From Tetraselmis striata (Eukaryota; Chlorophyta; Chlorodendrophyceae; Chlorodendrales; Chlorodendraceae), in assembly GCA_006384855.1 (NCBI GenBank), contig VCJN01001640.1:1-64000 (forward strand): 64,000 nt of DNA, written 5' to 3'. Both the position numbers and the translations under genes were made by a program. The notes under the pieces are model-generated. The model made no database searches, had not been told where the DNA came from, and was given only the letters and a program-made list of their open reading frames with translations. This document shows positions 1-64,000 of the stretch, piece by piece (within the stretch, counting starts at the first letter, position 1; each line of letters opens with the position of its first letter).

Positions 1-330
1 CACACACAATAGCAAAGCAGTTTTTAACCTGAGCGCCCTTGACCAGGGCGAGTAGGTATACAGCAAAATAACCATGATATCACATCTTTGTGGTATTCCG
101 TTACGAGTCTGGGCACATTCTGTAACATATTAACCGCCCATGGCCCCTCATTCTTTTACCGACCGGGTCTGTTTGGTATCGCCCAACGGCGCACTTCAAT
201 CTGTCCATTTCAGCTCCAAACATCGCCCGGACGGACAATAAGACACGGCCGAGTTATCGGCTGAAAACCTCAAGTTGTCTGATCAGCGTCCCAGCTTGTT
301 CTGCCACATGCCACCAGGCCCGGGGCGCAC
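1..330. other. no recognisable gene (IleRS intron or 3' flank)
   Basis: No exon was recognised in this stretch on either strand. The leftward IleRS gene must continue past the left edge, because its catalytic KMSKS half and anticodon-binding domain are not present here. The stretch is therefore probably intron of that gene. Confidence 0.4.
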
Positions 331-2564
331 CTCCGTCTGCTCGACCACGCCCGCCCAGCTGCTGCCAGAGTCAAACCACACGTCCATGGTGTCCTCGCCC
401 TTGCGCAGCCGGCCGGCCTCGCCCTGGTACTCTGGCGGCAGCAGGTCCGCGACCTCAGCCTGGAACCAGATGTCGGAGCCTTCTCGCCGCAACGAGGGCC
501 ACATGTGCGCGATGGTCCCCTCATTCATGAAGGGCCCTCGTCGGTGTCCTGTCGTAAAACACCGGGATGGGCACCCCCACTTGCGCTGGCGGCTGATGCA
601 CCAGTCGTTGCGCCCTCCGTCATGGCCGTGATGCGGCGCTTGTCCGACCTGGAGGCCGTGCGCGGCATGGCATGACATGCCGTCAGCGCGGCTGGCGAGC
701 GCAGAGCCATGCATTGCCGGACGAGCAAAAGCAAAACGTGGGTCATCACCGAATTGGGGCCGCATTGAGCACCCGGCGCGTAGCAAGGATGACAGGCGGG
801 TCAGCGCACCTCGGGGATCCACTTGACGCCCTCAATGGCGGCCAGCGCCTCGTCGCGGAACCCGTCCACGCTGGCAAACCACTGGCTGGTGGCGCGGAAG
901 ATGGTGGGCTTCTTGGTGCGCCAGTCGTACGGGTACTTGTGCGCGTACTTCTCCTGCTTCAGCAGGGCGCCCGCCGACGTGAGCGCCTGGATGACCGCGT
1001 CGTTGCCCTCATCCTGCACAAACTTGCCGACAAACTGCTCGCCGGCCTCCGAGGTGAAGCACCCCTCCGCGTCGACGGGCGAGAGAAGATCCAGGCCGTA
1101 CTTTAGCCCGACCTGCCCGCGGATTGGCGGCAGCAAACAGCGCCACCGTTAGCAACAAGTGCGGAACCTCAAATGCCCCAAATGGTCCGTTTGTGACGCC
1201 GGCGGCCGGGTGGTGATGTGCCGGCAGCCTGGGTGGCGGACCTGGTAGTCCTCCTGGCCGTGCCCGGGCGCCGTGTGCACGAGGCCCGTGCCGCTCTCCG
1301 TGGTGATGTAGTCGCCGCCCACGACCACCGGCGAGGAGCGGCTGTACAGGGGGTGCGTGTAGCTGGCGCCCTCCAGGTCCGCGCCCGTCAGCACCGCCAC
1401 CTTGGTGAGCGTGAGGCCCCACTTGTCGGCCAGGGTGTCGATGAGCTCCTCCGCCACGACGAGACGCGCCGACGCCAGGCTGCTCGCGCCCTCGCCGCTC
1501 GCCTCCACGACCGCGTACTTCAGGTCCCCGTTGACGGCGACCGCCTGGTTGGCGGGGATCGTCCAGGGTGTGGTGGTCCAGATCGCAAACGCGGCGCCCT
1601 CCAGCGCAGCGGCGGTCTCAGCGCTCGCGCCGGCCGGGGGAGCGGACAGCGGCATCGCCACGTAGATGCTGGGCGAGGTGTGCCCCTCCGGGTACTCCAG
1701 CTCCGCCTCGGCCAGCGCGGTGCCGGAGGACGGGCTCCAGTGCACGGGCTTGCGGCCTCGGTAGATGAAGCCGTTGAGCAGCATCTTGCCAAACACCTAG
1801 GTGGGAAAGTGTTGGGAAGGCTCAGCCGCTGACGAGTGCGCCCATGCACACCGCCCTCCCGCTCGCCATCGCCAGCGGGGCAAGCGCAGCGGCACCACGG
1901 CGAGAGTACCTCGAGCTGCTTAGCCTCGTACTCTGGCAGCAGGGTGAGGTACGGCTCCTCCCAGTCGCCCCAGATGCCGTAGCGGCGGAACTGGTCGCGC
2001 TGGGACTTCATGGTCTTCACGGCGAAGTCGCGCGCCTTGTAGCGCAGCTTGAGGGGGGTCAGGTTGGCGCGCGCCTCGTCGCTCATGGACTGCAGCACCT
2101 TGAGCTCGATGGGCAGGCCGTGGCAGTCCCAGCCAGGGCGGTACCGCACGCGGCGGCCCTGCAGCATCTGGTACCTGCATGGTGCCACACACCGCGGCGC
2201 TGTTGCTGCCCCCTGGCCGGGCAGCAGGGAAACAAGGCATCTGCCGACATGTGCGCAGGCAGGCGGACCTGTTGATGAAGTCCTTGAGGATCTTGTTGAG
2301 TGCATGTCCGATGTGGAGGTCACCGTTGGCGTACGGCGGCCCGTCATGCAGGGTGTACGGCTCGCCGGGGTTGTTCTTCATCAGTTCATTGTAAACATCC
2401 ATCTCCTGCCACAGCTTCTGAATCTCAGGCTCGCGCTGCACGCTGTTCGCGCGCAGGTTGAACTTGGTCTGCGGCAGCAGCACGGTGTCCTTGTAGTAGG
2501 ATGCCTCCTTCTTTGGCTTGGACTTCTTCTGGCTGGCATCGGCTCCCTTGCCGGCCCACACCAT
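331..2564 (-). CDS. ileS: isoleucyl-tRNA synthetase, bacterial/organellar type (5' part, 3' end off window)
   Basis: Charges tRNA-Ile in the plastid and/or mitochondrion. Five exons are supported by GT-AG sites with matching phases: 2564-2269, 2174-1910, 1796-1242, 1112-810 and 648-331. The first carries the class I HIGH signature ([13 protein letters not shown]) after a bacterial-type N-terminus. Exon 3 holds the start of the CP1 editing domain ([12 protein letters not shown] and [16 protein letters not shown]). Exon 5 has DWCISRQR and [13 protein letters not shown]. The KMSKS loop lies beyond the left edge. ATG 2564 follows a CAG acceptor, so an upstream exon with a targeting peptide is likely but not identified. 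Exon 5 keeps overall phase, yet the conserved blocks ITAMTEG and VPIPVFY read in another frame than their neighbours, implying compensating indels between about 530 and 650. These could be consensus errors or damage. Confidence 0.9.
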
Positions 2565-2569
2565 CACAC

Positions 2570-4427
2570 TGCGGCGGCCCGCAGCATCCAGCAGCCCAGA
2601 CCCCGCGCGCCAGGGGGATGCGCCCGAACGAACGTCCTTCCTGCCACTGCAAACGCGCCTCTCCTGTCAGTGCACGGGTCTGCGCTACGTGCCATTCCAT
2701 GAAGCTGCGCGTCATGGCCCGCCAAGGCCTCGTCACTGTACGGGGAGCGGGTAGCTGCTTCGCTGTCTCACCTGCTGCTCCGGAAGCTCGGGGCTGACGC
2801 GGTGACGGCCACCGGTGGCTTCACGGCGACCCGCACGGGAACAGCCAGCCCGGTGGTCTGAAACCACGTGTTGATCTTTGTCGCCATCCCCATGGCTTCC
2901 GAGCTGGCGCCGAAACCTGGCACACGCAGTAGTGGCACACTTCAATATTCGCCCAGGCATCGGCAGGTAGGACAACTCCCCCCCCCCCCCCCCCCCCCCC
3001 CCGCCCCCACACCTCCTTGCAACCTCTCGACTACCAGTTATATCCGCGTTCACCGAGCTCATTCCATCGCCATGTTTTGATTCGTCTCGATTCACTCGGT
3101 ATCACTTCCTTGCCGCAGTTCGGAAAGTATAAGTCTGGCTCGAGCTTGCTTCGCAACAGAGGCGGCGCGGCTCGCACTGGCGACCAAATGGCCAGCCAAT
3201 TGTGAAACCGGCCCCGCGGCGATGCGGGAAATGGCCGTGCGGACAGGGTTACCACCTGACGAATCACGCGACCCTCGGGACCCTCAGGCTCGCACAGCGC
3301 CCGTGCACAGGGCTGCAGAGGTGTCTGACGCAGAGGGCGCGACAGCGGATGTAGTTTGTGGTCTGCTCGGCTGCACGTCATCGCACCTGTCGTCTATCGC
3401 ACCTCTCGCGTGGGTGGCCGCCGCCCCCCATCAGCTCGGCTTCCAGCAGCACTCCTTTGGATAGTCCACGTACCACGTCGCGCGTCTGCTCGCAACGAGA
3501 TGTTGCGACGACCGTCGATGAGGATGTAAACATATCAGTGGGACTGCGTGGCACCATCAGCGTGCAGGACGAAGTGTTTATATAAGAAATATTGTATACG
3601 AAAGTACACCTATCAGTGCTGATGATAGTACGTCACTGTTCTCGTGCGCACGACGACGGAGCAGCAAGCTCGGCGGCCTGCGATTCCTCCGCCGCCCAGC
3701 GAGCCATTCATCACGCAGCCCGCCAAGCACACGACACCCATCTCCTGCACGCCACCCTCGCACGCCAGCCGACGCGTGTCTGTATCCTCTATCGAGCGGC
3801 ACGCGGCTTGACTAGCACTTTTGGCCCGCACGGACTCGACGGTGAGAGCAGCGGCAGCCTGGTCCCTGATGCGTGCGTGCGTGCTGCGAATAGCGACCAG
3901 TTACGGGGTACCAGAGTACATACCTACCCCTACAGCCCGACAGTGCCAGTAGGTGGGGCAGAAGAGCCGAGACGCTGAGGTCGAGCTCTCCTTAGCTGCA
4001 CAGTTGGCGCCTCGGACCGGAACAGAAAGAATCCGGTGGCCGAGACTAGGCGTGGCACTCTCGGGCCGGGTGTGGCTTGCGGCCCTGCGAACCTAGTTGG
4101 AGGGACGTATCGACTGCGCAGTGCATACCCGCAGGAGCCAGCTGGCTTGTAGCATGGCCCCGTCCTTGGAGGGCAGTATCATCACTGACCGGGACGGAAT
4201 CACAGCGAAGGAGCAAGCGCACGAGGCCGAGGAATGGTGGTGGTGGATAATTGGGGGGGGGGGGGGGGGGGGGGGCTGTTAATTGTAGTCAAGCGCCTAG
4301 TGCCCGGTGTCGCCCGCGTTGAAATTGGCGGCGATCAAAATGGCTCTCTCCGGCGTTGGGGGGGCTGAAGCTCACCGGCATGTGTGTGTTTGGGTACAGG
4401 TGTGCGTACCCGCGCACGGCCTTCACG
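2570..4427. other. intergenic, no supported gene; C-tract and G-tract
   Basis: Lies between the leftward IleRS and the rightward HIG1 gene. It should contain the IleRS promoter and probably its targeting-peptide exon, but no exon is convincing. A C-run of about 22 nt lies near 2980-3001 and a G-run of about 25 nt near 4252-4276, upstream of the HIG1 start. Confidence 0.5.
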
Positions 4428-5136
4428 ATGCCTGGCAAACCGGAGTCCTCCCTGTATGACATGAGCGAAATGGAGGCGGAGCTCTTCCCCCAGAAGGGGA
4501 AACGCAACCCTCTGGTTCTGGTCGGTGAGTGGCCCTCGCCGCGCTGCCAGACGTGCACGTGACAGCCGCTTGCCCTTGCACCTCAGGAGCTTACTAGCAC
4601 TGCTGATGCACAACCCGGCGTCGCAGGGGCATTCACAACGGCGGGCGTCCTCATGGCGGGGCTCATCTCATTCCACAAGGTGAGCCGCCCGCGTTCACCG
4701 GACCGCAACTCACTGATGGCCCTTCATCTGTCGGTGGCGTGCTGACTGCCTCATGTGTACGGTGGCGGCAGGGAAACCAGGGGATGTCGCAAACCATGAT
4801 GAGGGCCCGCGTCGTGGCTCAGGTGAGGATGCGCTGCCCCCGTGCCCACAGTGCAAAGAGGCTGTCCGTCTACTCAATTTCATATACTTTGCCAGTCAGA
4901 TTGGCGGATGTATACTGCCCGGCCAGGGTGTGGGGGGGAGTAAAGAGGTGTATTGCTGCTCCTGATGTAGCTGCCTGATGGCGGGGCGCCCGAGACAGGC
5001 ATAGGATTGCTCTGACACCGCGCTCGCGCTTCTGGCGGCGCGGCAGGGGGCGACCGTGGCGCTGATGGTCGGCACCTCGGGCTACCTGTCCGACAACCTC
5101 TTGTTCGGCGGCTCCAAGAGCGAGGAGTCGCCATGA
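4428..5136 (+). CDS. HIG1-domain mitochondrial inner-membrane protein (RCF1/HIGD family)
   Basis: Small respiratory-supercomplex factor of the HIG1 family, which associates with cytochrome c oxidase in the mitochondrial inner membrane. Four exons in consistent phase: 4428-4524, 4627-4679, 4772-4822 and 5047-5136, giving a 96-aa protein ending in TGA. The protein runs from a short acidic N-terminus into a first membrane helix (VLMAGLISF). The family signature follows: a short basic loop with a QxMMRARVxAQG pattern, then a second helix (TVALMVGTSGY). Length and two-helix topology fit the family. Introns are 92-224 bp with GTGAG-type donors. Start ATG 4428 is the first in-frame Met giving a normal-length protein. 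Confident in the family; the exact paralogue is not resolved. Confidence 0.87.
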
Positions 5137-5476
5137 GGACCTGCCCGCTCCTGCGGCAACCCTGTAACACAACGCCCGTGCCACGTCATGCTGCCTGACC
5201 CAATAACGCACCTGTGGCAGGTAATCCAACATGGTAATCCCCTCTGGCTGCCTCTCATGGCGCCTGGGCTGCCAACGGACACCATTCCAGCAGGATAACG
5301 ATGATGCGCTGCGGTTGATGCACATCCCCGCTTGGGAAGTTATTAAATGGGTACACACTGAAACGGGCAGTGCACGCGCCATGCTGGTAGGGCTTTGTGG
5401 TCAGTGATAAACATAGGGCAATGGACCGCGCTAATCCTGGCCCCGACGTGGCCCCCTAGCTTACTGATGGGTGGTT
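5137..5476. other. intergenic between convergent genes
   Basis: Stretch between the 3' end of the HIG1 gene and the 3' end of the leftward EF-hand gene. It presumably holds both 3' UTRs. No ORF, repeat or RNA gene was recognised. Confidence 0.5.
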
Positions 5477-7529
5477 TCACATGAGCCCCCGGACCAAGGC
5501 AATGTCCGCGGCAACCTGCTCAGACGTCCTCTCCTGCCCGGACGCGTACCGTGCCGATGTGGGCAGCGGCCGGTACAGCGGGGTGGCGGCCTTCATTATG
5601 GTCTTGCGGTACACGGCGCCGGTGCGGCTTGCTGCGGTGAACCCCGTGGACGACGCAGGCATCGCGGACTGCGGGCGCTGCGGGCGCAGCTGGCCAGAGG
5701 CAGCCGAGCGCGCCTTGGCGCCGGCGGCGCTCTGGGGGCGCACAGCGGCGCCGCTCCCGTACCTGCCGGCCACGGGCTGCTTGTCGCCGGTGCTCACCGT
5801 CCCGGCCGTGGACAGGTGCTGGGTGAGGCCCAGCATGGTGGGGTCCGTGCCGGCGCGCCACTGCTGGTTGATGCGCACGCTGTCCGCCGTGTGCCCCATC
5901 CGCCCAAACCAGTACTTCGGCTTCCCGACCTCGCTGGTGTGCACCTTCTTGTACGATGTTGTCTGCGCAGCGGCGGCGAGCTTGGCCCGCGAGTCGGCAT
6001 GCCGCCCCGCGGTGGCCACGACCTCGGCAATGCTGGCGTAGTGCGGCCCGGCGCTTGGTGGGCGCGGGCTCCGCCCCGCCGGGGGCGACGGATTGACATA
6101 GCCCGACGCTGCGCTCGCTGTGGAGCATCCCTGCAAACAGCACACCCACCGCATGCAATCAAGTCAACAAGGGAGGGGGGGGGGGGGGGGGGGGTTAGGG
6201 TTTGTGTGTTACCCTAAAACCCATAATCCTAAAATCGGCAGGTCATTGCCCATGCCTCTGACCGCTCACAGTGAGTGGGCAAAAGGGGGGTCGCACCGAG
6301 TGTGGAGTGTCGCCAGTGTTGCCCGCAGAAACACCTGGCCCAGCAGCTGGTCGCCCGCTAGCGGGGCGCGCCGCTCGATGGCCCGAGGCGGCGGTCCCTG
6401 GCGCGCTCGCAGGCCGCGAGGAGCGATACGTCGAGTGCAAGGAGCCGCTGCTGCCTGCCCGCGACGGTGTACGCGCGCTAGCGGAGGACCTGCCGCTGGC
6501 TGCCTGGGGCCGGGCACTGGCCATCCTGGCGGTGGCATTGGCGGACAGCGCGCTGACAAAGGGCTTGTAGTCCAGCAGCCCCGCCCCAGACGAGAGACCA
6601 GCCTGCAGCTGCCCTATCTCAGCGCTCGCCAGGTTGAGCCCTGAGCCCTGGACAGCTCTCTCAAACTCACTCGCGCTGATCTGGCCGCTGCCGTCTTGGT
6701 CTTGCTGCGCCAGCTTGGACTTTAGCGCGCGTACGGTGGTGGTGTCCGTGCGGATGCCGCCCATGACGGCGGCAGCCGCCACGGCACTGTCGCGCTGGTG
6801 GTCTGACCACGCGACCTTGGCGGCATGGTGGCTGACCGGCAGGCGGGACACGTAGCTTGACGGGCTGGTGCCCGAGATGTCGGAGGTGCAGTTGGTGGCG
6901 CGGAATTGGCGCCTGTCGAACCTCCTGGCGAAGGGGTCGTTCAGGTTGCCGGCTTGCCTCCAGGTGCGCGCGCCCCGGATGTCGTCCACCTCCAGGCTCA
7001 TGTCCATGAAGTCTCCGCCGGGGCGCTCGTTTGTGCGGGGCCGCGGCTTGGAGCCCTCAACGTCGCCGTCGGGGTACCCATCACGAGGGGCAATGACCGG
7101 CCCGCTTTTCGTGTTGATGTCGGCGCAGCCCATGGTGTCACGCTGCCCTGCGCTCGTGCCCATGTGCCGGCGGTAAGAGGGCCGGTACCCCGGAGCGGCG
7201 CCCTCGATGTCCTCCGCCCCAAGCGTGGTGAACCCCGGCCGAGTGCGATTGTACTGCTTGGTGGAGGCGCCCTCGATGTCGGTGATGTCGATGTTGTCCC
7301 GAATGAACGTGTCCGGCGCTGGCTGGGGGCTCCAGTCCAGCGAGTGGCCCGGCAGGTCGTACTCCGGCTGCAGCGGGTTTGTACCTCGTGGGTGGCTGCG
7401 GTAGGCGTCCTGGGCCGGCGTGGCGCCCGGGATGTCCTGGGTGTTCAGGGCGAGCTCGGGCCGCGAGGTCTCCTTGGGGTGCAGCTGCGTGGGGTACATG
7501 TACCTCTCCGTGGTCCAGATCTTTGACAT
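5477..7529 (-). CDS. EF-hand flagellar-type protein with repeated D-I-x-G-A motifs
   Basis: Two exons joined in phase: 7529-6335 and 6117-5477 (acceptor chosen to keep frame), about 611 aa, TGA stop. The N-terminal 200 residues are Pro/Tyr/Arg-rich and contain at least five spaced copies of a D-I-x-G-A/T motif (DIPGATP, DIEGAS, DIEGAAPGY, DIRGARTW, DISGTSP). Around residue 285 is one canonical EF-hand loop (D-Q-D-G-S-G-Q-I-S-A-S-E), followed by a degenerate partner. The C-terminal part is low-complexity Ser/Ala/Arg/Pro, ending in a Tyr/Lys/Thr-rich tail. No signal peptide or membrane helix. Such EF-hand proteins with short evenly spaced motifs occur among cilium/flagellum microtubule-associated proteins; that role is inferred. 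The intron holds a C-tract on the sense strand. Confidence 0.7.
6175..6194 (-). repeat. C-tract in the EF-hand gene intron
   Basis: Unbroken run of about 20 G on the plus strand, so C on the sense strand of the leftward gene. It lies in the intron, about 60-75 nt before the acceptor, and follows the sense-strand C rule seen in other introns here. Confidence 0.8.
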
Positions 7530-9768
7530 GTGCTCCTGAGGACCAGCGGGCCAACACTGGATCAGGCCTATCCACAGGGCCGCGCTGTGCCGTACCGCTC
7601 AGCGCTGCCATGTAAGCAGCAGGGGATCAAGCGGCTGTCACACACGGCCGGCCGCTGCCTGCCAACCAAGCCGCGTTGTGCGGGATCCAATCAAGCAGTG
7701 GAGCTACCTTTGCCTCGTCACCACGGTTGGTGAGAATGCTGAAGGATTGTGACTGCGCCCCATCGATCCCTAAGCCGGAACATTGCAGCGCCCCCTCCTC
7801 AACTCCCCCGTGTGCATGGCCCAGGCAGACTTTCCATATTGACATGAAAAAAACAAATTCACAAAGAGAATCAAAAAAAAACTTTACCTTTCGTCGTGAC
7901 TGATCCAAACCACAATGGATCCTCCGCCCGCTTGGCAGGAGGGGGGATGAGCCTTGCGAAGCACATTCAATGGAGTGTCAATGCCGTGTCGGTGCTAGAT
8001 TCAAACTAATGCAAACACATTGAAAACTTTAGTGACTGAAATGTGAGTTAGATGTGCGAAGACGAGGGTCGCTAGAAACCTGTGCAATCCTGGAATTTGC
8101 CTTCGTCCTAATGGATAATGTCAGAATCCTCTCGCATGCACTCGTTGCTGAGACCTCGCCGTTGCTGACCCACATTGCATATTCACATGGCATGGCATAC
8201 AGATGGGCGATGCTGCCTATCGACTATGCGAGCTCGCTGCACGGACCACTGCACTGGAAGACTTGCATCAAACCCAATCCAGTGGCAACGGGTCCCCGCT
8301 CTGCTGATAAACACCTCGGAAGATGTGATTTTAAATAGGTTGGCGGCTGTGGCGTGGGGAATTCTGCAGAGTTGTGTGGCGAGTTAAAGGGAGGCGGGGG
8401 CACACCGTTTATCGTCGGCTGGCCGCAAGGTATCCAGGTACATGCTCCGCGGCTGGTACGCGGGCTCCTCCACATGCGCGCCAGCGATGTCCGCCAATGC
8501 CCCCATGGCGGAAGTTTTATTTCACAAGTGTGGAATGGAGACTGGCTGCAGGCGGTGCCCAAGGCGATCCTGACCCGGGAGGTCAGTGCGAGTTGGATAT
8601 GACGTCACGAGCCGCTCCCCCGGTGAGCCGCGGCTCAATGCCGGCTTTGTTGATCGCGCGGCACGACAGCGCAGTGTCGGACAGCTGACCGCCCCGCAAC
8701 CGGGATGCCTCGGCCGGGGGCTGCACCGTGCAGTGCTAGATGGATTTGCTTCGCTGCCGCAAATGGCCACCAGGACCGGGCCCACGCGGCTATGATGGTG
8801 AGCATGCCGCACGGAACGTGCATGCCGCATTTGACGTGAGCGGACGCGCGCGCAGGAAAGCGGGGCCCTTTAACGGCATTTCAACTAGCCCGTACCCCTA
8901 TTCCACTTGCACTTAACCCGTACTCGCAATACTCGTAGTCGTAGTACATCAAAAATAGGGAGAAACATATTTGAAATGAACATACTCGGTAATTTATGAA
9001 TACTTGCGACTTGCTAAAATACATGGACTAAACTGACCAAAAACACTAAACCAGCCGGACTAAACTAATGGACTAAACCGCAAATTTTACGATGCACTTC
9101 ATTCGTTCGGCCTTTTCATCGCCGCGCGTACTCGCGATGACGACGGTCTGCTTAAATGTAAGCTTTTTCCTTCCCCAGTACTTTCCGTGCATTCACTTGA
9201 CGCTCTCCCTGTATTAACCAAAAATAATTAGACGACGGTCAGGTGACGCATTACTGTACTACGACTCGTACAGCACACGCCGTTGTTTGCTTGCTGCAGT
9301 TTTGCGCGTCATCAGCCGCGCCTTCTACTCCGTCCCCCGAGTCAGGACTTACCTCCGGCTGCAGGAGGAGAGCAGCACTCGCAGGTGGCACTCCGACAGC
9401 CCAGTCCCGCCCTTACCAACGCCACTGGTGCATTTACATCAGGGCACTGTCGAAGCTGACGCAGGAGCCACGCCGCTCGACTCAGCGCCACAGCAACATA
9501 GCGACTATAATAACGAAGTCGGGGCTGTGGCAAGCTAGGTTGCGGTCGGGATAGGCGCGCGCGCACACGTTGCGACTCGGCCTGTAGCGGTTGAAGTGTG
9601 TCAGCAACACCCTTGGGTGGCGTGTTCAGATGCGACGGTGCGCCAGGAAGGATGGCGCACGGTCGCGTTAGCAGTGCGGCGGGCGCAGCAGCCGCGGGCT
9701 GCGCTGCGTGAGCGGCCTCAGCGCGCACTCCCGCGAGCCATCGGGCGCTCTCGTTAGCGGCAGCCGCC
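7530..9768. other. intergenic, no supported gene
   Basis: Separates the divergent EF-hand (-) and sialidase-fold (+) genes, so both promoters should lie here. Short ORFs exist (for example an 83-aa one at 9287-9538), but none shows a recognisable domain or splice context. The part from about 8890 to 9240 is AT-richer and has short GGACTAAAC-like repeats near 9025-9080. Confidence 0.45.
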
Positions 9769-12700
9769 ATGCGCTCCCCAACCCTACGCGCCCCCGCCAG
9801 CATGCCGCCCGAATCACCGATTCCGGCAATACACAGCCCCCGGGGCCACTTTGGCGTCCGCCATCGGACGCTGTCAGGCAAAGCGCTGCATCGGTATGTC
9901 AGCGCGCGCTCCGTGCTGGGGGTGTCTCTGCTGGCGGTGGCGCTGCTGGTGTTTGGACAACTGGGGGCGCACCCCAGGCAACAGGTGAGCGGCCAGCCCG
10001 CCGACACCCGGGCTGAAACAGAAGAGCTGCGTAGAGTATGCCGCATGCCGCATGCTGTCCCTTGCCCTTGCGATCTGATCGCTGGCAGTGTTCGCCTGGC
10101 ATGTTGCCTTGCTGGACATGCTGCCTGCCAACCACCGCATGCCAACTGCGCGCTCTGCTCTTTCCTCAGTCCTGCTGCATGCCTGCCCCTCCCCCGGACA
10201 GACCACCGTAGACGGCGTGCCGCTGGTACACCCCGGGCGCCCGGGCAGCAGCGATGACGCGCATGAGGGGATGCACCGCCCTGGCAACCACGGCAGCGAC
10301 GCGGACGAGAGACTGGCGCACGTGTTGGCGGAGGGCCGCGCGCCGGAGCGTGCGGACGGCATCCATTCGCAGCTGCAACCACCGCACCCACCACCAAAGC
10401 CAAAGGCGAGTGCACGCATACACGGCAGTAGTCCACGCTGATGCCACTGCGTGCCGCGCTATCTGCCTGGGCACGTGGCCGCTGCGCCAAGCTGCGTGTT
10501 CAGGTTTTTGTTGATGATGGACGCATTAGGACATCACTGCGGGATGGCTTATCTGCCAGCTGATTTGTAGGTTGTTTATACACAACCAGCTACCTGGTCC
10601 TGCACCGCCCGCCGGCCCTGCACTCTTCCCAGCACGCAGGCATGTGGCGCGCGCCATCACGCCCCCAAGTGACGTAGCCGCTGCCTGTGTGTTGGCTGCA
10701 GGAGCACTCGAACCGCATAGAGAGCGAGAGCTCGCTCTTTGCTGCGCTGCGCCAGAAGCGGCAGGCCGTCGTCGCCGGGGCGGAAGCGACGTCGCCAAGG
10801 AAGGTGCCGCCGGGGCACGCGGCGCACGTGAAGGGCGGCTCCGCACGGTCAGCGCGCGGCAAGGCTGGGGGAGGCCAGGCGGCCGCGGCGGTGGACCCGC
10901 TGCTCAGCCCGAGGACGCCCAGGGAGGAGGTTGCCCCTTCCCCCCTTCACTCTTGCCTGGAATAAGCTCAACCCGGGACATAACACTGTTACAATGAATC
11001 GGGTCCACAGGCGGCAAACACAATGACTGCTTCTGCGCCATCATTGGAGATGCCGTGACATTGTCATGCTTAATTCTGACATGTATATATATATATATAT
11101 ATGAATATATGCATGTGTAAAAATTTGTATATAAATCTCTATATAATATATATATTTCCTTTTCTTCACATGGAGGGGGCGGAACACCAAGATATGCAGT
11201 GAACCCAAAGCATGGCCGTGCTCTATATTCTAAGCCATGTGCAAGGGGGGGCCTGCATGTTTGCCTGCACGCGTCTGAGGTCGGGTCATACGGCACGCTG
11301 CTGCCCCGCAGGACGTGTTCTTCCCGCTTGCCGTGGGCGAGCGGGAGTGGTTTGAGTGGGATCAGAGCACCGCGCACGAATACGTCTCCAACCTCACAAA
11401 CATCTGCAGGTGCCCCCCCCCCCCCCCCCCCCCACCGCACACACACCCCATCTGCGTGACTCGCTTGCGGACGTATTGATGTGTTTGATCGTGATTTGCT
11501 TCGGACCGCGCAGCCGCATGCCGTGGGAGCTGATGCACCACGGGGACAAGGAGGACTTTTTCAAGGACCGCCCCGCGTGCCGCTACCTCAACTCGTGCGA
11601 TGGGGAGCTCCCGCCGGTGGAGGAGTCAAAGGTCAGGCGGGCAGACAAAGGTGGCGCAGGGCCGCCGTGTCCCGCCCCCTCGCATCTGAGGGGCCGCGCC
11701 CCCGCGCCCGCAGGTGTCCATGGAGTACGCGGGCTACATCGAGCAGTACTCCGACAAGATCCGCTACATGCACATGGCCATGCTCGCGCAGCTGCCCACC
11801 GGCACCTTCCTCTCGGCGTGGCAGGCGTCGCCCATCGTGCTGGACGACCTGCAGGTGCTGCGCGGCCCGCACACCCAGGGGACCTCCCCGTGCCCCCGCG
11901 CGGGATGCGCACCCGCCGCCTCCGCACGCGTTGACTCTGACGGTCGGCTCTGACGCGGGCGGCGCGCGCTGCGGCATCAGGAGCAAGACCGGCTGGCGAT
12001 CGAGGGGCTGGACCTGCAGCACATCCGCATGTCCTACAGCAAAGACACCGAGGGGCGGCTCTGGAGCGCGTCCAAGCGCGTGCCCATCCCGCAGAAAGGT
12101 GACCCGTGCCCCCGGCGCTGCCGCGCAACTCGTGCCGCCCGCGGTCCTGCGCCCCTCCGTGCCCCGGAGCCCCGCGGGGCGGCCTCACGCCGCCAGCCCG
12201 TGTGGTCGCAGCCGCCCTGTGGAGCCCCGTCCTCCACGTGGACCACGCCGGCAGGGCGTGGCTCTTCTACTCCGAGTCCGCCGCGTGTCGAAAGTCGCAC
12301 GTCTGCAACCCCTGCGTGCCGAGGCTGCGGCACCCCTGCCGGCAGAAGGCGCTGTGGGAGACGGAGGTACGCGCGCTCCATTGAGACATGCCGTGCCGTG
12401 CCAATCTTTGGGGCTGTCTGCTGGCGACTCTCGGCCACCCTACCTACCGCCATCTTGCCTTGCGTTTTCGTGTTCCGGGTGACCCTGCTCATACCGGACA
12501 GTAAGGCAAATCGACATTACTCAGGCAAATCGACGTTATCATCCGAAATCGCCACGGGTATAGCGTGGGATTCCCTCCTTGAGGGTGCACTGATTTCTTT
12601 TCGTGTTTGCGGCCCGCGCACCTGATCACTGCTATTGTTGCTTGCTTTTCGCGCCGGCATGCTGTACTGCAGAGTAACGCTGCCTGTTCCCACGATGTTC

Positions 12701-15700
12701 TTGCTCATCAAGGAGCGCTTTATCAGGGACTGACAGGCGTCCATGCGGTTGACCCCCCGCCCCCGCCCCACTTTGTTTCTTTGTCGTGGATGTGTTGCAG
12801 ATCTGCCTCGCCGAGCCGGCGATGTGGACGCCGGGCGGGCACATCAAAGTCATGACCAGCGACAGCCCGCTGGCCGCCGACCCCAAGTGGAGCAGCCCGC
12901 GGCTGCTGCTGAGCATGCAGAGCGGCGGCGGCATCCCGAAGGTCATCTGCAACCGGATGATCGTGCTGAGCAGCGGCGAGTGGCTGCTGCCGTACTGGCG
13001 CGAGCAGACCCCGGGTGCGGTGGAGGACGGCACCTGCCGGTCGCACACCAAGGAGGAAATCGAGGTGCGCCGCGACCCCTCTGCGCCTTGTCGCCGCCCT
13101 CCGACGCGCTGCTCTGCCGGCCTACGGAGGACGTCCACGAGCTGCTCCCATATCTGCGTGGTGGTTTCGCCCCCCCCCCTGGGAGGATCGCGCGCCAACG
13201 GCGGTGTGCGTTGCGCTGCGGCTCACGGCGCAGGTGGAGGTGCTCGCCAACGGCGAGGTGGTGAAGGAGATGCGGCAGCCGCCGCCCGGGGAGCGACTGC
13301 TACGCGGACCAGGCCACCCCCTGCAACACCGGCGCGCGCGAGTACAGCGGCGTGCTGCGGAGCACGGACCACGGGAAGACGTGGAAGGTGCCCCCCCCCC
13401 CCCCCCCCCCCCCATTCTTCCCATGTGCCGGCCTCGACCTTTCGTTGGCGCCTGCTTGCCCGCTGGGCTGCTGGCATTGATGCGGGATGGATGGCGGCCC
13501 CTCTGCGCAGGCGCGCGGCAACATCATGCTCCCCAACACCCACTTGATCGAGGGCACCGCCGCGGAGATGAGGAACGGCTCCGTTCTCATGATCTTCCGC
13601 ACGCAGGTGGGCGCCGCTCCCCTCGCCCGCCCCGCAGGCGCCAGCGACCCTCGCGCCTGCTGCGTTGACCCCCCTCCCCTCCCCCGCCCCCTTCCACCCC
13701 GTGGCGCAGGCTGGATGTCTGTACAGTTCGACGTCCGATGACAAGGGCCTCACCTGGTCGCCCACCAAGCCCATGGCCATCCCCAACCCGAATAGCAAAG
13801 TGCATCTAATGCGGATGGAGCCGTCTGGTGCGCGCGTGTTGCCGTGATCCTCTCGCCCCACCAGAGCCCCCAAATGCATCGGCCGGCGACTGGCCGACGG
13901 ACTGACCGACTTGCTGACCGAGTGGCTGACTGGCTGGCGGCAGGCCACCTGCTGCTGGCGTTTAACAACCACCGGAACGCGGGCGGCTACAAGGGGCTGA
14001 AGAACTGCCGGAGCTGCCGCTCCCGCCTCCACATCGCCATGTCGATAGGTCTGTGCCCAGCGCCGAGCCGCCGATGCGCCCGAGGGGGGGAAGCTGCCCC
14101 TCATGCCCAGCTGTGTATATTCGGCCAGTACCCAGAGGTATCTCATCATCGACCGCGCCCAGGGTCCGCGTTTCATCTCCGTTCCAGACCCCCCCCTGGC
14201 TTGCGAGGAACGGAAACGCGTTGTGTGTCTGGAAACGTCTTATGATTCAACACGGATTATCTCATTCACACAATCTACTAGGATGGAAGCTAGGCGATTA
14301 GAACGAGAACAGAACTGAATAATATACAATAGAATGGACTAGACTAGAATGAACTATAAGGCAGGGATTATAATAGATTATTATATGTATTAGGATATAA
14401 TATATCATATTAAAATATATTAGAATGGAAGGGAATAGAATTTATTAGGCAGGTAATAAAATGAAATAGACAAATAGGCGGGGAATATAGTAGAAAAGAA
14501 TATAGAATAGAATAAGATAGACATGGAATATAGTAGAATAGAATATATATTATAATGAACAGGGAATCAAACAGAAATAAACAGAATGGAACGGAATAGA
14601 ATAGAATAGCGTAGAATATAATAGACAGTGTTGATAGTTTGGAAACTATTGAAAGTGAACTGACGGATACATCTTGTTCGTACTGCGAATCGATTTCGGA
14701 TGACGCTAAGCACATTTTTTGAGTTTGTATTGCCGATTTATCCAGGAAAAAAACATATGTGCATTGTGCCGAATTTCGAGCAAAACAAATCTGTACTGAG
14801 TAGTTTCTGCGACTCCAGAACCCGATTGAATCGCGCGGGCTGTCAATGAATGCTGTCGTGCAATGCTGGCGCGATGCTCCCGCCAAAGCCCTCCCCCACC
14901 CCGGTCCCACTGACCGACGTTTTGGCGGCGCGCGGCTGGGCGCAGATGACGCGGAGACGTGGCAGCACGTCGTCAGCCTGGACGACGAGCTGTCCTCCTC
15001 CGCGGTGCGCATCCACTACCCGTGCATGCTCCAGGTCAAGGGCGAGGACCGCCTGCTGGTGGTCTACACGCGCTTTTACCTCGGCCGCAAAATGGGCCTG
15101 ACCTCGCCCGACCAGGTGCGCACCCGCACCCACCCACCCAGCTGCGTGCCGACAGAGCCGCCACGGTAATCGCAATGAGCGTTGAGATCGAAACTGATGT
15201 TTTTCAAAGTTCCAGTCTGCTGCTCTCGGCCGCCCAGACTGACTTGTTCTCAGGACCTGCCATCTCTTACGGTGGTTAGATGGCAGCTCCATCTCTTACC
15301 GTCTCTAGCCGCCGTACATAGTGTTATCACATCTCAGGCTACCGGCCGCCCTCCCTTGTTTCCAAGCCCCTCCTCCGTACTACAGCCTAGGGCTCCCTCC
15401 CCCGCCCCCCCAATTGTGCTCACCATGACTTATCCGTCTCCGCGCACCGGTCATCTGAAAGCCCCGGGCGGTCTCTGTTTGGTTGGGTCCACCGGATGCA
15501 AATTTCGACCCGTTTGTTCGGGCAGGCGTCTAGCTGGGGCGTCTAGCTGTTGCCGCCCCTTCCCCTCGGTGGGGTATGTCGCGATGAGCGTGATATCCGG
15601 GCGCAGCCGAGGGAACTCCCCTGCGCAGCTGCGCGGCTGACGGCACCGGCGCCCCCGTGCTGCAGGGCGTCGTCGTGATGAAGCTCAACTTCAAGGGCGT

Positions 15701-15743
15701 CATGGACAACCTGCCGGCCGTTTTTGGCGCCTCCCCTGCGTGA
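9769..15743 (+). CDS. sialidase-fold (BNR/Asp-box) type II membrane protein, 15 exons
   Basis: Six-bladed propeller of the sialidase/BNR-repeat superfamily behind an N-terminal signal-anchor, so probably a Golgi, cell-surface or lysosomal-type protein. Fifteen exons in consistent phase: 9769-9984, 10202-10405 (GC-AG donor), 10702-10929, 11312-11409, 11514-11631, 11714-11854, 11981-12098, 12212-12366, 12801-13064, 13234-13387, 13511-13606, 13710-13827, 13944-14048, 14946-15115 and 15666-15743; about 750 aa. Residues 49-65 form one hydrophobic helix; a Pro/Ser-rich stem follows. Asp-boxes are visible: RSTDHGKTW (exon 10), STSDDKGLTW (exon 12) and SIDDAETW (exon 13/14 junction). The arginine triad was not assigned, so catalysis is unproven. 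Exon 10 needs a one-base frame change between about 13,260 and 13,305. Intron 13 is about 0.9 kb and AT-rich; two introns begin with long C-tracts. Confidence 0.8.
11413..11433 (+). repeat. C-tract directly after a 5' splice site
   Basis: About 21 C begin three bases after the GT of the exon 4 donor of the sialidase-fold gene. A short ACACAC run follows. Confidence 0.85.
13391..13413 (+). repeat. C-tract directly after a 5' splice site
   Basis: About 23 C begin three bases after the exon 10 donor (GTG then C) of the sialidase-fold gene, the same arrangement as in its fourth intron. Confidence 0.85.
14250..14800. repeat. AT-rich GAATA/TAGAA simple-repeat stretch in intron
   Basis: Strongly AT-rich island inside intron 13 of the sialidase-fold gene. 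It has many degenerate GAATA, TAGAATA and ATATAT words, in sharp contrast to the GC-rich flanks. No ORF supported. Confidence 0.7.
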
Positions 15744-16667
15744 CCGCGCGTCCTCTCCCTGGCGAATCGCTCACGAGGGTCACCCGGCGGCGGGTATAGC
15801 ACCCCTCTGAGGGGCTTGACGCACAGAAATAAAGCCGCATTCAAATACACGTGTTTCATCAGTGGGACATCGGCATTGTCTTCGGCGGACAACGGGAGAC
15901 CAGGGCGTTGATGCGGCAAACGCCTCTCATCGTGATGCCATCCCTGCGCAGGGTCCCTGACAAGCTCGCGTACTACAAGCGCAGACGAAACGTGCGCCTG
16001 TCTGCATATCAGTGGGCCGGTGTATGCCAAGTAGAGCAGAGGAAATAGTATCGCTCGTCTCTGGCACAAGTATGATTGGTGTTGCCAGGCGAAACAATCC
16101 CCGGATGATCAGACGTACAGGAGAGGGAGGGAGATTCCCAGCGTTTTAAAGTCGCATGCTGGCTCTGCGCTGATTTTTAGAGCATCGCGGCCGTCGTGCA
16201 GGTCGTGCGCATTCGACGCACCCGGAGGTTCTGGAGACAGTCAAGTGGCCGACATCTAGTTGCGGATAGCCCATGCTGACAGTGCCGCCCCGGCTGTCCG
16301 GGTCTAGCATCCATGCACATGCAGCACCGGTGCTGCGTGGCTGCATCGGCACCCCCCGCTCAAGGCACCCGATGCTCTTCTCCGTTGCCAAAGGATCAGG
16401 GCAGATGGAAACATCACGAGGTTGGCCACACATATGGACACTGGAGCCATGTCGTCAACCCCGGTGGGATGGCGGCGTGGGACCGTTTCAACAGCGCGGG
16501 GGGGTTCTGCCGGCAGAGAGTCTGCACATCGGCGCGCCGGGAGGCAGACGGATTGTTTTACAAATGATGTGCTGCAGGTGTGCTCTTGGTCTTACACCGT
16601 CGACACACACTGACCGGAACGGCGGGCGATCACAAGCTTGTGGTAGCCGCACTGTTGGCGCATCACA
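15744..16667. other. intergenic, one doubtful exon with an HExxH word
   Basis: No gene can be built with confidence. Near 16,405-16,565 the plus strand encodes HHEVGHTYGHWSHVV followed by a Cys/Arg-rich stretch to a stop. The HExxH form recalls zinc metalloproteases, but no flanking exon or family signature supports it. The rest has no recognised feature. Confidence 0.3.
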
Positions 16668-17338
16668 TCAGTACTTGCCGGGGAAGGTCCCGGCCTCGCG
16701 CTCCTCGTTCCACTTGGTCACCTGATCCCGGCACACCGCGGTCAGGTGGATGCCGCTTTCGCAGGCACGCGGGGGCAGGTGAGTGACAGGCAATGGGCGG
16801 CACAGGCGGGGTGCTGGCCGTACCCATTCGTTGGGGCACAGCGACCAGTAGGCCTTCTGGTAGAACGTGCAGTCGTCAGAGCCCTCGCCCTTCTCCTTCA
16901 CGCACCTGTGGGGGCGCGCAGGGGTGAGCAATGAGTGGTGCTTGGCATGCCTCGACCATGCGGCAGTCGAGGGCCAGGGGAGGTGGAGGATGGCAGCATC
17001 CGCAGGAGCGGTGCCTGGGGTGTTGCTTACTTGTGGTACTCATTGTAACGGGTGTAGCAGTGGCGGGCCTGGTTCGTGGTCGGGAACCGCAGATCAGGCG
17101 GCGGTGTCTTGACCTGCAAGCAAGGGCATCGGCGTCATTGGTGACACGGAGGTGTACGCACATGCTGCGAGGAGGGGACAGAGCACGGGAGGCGGGCGCA
17201 ATGCTGGGAAAGGGCATGTGCAGGCAGCCTCACCTCAACCATGACTGGCTCCTCGGTGACAGCCTCAAGCTCGGGCTCAACGGCAGCGGGCTCCTCCGAC
17301 GGAACCTCTATGGATGGCACCTCGTCCACAACGGGGTC
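16668..17338 (-). CDS. COX6B: cytochrome c oxidase subunit VIb
   Basis: Intermembrane-space subunit of complex IV. Four exons in matching phase: 17338-17235, 17113-17031, 16905-16824 and 16721-16668 (TGA). The fold's CX9C/CX10C cysteines are visible: ARHCYTRYNEYHKC (first pair across the exon 2/3 junction) and DDCTFYQKAYWSLC (second pair), then NEW-V-TKWNEEREAGTFPG, the usual C-terminus. Exon 1 encodes an acidic Glu/Pro/Val-rich extension before the domain, like the long-form subunit of plants. It starts at a TTGCAG acceptor, so the initiating Met is in an upstream exon not identified here. Introns are 102-125 bp. Confidence 0.88.
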
Positions 17339-18772
17339 CTGCAAGGGGAAGAACATACCAGTGCAGCTGGTAAGGTGGCGCGCAGAAGATGGGGGCAAAC
17401 TTTACCGGACTGCCCACGCCCAACCCGCCCCCCAGCGCTGGTGTTGGGCAGCAGACCTTCCAGAGTATCACTCTGCCCCAGCAACCCGTCACCATGCCGC
17501 AAAACCCACAAAAATCCCTTTCATTGCCCCAACTATCGCGGCCGTGACGTTCAGACTGCGCCAGCAACCTCCACCCGGCCAACGGGGCAAACGAACTTTA
17601 GGGTTTCTCGATGCACTCGCCAGGGCTGCACGCCCCCCCCCCCCCCCCCCCCCCCGGCCCCAACACCTTGCCCTCCAACACACACACATACACGCAGGGA
17701 CACGCCCACGACCATCGCATCCATGACCGGGAATCGTGGCTGTTTCGCTGATAGCAGTGACCCCCCCTTCCCCTCCCCTCCCGGGTTGCGCAACCCCGAG
17801 CCGGCTGCCGCTGCTTTATCCGCTGGCGCGATCTGCACGAACACTCTCACAGCCCGCGAGCCCTCCCCCGGGACGAAAACGCGTCGTCGCGGCCCCAGAA
17901 CAGTCCAGGCTAGGTACCTCCTCTTCCTGGCAGTGTGACAGGTTAGAGCCCATGGTTGCCTACTAGCAGCAGCGACCTGAGGGGAGGTTCCTCAGCGTGG
18001 ATGGCTGGAGGTGCGTTACCGCTGGCTGCAGATAACGTGAGTGACGGCCCGACGTTGGGCGGGAGGCCACCGGACTCCTGCCCTAACCTGTATGTGGGCG
18101 CGTGCCGCGCTGAACCTCCCGCACGGCCGCGGAGGCGACTTCGTACGTAGGCGAGGCGCATTCTCATACTTAGTGCATAGTTGTAATACAATCATACGAG
18201 TAATAATCGTTAATATATGTTCAGCATCGATTTTGATTTTTTGGTACTCGTACGGGTAGCACACCGGTACTACGGGTCGACGGATTCAAAAATTACGTCG
18301 TGCATATCGTCAGCAGGTTTCTATTGTGGTACCTACCCTGTACTTATCCATTCTACGTTAGTTTCCACCTATCTCTGGGCTCAAGCAGCATGTAAGGCGG
18401 TGGTTCTCGCTCGTGTATGCTCTGGTTTCCAGAATGCTGCGCGGTGTTATTTTATGCGTAGTCGGGTCGGTGAGGAAAATGGCAATTCTCAGGAAAAAAA
18501 ACCTGATGGAAACCTATTCAAAATCTCAAATGCGGCTTGCTTGCCTGCGCAGCCAGCTTAGAATTCAATGAACACGCCGAATGGATGAACAAGTTTGTCG
18601 TGAAAACAGTCCTCCCTGGAATCCAGCACTTCGCCGATGCAGAGAGAAGATCTCGGCACCCATTCACGTTCTTACATTAAATGCTTAACAATATAGGTGT
18701 ACCGATGGCATCAACCACCTCCGAAGGGCAATTTACCCGTTGTATCCCTGCCTGCCTGTTTAATGCCTTCAA
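17339..18772. other. COX6B 5' region and intergenic DNA; C-tract
   Basis: Should contain the first small COX6B exon and its promoter, but the exon could not be fixed. A C-run of about 22 nt lies near 17,634-17,656. From about 18,150 to 18,700 base composition falls toward AT and no ORF is convincing. Confidence 0.45.
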
Positions 18773-19671
18773 TCACGCGGCTCCTGTCCAGACCAGGGCC
18801 AGATACACCCCGACACCCATGAAGGCCAAGGCAATGATTGCCCACAGCACCCCGACACAGCGGGGAAGGCAGCAGGGGTAGAGCTGGTAGCAGGCGTGCG
18901 CATCGCTGCCCTCCACGGTGCGGGTGATGAGGTCATCGTAGATGTCGTAAATGGAAAAGGAACCAATAAATACTCCGTAATACAGGGTGACCAGGCCAAT
19001 GAAAGGAACGTTGCCGATGAAGAGGCCGCCCGGGATCAACCACTGCAGAAGGACGCAGCCCAGCGTGAGGACCGCAAAGCCGAGGTTCAGCCCTATCGAC
19101 GTGCATGAAGGCTTGAAGATCAGAGAGAAGAGGAGAGCGAAGATGAAGATGCACGCTGAGACTGTCGCGGCGATGACGTCGGCGCTCAGCACCACGAAGA
19201 CCATGCCCCAGAAGGCACAACCCAAGTAGCCCGCCGGGATGATCAAGCTCTGCACGCCCCCCGTGTACTTCGTGACACCTCCCTCGTTGTCGAACACCTG
19301 GATCTCCTTCACCCTGCCTCCGCTCATCCAGCAGGCCAGCGCGTGCGACATCTCGTGTGCGAACACCGCAATCAGCTTCATCGGGCGCAGAATCTACAAG
19401 AAGCAAGAGCCGCATGCGATGGTCAGTCCACAAATGACGTCACTGGCAATCAAGCGCAAGAGGGCGGCGGTGCCTAGCGTGACAAGCACAGGTGGTAGAA
19501 CATCAAACACATCAGCTGCGATCATGCATCATGCACTGCATGTAAGGGGATGAAGCAGAGGCCGGCACAGATGGCGCGGTCGACACTGGCGGAGGGCGTT
19601 GCACGCACCGGCACTCGCCATAGGAGCAGGTTCAGCACCAGGTATCCGCCAAACAGTCCCAGGAACACGAT
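18773..19671 (-). CDS. peptidase M50B-like membrane protein
   Basis: Polytopic protein of the M50B/site-2-protease-like family found in plants and many protists. Two exons in phase: 19671-19537 and 19393-18773 (TGA). The first gives a membrane helix (FGGYLVLNLLLWRVPV) and a second hydrophobic segment. The second starts with MKLIAVFAHEMSHALACW, the zinc-binding HExxH. Then come GGVTKYTGG and PAGYLGCAFWGMVF, typical family blocks. At least four more hydrophobic helices follow, with the conserved tail IYDIYDDLITRTVEGSDA. The first exon begins at a TAG acceptor, so a short upstream exon is missing. Whether it cleaves substrates is unknown, since many family members are uncharacterised. Confidence 0.85.
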
Positions 19672-21341
19672 CTACGTTGCAGCAGCGGCCGCGAGGCAGC
19701 CCGCTCAGCATCCCCGCGTGCCCCTCACCCCCGCAAGTGCCCTCGCTCTGGCGGAGGCAGGAGCCGGGCAGGCAGCCCTTTTTTGCGAGGCGAACTTTCA
19801 CCGTGCTGGCGCCGAGCGGGAGACATCACATCATATACCCACGGAGACAAAAGTACCGTGACTCCACCGGGCTAGCGCGACTATACGGGTAATGTTTATG
19901 CACAGTTGCTACAGGGTCCCTGGTCGCCTTTTAAATATTCGACACCGGGGTGGTGCCAGGGCGGGCTCGGTGCATATGAAGCCGCACCTGACCCGTGTTG
20001 CAGCAGCTGCTGAGGCCCCAGTCGATAGCCATGATGCCCGCCAGCAGTCCGGAAAGAGGTTGATTCCTGGGACTGTGGCTCTACTGCCGTGTACTACCTC
20101 GCTTCCACCGTTGCGCTATCGTCGTCGCTGGGCGACGATGCTAAGCGACAATCTTCGTCAGCGTCCAAGCGACCGGTGAGTACCGAGCAAGGGCGCCAGT
20201 CAAGGGAGCACGCGACCCGCCCGTACCTGTAGTGAGCAAGCAATGGCCAAGAAGGAACAATCAACCAGCGGCGGCGCGCCAGCAACGCGTGGGATGCGTC
20301 GTCTAATGCACGCGATTTGACCCCCTCGTCGTCAGCAGTCGTCACCACCGGGCGCCGAGTCCACATGTACATGTGCGACTAGTAGTATACCACAGTGTAC
20401 GTCGTCGTTGTCATCATTTGAACACGAACGCCCATTACGATGATTTTAAAGGATTAGCAGACATGTGCAACATTAATATTCGAGAAATTCAAACAGAAAC
20501 TCAGAAGGAGAGCATATTACGGTGGTAGACCAGTAGAATACACATAGCATGACGTATATTATACCCATGTGACGGTAGAATAATGAGAATGTAGTATTGC
20601 GAATAGTCGCTAGAATAAAGACCTGCAATCCTTAGTACAGGTAGCGACTAGTCGTGATCATTATCGCGCGCGTCGCTATCGCAAGCTGGCGGCGTATGGA
20701 TGTGGAGCCAGGCAGGCGGGTGATGGTCGGGCGCGCGGTCAAACGGCTGCGAGCAGCTCGCCAAAACACGACTGTGCGCGAGCTAGAGTACCTGTAGGTT
20801 TAGCGAGACATCCGCCCGTCCGGCGGTCAAGCGAGCTTCCATCCAGCTGCAGGCTGCTTGCGACAAGGCTAGGTCTCGCCCAGCACCACGAACAATCAGG
20901 CACCCCACATCTTCTCAAGCTCGAGGAGATTTTACACGAAGTGAAAGGTACTCGCGGCCACTGGCACTCGTCAAGTGTTTTAAAATTCCGTGCCAGTACC
21001 CCTCCGCCTTTCGTCGGCGGCTATCAACCGTGCAGAGAAGGTGTGGGCGCCCGGGGGGGGGGGGGGGGGGGGGGGGGTTCGCCAGCAGCCGGATAGGGCC
21101 AGTTTCATTTACTGTGTGTGCCACCTTCTGTAGCGGCGTGTCAATCCGGCAACAATAAAAAACAAGTCAGTATGTTAAGGGATGTTTTTAATAAGCTCCG
21201 CAGGGGCTGCTGCAGCACAGATGCGCTGGATATGGGAGATACACATGCGTGTCACGGGGTACTGACGACTGTCATGGTATTGCGTGGGCCTGAGAGACTG
21301 CTGCCGCACTGCCTTTACACAGACAAAACACCCTTCTCCTC
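19672..21341. other. intergenic, no supported gene; G-tract
   Basis: Contains the 5' side of the M50B-like gene and the promoter of the rightward coiled-coil gene. A G-run of about 25 nt lies near 21,053-21,077. Around 20,380-20,650 the DNA is AT-richer with many TAGTA/GTAGA words. No RNA gene or mobile element recognised. Confidence 0.45.
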
Positions 21342-22583
21342 ATGACGGCGCCACCAATCGAGGGTGCCTCCCCAGGTGGACATGCCGACAGTAGCCAGGC
21401 AGCTGAGGCTCGCAGAGCCAAGAGGCAATGGCTGAACGCCGAGGCAGCTCTGAAGCAGAAGGTGGCAGCCGCAGAGAAACTGGCGACTCTGCCACCTGAC
21501 ATCCAGGGGTGTGTATGCGCGCTGTGTCTCCCATGCCTCTCTCCCCATCAGATAGTTACATGACACGCATACTCTAGGTGCGATGCGGATCTCTCAGCTC
21601 AATGACGACTTATCCACCTGTCTGGGTGCTGCAGGGGTCTGGAGAAGGAGCGCTCAATGTACGCTCGGGAATTAAAGAGCGAAGCCACGGCTGTGGCACA
21701 ACATTGTGACGCAGTGAAGGTATATCTCGTGGTGGCGCCGCATATGCTGATATGACATAATTCGCGCCATTCTCACACACGCCATGCATGCGCATGGTCG
21801 ATGCATCCAGCCACCGGTCACCCGCTCCATGCTGACTCACTTCATCGCATGTGGCCTCCTCGGCAACAGCGCATGGTGGGCACGATCCAGATTCACGCCG
21901 CGCAGTGCGGCCCCGACAGCGACAGCATCGAGGCGCTTGCGGAGCTGCTGGACAAGGCCGAGAACGAAATCGCGAACGTCAAGGATAACTTCCGGAGTGA
22001 CTACAACGCGCTGATGGACGAGGTGCGCCGTGGCCCCTGGCAGCGTGCACTGGCGCAGCATTGCTTGCGCACCTTGGGCTTATCTGAGGGACTGGCTTGT
22101 CCGCTACCCGGCGCTCACTGACCATCAGCACTGTCCCACCTGCCAGGAGGAGGTCTTGTCCCGGGACCTGGAGATGTTCATTTCCAGGATGGCATCACCG
22201 GCATGGGACGAAGCCCCTCCGATGGAGGCCGGTCCCTCCACGCGGGCTAAGCCTGCGAAACCGCAATCAACGCCTCAACGGTACAGTCCCGGCCCTCTCC
22301 CGAGACGCCTCTTTCGCAGCCAGCGCCGGGATGCCGCCGCTCGCGAACAATCAGGGGCGCGTCATGCCTGCGCTCCCACGCGCGCAGGGGGAACAAGGGT
22401 CACGACCACGGGACTCTGCTGCCGGAGGTGATTGCCTTTGAGGAATTCCGGGCCGAGTTCGGAGACTACGGCAACTGGCACCCGGAGGAGCACAAAGAGT
22501 TTATGAGGATTCTGAAAGCATGCAGATACGATTATGGCGATGCGGTCCAGGTGTGTTCCGGCGCTGCTGATGTGCAAGCTCCC

Positions 22584-22615
<32 letters not shown>

Positions 22616-24230
22616 ACAGGGCGGCATTTACAGCCAACAGCTTCCTGACACTGGGTCCATGCGGGCAGGCGTGCTGCGAGAGGGTTCTGGTGGGCTTTGA
22701 GCGGGAGGACGTCATCGCTCATGCTCGCTGGCACCAGGAGTACGCCGACCTGGAGATCCGCAAGCGCCTCGCCCTAGCGGTGACTTTCCTCATGCTCAAA
22801 CCCCCCCCCCCCCCCCCCCCCCCCCCCCGTCCGCTCACTGCCAGCCTGCCTACTGCGCCCGCAATGACCAAGTCCACTGGCTGCGACTTAATTCCCAGTG
22901 GCGATTAGTATGGCGGGTCACCCCCGCTTTACGCCCCCCCCCCCCCCCCCCCCCCCACTCTCCCCCGTGGCACTGTGTTTGGCTGCAGGAATGGAAAGAG
23001 GCGCGAGCGCTGCAGAGGAGGGCTGCCCAGGAGTCATCCCTACTGAGCGCAGAGAGTGCGCAGGAGGTGCTTGAACTCGCCTTGCGCTGTTTGAGAACGC
23101 GCCGGGCATGCAGCCCCCCGCAGCGCTGACGATCTGGCGGTGCGCACAGGCCCAGGAGGCGGGGGAACGGAAGGCGGCGGCTGAGCGAGCGAGGAGGGAG
23201 AACCAGAAGCAGGCGCTGGAGGGGTGGCGCCGGGCCAAGGCGTGAGTCCCCCCCCCTCCCCCCCGCTCGCTCTCGCCTTGGTTGCGCCCACTGCCCCTAC
23301 AAGTACCGGGCTGAGCCCCCCCCCCCCCCCCCCACTTGAATGGCCTCCTGTGAAGGGAGGAGGCGGCAGCGCAAGCGGAGATGCAGCGGCAGCGCGAGGT
23401 GGCCGAGAAGCAACAGCAGGCCAAGGAGATGGAGTACCGCCTCTATCAAAAGGTGGCGCGCATCACTCGCCCCACGTGCTTGCCCCATTCCTGATTGCCG
23501 GTATGGAGCTGGGGCGAGCGCGCTGACGTGTTGGCTGTCAGGCGCGCCTGGAGGAGCATCATTTAAGAATGCAGCAGCAGCAGCCGCGTCAGGCGGACAT
23601 CACCCGTGACAGCAGCTCGACAGGCGCAACCAACCCCATCAGCGCCGAGCAGAAGAAGAGGATCAAGGACAGGGAGCGGTGCGCGCCGCTGAGGGTCATA
23701 GGCAGCAGTGCAGTGCCGCTAGTGCTCGTCGGTGCTCCGCTCTGACTCGCCTGCCGGATGCTGCAGGGAGTTGCAGGAGAAGAAGGCCCGGCTCCTGCGC
23801 GAGAGGCAACAGGCTGCGGACGCTCAGGCGGAGCGTCAGAAGCAGCTTCACGAGAAGCTCGCCCCCAAGGTGACAACAGCCTTTTACGCACTCGCCCTGG
23901 CTGCAAGTGGAGTGGAGGCGCCGTTCTGAGATGCGGGTGGCGTGCATGGTGCGCAGATTCAGGTTGAGCGCGACGTGGGGCGGCTGCTGTCCGGCACTGC
24001 GTCCACGCAGCGTCGCAGCAGGGCTACGGAGGAGGAGCGCGCCGCGGGAGGGGGAGGGGGGTGTCCCGGCTTCATCCGCAACGTCCAGAGACTGTGTGCC
24101 CACCGCCAGTGCTGTCTCTTGCCTTTGCCGCATGGGCACATCACAGCAGCGCATCTGTGCCGTCATTCTGCTAGAACCTGAATGCATGATGCGGTGCTGC
24201 AGGGGAGTGCCGAGCTACATGCGCCGGTAA
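21342..24230 (+). CDS. CCDC112/CCDC148-like coiled-coil ciliary protein
   Basis: Multi-exon gene for a mostly helical, charged protein. Certain exons: 21342-21508, 21635-21719, 21870-22022; then exons starting about 22,147 and 22,391, and several between 22,620 and 24,090; last exon about 24,201-24,230 (TAA). Order: N-terminal coil; a block LLPEVIAFEEFRAEFG followed by WHPEEHKEFMRIL; a block HARWHQEYADLEIRKR; long Glu/Gln/Arg coils (for example ISAEQKKRIKDRER); then ERDVGRLL and a final VPSYMRR. The order of W-x-x-x-x-H-x-x-F block, coil, R-D-x-x-R-L and VPSxxR tail matches the CCDC112/CCDC148 group of centriolar-satellite/ciliary proteins. Domain recognition is from memory of family layout, so the paralogue is open. 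Four introns carry C-tracts on the sense strand. Confidence 0.7.
22581..22600 (+). repeat. C-tract followed by (AC)n in intron
   Basis: Twenty C then a short ACACAC run, about 30 nt after a splice donor of the coiled-coil gene. Confidence 0.8.
22801..22828 (+). repeat. C-tract in intron
   Basis: Twenty-eight consecutive C, about 20 nt downstream of a GTGACT donor of the coiled-coil gene. Confidence 0.8.
22934..22956 (+). repeat. C-tract in intron
   Basis: About 23 C shortly before the acceptor of the same intron, giving two C-tracts in one intron. Confidence 0.75.
23316..23333 (+). repeat. C-tract in intron
   Basis: About 18 C on the sense strand of the coiled-coil gene. The same intron starts GTGAGT followed at once by C7-T-C7. 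Confidence 0.75.
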
Positions 24231-24461
24231 ACATGATACACTCCAGCACTTTTCTCGCCGGTGTGCCTGGAGCTCCGGTGGGTTGGCTACGGTCGCACCC
24301 AAGCAGCAGCTGCCAGCAACGCTAGCGGTTGCACACCATGGCTAGGCATCTCTACTGTACCGGCGATCCTCTTTGTAAGCAGCCCTCTCCGTGTGGCTTT
24401 TCTCTCTCTGCTGCGCCGCCATGAAGTCCGCCACCCTCTTGTTCCAAGCATCCTGTCAACC

Positions 24462-24496
<35 letters not shown>

Positions 24497-25539
24497 TGGT
24501 GAGCTGTAAACTACGAGACAGTACATGTGCAGGTTCCTCTCTCAAGCAGTCCTTTGTTGCGTACAGCTAGGCTCCGCTGTGAGTGGAGCAGCTTGCCTGC
24601 TTGCGGAGGTCAGCAGCCGTTGCGTCGCGCTGCTGCTCCTCCCCGCAGAAGGAAGAGTGCTGCATTCTCCGCAGAAACGCCTCGACTGTGGCCTCGCTCG
24701 GCAGGGCAGCTCCAGCCGGGCCTTGTTCCGATGTTCTCTGCGTGCTTTTACTCGTCGCCTGCGGCAAATTTATGGCGATTGGTCGCATGCGACGGTGCTG
24801 CAGGGCTTTGAGTTGCTTGCTGCGGCCAGCTGTCTGCCTTGACAGGGCGGAAGGTTCCGGCGGTGGCGTGCGAGTTCCAGTGCGCTGCGAGGATAAATCC
24901 AACTTCCCCCTCAACCCGGCACGGGCGTCAGCAGAGGCGCTGTCGCAGTACAGCTTGCCCAGACATACGCGCAGCTTGTGTAGCAGGTGTGGGCGCCTGG
25001 CGCGGGGCTTCTTGCCCTCCAGCTTTCCACTTCTACCGGACATCCCGTCAGTTTACTTCGCGATAACAAGCTTTCGGAGCCAACCAGTCTTTCCACTTGA
25101 GCAGTGGCCGTGCGTTGGAGGTATGCGCTCGTCGTAATGAGGGACATCCCCTGTTCACATTATCACCAGGAGTTAGGTCTAAAAGGGTCTAACTCCTGCT
25201 GGTATCCAGTCCACTTTATCTATCTACTCCTGCCTACTACTGGTAACACCTGGGATAGACCGTCGATGCTCTTCATCGTCGCCGCTGGGAGCTCTAGAGT
25301 GAGTGAGAGGCAGCAGCCGCGATGAGCAGCAGCCGCGCGCGTCCCAGCATCGATAGTGTAGTGGTGTAGTCCCAGTGTCGATACAGATAGTCGCGACTAC
25401 CCATCTCAAAGTTGACTATAGTTTTGCCGAAAAGGTCGCGCAGGCCCTTTTACACCGACAAGAGCCGAAATTGGCAAGAAGGTCAAATGAAAGCGTGGAG
25501 GAAAAACGGAGTCACGGGGGGGGGGGGGGGGGGGGGCTG
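24231..25539. other. intergenic; possible small leftward gene; G-tract
   Basis: A G-run of about 28 nt lies near 24,464-24,492. The only ORF of interest is at 24567-25043 on the minus strand (separate entry). Nothing else recognised up to the left repeat of the tyrosine-recombinase element. Confidence 0.4.
24567..25043 (-). CDS. hypothetical basic protein, 158 aa
   Basis: ATG-initiated single-exon ORF ending in TAG. It is Arg/Lys/Ser-rich, with a N-terminal basic stretch (KKPRARRPHLLHKLRV) and a possible helix near the end (ATVEAFLRRMQ). No known domain. A CAG at an internal acceptor-like position suggests it could instead be part of a spliced gene. Kept only because it is uninterrupted and not antisense to a known gene. 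Confidence 0.3.
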   Translation of the reverse strand: MSGRSGKLEGKKPRARRPHLLHKLRVCLGKLYCDSASADARAGLRGKLDLSSQRTGTRTPPPEPSALSRQTAGRSKQLKALQHRRMRPIAINLPQATSKSTQRTSEQGPAGAALPSEATVEAFLRRMQHSSFCGEEQQRDATAADLRKQASCSTHSGA

Positions 25540-25715
25540 CGTGTAACGCGCAAAACTGGAAGATGGCAGGCTCAGCTGTTATGGCTGCTTTTATGTCTAC
25601 TCGTGCTGCACCTAAAAAGGGCGCAACGACAGGTGCCTAGTTCCCGTACCACTGAGCAACACCGGTAGCCGAAAAGCGGTTAGGGAAAGGTAGGAAACCC
25701 GATAGTTTAGACCAT
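25540..25715 (+). repeat. left direct repeat of the YR element
   Basis: Shares long identical blocks with 28430-28602, for example AAAACTGGAAGATGGCA, ATGGCTGCTTTTATGTCTAC and TAGCCGAAAAGCGGTT. The two copies have diverged by substitutions and small indels. Confidence 0.75.
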
Positions 25716-25793
25716 TTCAAAGTTGAGTGTGGTTTTGCCAGTCATGAGCAAACGGAGAGAGCGGTGGATTGACGGAGAAGGGGTAGCGCCAGG

Positions 25794-27241
25794 TCATGAA
25801 GAGGGCACCGGGAAGGGCACCGCTGCGGAGTCCTGTTGGACTTGGAAGTGGCGGAGGGGCGCGATGTGACCGAAGAATAACCACGCGCCAGGCGAAGGAA
25901 GAACGTTGGGATCTATGTAGTCCAGAACGACGTCGGAGTTAATGGCCCAGTCGCCTTGGTGGCGAATGTGGGACAGTGGAGCTCCGATGGCGTTAGCGGC
26001 GGACGCTGCCCCCTTGCGAAGGCTGTGTGAGCTCCAGGAAGTGCCAGCGGGAGGGGCAGCACCGGCGAGACGAACACATGTAGAGAGCCAGTCCGACATT
26101 GTAGCGGCGGTCCAAGATTTGGACTGCTCGCTTGGGGTGACCGCCCAGAAGTTTGTCTCGGACAAGGCAACAGAAACCAGGGGGACAGACTGTACGTGGT
26201 CGATGAAGCGGTGCATGAGACGTGCAACACGGGGGTGTTCTGACACTGGAAAGAGCAGCACGCGCATATCGTCGGGGCCCCGTCGACCAGCGCGGCCTTT
26301 CTCGCAATACACCTGCAGGGTAATGTTGCAATCGTCGACATGCTAATCCCGCACTCAGCAGGACACGCCAATAAGTCCCCTAGCAAAGAACATGAAGTTG
26401 ACAACCAAGGCCACGAGGGCTCGGAAGTTGTACTGGTACTCTGGGGTGGGAGAAGACACAATCAACTCTGCCTGCTCGACAAAGTTGTACGCAACATCAG
26501 CATGCAAGGGGACTCGCAAAGGGGCAGCCTCCACGTGGCGATGCCGTAGCATTAGCCCACGGCGAGCTGCGGTAAGGTTTAGTCTGTCCTTAGCGATCGG
26601 GTCGAGGTTGTGCAACTCGAAGAACGTGTTGATTGCGGACAAGTAGGGCTGCAACGACTTAGCCCCAATGTGCTCTCGCTCACCAACCCAAGCAAAGTAC
26701 CGGGCGACAATAGCAGTGGTCGCCTCCACTGGGCTGATGTTCTCGGAGTCGTGGCAGAACTCCGCGAACTGAGAGAGTCTGCCGACGTAGCTCTTGAGTG
26801 TTAGAGCGGTAAGGGAGCTGGAGAGTAGATGGAGGGTCCGCTGTCCAAACTCGTCGAATTGCAGTCGCCATGCAACCGAGACCGGAGAGATGCAGCCCAA
26901 GGGGCAACAACTTCGGGCTGATGAATAACGTAAGTGCGGCGCTTGGCGGACAGAGTAACAGAGGGGCGGTTAATGTTAGCAAAATACTCGGCAGCAGCGG
27001 ATAGGTTTCCGGCGGTTGGCCGGTAGTTGTTGGACGGGTTAGCCACAGCACCAGTACGGGTTTGCGGGGCTAGGTTCAGGTAGGAAGGCCGCCCCGCGCG
27101 CCTGTCGCGCTCGTAGCGCCTGTCACGCGCGTAACGTACACGCGTGAAGCTTGGTCGTTGCGAACCAGTTGTAACACGAAGTGTGACAACCAACGGACGC
27201 AACGGTGAGATGGTACGGGAGGCGGTTTGTTGAGCCGCCAT
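25794..27241 (-). pseudogene. tyrosine recombinase (DIRS/Crypton-like)
   Basis: Reads from ATG 27241 through three segments: 27241 to about 26,850; about 26,900-26,355 after a frame change; and 26,354-25,794 after TGA and TAG codons in the same frame (26,355-26,337). The middle part has the SAM-like DNA-binding region (TLKSYVGRLSQFAEFC). The last part has the catalytic H-x-x-R (SHSLRKGAASAANAIG), then HIRHQGDW and VVLDYIDP, whose Tyr is the likely nucleophile. These are the hallmarks of YR transposases in algal DIRS/Crypton families. The stops between core and catalytic block make it inactive as it stands. Confidence 0.75.
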
Positions 27242-27444
27242 GCGCAGGTGTGCGGATGGTTGAGCCGCACTCGGCTGTAATTGTACAAGGCGCCGCTCCG
27301 AGGAAGGTCTAAATGAAGTATGTAAGGGGGGGGGGGTCTGGTCCTAACACATGGCGCTCATCCCGTCGTTGAGCTGCTAGCATTCGCCTTGCGGCGGAGG
27401 CCTCGCAAAGCGCCAGCAGCTCCGACGAAATACGCCCCACACCG

Positions 27445-28309
27445 TCACTCGTGCTCACCTTCGCGGCCACGCCCACGACCGCCACCACGCCCACGTCCCC
27501 GCCCGCGCCCTGCAGCCGCTGCCGCTATTCGAGCAGGAGCGGTTGCTTTGGCGCTGCTGGCAACTGTCGCCTTGAAGACGCGACGATCGTAGTCCCTCAT
27601 GAGATCCCCATAAATCGCAGAACCTTGGGCTCGCAGCACGTCCAGAACACCTTGATCACCGTGCACTACGCGTTTGATGTCATTAAGCCTCCGTATAAAG
27701 GCCAAACGAAAGCGAAACGCCTTGTCGATGGCTTCGGCGTGATTCCCAGCACGTGCAAGTAGGTAGGGAGTGAAGTCTTGATTTGCAACTGTGACGTAGG
27801 GTAGCAGCTCGTCGAAAGCTACAAAGAGTGCGGCCATGTGGGCGTCGAAACACGACATCCAAAGATACTCCACCTAGGCCGCCATGCTTGAGGTACTCGT
27901 TCGTTAGGTCGGTGCTTCGGGGGAAGAGTCCAGGCACTCGGCTGACCGGTCAAACGGGCTCGTAACCAGACTCTGCTCGTTGCAATAGTTCTGGCAGCGC
28001 GAGGTAGTCGTCCTCGTCACTGCTCACGGATTTTGCTCCGACACGGCCGCCCTAGGCTAGCTCTAGCAAGTCGGGGCGCACTGCGCCCCCCCCCCCCCCC
28101 CCCCCCCCCGCGCTGCATGCCGGTTGTCCCGCCATGCGCTGCCCGGAACCGGAACCATGTGCCCCGTCTCCATCAACAACACGGTCACGAGCCGTCAATT
28201 GAGCCCACGATGTTGCAAGCTCGCGCAGCAATGTAGATTGGGGCTTCACGCCTGCTGCGTGAAGCGATTCTAGCGTCGCCTCAACGACGGGTTCTTCTCC
28301 ATCTGACAT
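27445..28309 (-). pseudogene. gag-like ORF with Gly-Arg tail
   Basis: Starts at ATG 28309 (MSDGEEPVVEATLESL), is broken by a homopolymer tract at 28,086-28,109 and further frame changes, and resumes as a helical 142-aa segment (27873-27445). That segment ends in a GRGRGRGRGGGRGRGR tail, as in nucleic-acid-binding Gag-like proteins. It lies just upstream of the recombinase in the same direction, as expected for a YR retroelement. Function inferred from tail and position only. Confidence 0.5.
28086..28109 (+). repeat. C-tract inside the gag-like ORF
   Basis: About 24 C on the plus strand (G on the element's coding strand). It interrupts the reading frame of the gag-like gene, so it probably expanded after insertion. 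Confidence 0.7.
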
Positions 28310-28429
28310 GGTAACGCACGGACGTTCGGATGAGAATTTCACACACGGGTGGTGAGCCAGGTGTGGTCTTGAACAACCTGGGGTGACCTTGCTCGCAACA
28401 TGTTACGAGACATTTTTAACATCACTGAG

Positions 28430-28602
28430 TGTAATAACGCAACGAAAACTGGAAGATGGCATGCTCACATGTTATGGCTGCTTTTATGTCTACTCGTGCT
28501 GCACCCAAAACGACAGGTGTCTAGTTCCCGTACCGCCACTGAGCAGCATTTGTAGCCGAAAAGCGGTTGGGGAAAGGGAGGAAACCCCATAAACTAGTTT
28601 AG
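28430..28602 (+). repeat. right direct repeat of the YR element
   Basis: Diverged copy of 25540-25715 in the same orientation. Confidence 0.75.
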
Positions 28603-28625
28603 ATCATCCTGGTGTGAATTGTAAT

Positions 28626-31600
28626 GATCCTGGGGTCATGCTCTGTGACCCCAAAAGAGATCGGTAATCAACAACAGAGAACTCATGGCATCGCTTTGAT
28701 GTTTTGCCGGTTCGAAATCGACGGCACCCGGAGTGCGGGAATTCGACGGGAATTCGGGGTGCGGGCCGACCCGATCATCATCTGTAATCAACAATTACTG
28801 ATAGATAGGTCCCAGTATAATGTTAGCCATCTTTGAAGCACGATTTGGGCATCTTCCCGGGTGCGTATGGGTGAGCTATCACCATGGACATCTTTCATTT
28901 GATACTCCGCGTGACGCCACATGCTTGGATGTGCCAAGTTCGGCCGTTTTCGTGAGGCCCCACATTGACCCCCCGAGAAGGCAAAAACCTTTACAGTCCC
29001 CCTCGAAAGTCTTGACCTGTACGTACCTGTCCATATCGCCACGTCCGCAACGGCGGCGCCGACCGCCGAGTGGTACAGTGGCGCATTTTTATGATATAAA
29101 TAACTTAGAATCTTCATTAATGGCTTGAGATGTGATAGGTGGCGGGGGGGGGGGGGGGGGGGGGGGGGGGGGCTGCCTATTACGCTCGTGATTCCGGTCT
29201 GCGCAGGTTCGAACCCTGCTGGGCCCCTCGGTGGAAATATAACCGAGGGGGTAGGGGGGGGGGGGGGGAGGGATGCAAATATTTTTAGGTTCTCCTACAA
29301 ACCCTAGTACAGTGGCTTACTGCGCGACCCGCATCCCGATAAAAAGGCGATGTACTCGCCCCGCGCGGGCGGATTCTCCCCGTTGAGGGGCCCGCTAGGC
29401 GCAGCCCAACAGCAGAATATGGGAGCGTATTGACGGCCAGCCCTACCACATACCCTGGACGATTCCCTAGCAGGTGACCATATGGACCCACCCGCTGACT
29501 CGGGGTCTGCACCTCTGCGCAGTATGGCTGAAGCCCGGCTTTACCAAGGGCGCATTGAATGCGGACATCAGCTGTAGGTGGGCTGGCTTTTGAGCAAGCC
29601 TTTATCGCAGTATCGGCCGTTTTGCGGGAACTGCTCACTTGCTTGCATGCCGACGGTGGGGAGAGCGCGCCTTTATTTGTGAATGTGGTCTACGATGGTA
29701 GAGCTACCTCTTGGCGTGCATCCGTACAGATAGAACGCATATACGTGCGATATAAGAATTCGTGCCCTTGTGACATTGGGTTATCAAATTCATTACTAAC
29801 CATGAACAATGACACGCACACGTATGGCATTTACAACGAGAGCCCAACAAACGCCACTTAGGGCTCCCCCCACGCATGATGTCGTGTTCACGTATGACAC
29901 ATGGAAGGGCGCGGCCGGAAACGAAGGTGAGGGCTCATAATGGGCCAATGTACAATTGATGCTTGACAAGGGGGGCAAGACTTTTGTGGGCAGTTGTAAA
30001 CGAAAGCTGCGGGGAAATATAGAGAACAACACATATCCTCACTCATGACACCAGTGTCGGACATGGGTGGTGCTGCCCACGGATAATGTTGTATATTACA
30101 TACGAAACTATACGACCGGAGATACCTGTTCCTCCGCAGAATATGCGAAGTACAATTTTCATCACCGCCAGCGCGGGCAGTAAACGTACGATGTACTGCG
30201 AACTTGTGCTAGTGCGGCATCGATCTCTCCAAGAAAGTGCAATTAAAAATCGCAAATACACACACAATATGGCACTCGACGTTGAATTCGTTACTCTTCG
30301 CTCCAAATTACATGCTCTTGCAAATACTGCATGATGTACAACTCTCCAAGCTGTCCACTCTTGAGACATGCTGGTCGCACGATCGATATGATGAATATAA
30401 AGGGAATGGGTTTGTCTAGTCAAAGAAATACCAAAATTTATTCCGCACACGGATTTTTTGAGACAAGAATTCATACGAATGATTTTTTTAAGGATGCCAT
30501 TTTCGGAGTCCTGTCGTCCTACACTCATCAATATGTCCAACACAAGACCTTGAGGCACTTGCCACACTATGGTCTTTGCACCATGATCACATCAAATTTC
30601 GGTGAACCGGGTATAATTAAAATGAAAGAAGTCGGAGGGATGAGTGCACGGCGACACTAGGCTCCCGGAGCAGCACCTCGTAATTACCATGTACTTACCC
30701 CGTAATCTTACCGATTTCATAACACTCGTCTGCAGTCATTCCGTGACATACTCGTAATAAACTGCATCAGGCGCATATCACACGTCATCGCGACGCGATA
30801 TCCGCAGTGGTCTATTTCTGCATCTCGCCCGACCACAATCTAGAAGCCCGACAATCTCGCTGCTCTGGCCTAATCATCCGCGATAGCGCGCGCGGCAGTG
30901 CTAGTGCCAGTGAGCGGGCGCGCGGCAATGGGCGGCGAGGCGCGCGGCAGTGGGCGGGCAGATTAAATTATTTACATCCGGTTTCAGCCGGGACCGCACC
31001 ACGGCGGCGCGCCGCCTGTTGTAGCCAGTCCATGCTTCGACTTTGGTCAGCTTTGGATCAAATTCGGATTTTTAGCTTATTGTCCCTATGCCATGGTAAG
31101 CCAGTCCCGGCTCCGAAATGCAGGTAACACACACACTACACCACAAAAACACACGCATGCACGCACGCACGCACGCACACGCACGCAACCCCCCCCCCCC
31201 CCCCCCCCCCCACACACACACGCACGCGCGCACACACGCGCACGCACGCGCGCACACAGCCACACACAGCCACACACACACACACACCACTGCAAACCAC
31301 GTGCAATAATACGGGACAATTGGGTGAACGAGGGCCAGTTGTTGCGGCCTTTTCACCCGGGCGTGGAATAAGATGTGCAGCCGTTTTTACCGCGGGCTAA
31401 AACGGCAAAAGTGCTAATACTACAATAGACTGCGAGCCTTTTCCAGGGGTAAACACAGCCGAGGACGCTTTACTAGGATGTTCTAGTGATTGAGTCACAC
31501 AGAGCAACCCCAAGGCAATCCCGGCCTTTTAACCCCAGTCAATATGTCAACTGAATCATCTGAAGTTCACACCGATGTCTAGTGCTTTGAATGTGTCGTT

Positions 31601-31968
31601 TATTCTTGTTTGCCTTTGCTCATATTTGGGCAGCTTTCGGTCAAATTTGGATTCTTTTGCTTGGCGCAATTTGGTCAATCTACTTTGGATCAGCTGTGGA
31701 TTAACTTTGGATTTTTTGCTTGGCCTTGTGCCATAGCCAGCCAGTCCAGGCCCCGGAGTGCAGGTATTTCTTTCTTCTCTTGATCGAACATTAACACAAT
31801 CTTCACATATATGTGCACACGTGTTGCATGGTTGTACATTGCATTTTTTTGATGAGCTGTATAAAATAGCATATCACATGTTCACATACATCAATCGATT
31901 GATAGGCAATCCCATTGAAGTAGTATGTTTCTGTACGGGGGTCAAAAGTATATTTACAACGGTACGTC
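28626..31968. other. repeat-rich DNA without supported genes
   Basis: Holds G-runs at about 29,143-29,172 and 29,256-29,270, a C-run with (CACG)n/(CA)n at about 31,140-31,290, and a partial copy of the CGTAAT repeat family near 30,655-30,760. Two diverged copies of a roughly 90-bp sequence lie near 31,040-31,125 and 31,680-31,765. At 29,200-29,220 is a tRNA T-arm-like hairpin (GCAGG-TTCGAAC-CCTGC) without a credible full tRNA. A 174-codon minus ORF at 30043-30567 shows no domain. Confidence 0.4.
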
Positions 31969-32470
31969 ACTAGCCCCCCAGACTGTCTCGTAATTACACC
32001 GTAATGGCCCGTAATCGTGATTTTCCCAGGGAATTGGCACTTAATCCCGTATCTACCGTGTTACTTATAGGCTCAGTAGTCGCGATGACATGCCCGGCTC
32101 GCCCGCATGCCGTCATACTACCTCCAACCATGTTGTGCCATCCCAATATTACATGGGACCCACATCGCACCTCGAGCGTGTATCCGTAATGGCTCCGGGT
32201 TTCGCCCCTACGTACTTTTCCGCCTCGTTCAAAGTCTCCGTGACGACGCAACGCCCAACGGTACCGTAGGTCTCAAATCATGCTCACGTGGCTAAGTTGC
32301 AGTCGCACGGGCACTTTGTCATGCATCGCAGCGGAGGGAAAGTCACTAGCCCTAACCAACCCCCGCCGCTGCGAGCCCGCCCGCCGGCGCCGAGCAATGG
32401 CCGCATGGGGCGTAGTAACTCCAAGCGCCGTATTCCTCCGGGCAACGAGGGCTGGACCGCTGCCGAATGG
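31969..32470 (+). repeat. CGTAAT-rich dispersed repeat, copy 1
   Basis: About 500 bp that reappears at 35401-35912, starting CACTAGCC and sharing GTCTCGTAATTACAC and GGCCCGTAATCG. Multiple CGTAAT words. The right end runs into a coding stretch (SKRRIPPGNEGW) also recognisable in copy 2. Confidence 0.7.
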
Positions 32471-32617
32471 ATTCATGAACCGGTGATCAAGAGAATCCGC
32501 TGCCGTGCGTGTGCCGCCTTGTTCACGAGGACTATGTTCTACGACAAGCACAGATGGGCGTGCGGCGAATTGCCTCCGCCCACCGATATGCGCGCCTGTA
32601 GTAGCAGCCGGGGGTGA
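32340..32617 (+). CDS. transposon-associated C2HC zinc-finger fragment
   Basis: The reading frame contains SKRRIPPGNEGWTAAEWIHE, then CRACAALFTRTMFYDKH-RWAC, a C-x2-C...H-x3-C finger, before a TGA. The first motif recurs in the repeat copy near 35,860-35,920 (SKRRIPEGKEGW), so it belongs to a repeat family and not a host gene. Start not defined; probably an exon of a transposon protein. Confidence 0.4.
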
Positions 32618-32619
32618 TG

Positions 32620-34858
32620 GCGCCCTTGCGGTAGCACTGCACTTTACGGTCGTCGCGCCCTTGCTGCTCCGTCCGGACCGGGTCAGACCGAAACGCGGGG
32701 CGAGCCGGGTGGGTCGATACCGTCGCCGCCGCCATCACCCCCGCTGCCCTCTCCGCCGCTCTTGTCTCCCCGAAACGAATAAGCGAGCCCCGCACCCAGC
32801 GGCGGGGAGGGGCGTTCGGTGTCGTCTAATGCATGGCAGCGCAAGAGATGAATGCCGACCTTCACGTGGGCGCTGTCATAAGCAAGACGTTCGGGACGCG
32901 GGAGGGGGGGGACGTTGGGGGAGACCTTGTTGCAAAGAGGGGGGGGGGGGGGGGGTTTCTCGGCTCACCTCCCCGACGTCCCGTTACACCTTCCATAGGC
33001 CCACCGCCGCCCAGCGATAGCCACCCGTGTGTATCATCCAGATGTCGTCAGTTGGAGATGGGATAACGAGGACGTATATCCGGCGAATAAGGAGCTGGCG
33101 ATGAAGGTGATTCACGACGACGGCGACTCGAAAGAGCTAACCGAGTCGGATACAACCGCTATACTTGACGACAGAGCACTTGAGCGATTTCACTCGCATG
33201 TTGCCTCAAGGCGCCATTGACCTACCGGCGGTGCGCCCCTTGCGCACCCACCGCCTGTGCTTCCGGGGGGTGCTTGCCCGCGTTGGTGCCCCATAGTTTA
33301 GGAATTGGTGAGAGTCTCGCACTAACAACGTGCAAACGATGATTTGCTTCCTTATTACACGCGCATTCGTTTTGAGACTTGTGCGCATGTGCATCTGAGC
33401 GGAGCCACGCGAACTCCTCGACGATAATGACAGCGACGCCGACATAGACGCCGAAGGCAAACCCTCTGACGAAACTTGCACTGACAACGAAGGCGAAGGA
33501 GACGCTGGCGCGAGGTATGACTTCAGTACCGGGACCAGCAGCGCTCGAGGGAAGCACAACGACGCGAAGCGGTGAGCATGTATCGTGTCGACCCCCCCCC
33601 CCCCCCCCCCCCCCCCTATGTGGCGCCTACTAGTCCGTTGCAAACACTTGCTCTTGGACCTTCTCACATCGCACGGCACGGGCGCGTGGGCCGGATTTTT
33701 TATTGTACGAGGTTTTTACAGCCGACGCAAAAAATACGGGTGTCGGCCCGCGCGTTAGGGTTGCGCACACCACATCTGCCCATCACCCGCCACACAGATA
33801 CCACCTAGCCACCGGCCCCATATGTCAGCCCCCTATACAACCACTCCCCAGAGGTCGCCCTTGGCCCCTTCCCGCACGCTGACCGGCCGCCGGCCGGCCG
33901 TAAGCGCCCGGCGGCCGTGAGCTGCCCGCCTTCACGTCGCGGTTGGCTGTTGGTGATGCGGCATTGCGCACTCGCCACCCTCACAACCAGCGCGCACGAG
34001 AGGGTTAACCGGCCTCGCAACACCCGCTACACGTGTGTAAATGGCCCAAGAGGGTAGGTATGGGTGTTGGCTATGAATCTTTAGGCGCGTGGGTGTATGT
34101 GTCGTGCGTGTGTGGATCCTCGTTGAGCGGCGCGCATGGTGCGCTCAGCCCCTCGTTTTCGGCGTCTACACCGCAGCCAGTACGGCCGATCTGAAACCGT
34201 TGCACGCTCGGTTGCCGCATGCATGAACCGGCCCGGCGCACTAGGCGTCAAAGCAGCCGCCCTGATCGCCCCGCCGGGCACTCCCCAGGAGCGCCGCCGA
34301 CCTGCGAGCGGGCGCTGGCCTGCCACGAGCGTCTGGCGAAGGTGAGGATTTTAGGGTTTAAAAAAAGAACGCATGCCCTTTGGTTGCTGAGAGGGGGTGG
34401 GGGCGTGATTACAATTACATCACGCATTAGCGGTTCAACGCGAGCGCCTCCATGGCACCAATTAGTCGAATCCTGCTCAGGAGGCTAGCTATGGGTGTTA
34501 GATATGAGCATGTACGGGCGTTGGTCCTTGTACGGTAGCGTGTGTGCGGGCTCGTGTTGAACAACGCATGGTGTAACAGTAATTTAACCTATTTTGCACC
34601 GTGGAATTATTTTTGCACCGTAGGGTTTGGTTATACCCTATTCCCGGGTCTGCTATCAGGACTTAAGACTCACGGGTGGTGTAGCTTAGGTTTGTAGACC
34701 TAGGGTGCAATGCAACATTCATCAGCGTGCAGGCCAGCCGCGACGCACATCCAATGGTGGTTTTGGAGCATTTTGTCCAAATTGGGACAAGATGAGGCAA
34801 ATCAATATTTATTATGATGATTACATCCACCGGCTAGCCACAAGACGTTGCTAATAAT
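32620..34858. other. transposon debris without a definable gene
   Basis: Includes a G-run near 32,939-32,955 and a C-run at about 33,593-33,616. A plus-strand acidic stretch near 33,400-33,572 (DDNDSDADIDAEGKPSDET) runs into a GTGAGC donor immediately before the C-run, so it may be an exon of the same repeat family. No complete ORF. Confidence 0.4.
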
Positions 34859-35400
34859 TTATTCGTTGAGCATCCCCAACTCAAGCAAGTCCTTCTTCGT
34901 GGCTGCGTTGATCTTGACGATTCCGCCGGGTTTGCGTTGCGCTGGGGTGGTTGACATGACGTGGACGTAGTTGTTTCGTGGCTGGCTGATTTGCCACCCA
35001 GTTTGCGCGTATGTCTTCACGACTTGGACGCTTTTACCGTACCACTTCTTTCTGACCATGGTGCCGTCCTCGTTGAACACCTCGCGACTTCCCGACGCGT
35101 ACGATAGGGGGACGGCTTCAACAAGTTTTCAAGGAAGTTTTCAAGGAAGTTTTCAAGTTTTCAGGCACTTATCCCAGCTTGTGTCAACTGGCTTCTTCCC
35201 TCCTTTCGTCTGCGCGTACAACCATAAGGGGCATGACAGTTTTTCCCTTGGCATCGACATGGAAGGGCTCGTACACCGCCACGGTCAACGTGTCTTCGGT
35301 AGTCTCGCGTGACTTCACAAGCCCGATGACGAATCTCGACTCCCAGTCACCAAGTTTCAGGACACTTGTTTTCCTCATGCACCTAATGATGGCCAAGACC
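34859..35400 (-). pseudogene. transposon protein remnant, C-terminal part
   Basis: Two adjacent minus-strand segments. The first (35396-35184) has GDWESRFVIGLVKSRETTED and VAVYEPF, resembling the Tyr-Glu-Pro-Phe block at the end of some transposon proteins. The second (35080-34859) ends INAATKKDLLELGMLNE. They are separated by a tandem TTTTCAAGGAAG repeat and a frame change. A CTAG acceptor lies at the upstream edge inside repeat copy 2. Family not recognised. Confidence 0.35.
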
Positions 35401-35912
35401 CACTAGCCTCCCATCCTGTCTCGTAATTACACTGTAATGGCCCGTAATCGCAATTTTCCCACGAAATGGGCTTGTAATCGCTGTAAATACCGTGTAATCG
35501 CCACTTTTCTGCTAGGCTTGGTAGTCGCAATGAAGTGCCCGCCGGCCTGCATTCCGTAATATTGCTACCAGGACATGTCGTGCCGTCCCCATAGTACATT
35601 GGGCCCAATCGCGCCTCGCGCGGCTACCCGTAATCTTTGGGACTCCGGCCATGCTGTACTTTAACGCCTAACAATAAGCTCCGTGACGACACCGCAACGG
35701 CCAACGCCCAACGGCATCTTACAGGTAGGGCTCAAACTTGCTGATGTTTTTACAGGTGCGGGCGGGCACTTAACCATCGCAGCAGCGCCAGTTAGTGGCT
35801 CCTACCCACCCCCACACGCTGCGAGCTGCCGGCGCCAAGCACTAGTGTGCCATCGGGCGTCGCAGCTCCAAGCGCCGTATTCCTGAGGGGAAGGAGGGCT
35901 GGACGCCTGCCC
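35401..35912 (+). repeat. CGTAAT-rich dispersed repeat, copy 2
   Basis: Diverged copy of 31969-32470 in the same orientation. The coding end is truncated by a stop after the SKRRIPEGKEGW block. Confidence 0.7.
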
Positions 35913-36164
35913 ACGGCTAACTGTAGGATACCGGTATCGGCACATTAGTAGCCCTCGCCGCGGCCCGCATAAATGTATGCTTACGCGACGCGCCGGAACA
36001 GTCAGTTGGCCATTACCACCTAGCCAGCCCACGCCCGCCGCTCGTGGGGCGACCATACACGGTTCGGTCACTCAAGGCCCGGCACAACGTCTCGAGGACA
36101 CTTAAGCCTGCCGCCACGGTGGTTTTCGCCATCATCCAGGCGGAGCACGGCCGAAACGTGTCAG

Positions 36165-36737
36165 GTGAGCGCGGGCGAGTCACAGTGCGCACTCGACTTT
36201 CTGCCTAACCGCGACCCTCCTCCCCTCGCTGTCAAAGTGATCCCTGGACCAGATCCGGCACCCTCCCTAGTCAAGCTTCAGTATAGAACCATATCAAAGT
36301 TTTTGCCCGTCAGAATATGTGTCGACCCCCTTTGTGATCAGTGGTGTGTGCATATATGTTGCTGTGTGCAGGTGCATTACATTACGTCTGGTTCTTGGCG
36401 ATGCGTGCGATGCGCCGCTGAGCGACTCAACGACCCACCCCCCGCGCACGGCCGATGCACGGCCTGCGACACCCCCCTAAGTGTCCGGACCGTTTTGAGA
36501 GACGAGCGGGCGTGCAGAGCGGAGCTTGCCTACGTGTTTCACCGGAAGTTGAGGGCGCCGAGGGGGTTGGGAGTGACGCGCTGGACGGTGCCCATGCTCT
36601 ACTCCTTCCACCAGACCTTCGCAGAGGACTCCAGGTGGAAGCACTTCCCTACACGGAAGATCCCAGGTAATAGGCGCACTGCCATCTGGACTGAGGATTT
36701 TTCAGCTGTAGAGGACCAGTTCCAGTTCCAAGGGTGA
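36165..36737 (+). CDS. hypothetical Cys-rich protein, possibly transposon-derived
   Basis: Open frame of 190 codons ending in TGA at 36737. The middle contains two C-x2-C pairs (RCVRCAAERL and RCTACDTPL), like a zinc ribbon. An Arg/Trp/His-rich part follows (LYSFHQTFAEDSRWKHF). A GTGCAG acceptor-like site near 36,371 suggests the true exon may start there. No family recognised; the repeat-rich setting favours a mobile origin. Confidence 0.35.
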   Translation: MSAGESQCALDFLPNRDPPPLAVKVIPGPDPAPSLVKLQYRTISKFLPVRICVDPLCDQWCVHICCCVQVHYITSGSWRCVRCAAERLNDPPPAHGRCTACDTPLSVRTVLRDERACRAELAYVFHRKLRAPRGLGVTRWTVPMLYSFHQTFAEDSRWKHFPTRKIPGNRRTAIWTEDFSAVEDQFQFQG

Positions 36738-36985
36738 TATAGGGGGGAGGGCAAGCCACCAGCTTGGTGGAATATGAATTGCTTCCCTACGGGTATCCCT
36801 GACCCGCCAGCGATGTTAATTATTGTTGAGCAGCGACTGGGTGGTGTGGGTGAGCATGTTGCGATGTGGGTGAGGCAGGAAGTTATCGTTATGCTCAGTG
36901 TTGTCTCTCTGTCTGAAGTATGAGGTGCAAAGATAGAGCTTCTGGCTGCTTGCCATGGTGTGGACGACAAGTCGCGCTGGCGTGA

Positions 36986-37693
36986 AACACCAACATGCGC
37001 GAATGCGATAGATAACCATTTCATGCACTATGTGCAGCAAAGGATCAGTAATGTGAGAGACATCGACGGTCAACTAGTTTTTGACCGTTATGTAGACCTG
37101 GCTTGTGCCGCGGCACATGACTGGACTGGCGTGTAATTCATTTGCTTTACCTCTGATTGCTCGCTCTCTTCGACTGCATCGCTTCAATGTTGTGTGCGGC
37201 ACTATGCATCGGTCAGTATGGAATGGGATCATGTTAGAATTACATGGATGTGCTGCAAACTTGTATTGACTAAAGATCTAGCTGTCTGGTTGCATACGCC
37301 GGTGCGCCATGTGCTTTGCTGCCGAATCTGTGCAAAAAACACCAACATGCGCGAATACGATCGATAGATAACCATTTCATGCACTATGTGCAGCAAATAA
37401 AGGATCAAGAATGTGAGAGACATCGACGGTCAACTAGTTTTTGACCATTATGTAGACCTGGCTTGTTCCGCGGCACATGACTGGACTGGCGTGTAATTCA
37501 TTTGCTTTACCTCTGATTGCTCGCTCTCTGGGACTGCATCGCTGCAATGTTGTGTGCGGCACTATGCATCGGGCAGTATGGAATGGGATCATGTTAGAAT
37601 TACACGGATGTGCTGCAAACTAGTATTGACTAAAGATCTAGCTGTCTGGTTGCATACGCCGGTGCGCCATGTGCTCTGCTGCCGAATCTGTGC
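36986..37693 (+). repeat. tandem duplication of about 352-360 bp, two copies
   Basis: 36986-37337 is repeated almost exactly at 37338-37693, from AACACCAACATGCGCGAAT to GCCGAATCTGTGC. Copy 2 has a few substitutions and two 4-base insertions. No coding capacity recognised. It lies 0.4 kb left of the virus insertion. Confidence 0.85.
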
Positions 37694-37863
37694 CAGCCCA
37701 ACCCCCAGCACGGCCTTGGGTGAATGTGCTGCAGTGTCGGCCTGACCCGTAACGATCCACATCCTGCTGTGTCGTCCTTATTGTACTTGTTGCTGCGACG
37801 CCTCGCTGCATCCTTGACTGCGATCTGACTGTGCTACACCCCCTGGCAGTGATAGTCGCTGAC

Positions 37864-38080
37864 ATATAAAATATGATATAAATTTATCACAATATGTAAA
37901 TATATATTATATATTTATATATTGGGAACAATATGATATATATATATATATATTTTAAATATAAATATATATTTATATATTTAAAATTATATATATATCA
38001 TATATATCATATTGTTCCCAATATATAAATATATAATACATATTTACATATTGTGATAAATTTATATCATATTTTATATA
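37864..38080. repeat. long AT-rich palindrome
   Basis: Near-perfect inverted repeat centred at about 37,972 with arms of roughly 85-108 bp. TTGGGAACAATATGATATAT at 37,922 pairs with the reverse complement ending near 38,021. Its outer edge is about 25 bp from the left end of the PLV. It could be a MITE, a cruciform-prone host site, or outer DNA of the element. Confidence 0.8.
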
Positions 38081-38313
38081 TCTATAATATATATATTTAT
38101 TTATGGCTGTGTATATGCTGTGTATATGCTATGTATTTGCTTGGAAAACAAAAACAAAAACGAAAACAAAAAACGAAAAACGAAAATGATTTGAGTTTTG
38201 CAAATCGCGACGATTTGCTATATAGCAGCTTGGGAACGATTATAGCAGCTTGGGAACGATTATAGCAGCTTGGGAACGATTACATTTGGATGCGATTACA
38301 TTGGAGGCAGTTG

Positions 38314-38661
38314 CTATGTTTCGCTGTTAACATATTGCTGTTCCTCACGCATGCGATTCGCACCCACATGATCTTCGTCTACATTCACCGTCAGAACGTT
38401 GATCGTCCTCTTCACCTTGTATTGATCGATGTCGACAATGAGCGACTGATCAAGCATCCAACGAGTTGGGTGCGCCATGGACAACCGCACGCCTTCGCCT
38501 TCGATGAAATCAATGTTGTTCCCGATCATGTACTCCTTCAACACCTTATCAAGACGATTCATCACACTGCACATCTTCTTCCATTCGTTGAACCGCTCGA
38601 CGTATTGTGCAAGCTCGCGCTGAATCTTCGGGGGGAGCTCATCGGCCTTCGCGCACGCCAT
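38314..38661 (-). CDS. TIR-encoded PLV protein, 115 aa (left copy)
   Basis: ATG 38661 to TAG. Charged helical protein (QRELAQYVERFNEWKKM, then MNRLDKVLKEYMIG) with a basic-acidic C-terminus. Identical to the right-hand copy except for six residues, all in the second half. No known domain. It lies in the inverted repeat and is transcribed toward the element's end. Function unknown; a DNA-binding or terminus-associated role would fit the position but is speculation. Confidence 0.75.
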   Translation of the reverse strand: MACAKADELPPKIQRELAQYVERFNEWKKMCSVMNRLDKVLKEYMIGNNIDFIEGEGVRLSMAHPTRWMLDQSLIVDIDQYKVKRTINVLTVNVDEDHVGANRMREEQQYVNSET

Positions 38662-38796
38662 GGCGATTGGTCAAAAGCGGCTGGGGTATTGTAGCGAGTA
38701 CTTTGGTGTGGGCGTGGTGGAAATGATGGTGCTTCCTTGTGCCCGCGCCGCTTATAGGGACACGCCATGGTCGGCATGTGGCCACCGCAAGGCGCC

Positions 38797-39042
38797 GTGT
38801 TTCTGTGTTTCTGTGTTTCTGTTTCTAGGCCCTCAGAAAAGGCTCTTCAGTGATATTTTTGTACCTTGTACCGACCATGAACAAAAACCCGCGTTCCATA
38901 GGTGATACTTTTGGAGCCAAAATACACAGAAACATCCAGCTGCTTTCTTACAGTTTTCGGACATTCTGAGGTGGTTTCTACGTGATTCCGTGTTTCTAAA
39001 TCGGATTTCAAAACAAAAACAGTTCAGAAACATAGAAACACT
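38797..39042 (-). repeat. GTTTCTG-bounded 240-bp module, left-TIR copy
   Basis: Inverted copy of the modules at 42905-43141 and 57211-57452. Its two ends are imperfect inverted repeats (GTGTTTCTGTGTTTCTGTTT and the reverse complement type AAACAGTTCAGAAACA). Confidence 0.8.
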
Positions 39043-39229
39043 CGCGAGACGCTTAGTCGCTCGTCGGCCTCAATCGCGGCGTTCTCTCGCTCTCTCGCCC
39101 GCTCTCGCGCAGTGCCGCCGGCCTCGCTCGGTCCTTGAGCCGAAGAGCGCGTGACTCGGTGCAGTACTTAGGCAGAACACACCGAGACTCTCAAACGCAC
39201 CGAGACTCTCAAACGCACCGCGCGAGACG

Positions 39230-39559
39230 CTAGGAAATCATCCTTTCGAATCCGCCCTCAAACGGCGAATAGCCCTCCTCATAGCGCTTGATCTCGACGA
39301 GTGCCGGCGCCGGCTTTGGGATGCGCCCCTTTTTCAGGAGCGCCTTGAATTCTTTGAATCGGATCCCGCGCTCGTAGAGGACAAGGATATCGATTACATC
39401 ATCTCCGAAGCCCGGGTACTTTGCGCGAAAGTACTCGCGATTGAATTTCGGCTGATATCTATAGTCGAAACTAGCCACATCCAGGAACGCTTGGCTGAGA
39501 TAGCAGCGCTCCGCGGGAGTCATCGCCCGCCCGAGGGACGTTTCGCATGTGTTACTCAT
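39230..39559 (-). CDS. PLV hypothetical protein, 109 aa
   Basis: ATG 39559, stop just inside the left TIR boundary. Contains FNREYFRAKYPGFGDDVIDI and FKEFKALLKKGRIPKPAP; mixed-charge soluble protein without a known domain. Its start overlaps the stop of the upstream zinc-ribbon gene by 8 bases, so the two are probably co-transcribed. Confidence 0.65.
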   Translation of the reverse strand: MSNTCETSLGRAMTPAERCYLSQAFLDVASFDYRYQPKFNREYFRAKYPGFGDDVIDILVLYERGIRFKEFKALLKKGRIPKPAPALVEIKRYEEGYSPFEGGFERMIS

Positions 39560-39983
39560 GTTTTACGATAATGAAGGGAAAATCGTTTGCATTTGATGGG
39601 CGAACGTCGTTGCTGCTCGCGCGGTGCGTCTTTCGCTCCTTGTTGCACGGAAAACACTCGAAGTAGTCCGCGCGGATCTTCGTGCCGCACTTGCACGAGT
39701 TCGTCTTCTCGGCTTCGCGCTTACGATAACACGGGAAGCACATCGCGTAGTCGCCTTTGACCTCGCGCTTGCGACAGACTTGGCACCTCGCGGGCATTTG
39801 ATCTACCTCGCGAAGAATATCCTCGCGACACCGACGACAGTAGCTGGACGAGTAGATTGTCACTCGAACGCAGCGCGGACACAACCGAGCGCGGCGCAAC
39901 GAAGACGCGGAGGCCGCGGAGGTCGCGGTGTCGTCGGTGCCGGAGTCGCTGAAGGAGACGGTGACTGAGACGGACGGTGGCAT
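39552..39983 (-). CDS. PLV Cys-rich zinc-ribbon protein, 143 aa
   Basis: From ATG 39983; a longer form would need a GTG start. Serine-rich N-terminus, then four C-x2-C pairs: LCPRC, YCRRC, CQVC...CFPCY and CKCGTK...CFPCNK, i.e. two or more zinc ribbons. Likely nucleic-acid binding, such as a viral transcription factor; the family was not identified. Followed with 8-base overlap by the 109-aa gene, and divergent from the rightward gene at 40,075 across 91 bases. Confidence 0.7.
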   Translation of the reverse strand: MPPSVSVTVSFSDSGTDDTATSAASASSLRRARLCPRCVRVTIYSSSYCRRCREDILREVDQMPARCQVCRKREVKGDYAMCFPCYRKREAEKTNSCKCGTKIRADYFECFPCNKERKTHRASSNDVRPSNANDFPFIIVKHE

Positions 39984-40074
39984 TCTGCAGGCTCTCGCCG
40001 CGCTCCGCGGTCGCTCCACTTAAGTGTGTCATGCAAGTGCAGATAAAAAACGGACGCTAGATAAAAGAAACGTC

Positions 40075-40337
40075 ATGGGGCGCGGAAGGTACCGTGTTTT
40101 GAGCGACGAGGAGCGCTTGGAGCGGAAGAAGATCGCGCAGAAGCGTTGGCGCGACAACAACCGGGAGCGTACCAATGCGTACCGCGCGGAGTACAACGCC
40201 GCGAACCGCGATCGCGTGCGCGAATACCTAGAGAGTACTACCGCGCCAACGCGCAGCACATCCGCGAGTACCAACGCGAGCTTTACCGCCGCGCCACTAC
40301 CCGGCTTAAGGCGGAGGCCGCGGATAGTCCTTTGTAA
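40075..40337 (+). pseudogene. PLV basic Tyr/Arg repeat protein, frameshifted
   Basis: ATG 40075. It is built of short repeats of the type R-x-N-x-x-Y-R-A/E-x-Y (WRDNNRERTNAYRAEYNAAN, then EYYRANAQHIREYQRELYRR). The two halves are in different frames, meeting near 40,228-40,235. The shift has the sign of one lost base. Such Y-R-x-N repeats occur in DNA-binding proteins of large DNA viruses. It immediately precedes the polymerase-helicase gene. Confidence 0.6.
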
Positions 40338-40370
40338 AGAATTTCTCTGATACCTTCTAACACCCCAACC

Positions 40371-42888
40371 ATGCCTCGCTCAAAACTCTCCCAAAAGTTC
40401 TACTCCGAGCCCATCGCCCCCGAGGCGCTTTCGCATGTCCTCCGCGATGTGCTGCCCCAAATCGAGCTTGCCCATCGGGACGGGAATCTCGCCGTTCGCC
40501 TGAAGCGCATGCAAAATATGATCCATAACGGCGCCCTCAAGGTGTCGTACGGAAAGAAGATCCGCGACAAGGCCGGTAACGAGTACGGCCGCGAGTACTC
40601 CAAGTTGCCGTTGTCGTTTCAGAATTTGAACCGCAAGATTCGCAACGCGCTCGTGAACCACCACATTGAGATGTCCGGTAAGCGGTGCGTGGACATCGAC
40701 GTGGCCAATTGTCACCCGAAGGTGTTTGTGCAACTATTGGAGAACGCGGCGTACGCTCCGACCACGACCTCATCCTCAAGTACGTGAACGAGCGAAAGCG
40801 CATCCTCGAGGAAGTACAGACCGTCTATTCGTGCGACCGCGACACCGCCAAATCGCTGCTCCTCGCTCTCATCAATTTTGGCACCGTCAAGGGGTGGGCG
40901 TGGATAAACAAGGTGGCGCTTCCGCCGGGGGCCGAGACGACCGACATCCACCGCTTCCTCGAGAACTACTACAAGCAGTTTGTGGCGTGTGTTTCGGAGC
41001 TGATGACCATCATGCCGGAACTCGTGCTTGCTGCAAGGGAGTCCCTTGGTATGCCGTGCGAATACGACGACGATGTGGGCGACGAGCACCTCTCCGACAA
41101 GCTGAAGCTCCAAAAGCGCTTTGTTCATATCATGCTCTCAGATGCCGAGAACAACGTGCTGCAAGCCGCCTTGGAGTATATCGTCAGGACTCACAAGTCC
41201 GCTCGCGTCATCTCAAAGATGTTCGACGGGTGCATCGTTGAGTGCGAGGACGATATTGCTTGCGAGCAGATCAAGCGCCACGTCATGCTCCGCACGGGCT
41301 TTGTCCTCGACTTTGAGGTCAAGCCTTTCGTATCGCCCTTCCGCATTCCGACCGACCTGGATCCGATGGATGTGGACGACAAAACCAACAATACTCCCAA
41401 AGGTAAAACGCTTGACGACATGGTGCCGGCGAAGCACATTGTCGACATGATCGGAGACAAGGTGATCCGCGCCGGTGATCAGTACTACGGCTACAACGGC
41501 AACAGCAACATGTGGTCGCCGGGGTCCGTGAATGAGATCGTGGCTCAACAGCTCGTGCACGGGCGTAATCTCATCTTCACCGGGGTCTGCCCAATCAGCC
41601 GCAAGGATACTGTGAGGAACCTCGGGTACTCCAGCCATCTCAGGGCGACCATTCCATGCATCCCTCCTTACATTCTGCCGAACAACGAGTTCCTTGTCAC
41701 CAAGTACAAGAGCACATATCGCAAGATCAAGTTCCGCAACGGTGTGTACAACATGGCTACCAACACGTTCCGCCCCTCGTTTGTGCCCAACGAGTACTTC
41801 ATGGTCGACGTCCCGAGGGCCTTCCCCGTTCGGGATCTAGTTGCGACTGACCAGGCGGTGGACCTGCTGAAGGGCATCTACACGCCGAAGCGAGAGGAGC
41901 GCAAGCCGTTCGACCCGACGTTTGGTCCCGAGATGCCGCTGTGGCAGTTTGTGATGACCGCCATCGCCCTCGCTATTGCGGGCGAGGTGGAATGGAAATA
42001 CGTCCTTGCCATGATTGGGGAGCGCAACTCGGGGAAAGGCGTGGTCCAAGCGTGCATCACCGCAGCCTTGGTCTGGTATCGTCCGGCTTCAGCGCCAACA
42101 ACCTTCTCGGCAACGACACGACGGTGGATGAAGCAAAGAGATTCATGTTTCTGAGGGACGCCGCCGTTAGCGGATGCCGAATCGTGTGGCCGAACGAGAT
42201 TCGCACCACCACGCAGAGGGGCGAAACCTTCATCGACGGAAACCTCGTCAAGGGCATCGCGAGCGGCGGGGACACGCTGCTTGTGCGCGGCAACCACCAA
42301 GATCCGTTCTCAGTCCGACCGGAGTTCACGATGTTCCTCAACGTCAACGATCTGCCGGTCACCAAGCCCGCGATCGGGAACTCGATGCTGCGTATCATTC
42401 ACCCCAACGTCTACACCAAAAACCCCACAAAGCCCAACCACAAGCTCGCGGACCCGGCCATTAAGCACATGGTTCAGGAGCCGAGCTTTGCCGACGGGAT
42501 GATGTGGGCCGTTCTCGACATGTACCGAGAGTTCAAGGCTTCGGGCAGGGTCTTTGAACCCATCCCGCAGGTCCTGAGCGCCACCGAGGACGCCAACAAC
42601 GACGAGGAGGAGGACGTGTTTGTAGTCCTCGAGCAGGCCATCGAGTTTGCCGAGCCGTTTCAGGACGAGCGCTTGTATCGGGACGGCGGCTACTTTTTGC
42701 GCGCCGCTGAGCTCAAGAACGTCGTGGCTGATCTGAAGAAGGAGGGCAAGCTCAAGGGCGTCTCGCTGAGCGGCATCACCACGAGGCTTCAAAACAACGG
42801 CTACGAGAAAAAGCAGATGAGGCACGACGGCGTGAACAACAAATTTTTCTTAGGCATGAAGGCCCGCGAGATGGAGACCGACGAGTGA
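40371..42888 (+). pseudogene. TVpol-like DNA polymerase fused to SF3 helicase, two frameshifts
   Basis: Replication protein of about 839 codons across three frames: 40371 to about 40,755; about 40,755 to about 42,090; about 42,090 to 42888. Both shifts have the sign of one missing base. N-terminal third: CVDIDVANCHPKVFVQLLE, like the metal-binding motif A region of transposon-virus polymerases (TVpol), and later ISKMFDGCIVECEDD, a motif C-like block. C-terminal third: Walker A GERNSGKGVVQ, then SGCRIVWPNEI (Walker B region) and TMFLNVNDLPV (sensor/motif C), diagnostic for SF3 helicases of the D5/PLV type. The TVpol-SF3 fusion is known from virophages and PLVs. The SF3 part is certain, the TVpol call probable. 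Confidence 0.8.
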
Positions 42889-42904
42889 CTGTAGTATCTC
42901 CTTT

Positions 42905-43141
42905 CTATGTTTCTGGACTGTTTCTGTTTTGAAATCCGATTTAGAAACACGGAATCACGTAGGAACCACCTCAGAATGTCCGAAAACTGTAAGAAAGCAG
43001 CTGGATGTTTCTGTGTTTCTGTTTTGGCTCCAAAAGTATCACCTATGGAACGCTTGTTTTTGTTCCTGGTCGGTACAAGGTACAAAAATATCACTGAAGA
43101 GCCTTTTCAGAGGGCCTAGAAACAGAAACACAGAAACACGG
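42905..43141 (+). repeat. GTTTCTG-bounded 240-bp module, internal copy
   Basis: Same sequence and orientation as the right-TIR module at 57211-57452, with a few substitutions. Sits between the helicase stop and the next gene, with no long ORF of its own. Ends CTATGTTTCTGGACTGTTTC and AACAGAAACACAGAAACACG are inverted relative to each other. Confidence 0.8.
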
Positions 43142-43182
43142 GAACACGTAACACGGCTTTCCCATCGGTGGGAGGAGCAGCC

Positions 43183-43674
43183 ATGACCACCTACGCCGGA
43201 GTCCGATTCCCGTCCGACGGCTTTGAAGACGAGACGGAGACATGCGGCTATCGCGTCAAGCTTGTGAACAACATCGGCGTCGAGACGGACATATGCGGAG
43301 AGGAAGGCGGCGTACCCAAATGCAAGCGCAAGAGCGTGCACCGCGTGTGGTACATGGCTGAGCACACCCACTTGCCGGTGTTCACGTGTGGCAAGCGCCG
43401 AGGCATTACATTTGACGAGGTGATAGAGAAGGACCGGAAGTTCACCGCGCGAGTCCTCAATGCCGAATACATCTACATCGAGTGCATCGCAAGCTTCCGC
43501 GAGTACATCGAGAAGAAGATGTATGGCAAAGTATTGTTCAAACGCGTGGATCTCAGCTTGGAGGAGCCTTCTGAGGACTACAACAAGATCAATACTGCAA
43601 AAAATGTATTACTGGGGGAAGCAGCGCATGCCAAAGGGGTTGGCGGGGAAGAAGCCCCCAAAACACGAAGGTAA
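43183..43674 (+). CDS. PLV hypothetical protein, 163 aa
   Basis: ATG 43183. Contains a Cys-rich first part (ETCGYRVKLVN, ETDICGEEGGVPKCKR, HLPVFTCGKRRG) and a helical part (ASFREYIEKKMYGKVLFKRV). Possibly zinc binding; no family recognised. Its last 71 bases overlap the start of the next gene in another frame. Confidence 0.6.
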   Translation: MTTYAGVRFPSDGFEDETETCGYRVKLVNNIGVETDICGEEGGVPKCKRKSVHRVWYMAEHTHLPVFTCGKRRGITFDEVIEKDRKFTARVLNAEYIYIECIASFREYIEKKMYGKVLFKRVDLSLEEPSEDYNKINTAKNVLLGEAAHAKGVGGEEAPKTRR

Positions 43675-44035
43675 GACGTTCGAGTGGGTCTTCGACAACG
43701 ACAAACACTACGCCATGTGGCTTATCAATACGGTACACGAAGTTAAAGCCCTCAAAGTTCTAACGGGGCAAGCCCACGGGTTCATGTGCAAGTACTGGAA
43801 CGCCTTCGAATATTTCGTGTACCGCGACAAAGCCAAGATCCCGCATCGTTTCACGCGAGAGGGTATGCCCAAACATCCCGAAGACTACGACGAGTCACAT
43901 GAAGGCGTTCCCGAAAACAAACCAAAACGCCGCCCTCACCGAGACCACAAGTACCGCGAGCTCCTCGAGGCCATGAAGCGCAGCGGGTGCAAGACACCGA
44001 GAGAGTATCACGATTGGCTTGATCAGCGCATGTAA
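43604..44035 (+). CDS. PLV protein with exonuclease-X-tail-like GK...GKTFEWV motif, 143 aa
   Basis: From ATG 43604. The core KHEGKTFEWVFDNDKHYAMW resembles the small C-terminal domain found on exodeoxyribonuclease X and in many viral proteins, G-K-x-x-G-K-T/x-F...D-x-x-Y-x-x-W. A basic tail follows (KPKRRPHRDHKYRELLEAM). No nuclease catalytic residues are present, so enzymatic activity is not implied. Confidence 0.6.
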   Translation: MYYWGKQRMPKGLAGKKPPKHEGKTFEWVFDNDKHYAMWLINTVHEVKALKVLTGQAHGFMCKYWNAFEYFVYRDKAKIPHRFTREGMPKHPEDYDESHEGVPENKPKRRPHRDHKYRELLEAMKRSGCKTPREYHDWLDQRM

Positions 44036-44036
44036 C

Positions 44037-44231
44037 TCATTTTGTGTGCACCATCCTCGCCACCGCGACAGCACGATTCTCCTTCTTTGCAGTTGGCATC
44101 GCGAGAAACTGGCTTGGCTTGATAACCGCTGCAGTCGCACCCGATGGTTTCCGCGGCGGCGGCCTCGCGGCGGACATGATGTGCATACCCCGCTTCTTCG
44201 CCGTCTTTCGAGTTGTCTTCGGTTTGGCCAT
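44037..44231 (-). CDS. PLV small basic protein, 64 aa
   Basis: ATG 44231 to TGA. Lys/Arg/Ala/Pro-rich (KPKTTRKTAKKRG, ARPPPRKPSG). Composition fits a DNA-condensing core peptide like those of adenoviruses and PLVs; this is inferred. Convergent with the upstream gene (1 base between stops) and divergent from the structural gene at 44,260. Confidence 0.5.
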   Translation of the reverse strand: MAKPKTTRKTAKKRGMHIMSAARPPPRKPSGATAAVIKPSQFLAMPTAKKENRAVAVARMVHTK

Positions 44232-44259
44232 TTAGTATTTAAACTCCCGTTACGAATAA
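44232..44259. promoter_or_regulatory. shared divergent promoter with TATTTAAA core
   Basis: The 28 bases between two divergent starts contain AGTATTTAAACT, close to palindromic, so it could serve both genes. ATTTAAA also precedes the capsid gene start, suggesting a common viral promoter element. Confidence 0.4.
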
Positions 44260-44964
44260 ATGACGAGCTTTCAGATTCACCTCGACAGCAAATTCGCGGA
44301 CATGCACTTCTCCGCAAACGCTTGCGTGTTCTACCTCGCGGACCCGCTCACCCTCCCTTCGCAGGATTACGAGTGGCTTGTAGCGGTGCCGCACGCGACA
44401 ATCCCGCTTTCGCAGTGGGTTATCGATGAATCGAACAACCTGCTCGAGCTAGTATACTCCGACAAGTCACGATACATATCGCTACCTCTCGGAAATCGAA
44501 GCGTGGACGAGATCGTCGTGTACCTCAACGACAGGCTTTTGCACGGATACACCGCCGCCTACGACGAAGCGATAAACCGTATCGTATTCGGCTCCGAGCT
44601 GCTTGGCGAAAGCCTCGCGATCGGAGAAATGAGTACGTGTGGAAGGTTGTTGGGCGTGGAAGCGGGAGACGCGGCGGTGGACGGCGTGCTCATCCCGCCG
44701 CGCGGCGTCGATCTCGCGGGTACCTCGTCGATATTCATCCGAAGCAACCTTTCGACTCGAAATCGCGATCCGGTGTCGAAGGCGACAAGCGATATTCTCG
44801 CCAAAGTGCACGGTTCGCAGAATTTTAACGAGATCGAGTATAACTCGTCTTCGCTCAAGTTCCCGATAGCTTATCGAAACGTGTCGCTCATCATCATCTA
44901 TCTCACCGACGACTTTCAGCGACACATGGATTTCCACGGCGCGGACTTCTCGCTAACCCTCTAG
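44260..44964 (+). CDS. PLV structural protein candidate, 234 aa
   Basis: ATG 44260 to TAG. It starts with beta-rich sequence (FQIHLDSKFADMHF, YEWLVAVPHATIPLSQW, SNNLLELVYSD) and ends VSLIIIYLTDDFQRHMDFHG then ADFSLTL. This N-to-C pattern, with a final D-F-x-G...L-x-L, is common to virion proteins encoded by Polintons and PLVs. Exact homology (minor capsid or fibre base) is not resolved. Confidence 0.6.
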   Translation: MTSFQIHLDSKFADMHFSANACVFYLADPLTLPSQDYEWLVAVPHATIPLSQWVIDESNNLLELVYSDKSRYISLPLGNRSVDEIVVYLNDRLLHGYTAAYDEAINRIVFGSELLGESLAIGEMSTCGRLLGVEAGDAAVDGVLIPPRGVDLAGTSSIFIRSNLSTRNRDPVSKATSDILAKVHGSQNFNEIEYNSSSLKFPIAYRNVSLIIIYLTDDFQRHMDFHGADFSLTL

Positions 44965-45071
44965 TTTACGCTTCGTCGAAAAGAAACCATCTCGCACGCC
45001 GTAGATTATCGATTAACTGGTGTTATGAATAACGATGCTAGCCCGCCAAAAAGAAACGTTGAGGCCTTCCG

Positions 45072-47890
45072 ATGCGTCAGGGGATCCAAGTGGATCTAAG
45101 CGAGGTGAACGATAGTATCGCGGAGCTCGAAGCGAAACACGACATCGATACGGAGAATTTGGAGGCCGGTCTCGGGGAAACACAATCAAATGTGGAAGGC
45201 CTCTCCAACGCCGCCGCCGCCGCGGATGCGCTATCGTCGCTCGAGGACGATATCGTCGCTCTATCGAACTTCGCTCACGATTGCTGCGAAACCGCCGAAT
45301 CGAACTTCGCAACGCTTAGCGAAGAGCTAGCGGCTATCGATACCAGCTCATACATCCCTCAAAGCGAGATGTCGCGATTCATTGTGGACCTCGTCGCGCC
45401 TTTCGCGATAGGAGCACACGCGGACAACGCCGGCCGGATTGACGTTTTCGGGACACTTCGCAGCCCCCTTGGTGCCTTTCTCTTCGATCTCGGGCGAGCC
45501 CTTTCGAAGCCCTTGGCGCGAAAGTGTACGCCGAGGGGCTAACTCTTTTCGGACCCCTCAAATATAAAAATTTTACACAACTTTCAAGGCGCGGAAGGCG
45601 ATTTCAACCTCGACGATTGTTATCGAATACGCGCTATCCCCTCGCCGCCCCGCCGAACCACCCCACAATCGTCACGCTCGCTCAGATCAACGAAGTGGAA
45701 AACGCCCGACGGTATCATCATTACACGGCCGACCCTTCTGCCACGCGATATTAATCCGGGAATTCCCGCCCCCTTGCTCGGCGTGGGAAATCTGACTTAT
45801 GCCCGTTCTGGTAGGGGCAACTTCACAACCTCTTTGCGGGCAACATCTACGGCCTCGACGAGAGGTGGGTTCGACACGTCGTGTCCCTCCTCGGAAGGGG
45901 ACCCGCGGGCGACCCCTCCGAGTGGATCACGGAGCTGTCAAAGTGACGTTAACATTCCGGCTTCAATCTCGACGTCGACTTCACGGGCCCACAAGGGCCG
46001 GCTGACCCCAAGGCGAACAAGGCCCGGCGGGCGAAGCCGGAGCCGACTCGACCGTGCCCGGCCCCGAAGGCCCCACCGGACCGCCCAGACCCGCCGGACC
46101 GGCAGGAGCTGACTCGACCGTGCCCGGGCCCACCGGACCGCCCGGACCCGCCGGACCCGCCCGGAGCTGACTCTACCGTGCCCGGCCCCACCGGACCGCC
46201 CGGACTGCCCGGACTCGCCGGACCGCCCGGAGCTGACTCGACCGTGCCCGGCCCCGAAGGCCCCACCGGACCGCCCGGACCCGCCGGACCGGCAGGAGCT
46301 GACTCGACCGTGCCCGGGCCCGCCGGACCGCCCGGATCGCCCGGCCCCGAAGGTCCGCCCGGAGCTGACTCGGCCGTGCCCGGCCCCGAAGGTCCGCCTG
46401 GGCCTAGCGGTCCAAAAGGAGATAAAGGGGACCCCGGAGACCCGGCGCCAGTGGGCGAATACGCCCCGATAGCACACACGCACCCGTACTTACCGCTGAG
46501 CGGAGGTGACATAGGATCAGGGGGTCAAATCAGAGTTGTACAGAGCACCGTCGAAACGGATAACACGTTTCCCGGAGATTTCGAATTGGTGAGTCTGAGA
46601 GTTGCCGACAGCAGATATGCGAGGAAAACCCAAACGTCGAGCGCCGATTGGGCCTCGCTGTCCGGCCGCCCGCTTTGGACCGACAAGTTCATATACACGC
46701 AAAATGTCGGTCCCCAGATGTACCCAACAGCCTCCGAGAATTACGACATCGTCCTTCTCGACAGCATAACGCCTACCACCAACGACGTGTATAACTTGGG
46801 CCAAGATGGACTGCGATGGAAATTTGTGTACGCCATGAGCGGTCGGTTTGCGACCGATATCCATGTTGGCGAAATCACCAACCATGCGAGATTCACGTGC
46901 AGCACGGCCTCGAACCTCATGACGTTGAGCCGCCCCTTGCTCCTTCCTCGGTCGCCCGAGCTGAGTAACGAGGCCGCGACCAAGGGCTATGTCGACACGG
47001 TTGTAACCAACGTAGTACCCCCCACCGCCAATTGGACAACGCTCAGCGGGAGACCGCCGTGGACCGACGGGTTTGCCACGCTCGACGCATACACGACCGT
47101 TTTATCGAAGCATCTCATTCCACCCGCCGACAACGATGGATACGTCGGGGTGTCATACCTGAGATTTGCCCAAGTTAACGCCGTAGAAGGTGCGTTTGAC
47201 ACGGTCGTCGCCGATACAATCACCGGGCTGTCTCCTCCCGTACAAGGGCAGGATGCGGCTTCCAAATCCTATGTTGACCAAACGGTTGCGAGCGTCTCCG
47301 CGGTATCGTGGAACAATGTTACCAATAAACCCGTTTGGGTCGGTAAGTTTTCACAATCGACAAGCGGCAACCCCGCGCTCGAGACAACGTCTCTAAAAAT
47401 GGGCGGGAACGTGATCTACGACTTGGCCGAGCCGATAAACTCGCACCACGCCGCCACGAAGAACTATGTGGACTCTTTCAAAGGCAGCGTAACCTCGTTT
47501 AGCGAATGGAAGAGACAAGCAATAGCCGATCGGTTTTGCAAAGTCTTGAATTCATCTTCGGGGATTTCTCACACATTCAAGTGTGAACTTTTACACTTAC
47601 GGCCGTATACCGACGCGACCCCGAGCGGTCACATGGAAATACGCATAAAATCTAAGGCCACTGGAGGAATTGTGTATGTCAGGTATTGGGCTCTTACTTA
47701 TCTCGGTGTCGTATCGGGGCCATTCCATGGTTTTGAATCAACGGAACAAACGGTCGACTTGCAGAGCGGTTTACTCGCGACTGTCACAGTTTACGCGACT
47801 GCGACGGTTCAAGGACACACCGAAGACGTCGTGATAGGGACAACCACGTTCACCACGGCTGCTAATACCTCTAGCGAGTACTTTCTCTAG
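45072..47890 (+). pseudogene. PLV collagen-like fibre with phage-type C-terminal modules, frame-broken
   Basis: One long fibre gene in pieces. N-terminal coiled coil from ATG 45072 (DSIAELEAKHDIDTENLEAG), then VYAEGLTLFGPLKY and GLDERWVRHVVSLLGRG in other frames. A collagen-type Gly-x-y region follows (46,020-46,440; [16 protein letters not shown] repeats). The intact C-terminal part (to 47890, TAG) has three modules, each with W-x-x-L/V-x-G/N-x-P-x-W-x-x-K/G-F and A-A-T/S-K-x-Y-V-D. At least six frame changes plus TGA/TAA codons lie between about 45,480 and 46,170. The A-T-K-x-Y-V-D word is typical of phage tail fibres. Likely trimeric host-attachment fibre, inferred. Confidence 0.75.
46020..46440 (+). 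repeat. collagen-coding GC-rich tandem repeat
   Basis: Imperfect repeats encoding Gly-Ala-Asp-Ser-Thr-Val-Pro-Gly-Pro-x-Gly-Pro, unit about 66-75 bp, six or so copies. The frame moves inside the array near 46,150, consistent with slippage or consensus error in repeats. Confidence 0.8.
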
Positions 47891-47904
47891 CCGCGCGATC
47901 ATGT

Positions 47905-49194
47905 CTACACGTTCTCGTCCTCGTTGGGGATCACGGTGTCTCGCCAATAGCTGAGCGTTGTCGCCAACGAGTGTCGATGGCAATCCGCGACTCTTTGCAC
48001 CTTGGCCAACGAGTAGTTATTCGGGTCTTCGGTCTTGAGCATGTCCGAGATCCTCGAGTGACGTATGTCGTTGACGGCGACGCCGAGCCCCTTCTTCAGG
48101 ATCGCGCCCGTGTTGTCGACGCTCTTCCTCATGAGCAGAAAAGCTCGCGGGCGAGCGACCAACGAGGCCTCGACTTGTCGCTTGAGGGACTCGTTAAGAG
48201 GGAATGTGTACGGCTTGTCGGGAAACTGTTGCATGGTCTTGAGCTTTCGCACGACGAGCTTGCCTTCGGGGCGCAGATAGTAGTTGGGGTAGGTTCTCGC
48301 TTGCGACTCGCGATTGGTGACCTTGACGGTGCCCAGCTCGGCGCGAAGCCCCCATAGGTTGGTTTGCAGGAGCGCCGCGATGTACTCCGCCGACGCGGCC
48401 CCGAACTTCTCCTTGACAGCCGGAACCCGCGACTTGATGACGCTGATGTCCAGCACCGTCCCGGTGACCGTGCGCTGCGTGGTTTCCTCGCCGACCTTCT
48501 TGGCGTGCACGAGCATGCGAGCGTGGTACTTTGCGAGGGCCTCCTCGCCGATCGCGGCCTTGTACTCCGGGATGTACTTGCTCGGCGAGTAGATGCGGTT
48601 GAAATAGTCTCGCTTGGTGCTCGAGTTGGTGTACCGGCTCTCGATGGCGCGCACGACCTTGTCGCCCTCCCGCAAGCACTTGACGAGGTCGTTTGGGGAG
48701 CATTTCATGACCACTTTGACGACGCGCCTCATCGTGGTGATGTAGTTGTTGATCGTCGTCTGGCTGAGCGTCTTCGCGGTTGTGACCCCGTGGGCATTGA
48801 TTTGCCGACGCCCGGCAAGTGCCTCTATCTTTGCAATAATCTCCTCGAGGGTCATGTCGCGCCCGCGATTCGGCTCGGGCTCCTCCGCAGGGGGCTCGGG
48901 CTCCTCCGCAGGGGGGGAGGGATCCGCCCGATCCGCCCGATCGCGTGTGCACGGCGGGGCGGCGTCGTGGGGGCTCGGCACGGGCGCAAGACCGTTCTCG
49001 GTGCGAATGCGATTGAAATCATCGGGAGTCATGTTGTACTTCTCGAGCGTGTATAGCTGCATGCGCGACACGGCGCCGGTGGCGATTCGCTTGCAATAGC
49101 GCTTCTTGTTGTGACGATCGGCATTGCAATGGTACGACTCGAGGTTGGCGGCGCGGCGCTTGCGGAGCTCCGCGGAGGCGCGGGTGCGAGGCAT
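47905..49194 (-). CDS. PLV tyrosine recombinase (integrase), 429 aa
   Basis: ATG 49194 to TAG, uninterrupted. Basic N-terminus, a Pro/Glu linker, an SAM-like core-binding region (TINNYITTMRRVVKVVM), then the catalytic domain. First Arg in LWGLRAELGTVKV, beta-hairpin Lys near KLVVRKLKT, H-x-x-R as DIRHSRISDML, and the nucleophile Tyr in LATTLSYWRD near the C-terminus. It would catalyse site-specific integration or resolution of the viral DNA. A YR replaces the retroviral-type integrase of classical Polintons. Divergent from the methyltransferase gene across 91 bases. Confidence 0.87.
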   Translation of the reverse strand: MPRTRASAELRKRRAANLESYHCNADRHNKKRYCKRIATGAVSRMQLYTLEKYNMTPDDFNRIRTENGLAPVPSPHDAAPPCTRDRADRADPSPPAEEPEPPAEEPEPNRGRDMTLEEIIAKIEALAGRRQINAHGVTTAKTLSQTTINNYITTMRRVVKVVMKCSPNDLVKCLREGDKVVRAIESRYTNSSTKRDYFNRIYSPSKYIPEYKAAIGEEALAKYHARMLVHAKKVGEETTQRTVTGTVLDISVIKSRVPAVKEKFGAASAEYIAALLQTNLWGLRAELGTVKVTNRESQARTYPNYYLRPEGKLVVRKLKTMQQFPDKPYTFPLNESLKRQVEASLVARPRAFLLMRKSVDNTGAILKKGLGVAVNDIRHSRISDMLKTEDPNNYSLAKVQRVADCHRHSLATTLSYWRDTVIPNEDENV

Positions 49195-49285
49195 GGTGTC
49201 CGGCGATTTAGTAAATACTCTAGCAAATAATCTATCGCCTTAAGCGAGGCGCACGAAGCGTGAAACTTTTTCGCGCGGGATATAA

Positions 49286-50047
49286 ATGCGCCCTCTTCGC
49301 GTTCTCGACCTGTGCTGCGGGACGCAGAGCGTGGGCGCAGCTCTGCGCGGGATGTTTGGCGACCGGGCGGTCGAGTACGTGTCGCTGGATTGGGCTTCGC
49401 CCTCCCCCCCTGCGGGGGACGCCGACCCCTCTTCGCGCGCCGCGATAACGCTCGATGTGCGCGAGTGGGACTACGCCGCGGCCTACCCGCGCGGGCACTT
49501 CGACGTGATATGGGCCAGCCCGCCGTGCACGGAGTACTCGATGGCAAAGACGCGTGGGGTGCGCAAGCTCGCGCTCGCGGATTCCATCGCGAAGAAGTGT
49601 CTCGAGATCATCGAGTGGTACCGGCCGCGGTACTGGTTCATCGAGAACCCCTTCACCGGCATGCTCAAGCGGCGCGATTTCATGCAGCCCCTCGCGCCCT
49701 TTCTGCGCCGCTGCACCTACTGCAAGTACGGCCGCGACTTCGAGAAGCCCACCGCGGTGTGGACCAACAAGCCGGGCCTCGACCTCGAGTTCTGCGAGCG
49801 CGACCCTTGCGCTTACAAGCGGGAGCACGGCGTCCACTACGCGTGCGCGCAGAGCGGTCCCCGCGGCACGCTGTATCGCAGGAGCGCGGGCAGCGCCGAG
49901 ACGTATCAAATCCCGAAGGAGTTGCTCGCCGAGTTATTCGCCGGCATCGCTGTTGGGGCGGACGAGGAGGTTGGCGCTCCAGTGGCTGATAGTCGCCCCT
50001 TCTTCGAGGTCCGGGAAGGCGACGTTGATGCGGCTGAACGCCCCTAG
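49286..50047 (+). CDS. PLV C5-cytosine DNA methyltransferase
   Basis: ATG 49286 to TAG, 253 aa. SAM-binding motif I VLDLCCGTQSVGAAL, motif IV with catalytic Cys in WASPPCTEYS, motif VI as RYWFIENPF, and a C-terminal motif X-like IPKELLAELFAGI. Short for a stand-alone C5 enzyme, with little target-recognition domain, as in other viral versions. Probably protects or marks viral DNA. The last 114 bases overlap the end of a leftward ORF; the family core ends near 49,950, so the tail may be read-through of an ancestral stop. Confidence 0.85.
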   Translation: MRPLRVLDLCCGTQSVGAALRGMFGDRAVEYVSLDWASPSPPAGDADPSSRAAITLDVREWDYAAAYPRGHFDVIWASPPCTEYSMAKTRGVRKLALADSIAKKCLEIIEWYRPRYWFIENPFTGMLKRRDFMQPLAPFLRRCTYCKYGRDFEKPTAVWTNKPGLDLEFCERDPCAYKREHGVHYACAQSGPRGTLYRRSAGSAETYQIPKELLAELFAGIAVGADEEVGAPVADSRPFFEVREGDVDAAERP

Positions 50048-50206
50048 GCCGGGAACGGGGTAGCCGATATGGTCCTCGAGTATGCGGCTGCCGAGACAAT
50101 CGTACGAGCCGGCGACAAAGCCGTTGTAGAGGTTCTCGTTGAGGTGCGAGAAGGGGAACTCGGAAAACTCCGGGATCAGGACGGTGGTGTCCACGCGAGC
50201 CGGCAT
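49934..50206 (-). CDS. PLV hypothetical protein, 90 aa
   Basis: ATG 50206 to TGA. Balanced soluble protein (IPEFSEFPFSHLNENLYNGF, SYDCLGSRILEDHIG), not Cys-rich and without helices of membrane type. Convergent overlap with the methyltransferase 3' end. First gene downstream of the leftward virion block; may be a small virion protein. Confidence 0.55.
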   Translation of the reverse strand: MPARVDTTVLIPEFSEFPFSHLNENLYNGFVAGSYDCLGSRILEDHIGYPVPGLGAFSRINVAFPDLEEGATISHWSANLLVRPNSDAGE

Positions 50207-50286
50207 CGATCCGCACCGTGTTACTAAAAGCGCCCAAAAAGAACCGCGGGGGAAGCGCTACGCTGTATCCCCCGTAGGGGGGGAGG

Positions 50287-51210
50287 CTATGCCGTATCGG
50301 AGATGGTTAGCGAGATGCTTACCTGCGACTCCGCGTCCGTGCCGGCCACGAGACTAAACGAGTCGACGGTCGGGGCGGTGGAGTCCGCGTTGGTGGCTAT
50401 GGGCCCAAAGCCGTCCACGCTCGTCTCGTTCCCGGCCTGGTCCTTCGCCGTGATCCACGTGTAGTAGATGGTGTCGGGCGTCAACCCCGTGTAGGTGTGC
50501 GAAGTCGTGCCGCCGGGGAACGCATCGCCGATGGTCTTGATGAGCGCCGGCCCGGGATTGGTGTCCTGCGTGTCATTTAGCAAAACGTAAATTGTCTGAA
50601 CGGCGTCGTTGTCCGTCACGTTGAAGGTGACGTTGAGAACCGTGGTTGGAGGCGTGCCGCGCGACACGCTTCGGGCCGTGATGACCGGAGGCGTGTTGTC
50701 CTGCGTGGTGTACACGCCGAGCGGGGTGATGGACGAGTTTGCGTTGTCATCGATCAACTCCACCTAAAAGTAGCGAGCGGCGTTTGGCGCCCCGATATCG
50801 TACTCCCATGTGAGACTGGAGCCGCTGATGCCGCTGGTGATGTCCGCGGTGGAGGTGCCCGGGATGGTGTTGGTGGAGTTTACGTACAGCAGCGCCGAGG
50901 ATATCGTCATTTCGGGTTTGATTAATATGGAGATTAAAGCTTGTAGCTCCGCGTTGGTGCCCGCCCCCACGCCCGCGAAGTCTATCCACGAGTCCTCCAA
51001 TAGCCTCCGCCCCAACGATGAAGCCCCCGCGTCGCGATGGATAGCGCTAACGTTTTCGAGGAACACCTCGATCGGGCCGCCGCGGCAGATTGGGCTACGC
51101 CCTCCCCCCATGTGAGGGAAGTGGGTGCTCATCAAGGCGCCGTCAAAGGCCGCTTGCACGGCGCTCTTGTCCGATGAGCCGATAGAGCTGACGAAAGCGC
51201 GATGGGACAT
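50287..51210 (-). CDS. PLV surface protein with fibronectin-III-like region, one in-frame TAG
   Basis: ATG 51210 lies directly on the TAA of the upstream gene. The frame is open for 307 codons except a TAG at codon 149 (about 50,764-50,766). The first part is a head-like region (SSIGSSDKSAVQAAFDGALM). After the TAG comes a fibronectin-III-like part (TPDTIYYTWITAKDQAGNET) and an immunoglobulin-like repeat (TAPTVDSFSLV). Sequence character continues smoothly across the TAG, so it is a point mutation, a read-through site, or two genes. The C-terminal motif is shared with the protein at 56,233. Confidence 0.65.
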
Positions 51211-52209
51211 TTACTTGGTTCGGTAGAAAACTAACGACATCACATAGCCCGGCTGAAACTCGAGCGGATCAAGCAGAGCGAGGCTGACGGCGTCTCGCAA
51301 TTGCAGATGAAGCTCCGTGAGCGAGTCGATGCTAACGCGAAGCTCGTGCCCCGCGACGTCCCGGCTGCCCGGCTTTATGAAGTATCGCTGCCCGTACATG
51401 GACTCTTCGCCCGTTCTGTACGATTTGCCGAGGTGGCCTAGAATGTGGCGATCGTCGGAGTCGACGAGTGTGGGACAAGCGAGCACGACGGAATGCGGCT
51501 GATCGGCGGGGTCCTTTGTGCATAGGAGGGGCGTGTAAAACTCTAGCGCCACCATCCACTTGCCCTCCGAGGTGTCCACCGAACGGCTCGTGTTCAGCAT
51601 CACCGGTATGCGACAATCCACGATAGACCCTCGCCCCTGCTCCGACGATACCCACGCTCGGAAGAAATCGTATGCAAACGGTTGCATGAGCAGGCACTTG
51701 CACGGCTCCCAAAACACAAGCTGGAACGCCCATGCCTCCAAGTCGTCGCTTTCGCTGACGAGGGAGAAGTCGTCGCCGGCCCCGAACTCAGAGGCGCACC
51801 GGCGCAGCCGGAAGCGCATGCTCCCGAGGCGCTTCACAAAGTCAAAGTCCACCTCGACGCCGATGTGCTTGCGACGCACGTACGGTACGTCGTGTGCGAG
51901 GCCGTACACGCCCGCGGTGGCGTAATTCTGCAGGAGGGTTAGCGCGCAGCTCGAGTTCCCGCTCCAGCTTTCATACGAAGTAGCCGCTCGCAGGTCCGGC
52001 GCCTCGAGAAGGAGGCCCGACGAGTTTGCGGGGTTAGCCACATAGCCGTCCCCCTCGCTCGTGTATCTAACGACATCGCAGAATTCCACGGCGCACATCA
52101 CCCGCCTCGAGTCGAATCGCGCGAACTCCTTCGAGGTGTCTACGACGAAGTCCCCGCGGTGGCCGGATGTGCGCTGCTCGGAGCTAACGAAGATGCGGTG
52201 GACCGTCAT
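51211..52209 (-). CDS. PLV minor capsid (penton) candidate, 332 aa
   Basis: ATG 52209 to TAA, uninterrupted. Beta-rich (RIFVSSEQRTSGHRGDFVVD, then YVMSLVFYRTK at the end) without Cys clusters or membrane helices. Position directly downstream of the major capsid gene (44-base gap), plus length, fit the single-jelly-roll minor capsid protein of PLVs. The assignment rests on context and secondary-structure character, not on a motif. Confidence 0.6.
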   Translation of the reverse strand: MTVHRIFVSSEQRTSGHRGDFVVDTSKEFARFDSRRVMCAVEFCDVVRYTSEGDGYVANPANSSGLLLEAPDLRAATSYESWSGNSSCALTLLQNYATAGVYGLAHDVPYVRRKHIGVEVDFDFVKRLGSMRFRLRRCASEFGAGDDFSLVSESDDLEAWAFQLVFWEPCKCLLMQPFAYDFFRAWVSSEQGRGSIVDCRIPVMLNTSRSVDTSEGKWMVALEFYTPLLCTKDPADQPHSVVLACPTLVDSDDRHILGHLGKSYRTGEESMYGQRYFIKPGSRDVAGHELRVSIDSLTELHLQLRDAVSLALLDPLEFQPGYVMSLVFYRTK

Positions 52210-52253
52210 CCGCCTACGAGTTTACTAGAAGTGGGCAAAAGATTTCGCCCGGA

Positions 52254-53482
52254 TCAAAATGCAGAAGTTGCGACTCCCGCCTCGATGATCAATACCGCGT
52301 CGAAATGCGCCCACGTGCTGATTTGGTAAGCGGTGCTTCCGGGGGTCACGGTTCCCAGCAAGTAGCAGTTGGTGTTGAGGGTGTTCTTGCCGCTCTCGGT
52401 CAGCGTGCTCTTGTGGCTGAGCACCTCGAGGTTCTGGCCTATGGCGAACGTGCCGGATGCACTCCCACCGCTGTTATTTTTCCACGAAGTCAGATTTATG
52501 AGCGACGTGTTTTGCGTGCTCCCGAACGTGTGCATGGCTTTCATCAGCTCAGCGAAGGTCTCGACCTCTTCGCGCACGGGTGTCTGCGGAATGTTTTCGC
52601 CGGACACCGAGTAATACCAATTCTTGAGCCCACACGTGGTCCGAGTTGAAACCGACTTGGACGCGGCTAGAGTGAGATCGGCCTGCTTGCGGAATATGGT
52701 GTAAAGCGTTTTGAGGGACGAGAACCGCGCGGGGATAAGCTTGTTGATTTGCCCCTCATTGGCCTGGATAGAGTTGGTGTAGTTGGCGAAAGACTCGTAC
52801 GAGATGACGTACCGCGGGTTGGCCTGCTGAATCATGCGATCAACCTCGCTTGTCACCTCCACAAACTCGAGCTGCAGTTCGACGTTGCCGATCTCCCAAT
52901 CGGGAGCCGTGCCTACCACGGCGGCGTTGGTGGCGGCGAGAGTGAGTTCGAGGCGCAGATCACCGCCGGTCATTGCGCCGGTTGGCAGGTACTTCGACTG
53001 AAGGCCGCCAATGATGCCGGACATGATCGGGATGCAAAAATAGGCAGTTGTTCCCGCAGCAATCCCAACGCCCTCGCGGTAATGGGTGTCTTCGTCCTCA
53101 TTGGAGCCGTACATAATGGAGCCGCCTCCCAAGAGCTCTTCATCCGAGGACTGAATGTCGAACATGAGATGGTACAGCGCATTGTACTCGTGGATCTGCT
53201 CGAGGAGATTCGCGCCGTGGTAGAGCGACAGAGACTGGATAAACGACGAAGCGGTGTAATCGGGCTGCAAGGAATTGGCGGCGTGCTTGTTCTTCACGGA
53301 AAACCGCAGGTAGGACATGCGGGTGTTGAGGTAGTGCCCGCGGCGGCCGCACGGGATGTTGATGAGGATGGTCTGTTGACCCCCGAACGTGGTGCCATTG
53401 TAGGCGGGCACGGTCTGCCGGTGGGTAGTGCCGGCGATAGAGGCGGGCTTGGGCTTAAGACAAGGGAATCGCTGACTGACAT
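52254..53482 (-). CDS. PLV major capsid protein (double jelly-roll), frameshift after start
   Basis: Capsomer protein of about 409 codons. The main frame contains TVPAYNGTTFGGQQTILINI, RRGHYLNTRMSYLRF, LYHGANLLEQIHEYNAL, YFCIPIMSGIIGG and GDLRLELTLA, the typical layout of PLV/adintovirus double-jelly-roll capsids. The open frame continues upstream to codons for VSQRFPCLKPKP but has no ATG there. ATG 53482 (preceded by ATTTAAA) joins it only with a one-base shift within the first five codons, of the type expected from a lost base. Ends TGA. Confidence 0.85.
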
Positions 53483-53521
53483 TTTAAATAATGCTGAGAA
53501 CTTTATTTTAGCGAGGCGGGG

Positions 53522-53860
53522 CTAGCGCCGCTCTAATCCGCTACGATTCGAGCCGCTTTGGTACGCCGCTTTGATGCTGTGCATGCCCCCCCTGACTTGA
53601 CCGTAAGCCGCTTTCGCTTGGCCAAAGTCCACGCCCCCGCCGGAGAGGGCCTTCTTGCCGACGTCGCCGAGCACGCCAATGCCCTGCGCCGCCGCCCCGG
53701 CCGCCGCAAACCCGGCTCCGACTGTCGGGCTGAGCACCGAGATCGCGGGCGCGAGAGTCATGAGCCCGCTGCCCACCTTGTGCCCCAAGTAGGAGGCCGC
53801 GCCGGCGACTTTGCTCCCAAAGGCTTTGAAAGTGTGTCCAAGCTAGCCAATGAACGTCAT
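53522..53860 (-). CDS. PLV small Gly/Ala-rich hydrophobic protein, in-frame TAG at codon 6
   Basis: Open frame from ATG 53860 except TAG at codon 6, 112 aa to TGA. The mature part is Gly/Ala/Val-rich and moderately hydrophobic (LAPAISVLSPTVGAGFAAAG), with a basic amphipathic C-terminus (SIKAAYQSGSNRSGLERR). Similar small proteins accompany capsid genes in PLVs and may act in membrane disruption or capsid cementing (inferred). Without read-through, no ATG start remains downstream of the TAG before residue 42. Confidence 0.55.
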
Positions 53861-53901
53861 CTGTATTTACGATCATTGCAGAAATTTACGTGCGGGCAAA
53901 A

Positions 53902-54540
53902 TTATCGTCGCTGCCTTCGCGGCCGGGGCACGATGTTTGGCGTTATCGGCGGAAGGGCCGCCCTGCTTGTCGATGCGCCGTCATTCCGCCCAGAATTGAA
54001 ATTGGCTTGAGATTCGTACGGCACCATTTCTCCATCGCCTGATGCGAAGCCTCTAACCGGGCGTTTCCCCTTTCTGATATCCTCCTTCTTGTTCCCAAGA
54101 GCGATGCTCTCTCGCAAAGCCAGCGAGGCCGCACTTGACGCAGTAGCCGTACGGGGGTTTCGCTTTGTCCCGGGCATGTTTCTGCGCCCCCGGGTCATTG
54201 CGTGAAAGGAATATCTGTCCAACTCCGGTACGTCTTGAGGACGAGGAAACACGCCGACCGGGTTGAAATGCGTTTGAGGTCCCTCGTGACCGGGTCCAAG
54301 GGCAGGCAGATCTCGAAACATTTCTACCTCGGGTACCCTGCGACCAAACACCGCTTCGGGAAAAACCTCCTCAATTGTTTCAATTCGCGACCTACGGCCC
54401 TGCCTTCCGCCGAGGGCTACGCCCGATCCGTCGAATTGACGAACCCATTCAGCAACGCTCGTGCCCCCGGCTCGCGGCCTCGCTTCGATCGCAACGACAT
54501 GCTGGTGCCCCGCCTCGACGCGCGCCGGCTCGTACAACAT
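53902..54540 (-). CDS. PLV hypothetical basic protein, 212 aa
   Basis: From ATG 54540; six codons longer if a GTG overlapping the previous stop is used. Arg-rich, with SSAASLALRESIALGNKKED and a very basic end (NIVPRPRRQRR). Compositionally like a packaged, DNA-associated virion protein. No domain recognised. Confidence 0.55.
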   Translation of the reverse strand: MLYEPARVEAGHQHVVAIEARPRAGGTSVAEWVRQFDGSGVALGGRQGRRSRIETIEEVFPEAVFGRRVPEVEMFRDLPALGPGHEGPQTHFNPVGVFPRPQDVPELDRYSFHAMTRGRRNMPGTKRNPRTATASSAASLALRESIALGNKKEDIRKGKRPVRGFASGDGEMVPYESQANFNSGRNDGASTSRAALPPITPNIVPRPRRQRR

Positions 54541-54554
54541 CGGAACGGCCTGGC

Positions 54555-55055
54555 TCACGGGGGCGGGGCAGCCGGGCGCACGGGGGCGGACGTCGACGCT
54601 TCTGACATTGTGGCGACAGCGGTGGGTGGAATCGACACCGCGGCGAGCCCCTTTACCTCCGTCATCCTATCCATTACCGGAGGTGCATCCGTTTGAGTTG
54701 AACCGGCCCTCATGCTTGGCGGCCTCGTGCCCCCGCCCCCAAAGTCGCTTTGAATGAATGACCCGTCCGGCATGTGATTCACGCGAATGGGTTGTCCCAT
54801 CGAGTAAGTGGCAAAGCTGTGATGCATCGCGCCCCCCGCGCCGCTCCCTCCCCCCGCGCCGCCGCCGCCGCCCGCACCGCCGCCTCCCCCGGGTCCGCCT
54901 CGGCCGCCCGACACGCGCACGGTGACATTATGTGTCACGCTCTGGTTCTTCCTGCCGCCGGTCTTGGATCCCTGCTTGCGTTTACCTCCCCGCGCCGCCG
55001 CCTTCTTCTTCGGCTCCGCTTTGCGATTGCTGGATTTCGTTGTCTTCCTAGGCAT
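54555..55055 (-). CDS. PLV Lys-rich N-terminus plus poly-Gly protein, 166 aa
   Basis: ATG 55055 to TGA. Starts with a strongly basic segment (KAEPKKKAAARGGKRKQG), then a Gly-rich linker of about 30 residues, then a Pro/Ala/Met-rich tail. Probably a virion core or linker protein. Start overlaps the ATPase stop by 8 bases; the stop overlaps the next gene's alternative GTG start. Confidence 0.6.
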   Translation of the reverse strand: MPRKTTKSSNRKAEPKKKAAARGGKRKQGSKTGGRKNQSVTHNVTVRVSGGRGGPGGGGGAGGGGGAGGGSGAGGAMHHSFATYSMGQPIRVNHMPDGSFIQSDFGGGGTRPPSMRAGSTQTDAPPVMDRMTEVKGLAAVSIPPTAVATMSEASTSAPVRPAAPPP

Positions 55056-55749
55056 TTAAGTTAATACGATCAAATTTCTTGTAGAATAAGCTTTTCTCGA
55101 CATCGCAGAACAGAAAGTCGTACCTTTCCCTGAACACGAAGCGCATGAGGCTGTCCGCGGTGTGAGGGTCGAGGAATATCAGCTCCTTGAATATGGCCTC
55201 GTACTCGCGCTTGTTACGGGGTTTCAGCATGGCAAAGTGCGAGATGGTTTTTCGCACGGGCAGCGGGATGGCGTTAAAGCTCTGTACGAGCATCAATATC
55301 GAAGTGCGAAGGTGGCGACGATTGTAGATTATCAGCTTCATGAGCCGCTGCACGTCCCTATCTTTGAGCGCCGCCGTCTGGTCGTCTATCACGAGGAGCG
55401 AGAACTCTTCCTCGTCCGAAGCCGTCTTCAGTTTCTCGTGTATGCCATCGAGGGTGGACCAATCCAGCTCATCGTAGCACTTGTCGTGCTTTTTGAATAT
55501 TTTGACATCGAGCGAGGCAAGCGAATGGGGCGGCATGACGAGGTGCACGTGCTTGAACGCCTGGAAGTACATCTGCGGGCTCCGCAGCATGTTGACCATC
55601 AGCGACGTCTTCCCGCTCCCCGCGCTCCCGATGAGCGTCATGAAGAACGACTTGTCGGGCAAGGGGCTCTGGATTTGAGGGTGGATCTTAACGTCGCACT
55701 TGAACTTTGGGGGCTTCATTACAATCTTCGACCGTTTGTCGATGTGCAT
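55048..55749 (-). CDS. PLV genome-packaging ATPase (FtsK/HerA, A32-like)
   Basis: From ATG 55749 (233 aa); a TTG seven codons earlier would overlap the preceding gene. Walker A GSAGSGKTSLMVNML near residue 45, Walker B FSLLVIDDQTAAL near residue 112, and a sensor-like block ILMLVQSFNAIPL. Length and layout are those of the A32-like DNA-packaging ATPases of PLVs, virophages and NCLDV. It would pump the genome into preformed capsids. Central in the leftward virion gene block. Confidence 0.88.
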   Translation of the reverse strand: MHIDKRSKIVMKPPKFKCDVKIHPQIQSPLPDKSFFMTLIGSAGSGKTSLMVNMLRSPQMYFQAFKHVHLVMPPHSLASLDVKIFKKHDKCYDELDWSTLDGIHEKLKTASDEEEFSLLVIDDQTAALKDRDVQRLMKLIIYNRRHLRTSILMLVQSFNAIPLPVRKTISHFAMLKPRNKREYEAIFKELIFLDPHTADSLMRFVFRERYDFLFCDVEKSLFYKKFDRINLNA

Positions 55750-55766
55750 GCCTGATTTTAGTTTAA

Positions 55767-56206
55767 TCAAACGATTATCACCGAGTCGTAAAAGTCTGCT
55801 CGCTCTTCATACCGCGGCGCCGGCTCGCTGGGCTCCTCCTGCCGCTTCGGCTTGGTCGCCCTAGGCGGCGCCCGCGGCTTCCGCTTGCGGGGCGGCTCGG
55901 GCTCGGGCTCCCCCGCGGGAGGGGAGGGCTTCTTCTTCCACGGCCCGCTCTTGAAAAACTCGGACTCGATAAACTCGTCTATCGCGCTTAGGCCAACCTG
56001 AGGCGGTCGAGAAGCCCTAGCTGCCACCTGCTGGTCTCCCTCGCCTGCTGAAGCTCCGCCTTTGCTTCCTGGAGCTCCGCCTCTCTTTTTCGGAGCTCTG
56101 CGCTTTGCGACAACATGCTTTGCGGTATTTCCAGACCGTCGTCAGATAGCTCGCTATCCCGATCGCTTGGAGGGTCTCGACAAGCCAACTCATCATCATA
56201 TTGCAT
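55767..56206 (-). CDS. PLV coiled-coil protein, two overlapping ORFs (probably one gene)
   Basis: Frame 1 runs from ATG 56206 to 55988: acidic start, then a coiled coil (RKREAELQEAKAELQQARE). Frame 2 (56027-55767) has no ATG and continues with VGLSAIDEFIESEFFKSGPW and a Pro/Arg/Glu-rich tail. Frame 2 lacking a Met, and starting inside the coil, suggests one gene of about 146 aa with a frame shift near 55,990-56,030. Its TGA overlaps the ATPase region by 4 bases. Function unknown. Confidence 0.5.
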
Positions 56207-56232
56207 CGATATTTGATCTCACGAAACATAAA

Positions 56233-56967
56233 ATGGCGTCCGGGATCGGCGAAGTGCGGCTCTACCACAACACGGCCAACACCATCCCCGTGGGGGTCTA
56301 TGACGATATCACCTCGCAATTCGCCGTCGGGGCGACGAGCGACGCCGCCAACCTCGTGAAGGGCGGTCTCAGCCCCGGGACGCAATATTGGTTCTGGGTG
56401 GAGGTAATCGATGTCGCTGGGAACGAGTCCGCCATCCTGCCGCTCGGGAGCATAACGACGGCGGCCGTTGATGACGTGTGGTTGTTTTACTCCACTGGAT
56501 CCACCTTCGGGACGCAATGCATTAATAGGTTCTATTACAACGGTGCGGCCGGAGAAGGGGGTACGTACTCTCTCAATTACGATCACGTGACTTTGTACGA
56601 CAATAACGAGAACAAAGGCGTGCTCCCCGAGAATGGCGACGGCTCCGCATCAGACACGGCGGTAGTCCAACAGGGTAGCAGTACCGCACTAACGATGAAC
56701 TCGACGCTAGAATCGGGGTACGCTCAGTTGGCGTGGGGAAGCACGACCGCGTCGGTGGCGGAGCCAAAGCTCGTGTTCAGCATCAGGATACCGGGCGATT
56801 ACTCCACAAAGGTTCCCATGGCCGGGTGGTCGTGGAACCAAGGCGCCATCAACAGTTCGCAACTAGGGAGTTGGATCATTTTCCGAAACGGCGCTCAGAT
56901 GAATCACACCGGTACGAACAACCCCGGGGGGAACGGGCAGGCGTTCCGCGACATTGGGCCCCTCTAG
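56233..56967 (+). CDS. PLV fibronectin-III-like surface protein, 244 aa
   Basis: ATG 56233 to TAG, uninterrupted. N-terminal part has GLSPGTQYWFWVEVIDVAGN, a FN3-like strand pair matching the leftward protein at 50,287. The C-terminal part is a lectin-like beta-sandwich candidate (VFSIRIPGDYSTKVPMAGWS, WIIFRNGAQMNH). Divergent from the coiled-coil gene across 26 bases. Likely a decoration or receptor-binding protein (inferred). Confidence 0.65.
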   Translation: MASGIGEVRLYHNTANTIPVGVYDDITSQFAVGATSDAANLVKGGLSPGTQYWFWVEVIDVAGNESAILPLGSITTAAVDDVWLFYSTGSTFGTQCINRFYYNGAAGEGGTYSLNYDHVTLYDNNENKGVLPENGDGSASDTAVVQQGSSTALTMNSTLESGYAQLAWGSTTASVAEPKLVFSIRIPGDYSTKVPMAGWSWNQGAINSSQLGSWIIFRNGAQMNHTGTNNPGGNGQAFRDIGPL

Positions 56968-57210
56968 CTCGTACCAACTCTTGCGTAAGATATCCCCCTT
57001 GCGCGGTGCGTTTGAGAGTCTCGGTGCGTTTGAGAGTCTCGGTGCGTTTGAGAACCTCGGTGCGTTTGAGAGTCTCGGTGTGTTCTGCCTAAGTACTGCA
57101 CCGAGTAACGCGCTCTTCGGCTCAAGGACCGAGCGAGGCCGGCGGCGCGGCGAGAGAGCGGGCGAGAGAACACCGCGATTGAGGCCGACGAGCGACTAAG
57201 CGTCTCGCGA

Positions 57211-57452
57211 GTGTTTCTATGTTTCTGAACTGTTTCTGTTTTGAAATCCGATTTAGAAACACGGAATCACGTAGAAACCACCTCAGAATGTCCGAAAACT
57301 GTAAGAAAGCAGCTGAATGTTTCTGTGTTTCTGTTTTGGCTCCAAAAGTATCACCTATGGAACGCGGGTTTTGTTCCTGGTCGGTACAAGGTACAAAAAT
57401 ATCACTGAAGAGCCTTTTCTGAGGGCCTAGAAACAGAAACACAGAAACACGG
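57211..57452 (+). repeat. GTTTCTG-bounded 240-bp module, right-TIR copy
   Basis: Third copy of the module. Begins GTGTTTCTATGTTTCTGAAC and ends CTAGAAACAGAAACACAGAA. Confidence 0.8.
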
Positions 57453-57585
57453 CGCCTTGCGGTGGCCACATGCCGACCATGGCGTGTCCCTATAAGCGGC
57501 GCGGGCACAAGGAAGCACCATCATTTCCACCACGCCCACACCAAAGTACTCGCTACAATACCCCAGCCGCTTTTGACCAATCGCC

Positions 57586-57933
57586 ATGGCGTGCGCGAAG
57601 GCCGATGAGCTCCCCCCGAAGATTCAGCGCGAGCTTGCACAATACGTCGAGCGGTTCAACGAATGGAAGAAGATGTGCAGTGTGATGAATCGTCTTGATA
57701 AGGTGTTGAAGGAGTACATGATCGGGAACAACATTGATTTCATCGAAGACGAAGGCGTGCGGTTGTCCATGGCGCACCCAACTCGTTGGATGCTTGATCA
57801 GTCGCTCATTGTCGACATCGATCAATACAAGGTGAAGAAGACGATCAACGTTCTGACGGTGAATGTAGACGAAGATCAAGTGGGCGCGAAGCGCATGCGT
57901 GAGGAACGGCAATCTGTTAATAGCGAAACATAG
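57586..57933 (+). CDS. TIR-encoded PLV protein, 115 aa (right copy)
   Basis: ATG 57586 to TAG. Same protein as at 38314-38661 with six substitutions (for example IEDEGVR for IEGEGVR), showing that both copies stay open despite divergence of the repeats. A CCTATAAG TATA-like word lies about 95 bases upstream in both copies. Confidence 0.75.
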   Translation: MACAKADELPPKIQRELAQYVERFNEWKKMCSVMNRLDKVLKEYMIGNNIDFIEDEGVRLSMAHPTRWMLDQSLIVDIDQYKVKKTINVLTVNVDEDQVGAKRMREERQSVNSET

Positions 57934-57974
57934 CAACCGCCTCCAATGTAATCGCATCCAAATGTAATCGTTTC

Positions 57975-58087
57975 CAAGCTGAATGATATAATCGTTCCCA
58001 AGCTGATATAATCGTTCCCAAGCTGATATAATCGTTCCCAAGCTGATATAATCGTTCCCAAGCTGATATAATCGTTCCCAAGCTGAT
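57975..58087 (+). repeat. 20-bp tandem array in right TIR
   Basis: About six copies of AATCGTTCCCAAGCTGATAT, the first slightly different. Matches three inverted units at 38,218-38,280. Confidence 0.85.
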
Positions 58088-58195
58088 ATGCAACGAATCG
58101 TCGCGATTTGCAAAACTCAAATCGTTTTCGTTTTTCGTTTTATTTTAATTTCATAGCATATACATAGCATATACCTAGCATATACACAGCCTGAA

Positions 58196-58203
58196 ATATA
58201 TAT

Positions 58204-58266
<63 letters not shown>
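58196..58266. repeat. (AT)n-(AG)n microsatellite
   Basis: Alternating AT run passing directly into about 20 AG units, starting five bases outside the right PLV end. Confidence 0.9.
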
Positions 58267-58270
<4 letters not shown>

Positions 58271-58697
58271 AAAGAGATACATGAGTTAGTACTTGCAGTA
58301 TGGACGAATATTTATAATTTCGATATGATATCCAGCGTAGCCATCATTGGACATGGAATGTATATATCTATGAATAGCATTTGACAGCATGGAATTACTA
58401 ACGCTCTGTAATAATATTATGGCGTGTTATGGCGACTTTTTATTTATGGCTTCATTAGAATTCAGAGACCTGTTTTGGCTTACTAGCCACGGCTTGAGTA
58501 TAAAATGGATCAGCAGGATAATATCCGTAACTATTGTAATTTCTATATAATATTATTACTATAACATATAATTACATGAGCTAGCAGCAGAAGGCGATAT
58601 CAGGAAATCACAAAAGGGCAATCAGAAAGGTCCTCTACAGCGACTGCGAGGCGGAAGCAGTAACATGAGAAGACGCAATATTACTATAATACTATGG

Positions 58698-58770
58698 TAC
58701 ATCCCTTGTCCGCTCGGTAGAGCGGTCGTCTCGTATGCGAGAGACCCGGGTTCGATTCCTGGCTGATGTA
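58698..58770 (+). tRNA. tRNA-like sequence (tRNA pseudogene or SINE head)
   Basis: Shows a good T-arm (CCGGG-TTCGATT-CCTGG, B-box), an A-box-like GCTCGGTAGAGC and partly pairing ends (TACATC with GATGTA). The D-loop is too short, and the anticodon arm folds as TCTCG-TATG-CGAGA with a 4-base loop, not a proper 7-base loop. Not a functional tRNA as read; a tRNA-derived SINE or decayed gene is likely. Confidence 0.35.
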
Positions 58771-58968
58771 TTTTGGCAATATCGGCCCGGCGTGTCCCGG
58801 GTTTACCCGATTGATGCATTAGCCCTTCGGGGTTCGAATGAGGCAATGGTCTATCTATGGGCTATGCCAGACCTACGACTGCAGTTGGCGCAAGAGGTCA
58901 AGTGCTGGGGCGGCTTCGACCGATGTCCCGGGGCGAACTTCACTTTACTTTTTACTATGATATCAACA

Positions 58969-58977
58969 GTAATTTAA
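58969..58977 (+). repeat. target-site duplication, left copy (GTAATTTAA)
   Basis: Nine bases directly repeated at 63601-63609 outside the terminal inverted repeats; 9 bp is the usual Mutator length. Confidence 0.85.
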
Positions 58978-59199
58978 GGGAAATCTTACTTGTATCCAGT
59001 GGATACGTATCCAGCGACGATTTTTACAATTTTTCAAGTCCAGACAGGGGCGCCGAGAGTGTCCAAGTCTGGACAGCACATGCTCGTACAACTGCTATGG
59101 CGGGCGGTACGGGCACGAGTACTATGACGACTGCCGATATATAATATGCTGCTCCTGCTGCTGGACGCGATGCGGCAGTACGAGTAGCGAAGCGCGTCA

Positions 59200-62100
59200 T
59201 CAAGGGGCGGCGCCTGCTGCTGTAGAAGTCGCCGGAGCGCCATCGCCAGTCGTGGGCCCCGAGGGCGGCAAGTTCTCTTGCGCCGGCTCCCTCTTGGGGC
59301 AGGTGGCACGGTTGTGGCCAGCAGACCCGCACTTGCTGCATTTCCGTCGCCCCTTGGCCTTGTTGTCAGGCCGATTGTAGTCCTGCACGTTCGCGACAGC
59401 TTGAATCTTGGCCATGAGTGCCCTGTCGGCGGGGGCTGCTGCTTCCAGCGCCTTGCGCTTGCGGATGCCGTCCTCAATGCGCACCAGGCAGGCGAGGAGC
59501 TCTTCCGCCGCTTCTTGTTGGACGTATCCGTAGTCTACGCATATAAGGGACGTTACGGTGCGCGACCTCCCCCACAGCTTGCCGTATAACTGCCTTGCAT
59601 GGCGTTGCTGGTCCACAGGAATGTCCAGCACCCGCTGGAGGCCAGCGCAGAGAACAGGGGTTACCTTGGCCGACAGGGGGGCTGCGACAGTCGCGGAAAC
59701 CCTAGTAGCGTTGGTGCCATACGTCCATAGCAAGGACGACTCGAGCTGAGTTTTGTGCCATCTGGTGTTGATGAGGTGCAGGTGGAAGCCCGCCCAGGCT
59801 AGGTCACGATGGGCGGCGTAGAAGTGACGACATGGTAGGCCGGCTGTGATACACATCCCACAGGTACACCAGTGCGACTTGAAAACCGTGACGTTGTCCC
59901 CCTCCCGGTTGCACTGCACGCGGACTGGGTCGTAGAACACGATATACTGGCTGACACGATGTAGGCTGTTCTCCACTTGCACAACCTTGCATGTGTCACC
60001 ATCAGGACGAGATGCCAAAAATGATGCCCAACCAGCGCGGCGGAACGGGTCCTTCTCAGCGAGGTCGGCACGATCCAGGTGCTCAGTGAAGCGCCTGAGG
60101 TCCAGCGTCCCAGGATCAACTTGCGGGACCTCCGCCACAGGATGAAGAGTGACCTCGCCCTCCAGGTCTTCGCCATCAGGTACCGCCGCCGCCTCATGGC
60201 AAGCCACCACACGGTAGTTTCCGCTGCTCCCCATCTCCTCATGGCAAAGCTGAGTTGCGTAGCCTGAGATGTGCTCAGCCAGCTTGTCGGTGATATCTGG
60301 GAACCACTGCTTGCACAGCTTGTCCTCGTCCACCCGTGATGTCCCTGCACGAATCTCGCGGATTTCCGTCTTCTTTGCCTTGCGTGCGTGAACCTCCCGG
60401 ACCCGGTCAAATGCCTCCTCCAGTGTGAGGGTTCGCAGGAGGACACCATGCTTGTAGTCCTTGTTGGCGCCCTCGCCCCGGCTGCTGGCGAACGATGATG
60501 CAGAAAAGCACTGCAACCAAGGTGCCCCCCATCGAGGGAAGTTCGCGCCAAGTTGCTTCTTGAGGTAGCTTTCCGCACTGGGATATCTACCCAGCAACAG
60601 TGCCCACCTGTAATAGCACAATCACATGGAACTGTTAGAAAATATATGGGCTGGGGGGGTCGCATAATACGGCGCGGAGCAGGATGTATGGGTTGGGGGA
60701 GTCACATATGGGAGGGCGAGCAGCATAATGCGGCGCGGGGCTGGATGTATGGGTTGGGGGAGTCAGAGTATGGGAGAGCGAGCAGCATAATGCGGCGCGG
60801 GGCTGGATGTATGGGCTGGGGGAGTCAGAGTATGGGAGGGCTAGCAGCATAATGCGGCGCGGGGCGGGATGTATGGGTTGTGGGAGTCAGAGTATGGGAG
60901 GGCGAGCAGCATAATGCGGCGCGGGGCTGGATGTATGGGTTGGGGGAGTCACAGCATGGGAGGGCGAGCAGCATAATGCGGCGCGGGGCTGGATGTATGG
61001 GTTGGGGGAGTCACAGCATGGGAGGGCGAGCAGCATAATGCGGCGCGGGGCTGGATGTATGGGTTGTGGGAGTCACAGCATGGGAGGGCGAGCAGCATAA
61101 TGCGGCGCGGGGCTGGATGTATGGGTTGGGGGAGCCACAGCATGGGAGGGCGAGCAGCATAATGCGGCGCGGGGCTGGATGTATGGGTTGGGGGAGTCAG
61201 AGTATGGGAGGGCGAGCAGCATAATGCGGCTCGGGGCTGGATGTATGGGGTGGGGGAGTCAGAGTATGGGAGGGCGAGCAGCATAATGCGGCGCGGGGCT
61301 GGATGTATGGGTTGGGGGAGCCACAGCATGGGAGGGCGAGCAGCATAATGCGGCGCGGGGCTGGATGTATGGGTTGGGGGAGCCACAGCATGGGAGGGCG
61401 AGCAGCATAATGCGGCGCGGGGCTGGATGTATGGGCTGGGGGAGTCAGAGTATGGGAGGGCGAGCAGCATAATGCGGCGCGGGGCTGGATGTATGGGTTG
61501 GGGGAGTCACAGCATGGGAGGGCGAGCAGCATAATGCGGCTCGGGGCTGGATGTATGGGTTGGGGGAGTCACAGCATGGGAGGGCGAGCAGCATAATGCG
61601 GCGCGGGGCTGGATGTATGGGTTGGGGGAGCCACAGCATGGGAGGGCGAGCAGCATAATGCGGCGCGGGGCTGGATGTATGGGTTGGGGGAGCCACAGCA
61701 TGGGAGGGCGAGCAGCATAATGCGGCGCGGGGCTGGATGTATGGGTTGGGGGAGTCAGAGTATGGGAGGGCGAGCAGCATAATGCGGCGCGGGGCTGGAT
61801 GTATGGGTTGGGGGAGTCACAGCATGGGAGGGCGAGCAGCATAATGCGGCGCGGGGCTGGATATATGGGCTGAGGGAGTCACAGTTTGGGAGGGGCAGCG
61901 GCATATAGCTCGGCGCAAGGGAACATTGGGCTGGGGCAGCCAGGATACGGGAGGGGGAGAGCGGCAGCATACTGTATGGGGGGGGGGGGGGGGGGGGGGC
62001 ACACCGTGCACGAAAGGCAACCTCGGTTTGTGTTTTGGATGTGGTGATGAAGTCCACTACAAGCTGTCCGATGGCGCCGCCCACTGCACTTCTGCAATTC

Positions 62101-63387
62101 TTGAAAATGTTGGCGATCAGGTGGTACAGGCACCATATGTGGTAGGCATGGGGAAATACGTCGGCCACCACAGCAACCACCGCGGGGTCAGCATCCGTGA
62201 TGATGACGAGGGGAGCGATGTTGTCGTGAGCTTTGAACCACATTCGTAGTTGCCACGCATACGAATCGGACTCCTCGTCGATGATGAAACACTGTCCGAC
62301 GGGGATAGTGTGACCTTCCTTGCATATCGCAGAGAAAAACTCCGAGCTTGTAGCCGAGTTGGTCTAGGTTGTAGGTGTTGTCATGGATCAGAATATCCGA
62401 CCCGCAGGCAATCCATGCTCTGCGCTGCTCGCCTGTGACCCACAGGACTCTCTTCAGGCGGTCCTCGTCGTCGAGAAGTTGGATAACAACAAGGTCAGGG
62501 TCCTTCAAATGCTGCTCCTCCAGAAGACGCTCGAGTAGGCGGCGGCATTGGCCGGTCGTGGGGGCACCAGAGCCCTTCACATTTCGCATAACGTTCCGGA
62601 CCTGGGTCTCTTCGATGGTCTCGCCAGGAAAGTCGGCCACGAGCATCGCCTCTAGCTGCGTGTAAGTGCACTTCCCCCTCCCCACATAATGAGCGATCTT
62701 CTCACGCATGGCGTCCGGCAAAGGTTTGTCAGGGACAAGAACTTGTCGGTTGGGGCACAACGAGTGGGTCCCCCCAGATAGGCCCTCGCACGGACCGTGT
62801 GTCAACCCCGCCACAGCGGCCACGACCCACGCGGGATAGTCGCAGCGCGCCGCTTGGCTGGTGTGCTCGCCTGGGCGATTAGTCGTACGCCATATTGTGA
62901 GGAGGTAGGGGCATCCCACACGTCGGCTTGTACGTTGGCGGTGCTTGGAGGGGTCGTTCACCTTGAGACATGGCGCGGGCTTGCCAGAGTGCCCACACTG
63001 AATTCGAAGGCGGCGCGGGATCCCCTCGGCGTTCTTGTTGTCGGCGAGATGTTTCTGAGTAAACCCAACAGCCGTGGCGTAGTCATGTGCGTAGCGAACG
63101 ATGACCTCGTGGGGTGTCGTGCCCCTGGCGAGCACGTGGCCGATGCGAGGTGGGTTGTCGACGGAGAAGCGGTCAAACTCTGGATCTGTAGCGTCAGGGG
63201 CAGAGCTTCCGATTGGAGGTGGCGCACTGTACGCGGCGGCGGGCTCAAATGGCGCTAACGGAACGGGTAGTGCAAGCTCGGGCGTCTGCGCAGTGGGAGG
63301 CAAGGAGCGCGGACCACCAAACACATCATGGATGGCAGATTCGGCGCCGCCAAAACAGGCGCAAGCGGGCGGGGGAGAGGTGGCCAT
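59200..63387 (-). CDS. MULE transposase with SWIM and CCHC zinc fingers
   Basis: Exon 1: ATG 63387 to 62005. Exon 2: 60607-59200 (TGA); intron donor GTGTGC, acceptor TTACAG, phase 2. Order: Pro-rich N-terminus; FAR1/WRKY-GCM1-like zinc region (about 63,090-62,760); DDE domain with first Asp near IHDNTYNLDQLGYKLGVFL, second in LVIITDADPAVVAVVADVF followed by HIWCLYHLIANIFKN, and the Glu in exon 2 GEGANKDYKHG. Then a SWIM finger (WCTCGMCITAGLPCRHFY) and a CCHC knuckle (CSKCGSAGHNRATCPKRE). A one-base frame change near 62,310 separates the two Asp blocks, so the gene may be dead or misread there. Cuts and pastes the element in the nucleus. Confidence 0.85.
60650..61910. repeat. 62-bp minisatellite inside the MULE transposase intron
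   Basis: About 20 head-to-tail copies of a 62-bp unit containing GAGCAGCATAATGCGGCGCG and GGATGTATGGGTTGGGGGAG. Two main variants alternate at the unit end, CACAGCAT and CAGAGTAT. The array fills most of the 1.4-kb intron and has no stop codons on the minus strand in any frame. Confidence 0.92.
61978..61999 (-). repeat. C-tract directly after the MULE splice donor
   Basis: About 22 C on the sense strand starting within six bases of the GT donor at 62,004, the same layout as in host introns. Confidence 0.8.
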
Positions 63388-63600
63388 CGTGCCGGATGGG
63401 CGCGGGACTCTGAAAGTCAACGGCGAATAATCCAGAATGACCTATTTCAAATCCGTGCCCGTAGCGACCAGTAGACAGTGCCGCCGTTGCTGTGCTACTG
63501 GAGGCGCTACCGCGGCTTGTCCAGAACGGCTTGTCCAGAAGCTGCAATTGGACCTGGATACAAATAACGCTGTATCCACTGGATACAAGTAAGATGTCCC

Positions 63601-63609
63601 GTAATTTAA
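63601..63609 (+). repeat. target-site duplication, right copy (GTAATTTAA)
   Basis: Exact copy of 58969-58977. Confidence 0.85.
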
Positions 63610-63779
63610 TATCAACAGTAAATGGACAAATTTATACCTTCCAGCAGTATTTGGGGGGGGAGGGGGGGCGGGGGGGGGGGGAGGGGGGAGCTCAGTGGCA
63701 AGTCTGCCGCAGCGGTCGTCTCAACCCAGCTGCTACGAGTACTCCAGGCACATACGCCAGGTCTTGCAACCTCCCAGAC
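63610..63779. other. short intergenic/promoter region with interrupted G-tract
   Basis: Contains a G-rich run broken by A and C (about 63,651-63,690), and the presumed promoter/5' UTR of the MTO1 gene. The MULE inserted about 180 bases upstream of that start. Confidence 0.5.
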
Positions 63780-64000
63780 ATGGCGGCTCAACGACTGCGC
63801 GCCTTGTTGGCCCGCTTCCCTGGCCGCCGGTGCCTGCACATCGGCGCGGCGCGCGACGCGGACGTGGTGGTGGTGGGCGGTGGCCACGCCGGGTGCGAGG
63901 CGGCGGCGGCGGCGGTCCGCCGCGGAGCGCGCACCGCGCTTGTCAGCCCCGCGCCGGGCCGCAGCCTGGGCGAGATGAGCTGCAACCCCAGCATCGGCGG
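63780..64000 (+). CDS. MTO1: MTO1/MnmG tRNA uridine-modifying protein (5' part, cut by window end)
   Basis: FAD-dependent subunit that, with MSS1/MnmE, forms 5-carboxymethylaminomethyl- or taurinomethyl-uridine at position 34 of mitochondrial (or plastid) tRNAs. ATG 63780 opens a frame running off the window. An Arg/Leu-rich N-terminus of about 28 residues suits an organelle presequence. Then comes the FAD Rossmann motif [18 protein letters not shown] and the family signature [12 protein letters not shown]. No intron in the visible part. Confidence 0.92.

Follow-up and report, generated by a model that had tools for sequence, protein, structure and literature searches.

The element at positions 38105-58191 of the window, by which we mean the whole 64,000-nucleotide stretch analysed here, is an integrated Polinton-like virus (PLV) of 20.1 kb in Tetraselmis striata. 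From comparison with its siblings we judge it probable, at roughly two chances in three, that it is one frame-damaged member of a large T. striata PLV family in which the replicase and its cognate site form an exchangeable cassette. The most informative feature is the internal site copy at 42902-43148. Integrated and free PLVs in Tetraselmis have already been published (Chase et al. 2022, veac068, as cited in PMC10120064), and what is new here is the replicase-matched sites, which emerge from the sibling comparison.

Architecture and gene content of the element

The features of the element, with the basis of each assignment where it is not given in the text, are as follows.

38105..39220, +, left terminal inverted repeat (TIR), replicase side, beginning GGCTGTGTATATGC after an AT-rich run
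38314..38661, -, 115-aa TIR ORF, left copy (weak DUF7376 match, E 1.8e-4, below cutoff)
38796..39038, +, site A copy 1, putative origin, inside left TIR (sequence comparison)
39230..39559, -, 109-aa conserved protein g109 (ORF list, sibling comparison)
39552..39983, -, 143-aa zn143 (weak double-zinc-ribbon match, E 0.001, below cutoff)
40084..40322, +, g82 remnant (small basic protein) in two frames (sibling comparison)
40371..42888, +, TVpol-SF3-type replicase, type A, broken (ORFs 40371-40787, 41003-42154 and 41992-42888)
42902..43148, -, site A copy 2, about 14 bp after the replicase stop (sequence comparison)
43183..44035, +, gene in two overlapping frames (ORF list)
44260..44964, +, 234-aa conserved protein g234 (ORF list, sibling comparison)
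45066..47890, +, fibre gene with collagen repeats, one gene over at least two frames
47905..49194, -, tyrosine recombinase (YR, integrase), 429 aa, open
49286..50047, +, C5 cytosine DNA methyltransferase, 253 aa
50764..51210, -, 148-aa conserved protein (sibling comparison)
51211..52209, -, 332-aa protein g332, 99% conserved in two siblings
52254..53483, -, major capsid protein (MCP), body open, first codons in another frame
53522..53842, -, 106-residue open frame, 99-100% conserved in two siblings
53902..54666, -, 254-residue open frame, partly conserved in sibling C2491
54555..55055, -, 166-aa Gly-rich basic protein (ORF list, sibling comparison)
55048..55749, -, packaging ATPase, A32-like, 233 aa
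56233..56967, +, 244-aa protein, FN3-like by eye, no family match
57040..58191, -, right TIR, capsid side (inverted-repeat comparison)
57214..57450, -, site A copy 3, inside right TIR (sequence comparison)
57586..57933, +, 115-aa TIR ORF, right copy (ORF list)
58192..58222, +, AT-rich (TA)n flank at the right junction (sequence)

With its TIRs of about 1.1 kb, the element falls within the 14-40 kb, TIR-bounded size class of PLVs. The two TIRs are mostly 91-98% complementary, with 75% in the outermost stretch and 85-99% identity by block, but they may be homogenised and their divergence is therefore unusable for dating. The left TIR has at least 88 matching stretches in the T. striata genome (40 of 97 candidates scored), a repetition far beyond chance, and the right flank of the element is itself composed of dispersed repeats. 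A Pfam search with the TIR ORF returned nothing beyond the weak DUF7376 match. An assembly chimera appears improbable and was rejected on present evidence, since related elements with the same layout and nearly identical end structure recur in many contigs and at many genomic places.

The preliminary description of the region as an endogenous PLV in an alga is borne out by the gene set, the TIRs and the packaging ATPase, and by close relatives at many places in the same genome. That description also called the element near-complete, which holds for the layout and fails for the coding capacity: replicase and fibre are each divided among several frames, and the capsid reading frame lacks its first codons, which lie in another frame. 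The ATPase is of the A32/FtsK type expected of PLVs (PF04665 Pox_A32, E 9.8e-16), and SF3/primase matches together with YR residues indicate the combination of a non-PolB replicase and a tyrosine recombinase that characterizes the group. Neither protein-primed PolB nor the rve integrase, the markers of Polinton/Maverick elements, was found in the 20 translated element ORFs (Pfam, E<=1), and the cysteine protease of virophages (Maveriviricetes) was likewise absent among them (Pfam).

The window replicase is split over several frames, and its counterpart in sibling C299 runs uninterrupted for 852 codons from stop to stop. The SF3 half of the name TVpol-SF3 is supported by a match to phrog_1156 at 1.4e-11, with SF3/primase matches also in the replicase of C2491, and the N-terminal part is presumably TVpol. 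The integrase was recognized by conserved R...K...R...H...Y residues, which we take to be the tyrosine recombinase motif, but Pfam gave nothing at E<=1 save an unrelated match at 0.06. The methyltransferase matches phrog_757 (1.2e-12), with PF00145 at 1.5e-4, just under cutoff. The 163-aa and 191-aa ORFs of 43183..44035 have no match in siblings C2491 or C2549.

The double jelly-roll capsid protein expected of PLVs is suggested by family members, 11 of 40 of which match PF16903 Capsid_N (best E 9.5e-4). The window protein itself is unmatched, and its frame aligns with a 409-aa T. striata protein only from residue 8 onward. Against PDB sequences the capsid gave two chance-level matches (E 0.58 and 0.76) and a profile search none; a single-protein search of IMG/VR found no match, nor did capsid and ATPase searches of a phage collection. 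A capsid profile recovered five IMG/VR loci at 26-36% identity, and three checked contigs with such matches contained no inverted repeats of 30 nt or more. Relatives of the capsid come from Tetraselmis, MMETSP and metagenomes; most are unnamed proteins, and none is named as virophage. The position of the 332-aa protein suggests a minor capsid or penton protein.

The several fibre genes reported previously reduce to a single broken gene displaced across at least two frames: a sibling fibre ORF of 707 aa aligns to 45066-47155 in frames 3 and 2, and more weakly in 1. Collagen repeats are detected in the C2491 fibre (PF01391, 3.5e-14), and a 390-aa part of the fibre is 97% identical in C2491 and about 24% in C2549. 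A distinct lineage had been proposed from the YR, the methyltransferase, the collagen fibre and two FN3-like proteins; YR and methyltransferase are common to both siblings compared, C2491 and C2549 (87-97% identity), and FN3 is unsupported, the frame 56233-56964 having no Pfam match at E<=1. Replicase and fibre are modules that vary between siblings.

Regarding the insertion target, (TA)3 or more lies within 10 bp of 34 of 35 element ends, as against 0.4% of host positions in the window, and for a repeat hit by one insertion, the four undisturbed copies examined read ATATATA (three) or ATACATA (one) at the insertion point. A search for an allele-specific empty site of C2549 found no second match for its left flank in the assembly. 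Insertion at these short TA runs is most likely the work of the elements' own tyrosine recombinase. The data further suggest that recombinases of this family need little more as a target than a short run resembling TATATA.

Sites in the TIRs and beside the replicase

Site A, of 243 bp, occurs once in each TIR and once just downstream of the replicase. Siblings with another replicase carry another site at the same positions, and in type C the internal site falls within the end of the replicase ORF. Five site/replicase types were distinguished, type A with a diverged variant; C1325 is the label of the window element in these comparisons.

Type A: C1325, C299, C1004 (diverged)
Type B: C2491
Type C: C2549, C1219, C101
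Type D: C864, C2274
Type E: C1580

Site type equals replicase type in all ten elements with both read, a count that includes the non-independent close pairs C1325/C299, C2549/C1219 and C864/C2274 and leaves out the six mixed-end elements C1533, C951, C1638, C229, C2716 and C2765. Genome-wide, site A is found at 11 places (11 of 11 candidates scored), three each in C1325, C299 and C1004 and one each in C2501 and C1291, and site B at three places, all in C2491 (3/3 scored). The motif CAGAAACA occurs five times in one site A copy versus twice in the element outside its three copies, and CAGTGGCA six times in site B versus none outside. In C1004, the replicase of which shows 62-82% identity in the main matches beyond its first 124 residues, the internal site lacks CAGAAACA and has GGGAACA repeats in its place (by eye). 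Replicase C is of another kind, matching PF02399 Herpes_ori_bp, the herpes origin-binding-protein family, at 8.9e-10, and replicase D is related to it, with 29-36% identity. The preliminary description does not mention the copy at 42902-43148, the third one of the inner TIR segment.

The three tested neighbour genes do not track type, mean identity within versus between types being 85 vs 89% for g109, 85 vs 88% for zn143 and 81 vs 83% for the TIR ORF. Since the site tracks the replicase while these genes do not, the two seem to be coupled as a cassette.

Matched ends are not an absolute rule: with end types assigned by hand from coordinates, and site E taken from the matches listed, the two ends are alike in 15 of 21 elements and carry different sites in the six named above. 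In at least eight elements a TIR contains site C adjacent to site D, and in C2901 sites D and E are close together. No internal copy of site C was found in C1533 or C951, and no right-TIR site in C1219 and C101. Finally, C2274 is a 6.2-kb sibling that keeps only the replication cassette between its TIRs: among the window ORFs it matches just the TIR ORF, g109 and zn143, to which it adds replicase D, and at its junction two 80-nt arms of site D face each other as an inverted repeat.

Proposed cassette exchange and alternative explanations

Based on these comparisons, we postulate that each type-specific site is a replication origin recognized by its replicase. The cassette of replicase and site would enter by recombination, through the conserved outer TIR block on one side and the conserved genes beyond the internal site on the other, and TIR homogenisation would later make the far TIR match. 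If the internal site then recombined with its counterpart in the far TIR, the product could be a mini-element devoted to replication alone and still bounded by TIRs. A fuller version, to which we give slightly less than even odds, is that of plug-in replication specificity, in which the replicases, of two unrelated kinds and at least five types, each travel with an origin of their own that is present in both TIRs and beside the gene. Neighbouring C and D sites in a TIR might then be fossil origins left by earlier replicases, elements with mixed ends might be intermediates of the exchange, and the internal origin might let the virus shed its capsid half to give replication-only mini-elements.

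It is unlikely, by comparison, that the sites are recombination or cleavage sites, palindromes or repeats for breakage and end exchange whose association with the replicase is mere linkage. The existence of mixed-end elements and the joining of C2274 at copies of site D agree with such a role, but linkage alone does not account for the agreement of internal copy and replicase in 10/10 elements when the genes located between the TIR site and the replicase, g109 and zn143, show no such agreement with type; nor does it explain the matched ends in 15/21, and the origin-binding-protein match of type C fits origins. Less likely still, the sites could be transcription terminators or promoter or packaging signals, as the internal copy at the 3' end of the replicase gene and the TIR copies near the element ends, a possible place for packaging signals, would allow; however, a signal read by the host or by capsid machinery would have no need to follow the replicase type, and in type C the internal site is located within the final part of the replicase ORF. 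Least probable is an ordinary decaying endogenous PLV whose site-replicase match reflects whole-element common descent without functional coupling, a reading in line with the frame damage of the window copy, with the close relationship of several of the ten elements and with published modular replication-gene replacement in PLVs (PMC12220804), but insufficient because C1325 and C2491, at 87-99% identity in g332, ATPase, MCP and YR, differ in site and in replicase (45-50% where aligned).

Relation to known systems

The proposed exchangeable cassette has a parallel in lambdoid phages, in which the initiator gene (O protein) travels with its own iteron origin. The type C site inside the end of the replicase ORF recalls that arrangement, but here a eukaryotic virus carries the site in its two TIRs as well, and the parallel drawn with O concerns the layout of the module. 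Judging by titles and the start of abstracts, we found no paper describing replicase-matched sites in PLV TIRs. The PLVs of Tetraselmis, TsV-N1 and its integrated relatives, share the host genus and occur integrated and free; TsV-N1 measures 31 kb against 20.1 kb here, and the word "integrase" is absent from the main text of its description (PMC4517135). Cluster C1 PLVs of Rhodomonas lacustris combine, as here, a TVpol-SF3 replicase with a tyrosine recombinase, and fibre proteins with collagen repeats, like replaced replication genes, are on record for cryptophyte PLVs; unlike for the window family, the parts of that report considered here describe no replicase-matched TIR site (PMC12220804). 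The endogenous mavirus-like elements of Cafeteria (EMALEs) likewise have modular replication genes and differ in their rve integrase and virophage capsid genes; truncated EMALEs of 5-15 kb keep TIRs, one type lacks recognisable morphogenesis genes, and the TIRs are said to have necessarily regenerated, the pertinent passages naming no responsible repeat (PMC8547959).

Gene trees have shown that PLVs and virophages replace their replication genes, but the literature passages considered leave unexplained by what mechanism a virus whose ends take part in copying changes its copying enzyme. If our reading is true, an origin-carrying cassette with the same origin in the TIRs would be a mechanism for replicase change, PLV origins would become testable, and one explanation would be at hand of how truncated elements regain their TIRs.

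Sites matched to the replicase type

The island, a Polinton-like virus (PLV), carries within its terminal inverted repeats (TIRs) a segment, here termed site A, which recurs immediately downstream of the replicase gene:

38105-58191: island, bounded by TIRs of about 1.1 kb
38796-39038: site A in the left TIR
42902-43148: third, inverted copy of site A, about 14 bp past the replicase stop

Site A is restricted to five contigs in the genome, with three copies each in C1325 (the window's contig), C299 and C1004, and most of the sibling elements scored (40 of 97 candidates) match the left TIR on either side of this segment and not within it. At the same three positions, the sibling in C2491 presents an unrelated 330-bp site (site B) that occurs nowhere else in the genome, together with a replicase just 45-50% identical to that of the window where aligned, and the sibling in C2549 presents an 83-bp palindrome (site C) and a replicase of a different kind, with a Herpes_ori_bp match. 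The replicase region was read in seven further elements, four of which (C299, C1219, C1004 and C101) had been picked for having two or more known site hits; in C1580 and C864 the site was not known before this reading. Site A accompanies replicase A in C299 (97-100% identity in its matches) and, in diverged form, in C1004 (62-95% in the main matches), site C accompanies replicase C in C1219 and C101 (the latter at 71-90%), a 115-bp site D accompanies replicase D, 29-36% identical to replicase C, in C864 and C2274, and site E accompanies a further TVpol-SF3-like replicase in C1580. Site type agrees with replicase type in all ten elements; complete agreement is expected in one per 50,400 random label assignments, a figure that is not a probability because the elements are related. 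Neither the adjacent small genes (g109 and zn143) nor the TIR ORF tracks the type. The right-TIR copy of the site is present in C1325, C299, C1004, C2491, C2549, C864 and C1580; a genome search did not find it in C1219 and C101, and C2274 has two TIRs without a separate internal copy.

A mini-element and mixed ends

The C2274 element (6492-12718) consists of both TIRs, g109, zn143, a third small gene (g82) and replicase D. A search with the window ORFs gave matches in C2274 for g109, zn143 and the TIR ORF alone, and none for the capsid, ATPase, recombinase, fibre or methyltransferase. At its junction, two copies of site D are fused head-to-head into an inverted repeat whose 80-nt arms are 96% complementary. 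This mini-element may have arisen in place and is not necessarily mobile; how ends are regained is a question likewise raised by the truncated EMALEs with TIRs mentioned in PMC8547959.

Typing 21 elements at both ends, by hand from coordinates, revealed the same site type at both ends in 15 (C1325, C299, C1004, C2491, C2549, C864, C1580, C696, C454, C1860, C1946, C2679, C2696, C1728 and C2156) and different types in six (C1533, C951, C1638, C229, C2716 and C2765), with a second site possibly missed at some ends since the search for site E scored 40 of 52 candidates. Sites C and D lie side by side in a TIR of at least eight elements (C1735, C2156, C225, C217, C2765, C609, C2795 and C229); in C1620, D is accompanied by a partial C, and C2901 carries both D and E. 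In the three of the eight C and D elements where an internal copy was found (C2156, C225 and C1735), this copy is of type D only. We tentatively read the pairs as former and present putative origins.

The island, its genes and its surroundings

The window covers positions 1-64000 of C1325, a contig of 83,354 bases in a 224-Mb genome; close protein matches to the capsid and the recombinase (below) identify the host as T. striata. Block by block from the outer end, the two TIR arms of the island share 85% identity (first 60 bases), 98% (bases 191-649) and 98.7% (bases 650-968, the part with site A). At the outer end, the left arm resembles some siblings and the right arm others (by eye), which argues for a mixed history of the island's ends. 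In the stretch from the inner block of the TIR to g109, other sequences (L092:706-1227, L090:4179-4886 and L075:978-1391) carry arrays of an 18-bp unit, of a different length in each element; the window has just 2.5 copies on the left and 4.5 on the right. Directly outside the left end, an AT-rich inverted repeat (37861-38082; 83-nt arms, 98% complementary, 56-nt gap) may represent a separate hairpin or a small transposon.

The packaging ATPase named in the preliminary description is clearly identified, and the methyltransferase is of C5 type. The replicase is TVpol-SF3-like, its SF3/primase part being backed by matches and TVpol being a name that we presume to apply. T. striata proteins (Tetstr1/TSEL) are 97% identical to the capsid; in its family, matches to PF16903 (Capsid_N) were obtained for 11 of 40 members. 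Capsid matches occupy at least 123 stretches of the genome (115 of 121 candidates scored) and, among those scored, fall into groups, one mostly at 68-100% identity and another mostly at 36-42%, the remainder having lower or intermediate identity. The group near 40% recurs at many places of the genome, and a third, very distant capsid-like group has long open frames of 685 codons (C1703, C2184 and C316). Two capsid relatives (P0047 and P0061; 42 and 36% identity) stem from MMETSP transcriptomes, and related capsid genes are therefore transcribed in some culture. The recombinase (429 aa) matches T. striata proteins (Tetstr1/TSEL) at 92-96% identity over its full length in five cases, and its R, K, R, H and Y positions, which we take to be the tyrosine recombinase signature, are also kept in a metagenomic relative (41% identity over 60% of its length). 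The longest contig listed for both a metagenomic capsid (P0012, 64%) and a metagenomic recombinase (P0090, 41%) has 36,459 bases; the two may come from a single relative that carries both genes.

Neither the replicase nor the fibre gene of the window copy keeps to a single frame, and the start of its capsid gene lies in a different frame from the rest; by comparison, the replicase of C299 has a single open frame of 852 codons, the fibre gene of C2491 has 707 open codons before a stop, and the capsid of a T. striata protein record has 409 aa. These breaks may be due to decay or to assembly error; many stop codons in such elements are assembly artefacts according to Bellas et al. (PMC10120064).

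At 34 of 35 ends, GGCTGTG or its variant has a run of at least (TA)3 no more than 10 bp away, against a background of 176 in 43,000 host positions of the window. One insertion, present in two contigs, sits inside a dispersed repeat; of four other copies examined, three read ATATATA and one ATACATA at the insertion point. Of the five elements visible at both ends, four (C864, C2274, C2549 and C2491) have the same bases in inverted order beside the TA run; in the window element the two ends differ. End-to-end closure of such an element into a circle would then give TGAAA(TA)nTTTCA or a similar sequence, and recombination probably takes place within the TA core, as by a tyrosine recombinase. The right flank (59200-63390) holds transposase-like ORFs among dispersed repeats, with weak Pfam matches under cutoff to a zinc knuckle (E 0.008) and a FAR1-like domain (E 0.004). 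Elsewhere in the window lie a host gene with a Peptidase_M50B domain (18779-19381, minus strand; 8e-41) and class I tRNA synthetase matches (1526-2564, minus strand).

Putative origins and relation to known elements

Every site holds short words, repeated or palindromic, which seldom occur in the rest of the element (for sites D and E, a rest of only 4.3-4.5 kb). AGTGGCA-like words are common to sites B and E, and GTACC is present in A, B and E. C1004 has, by eye, GGGAACA repeats in place of the word CAGAAACA; its replicase is 95% identical to type A in the first 124 residues and 62-82% in the main matches of the remainder. This comparison gives a hint that site recognition may reside in that remainder of the protein. 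The region of replicase C with the Herpes_ori_bp match also matches CyRepA1, a plasmid replication protein family (6.3e-8, under its cutoff), and both matches would fit the reading of the sites as putative origins.

Integrated PLVs are known in Tetraselmis, for which Bellas et al. (PMC10120064) cite Chase et al. 2022, and replacement of PLV replication genes has also been described (PMC12220804); the island as such therefore adds another PLV to an already known type of element. What is new is the replicase-matched site, repeated in the TIRs and near the replicase.
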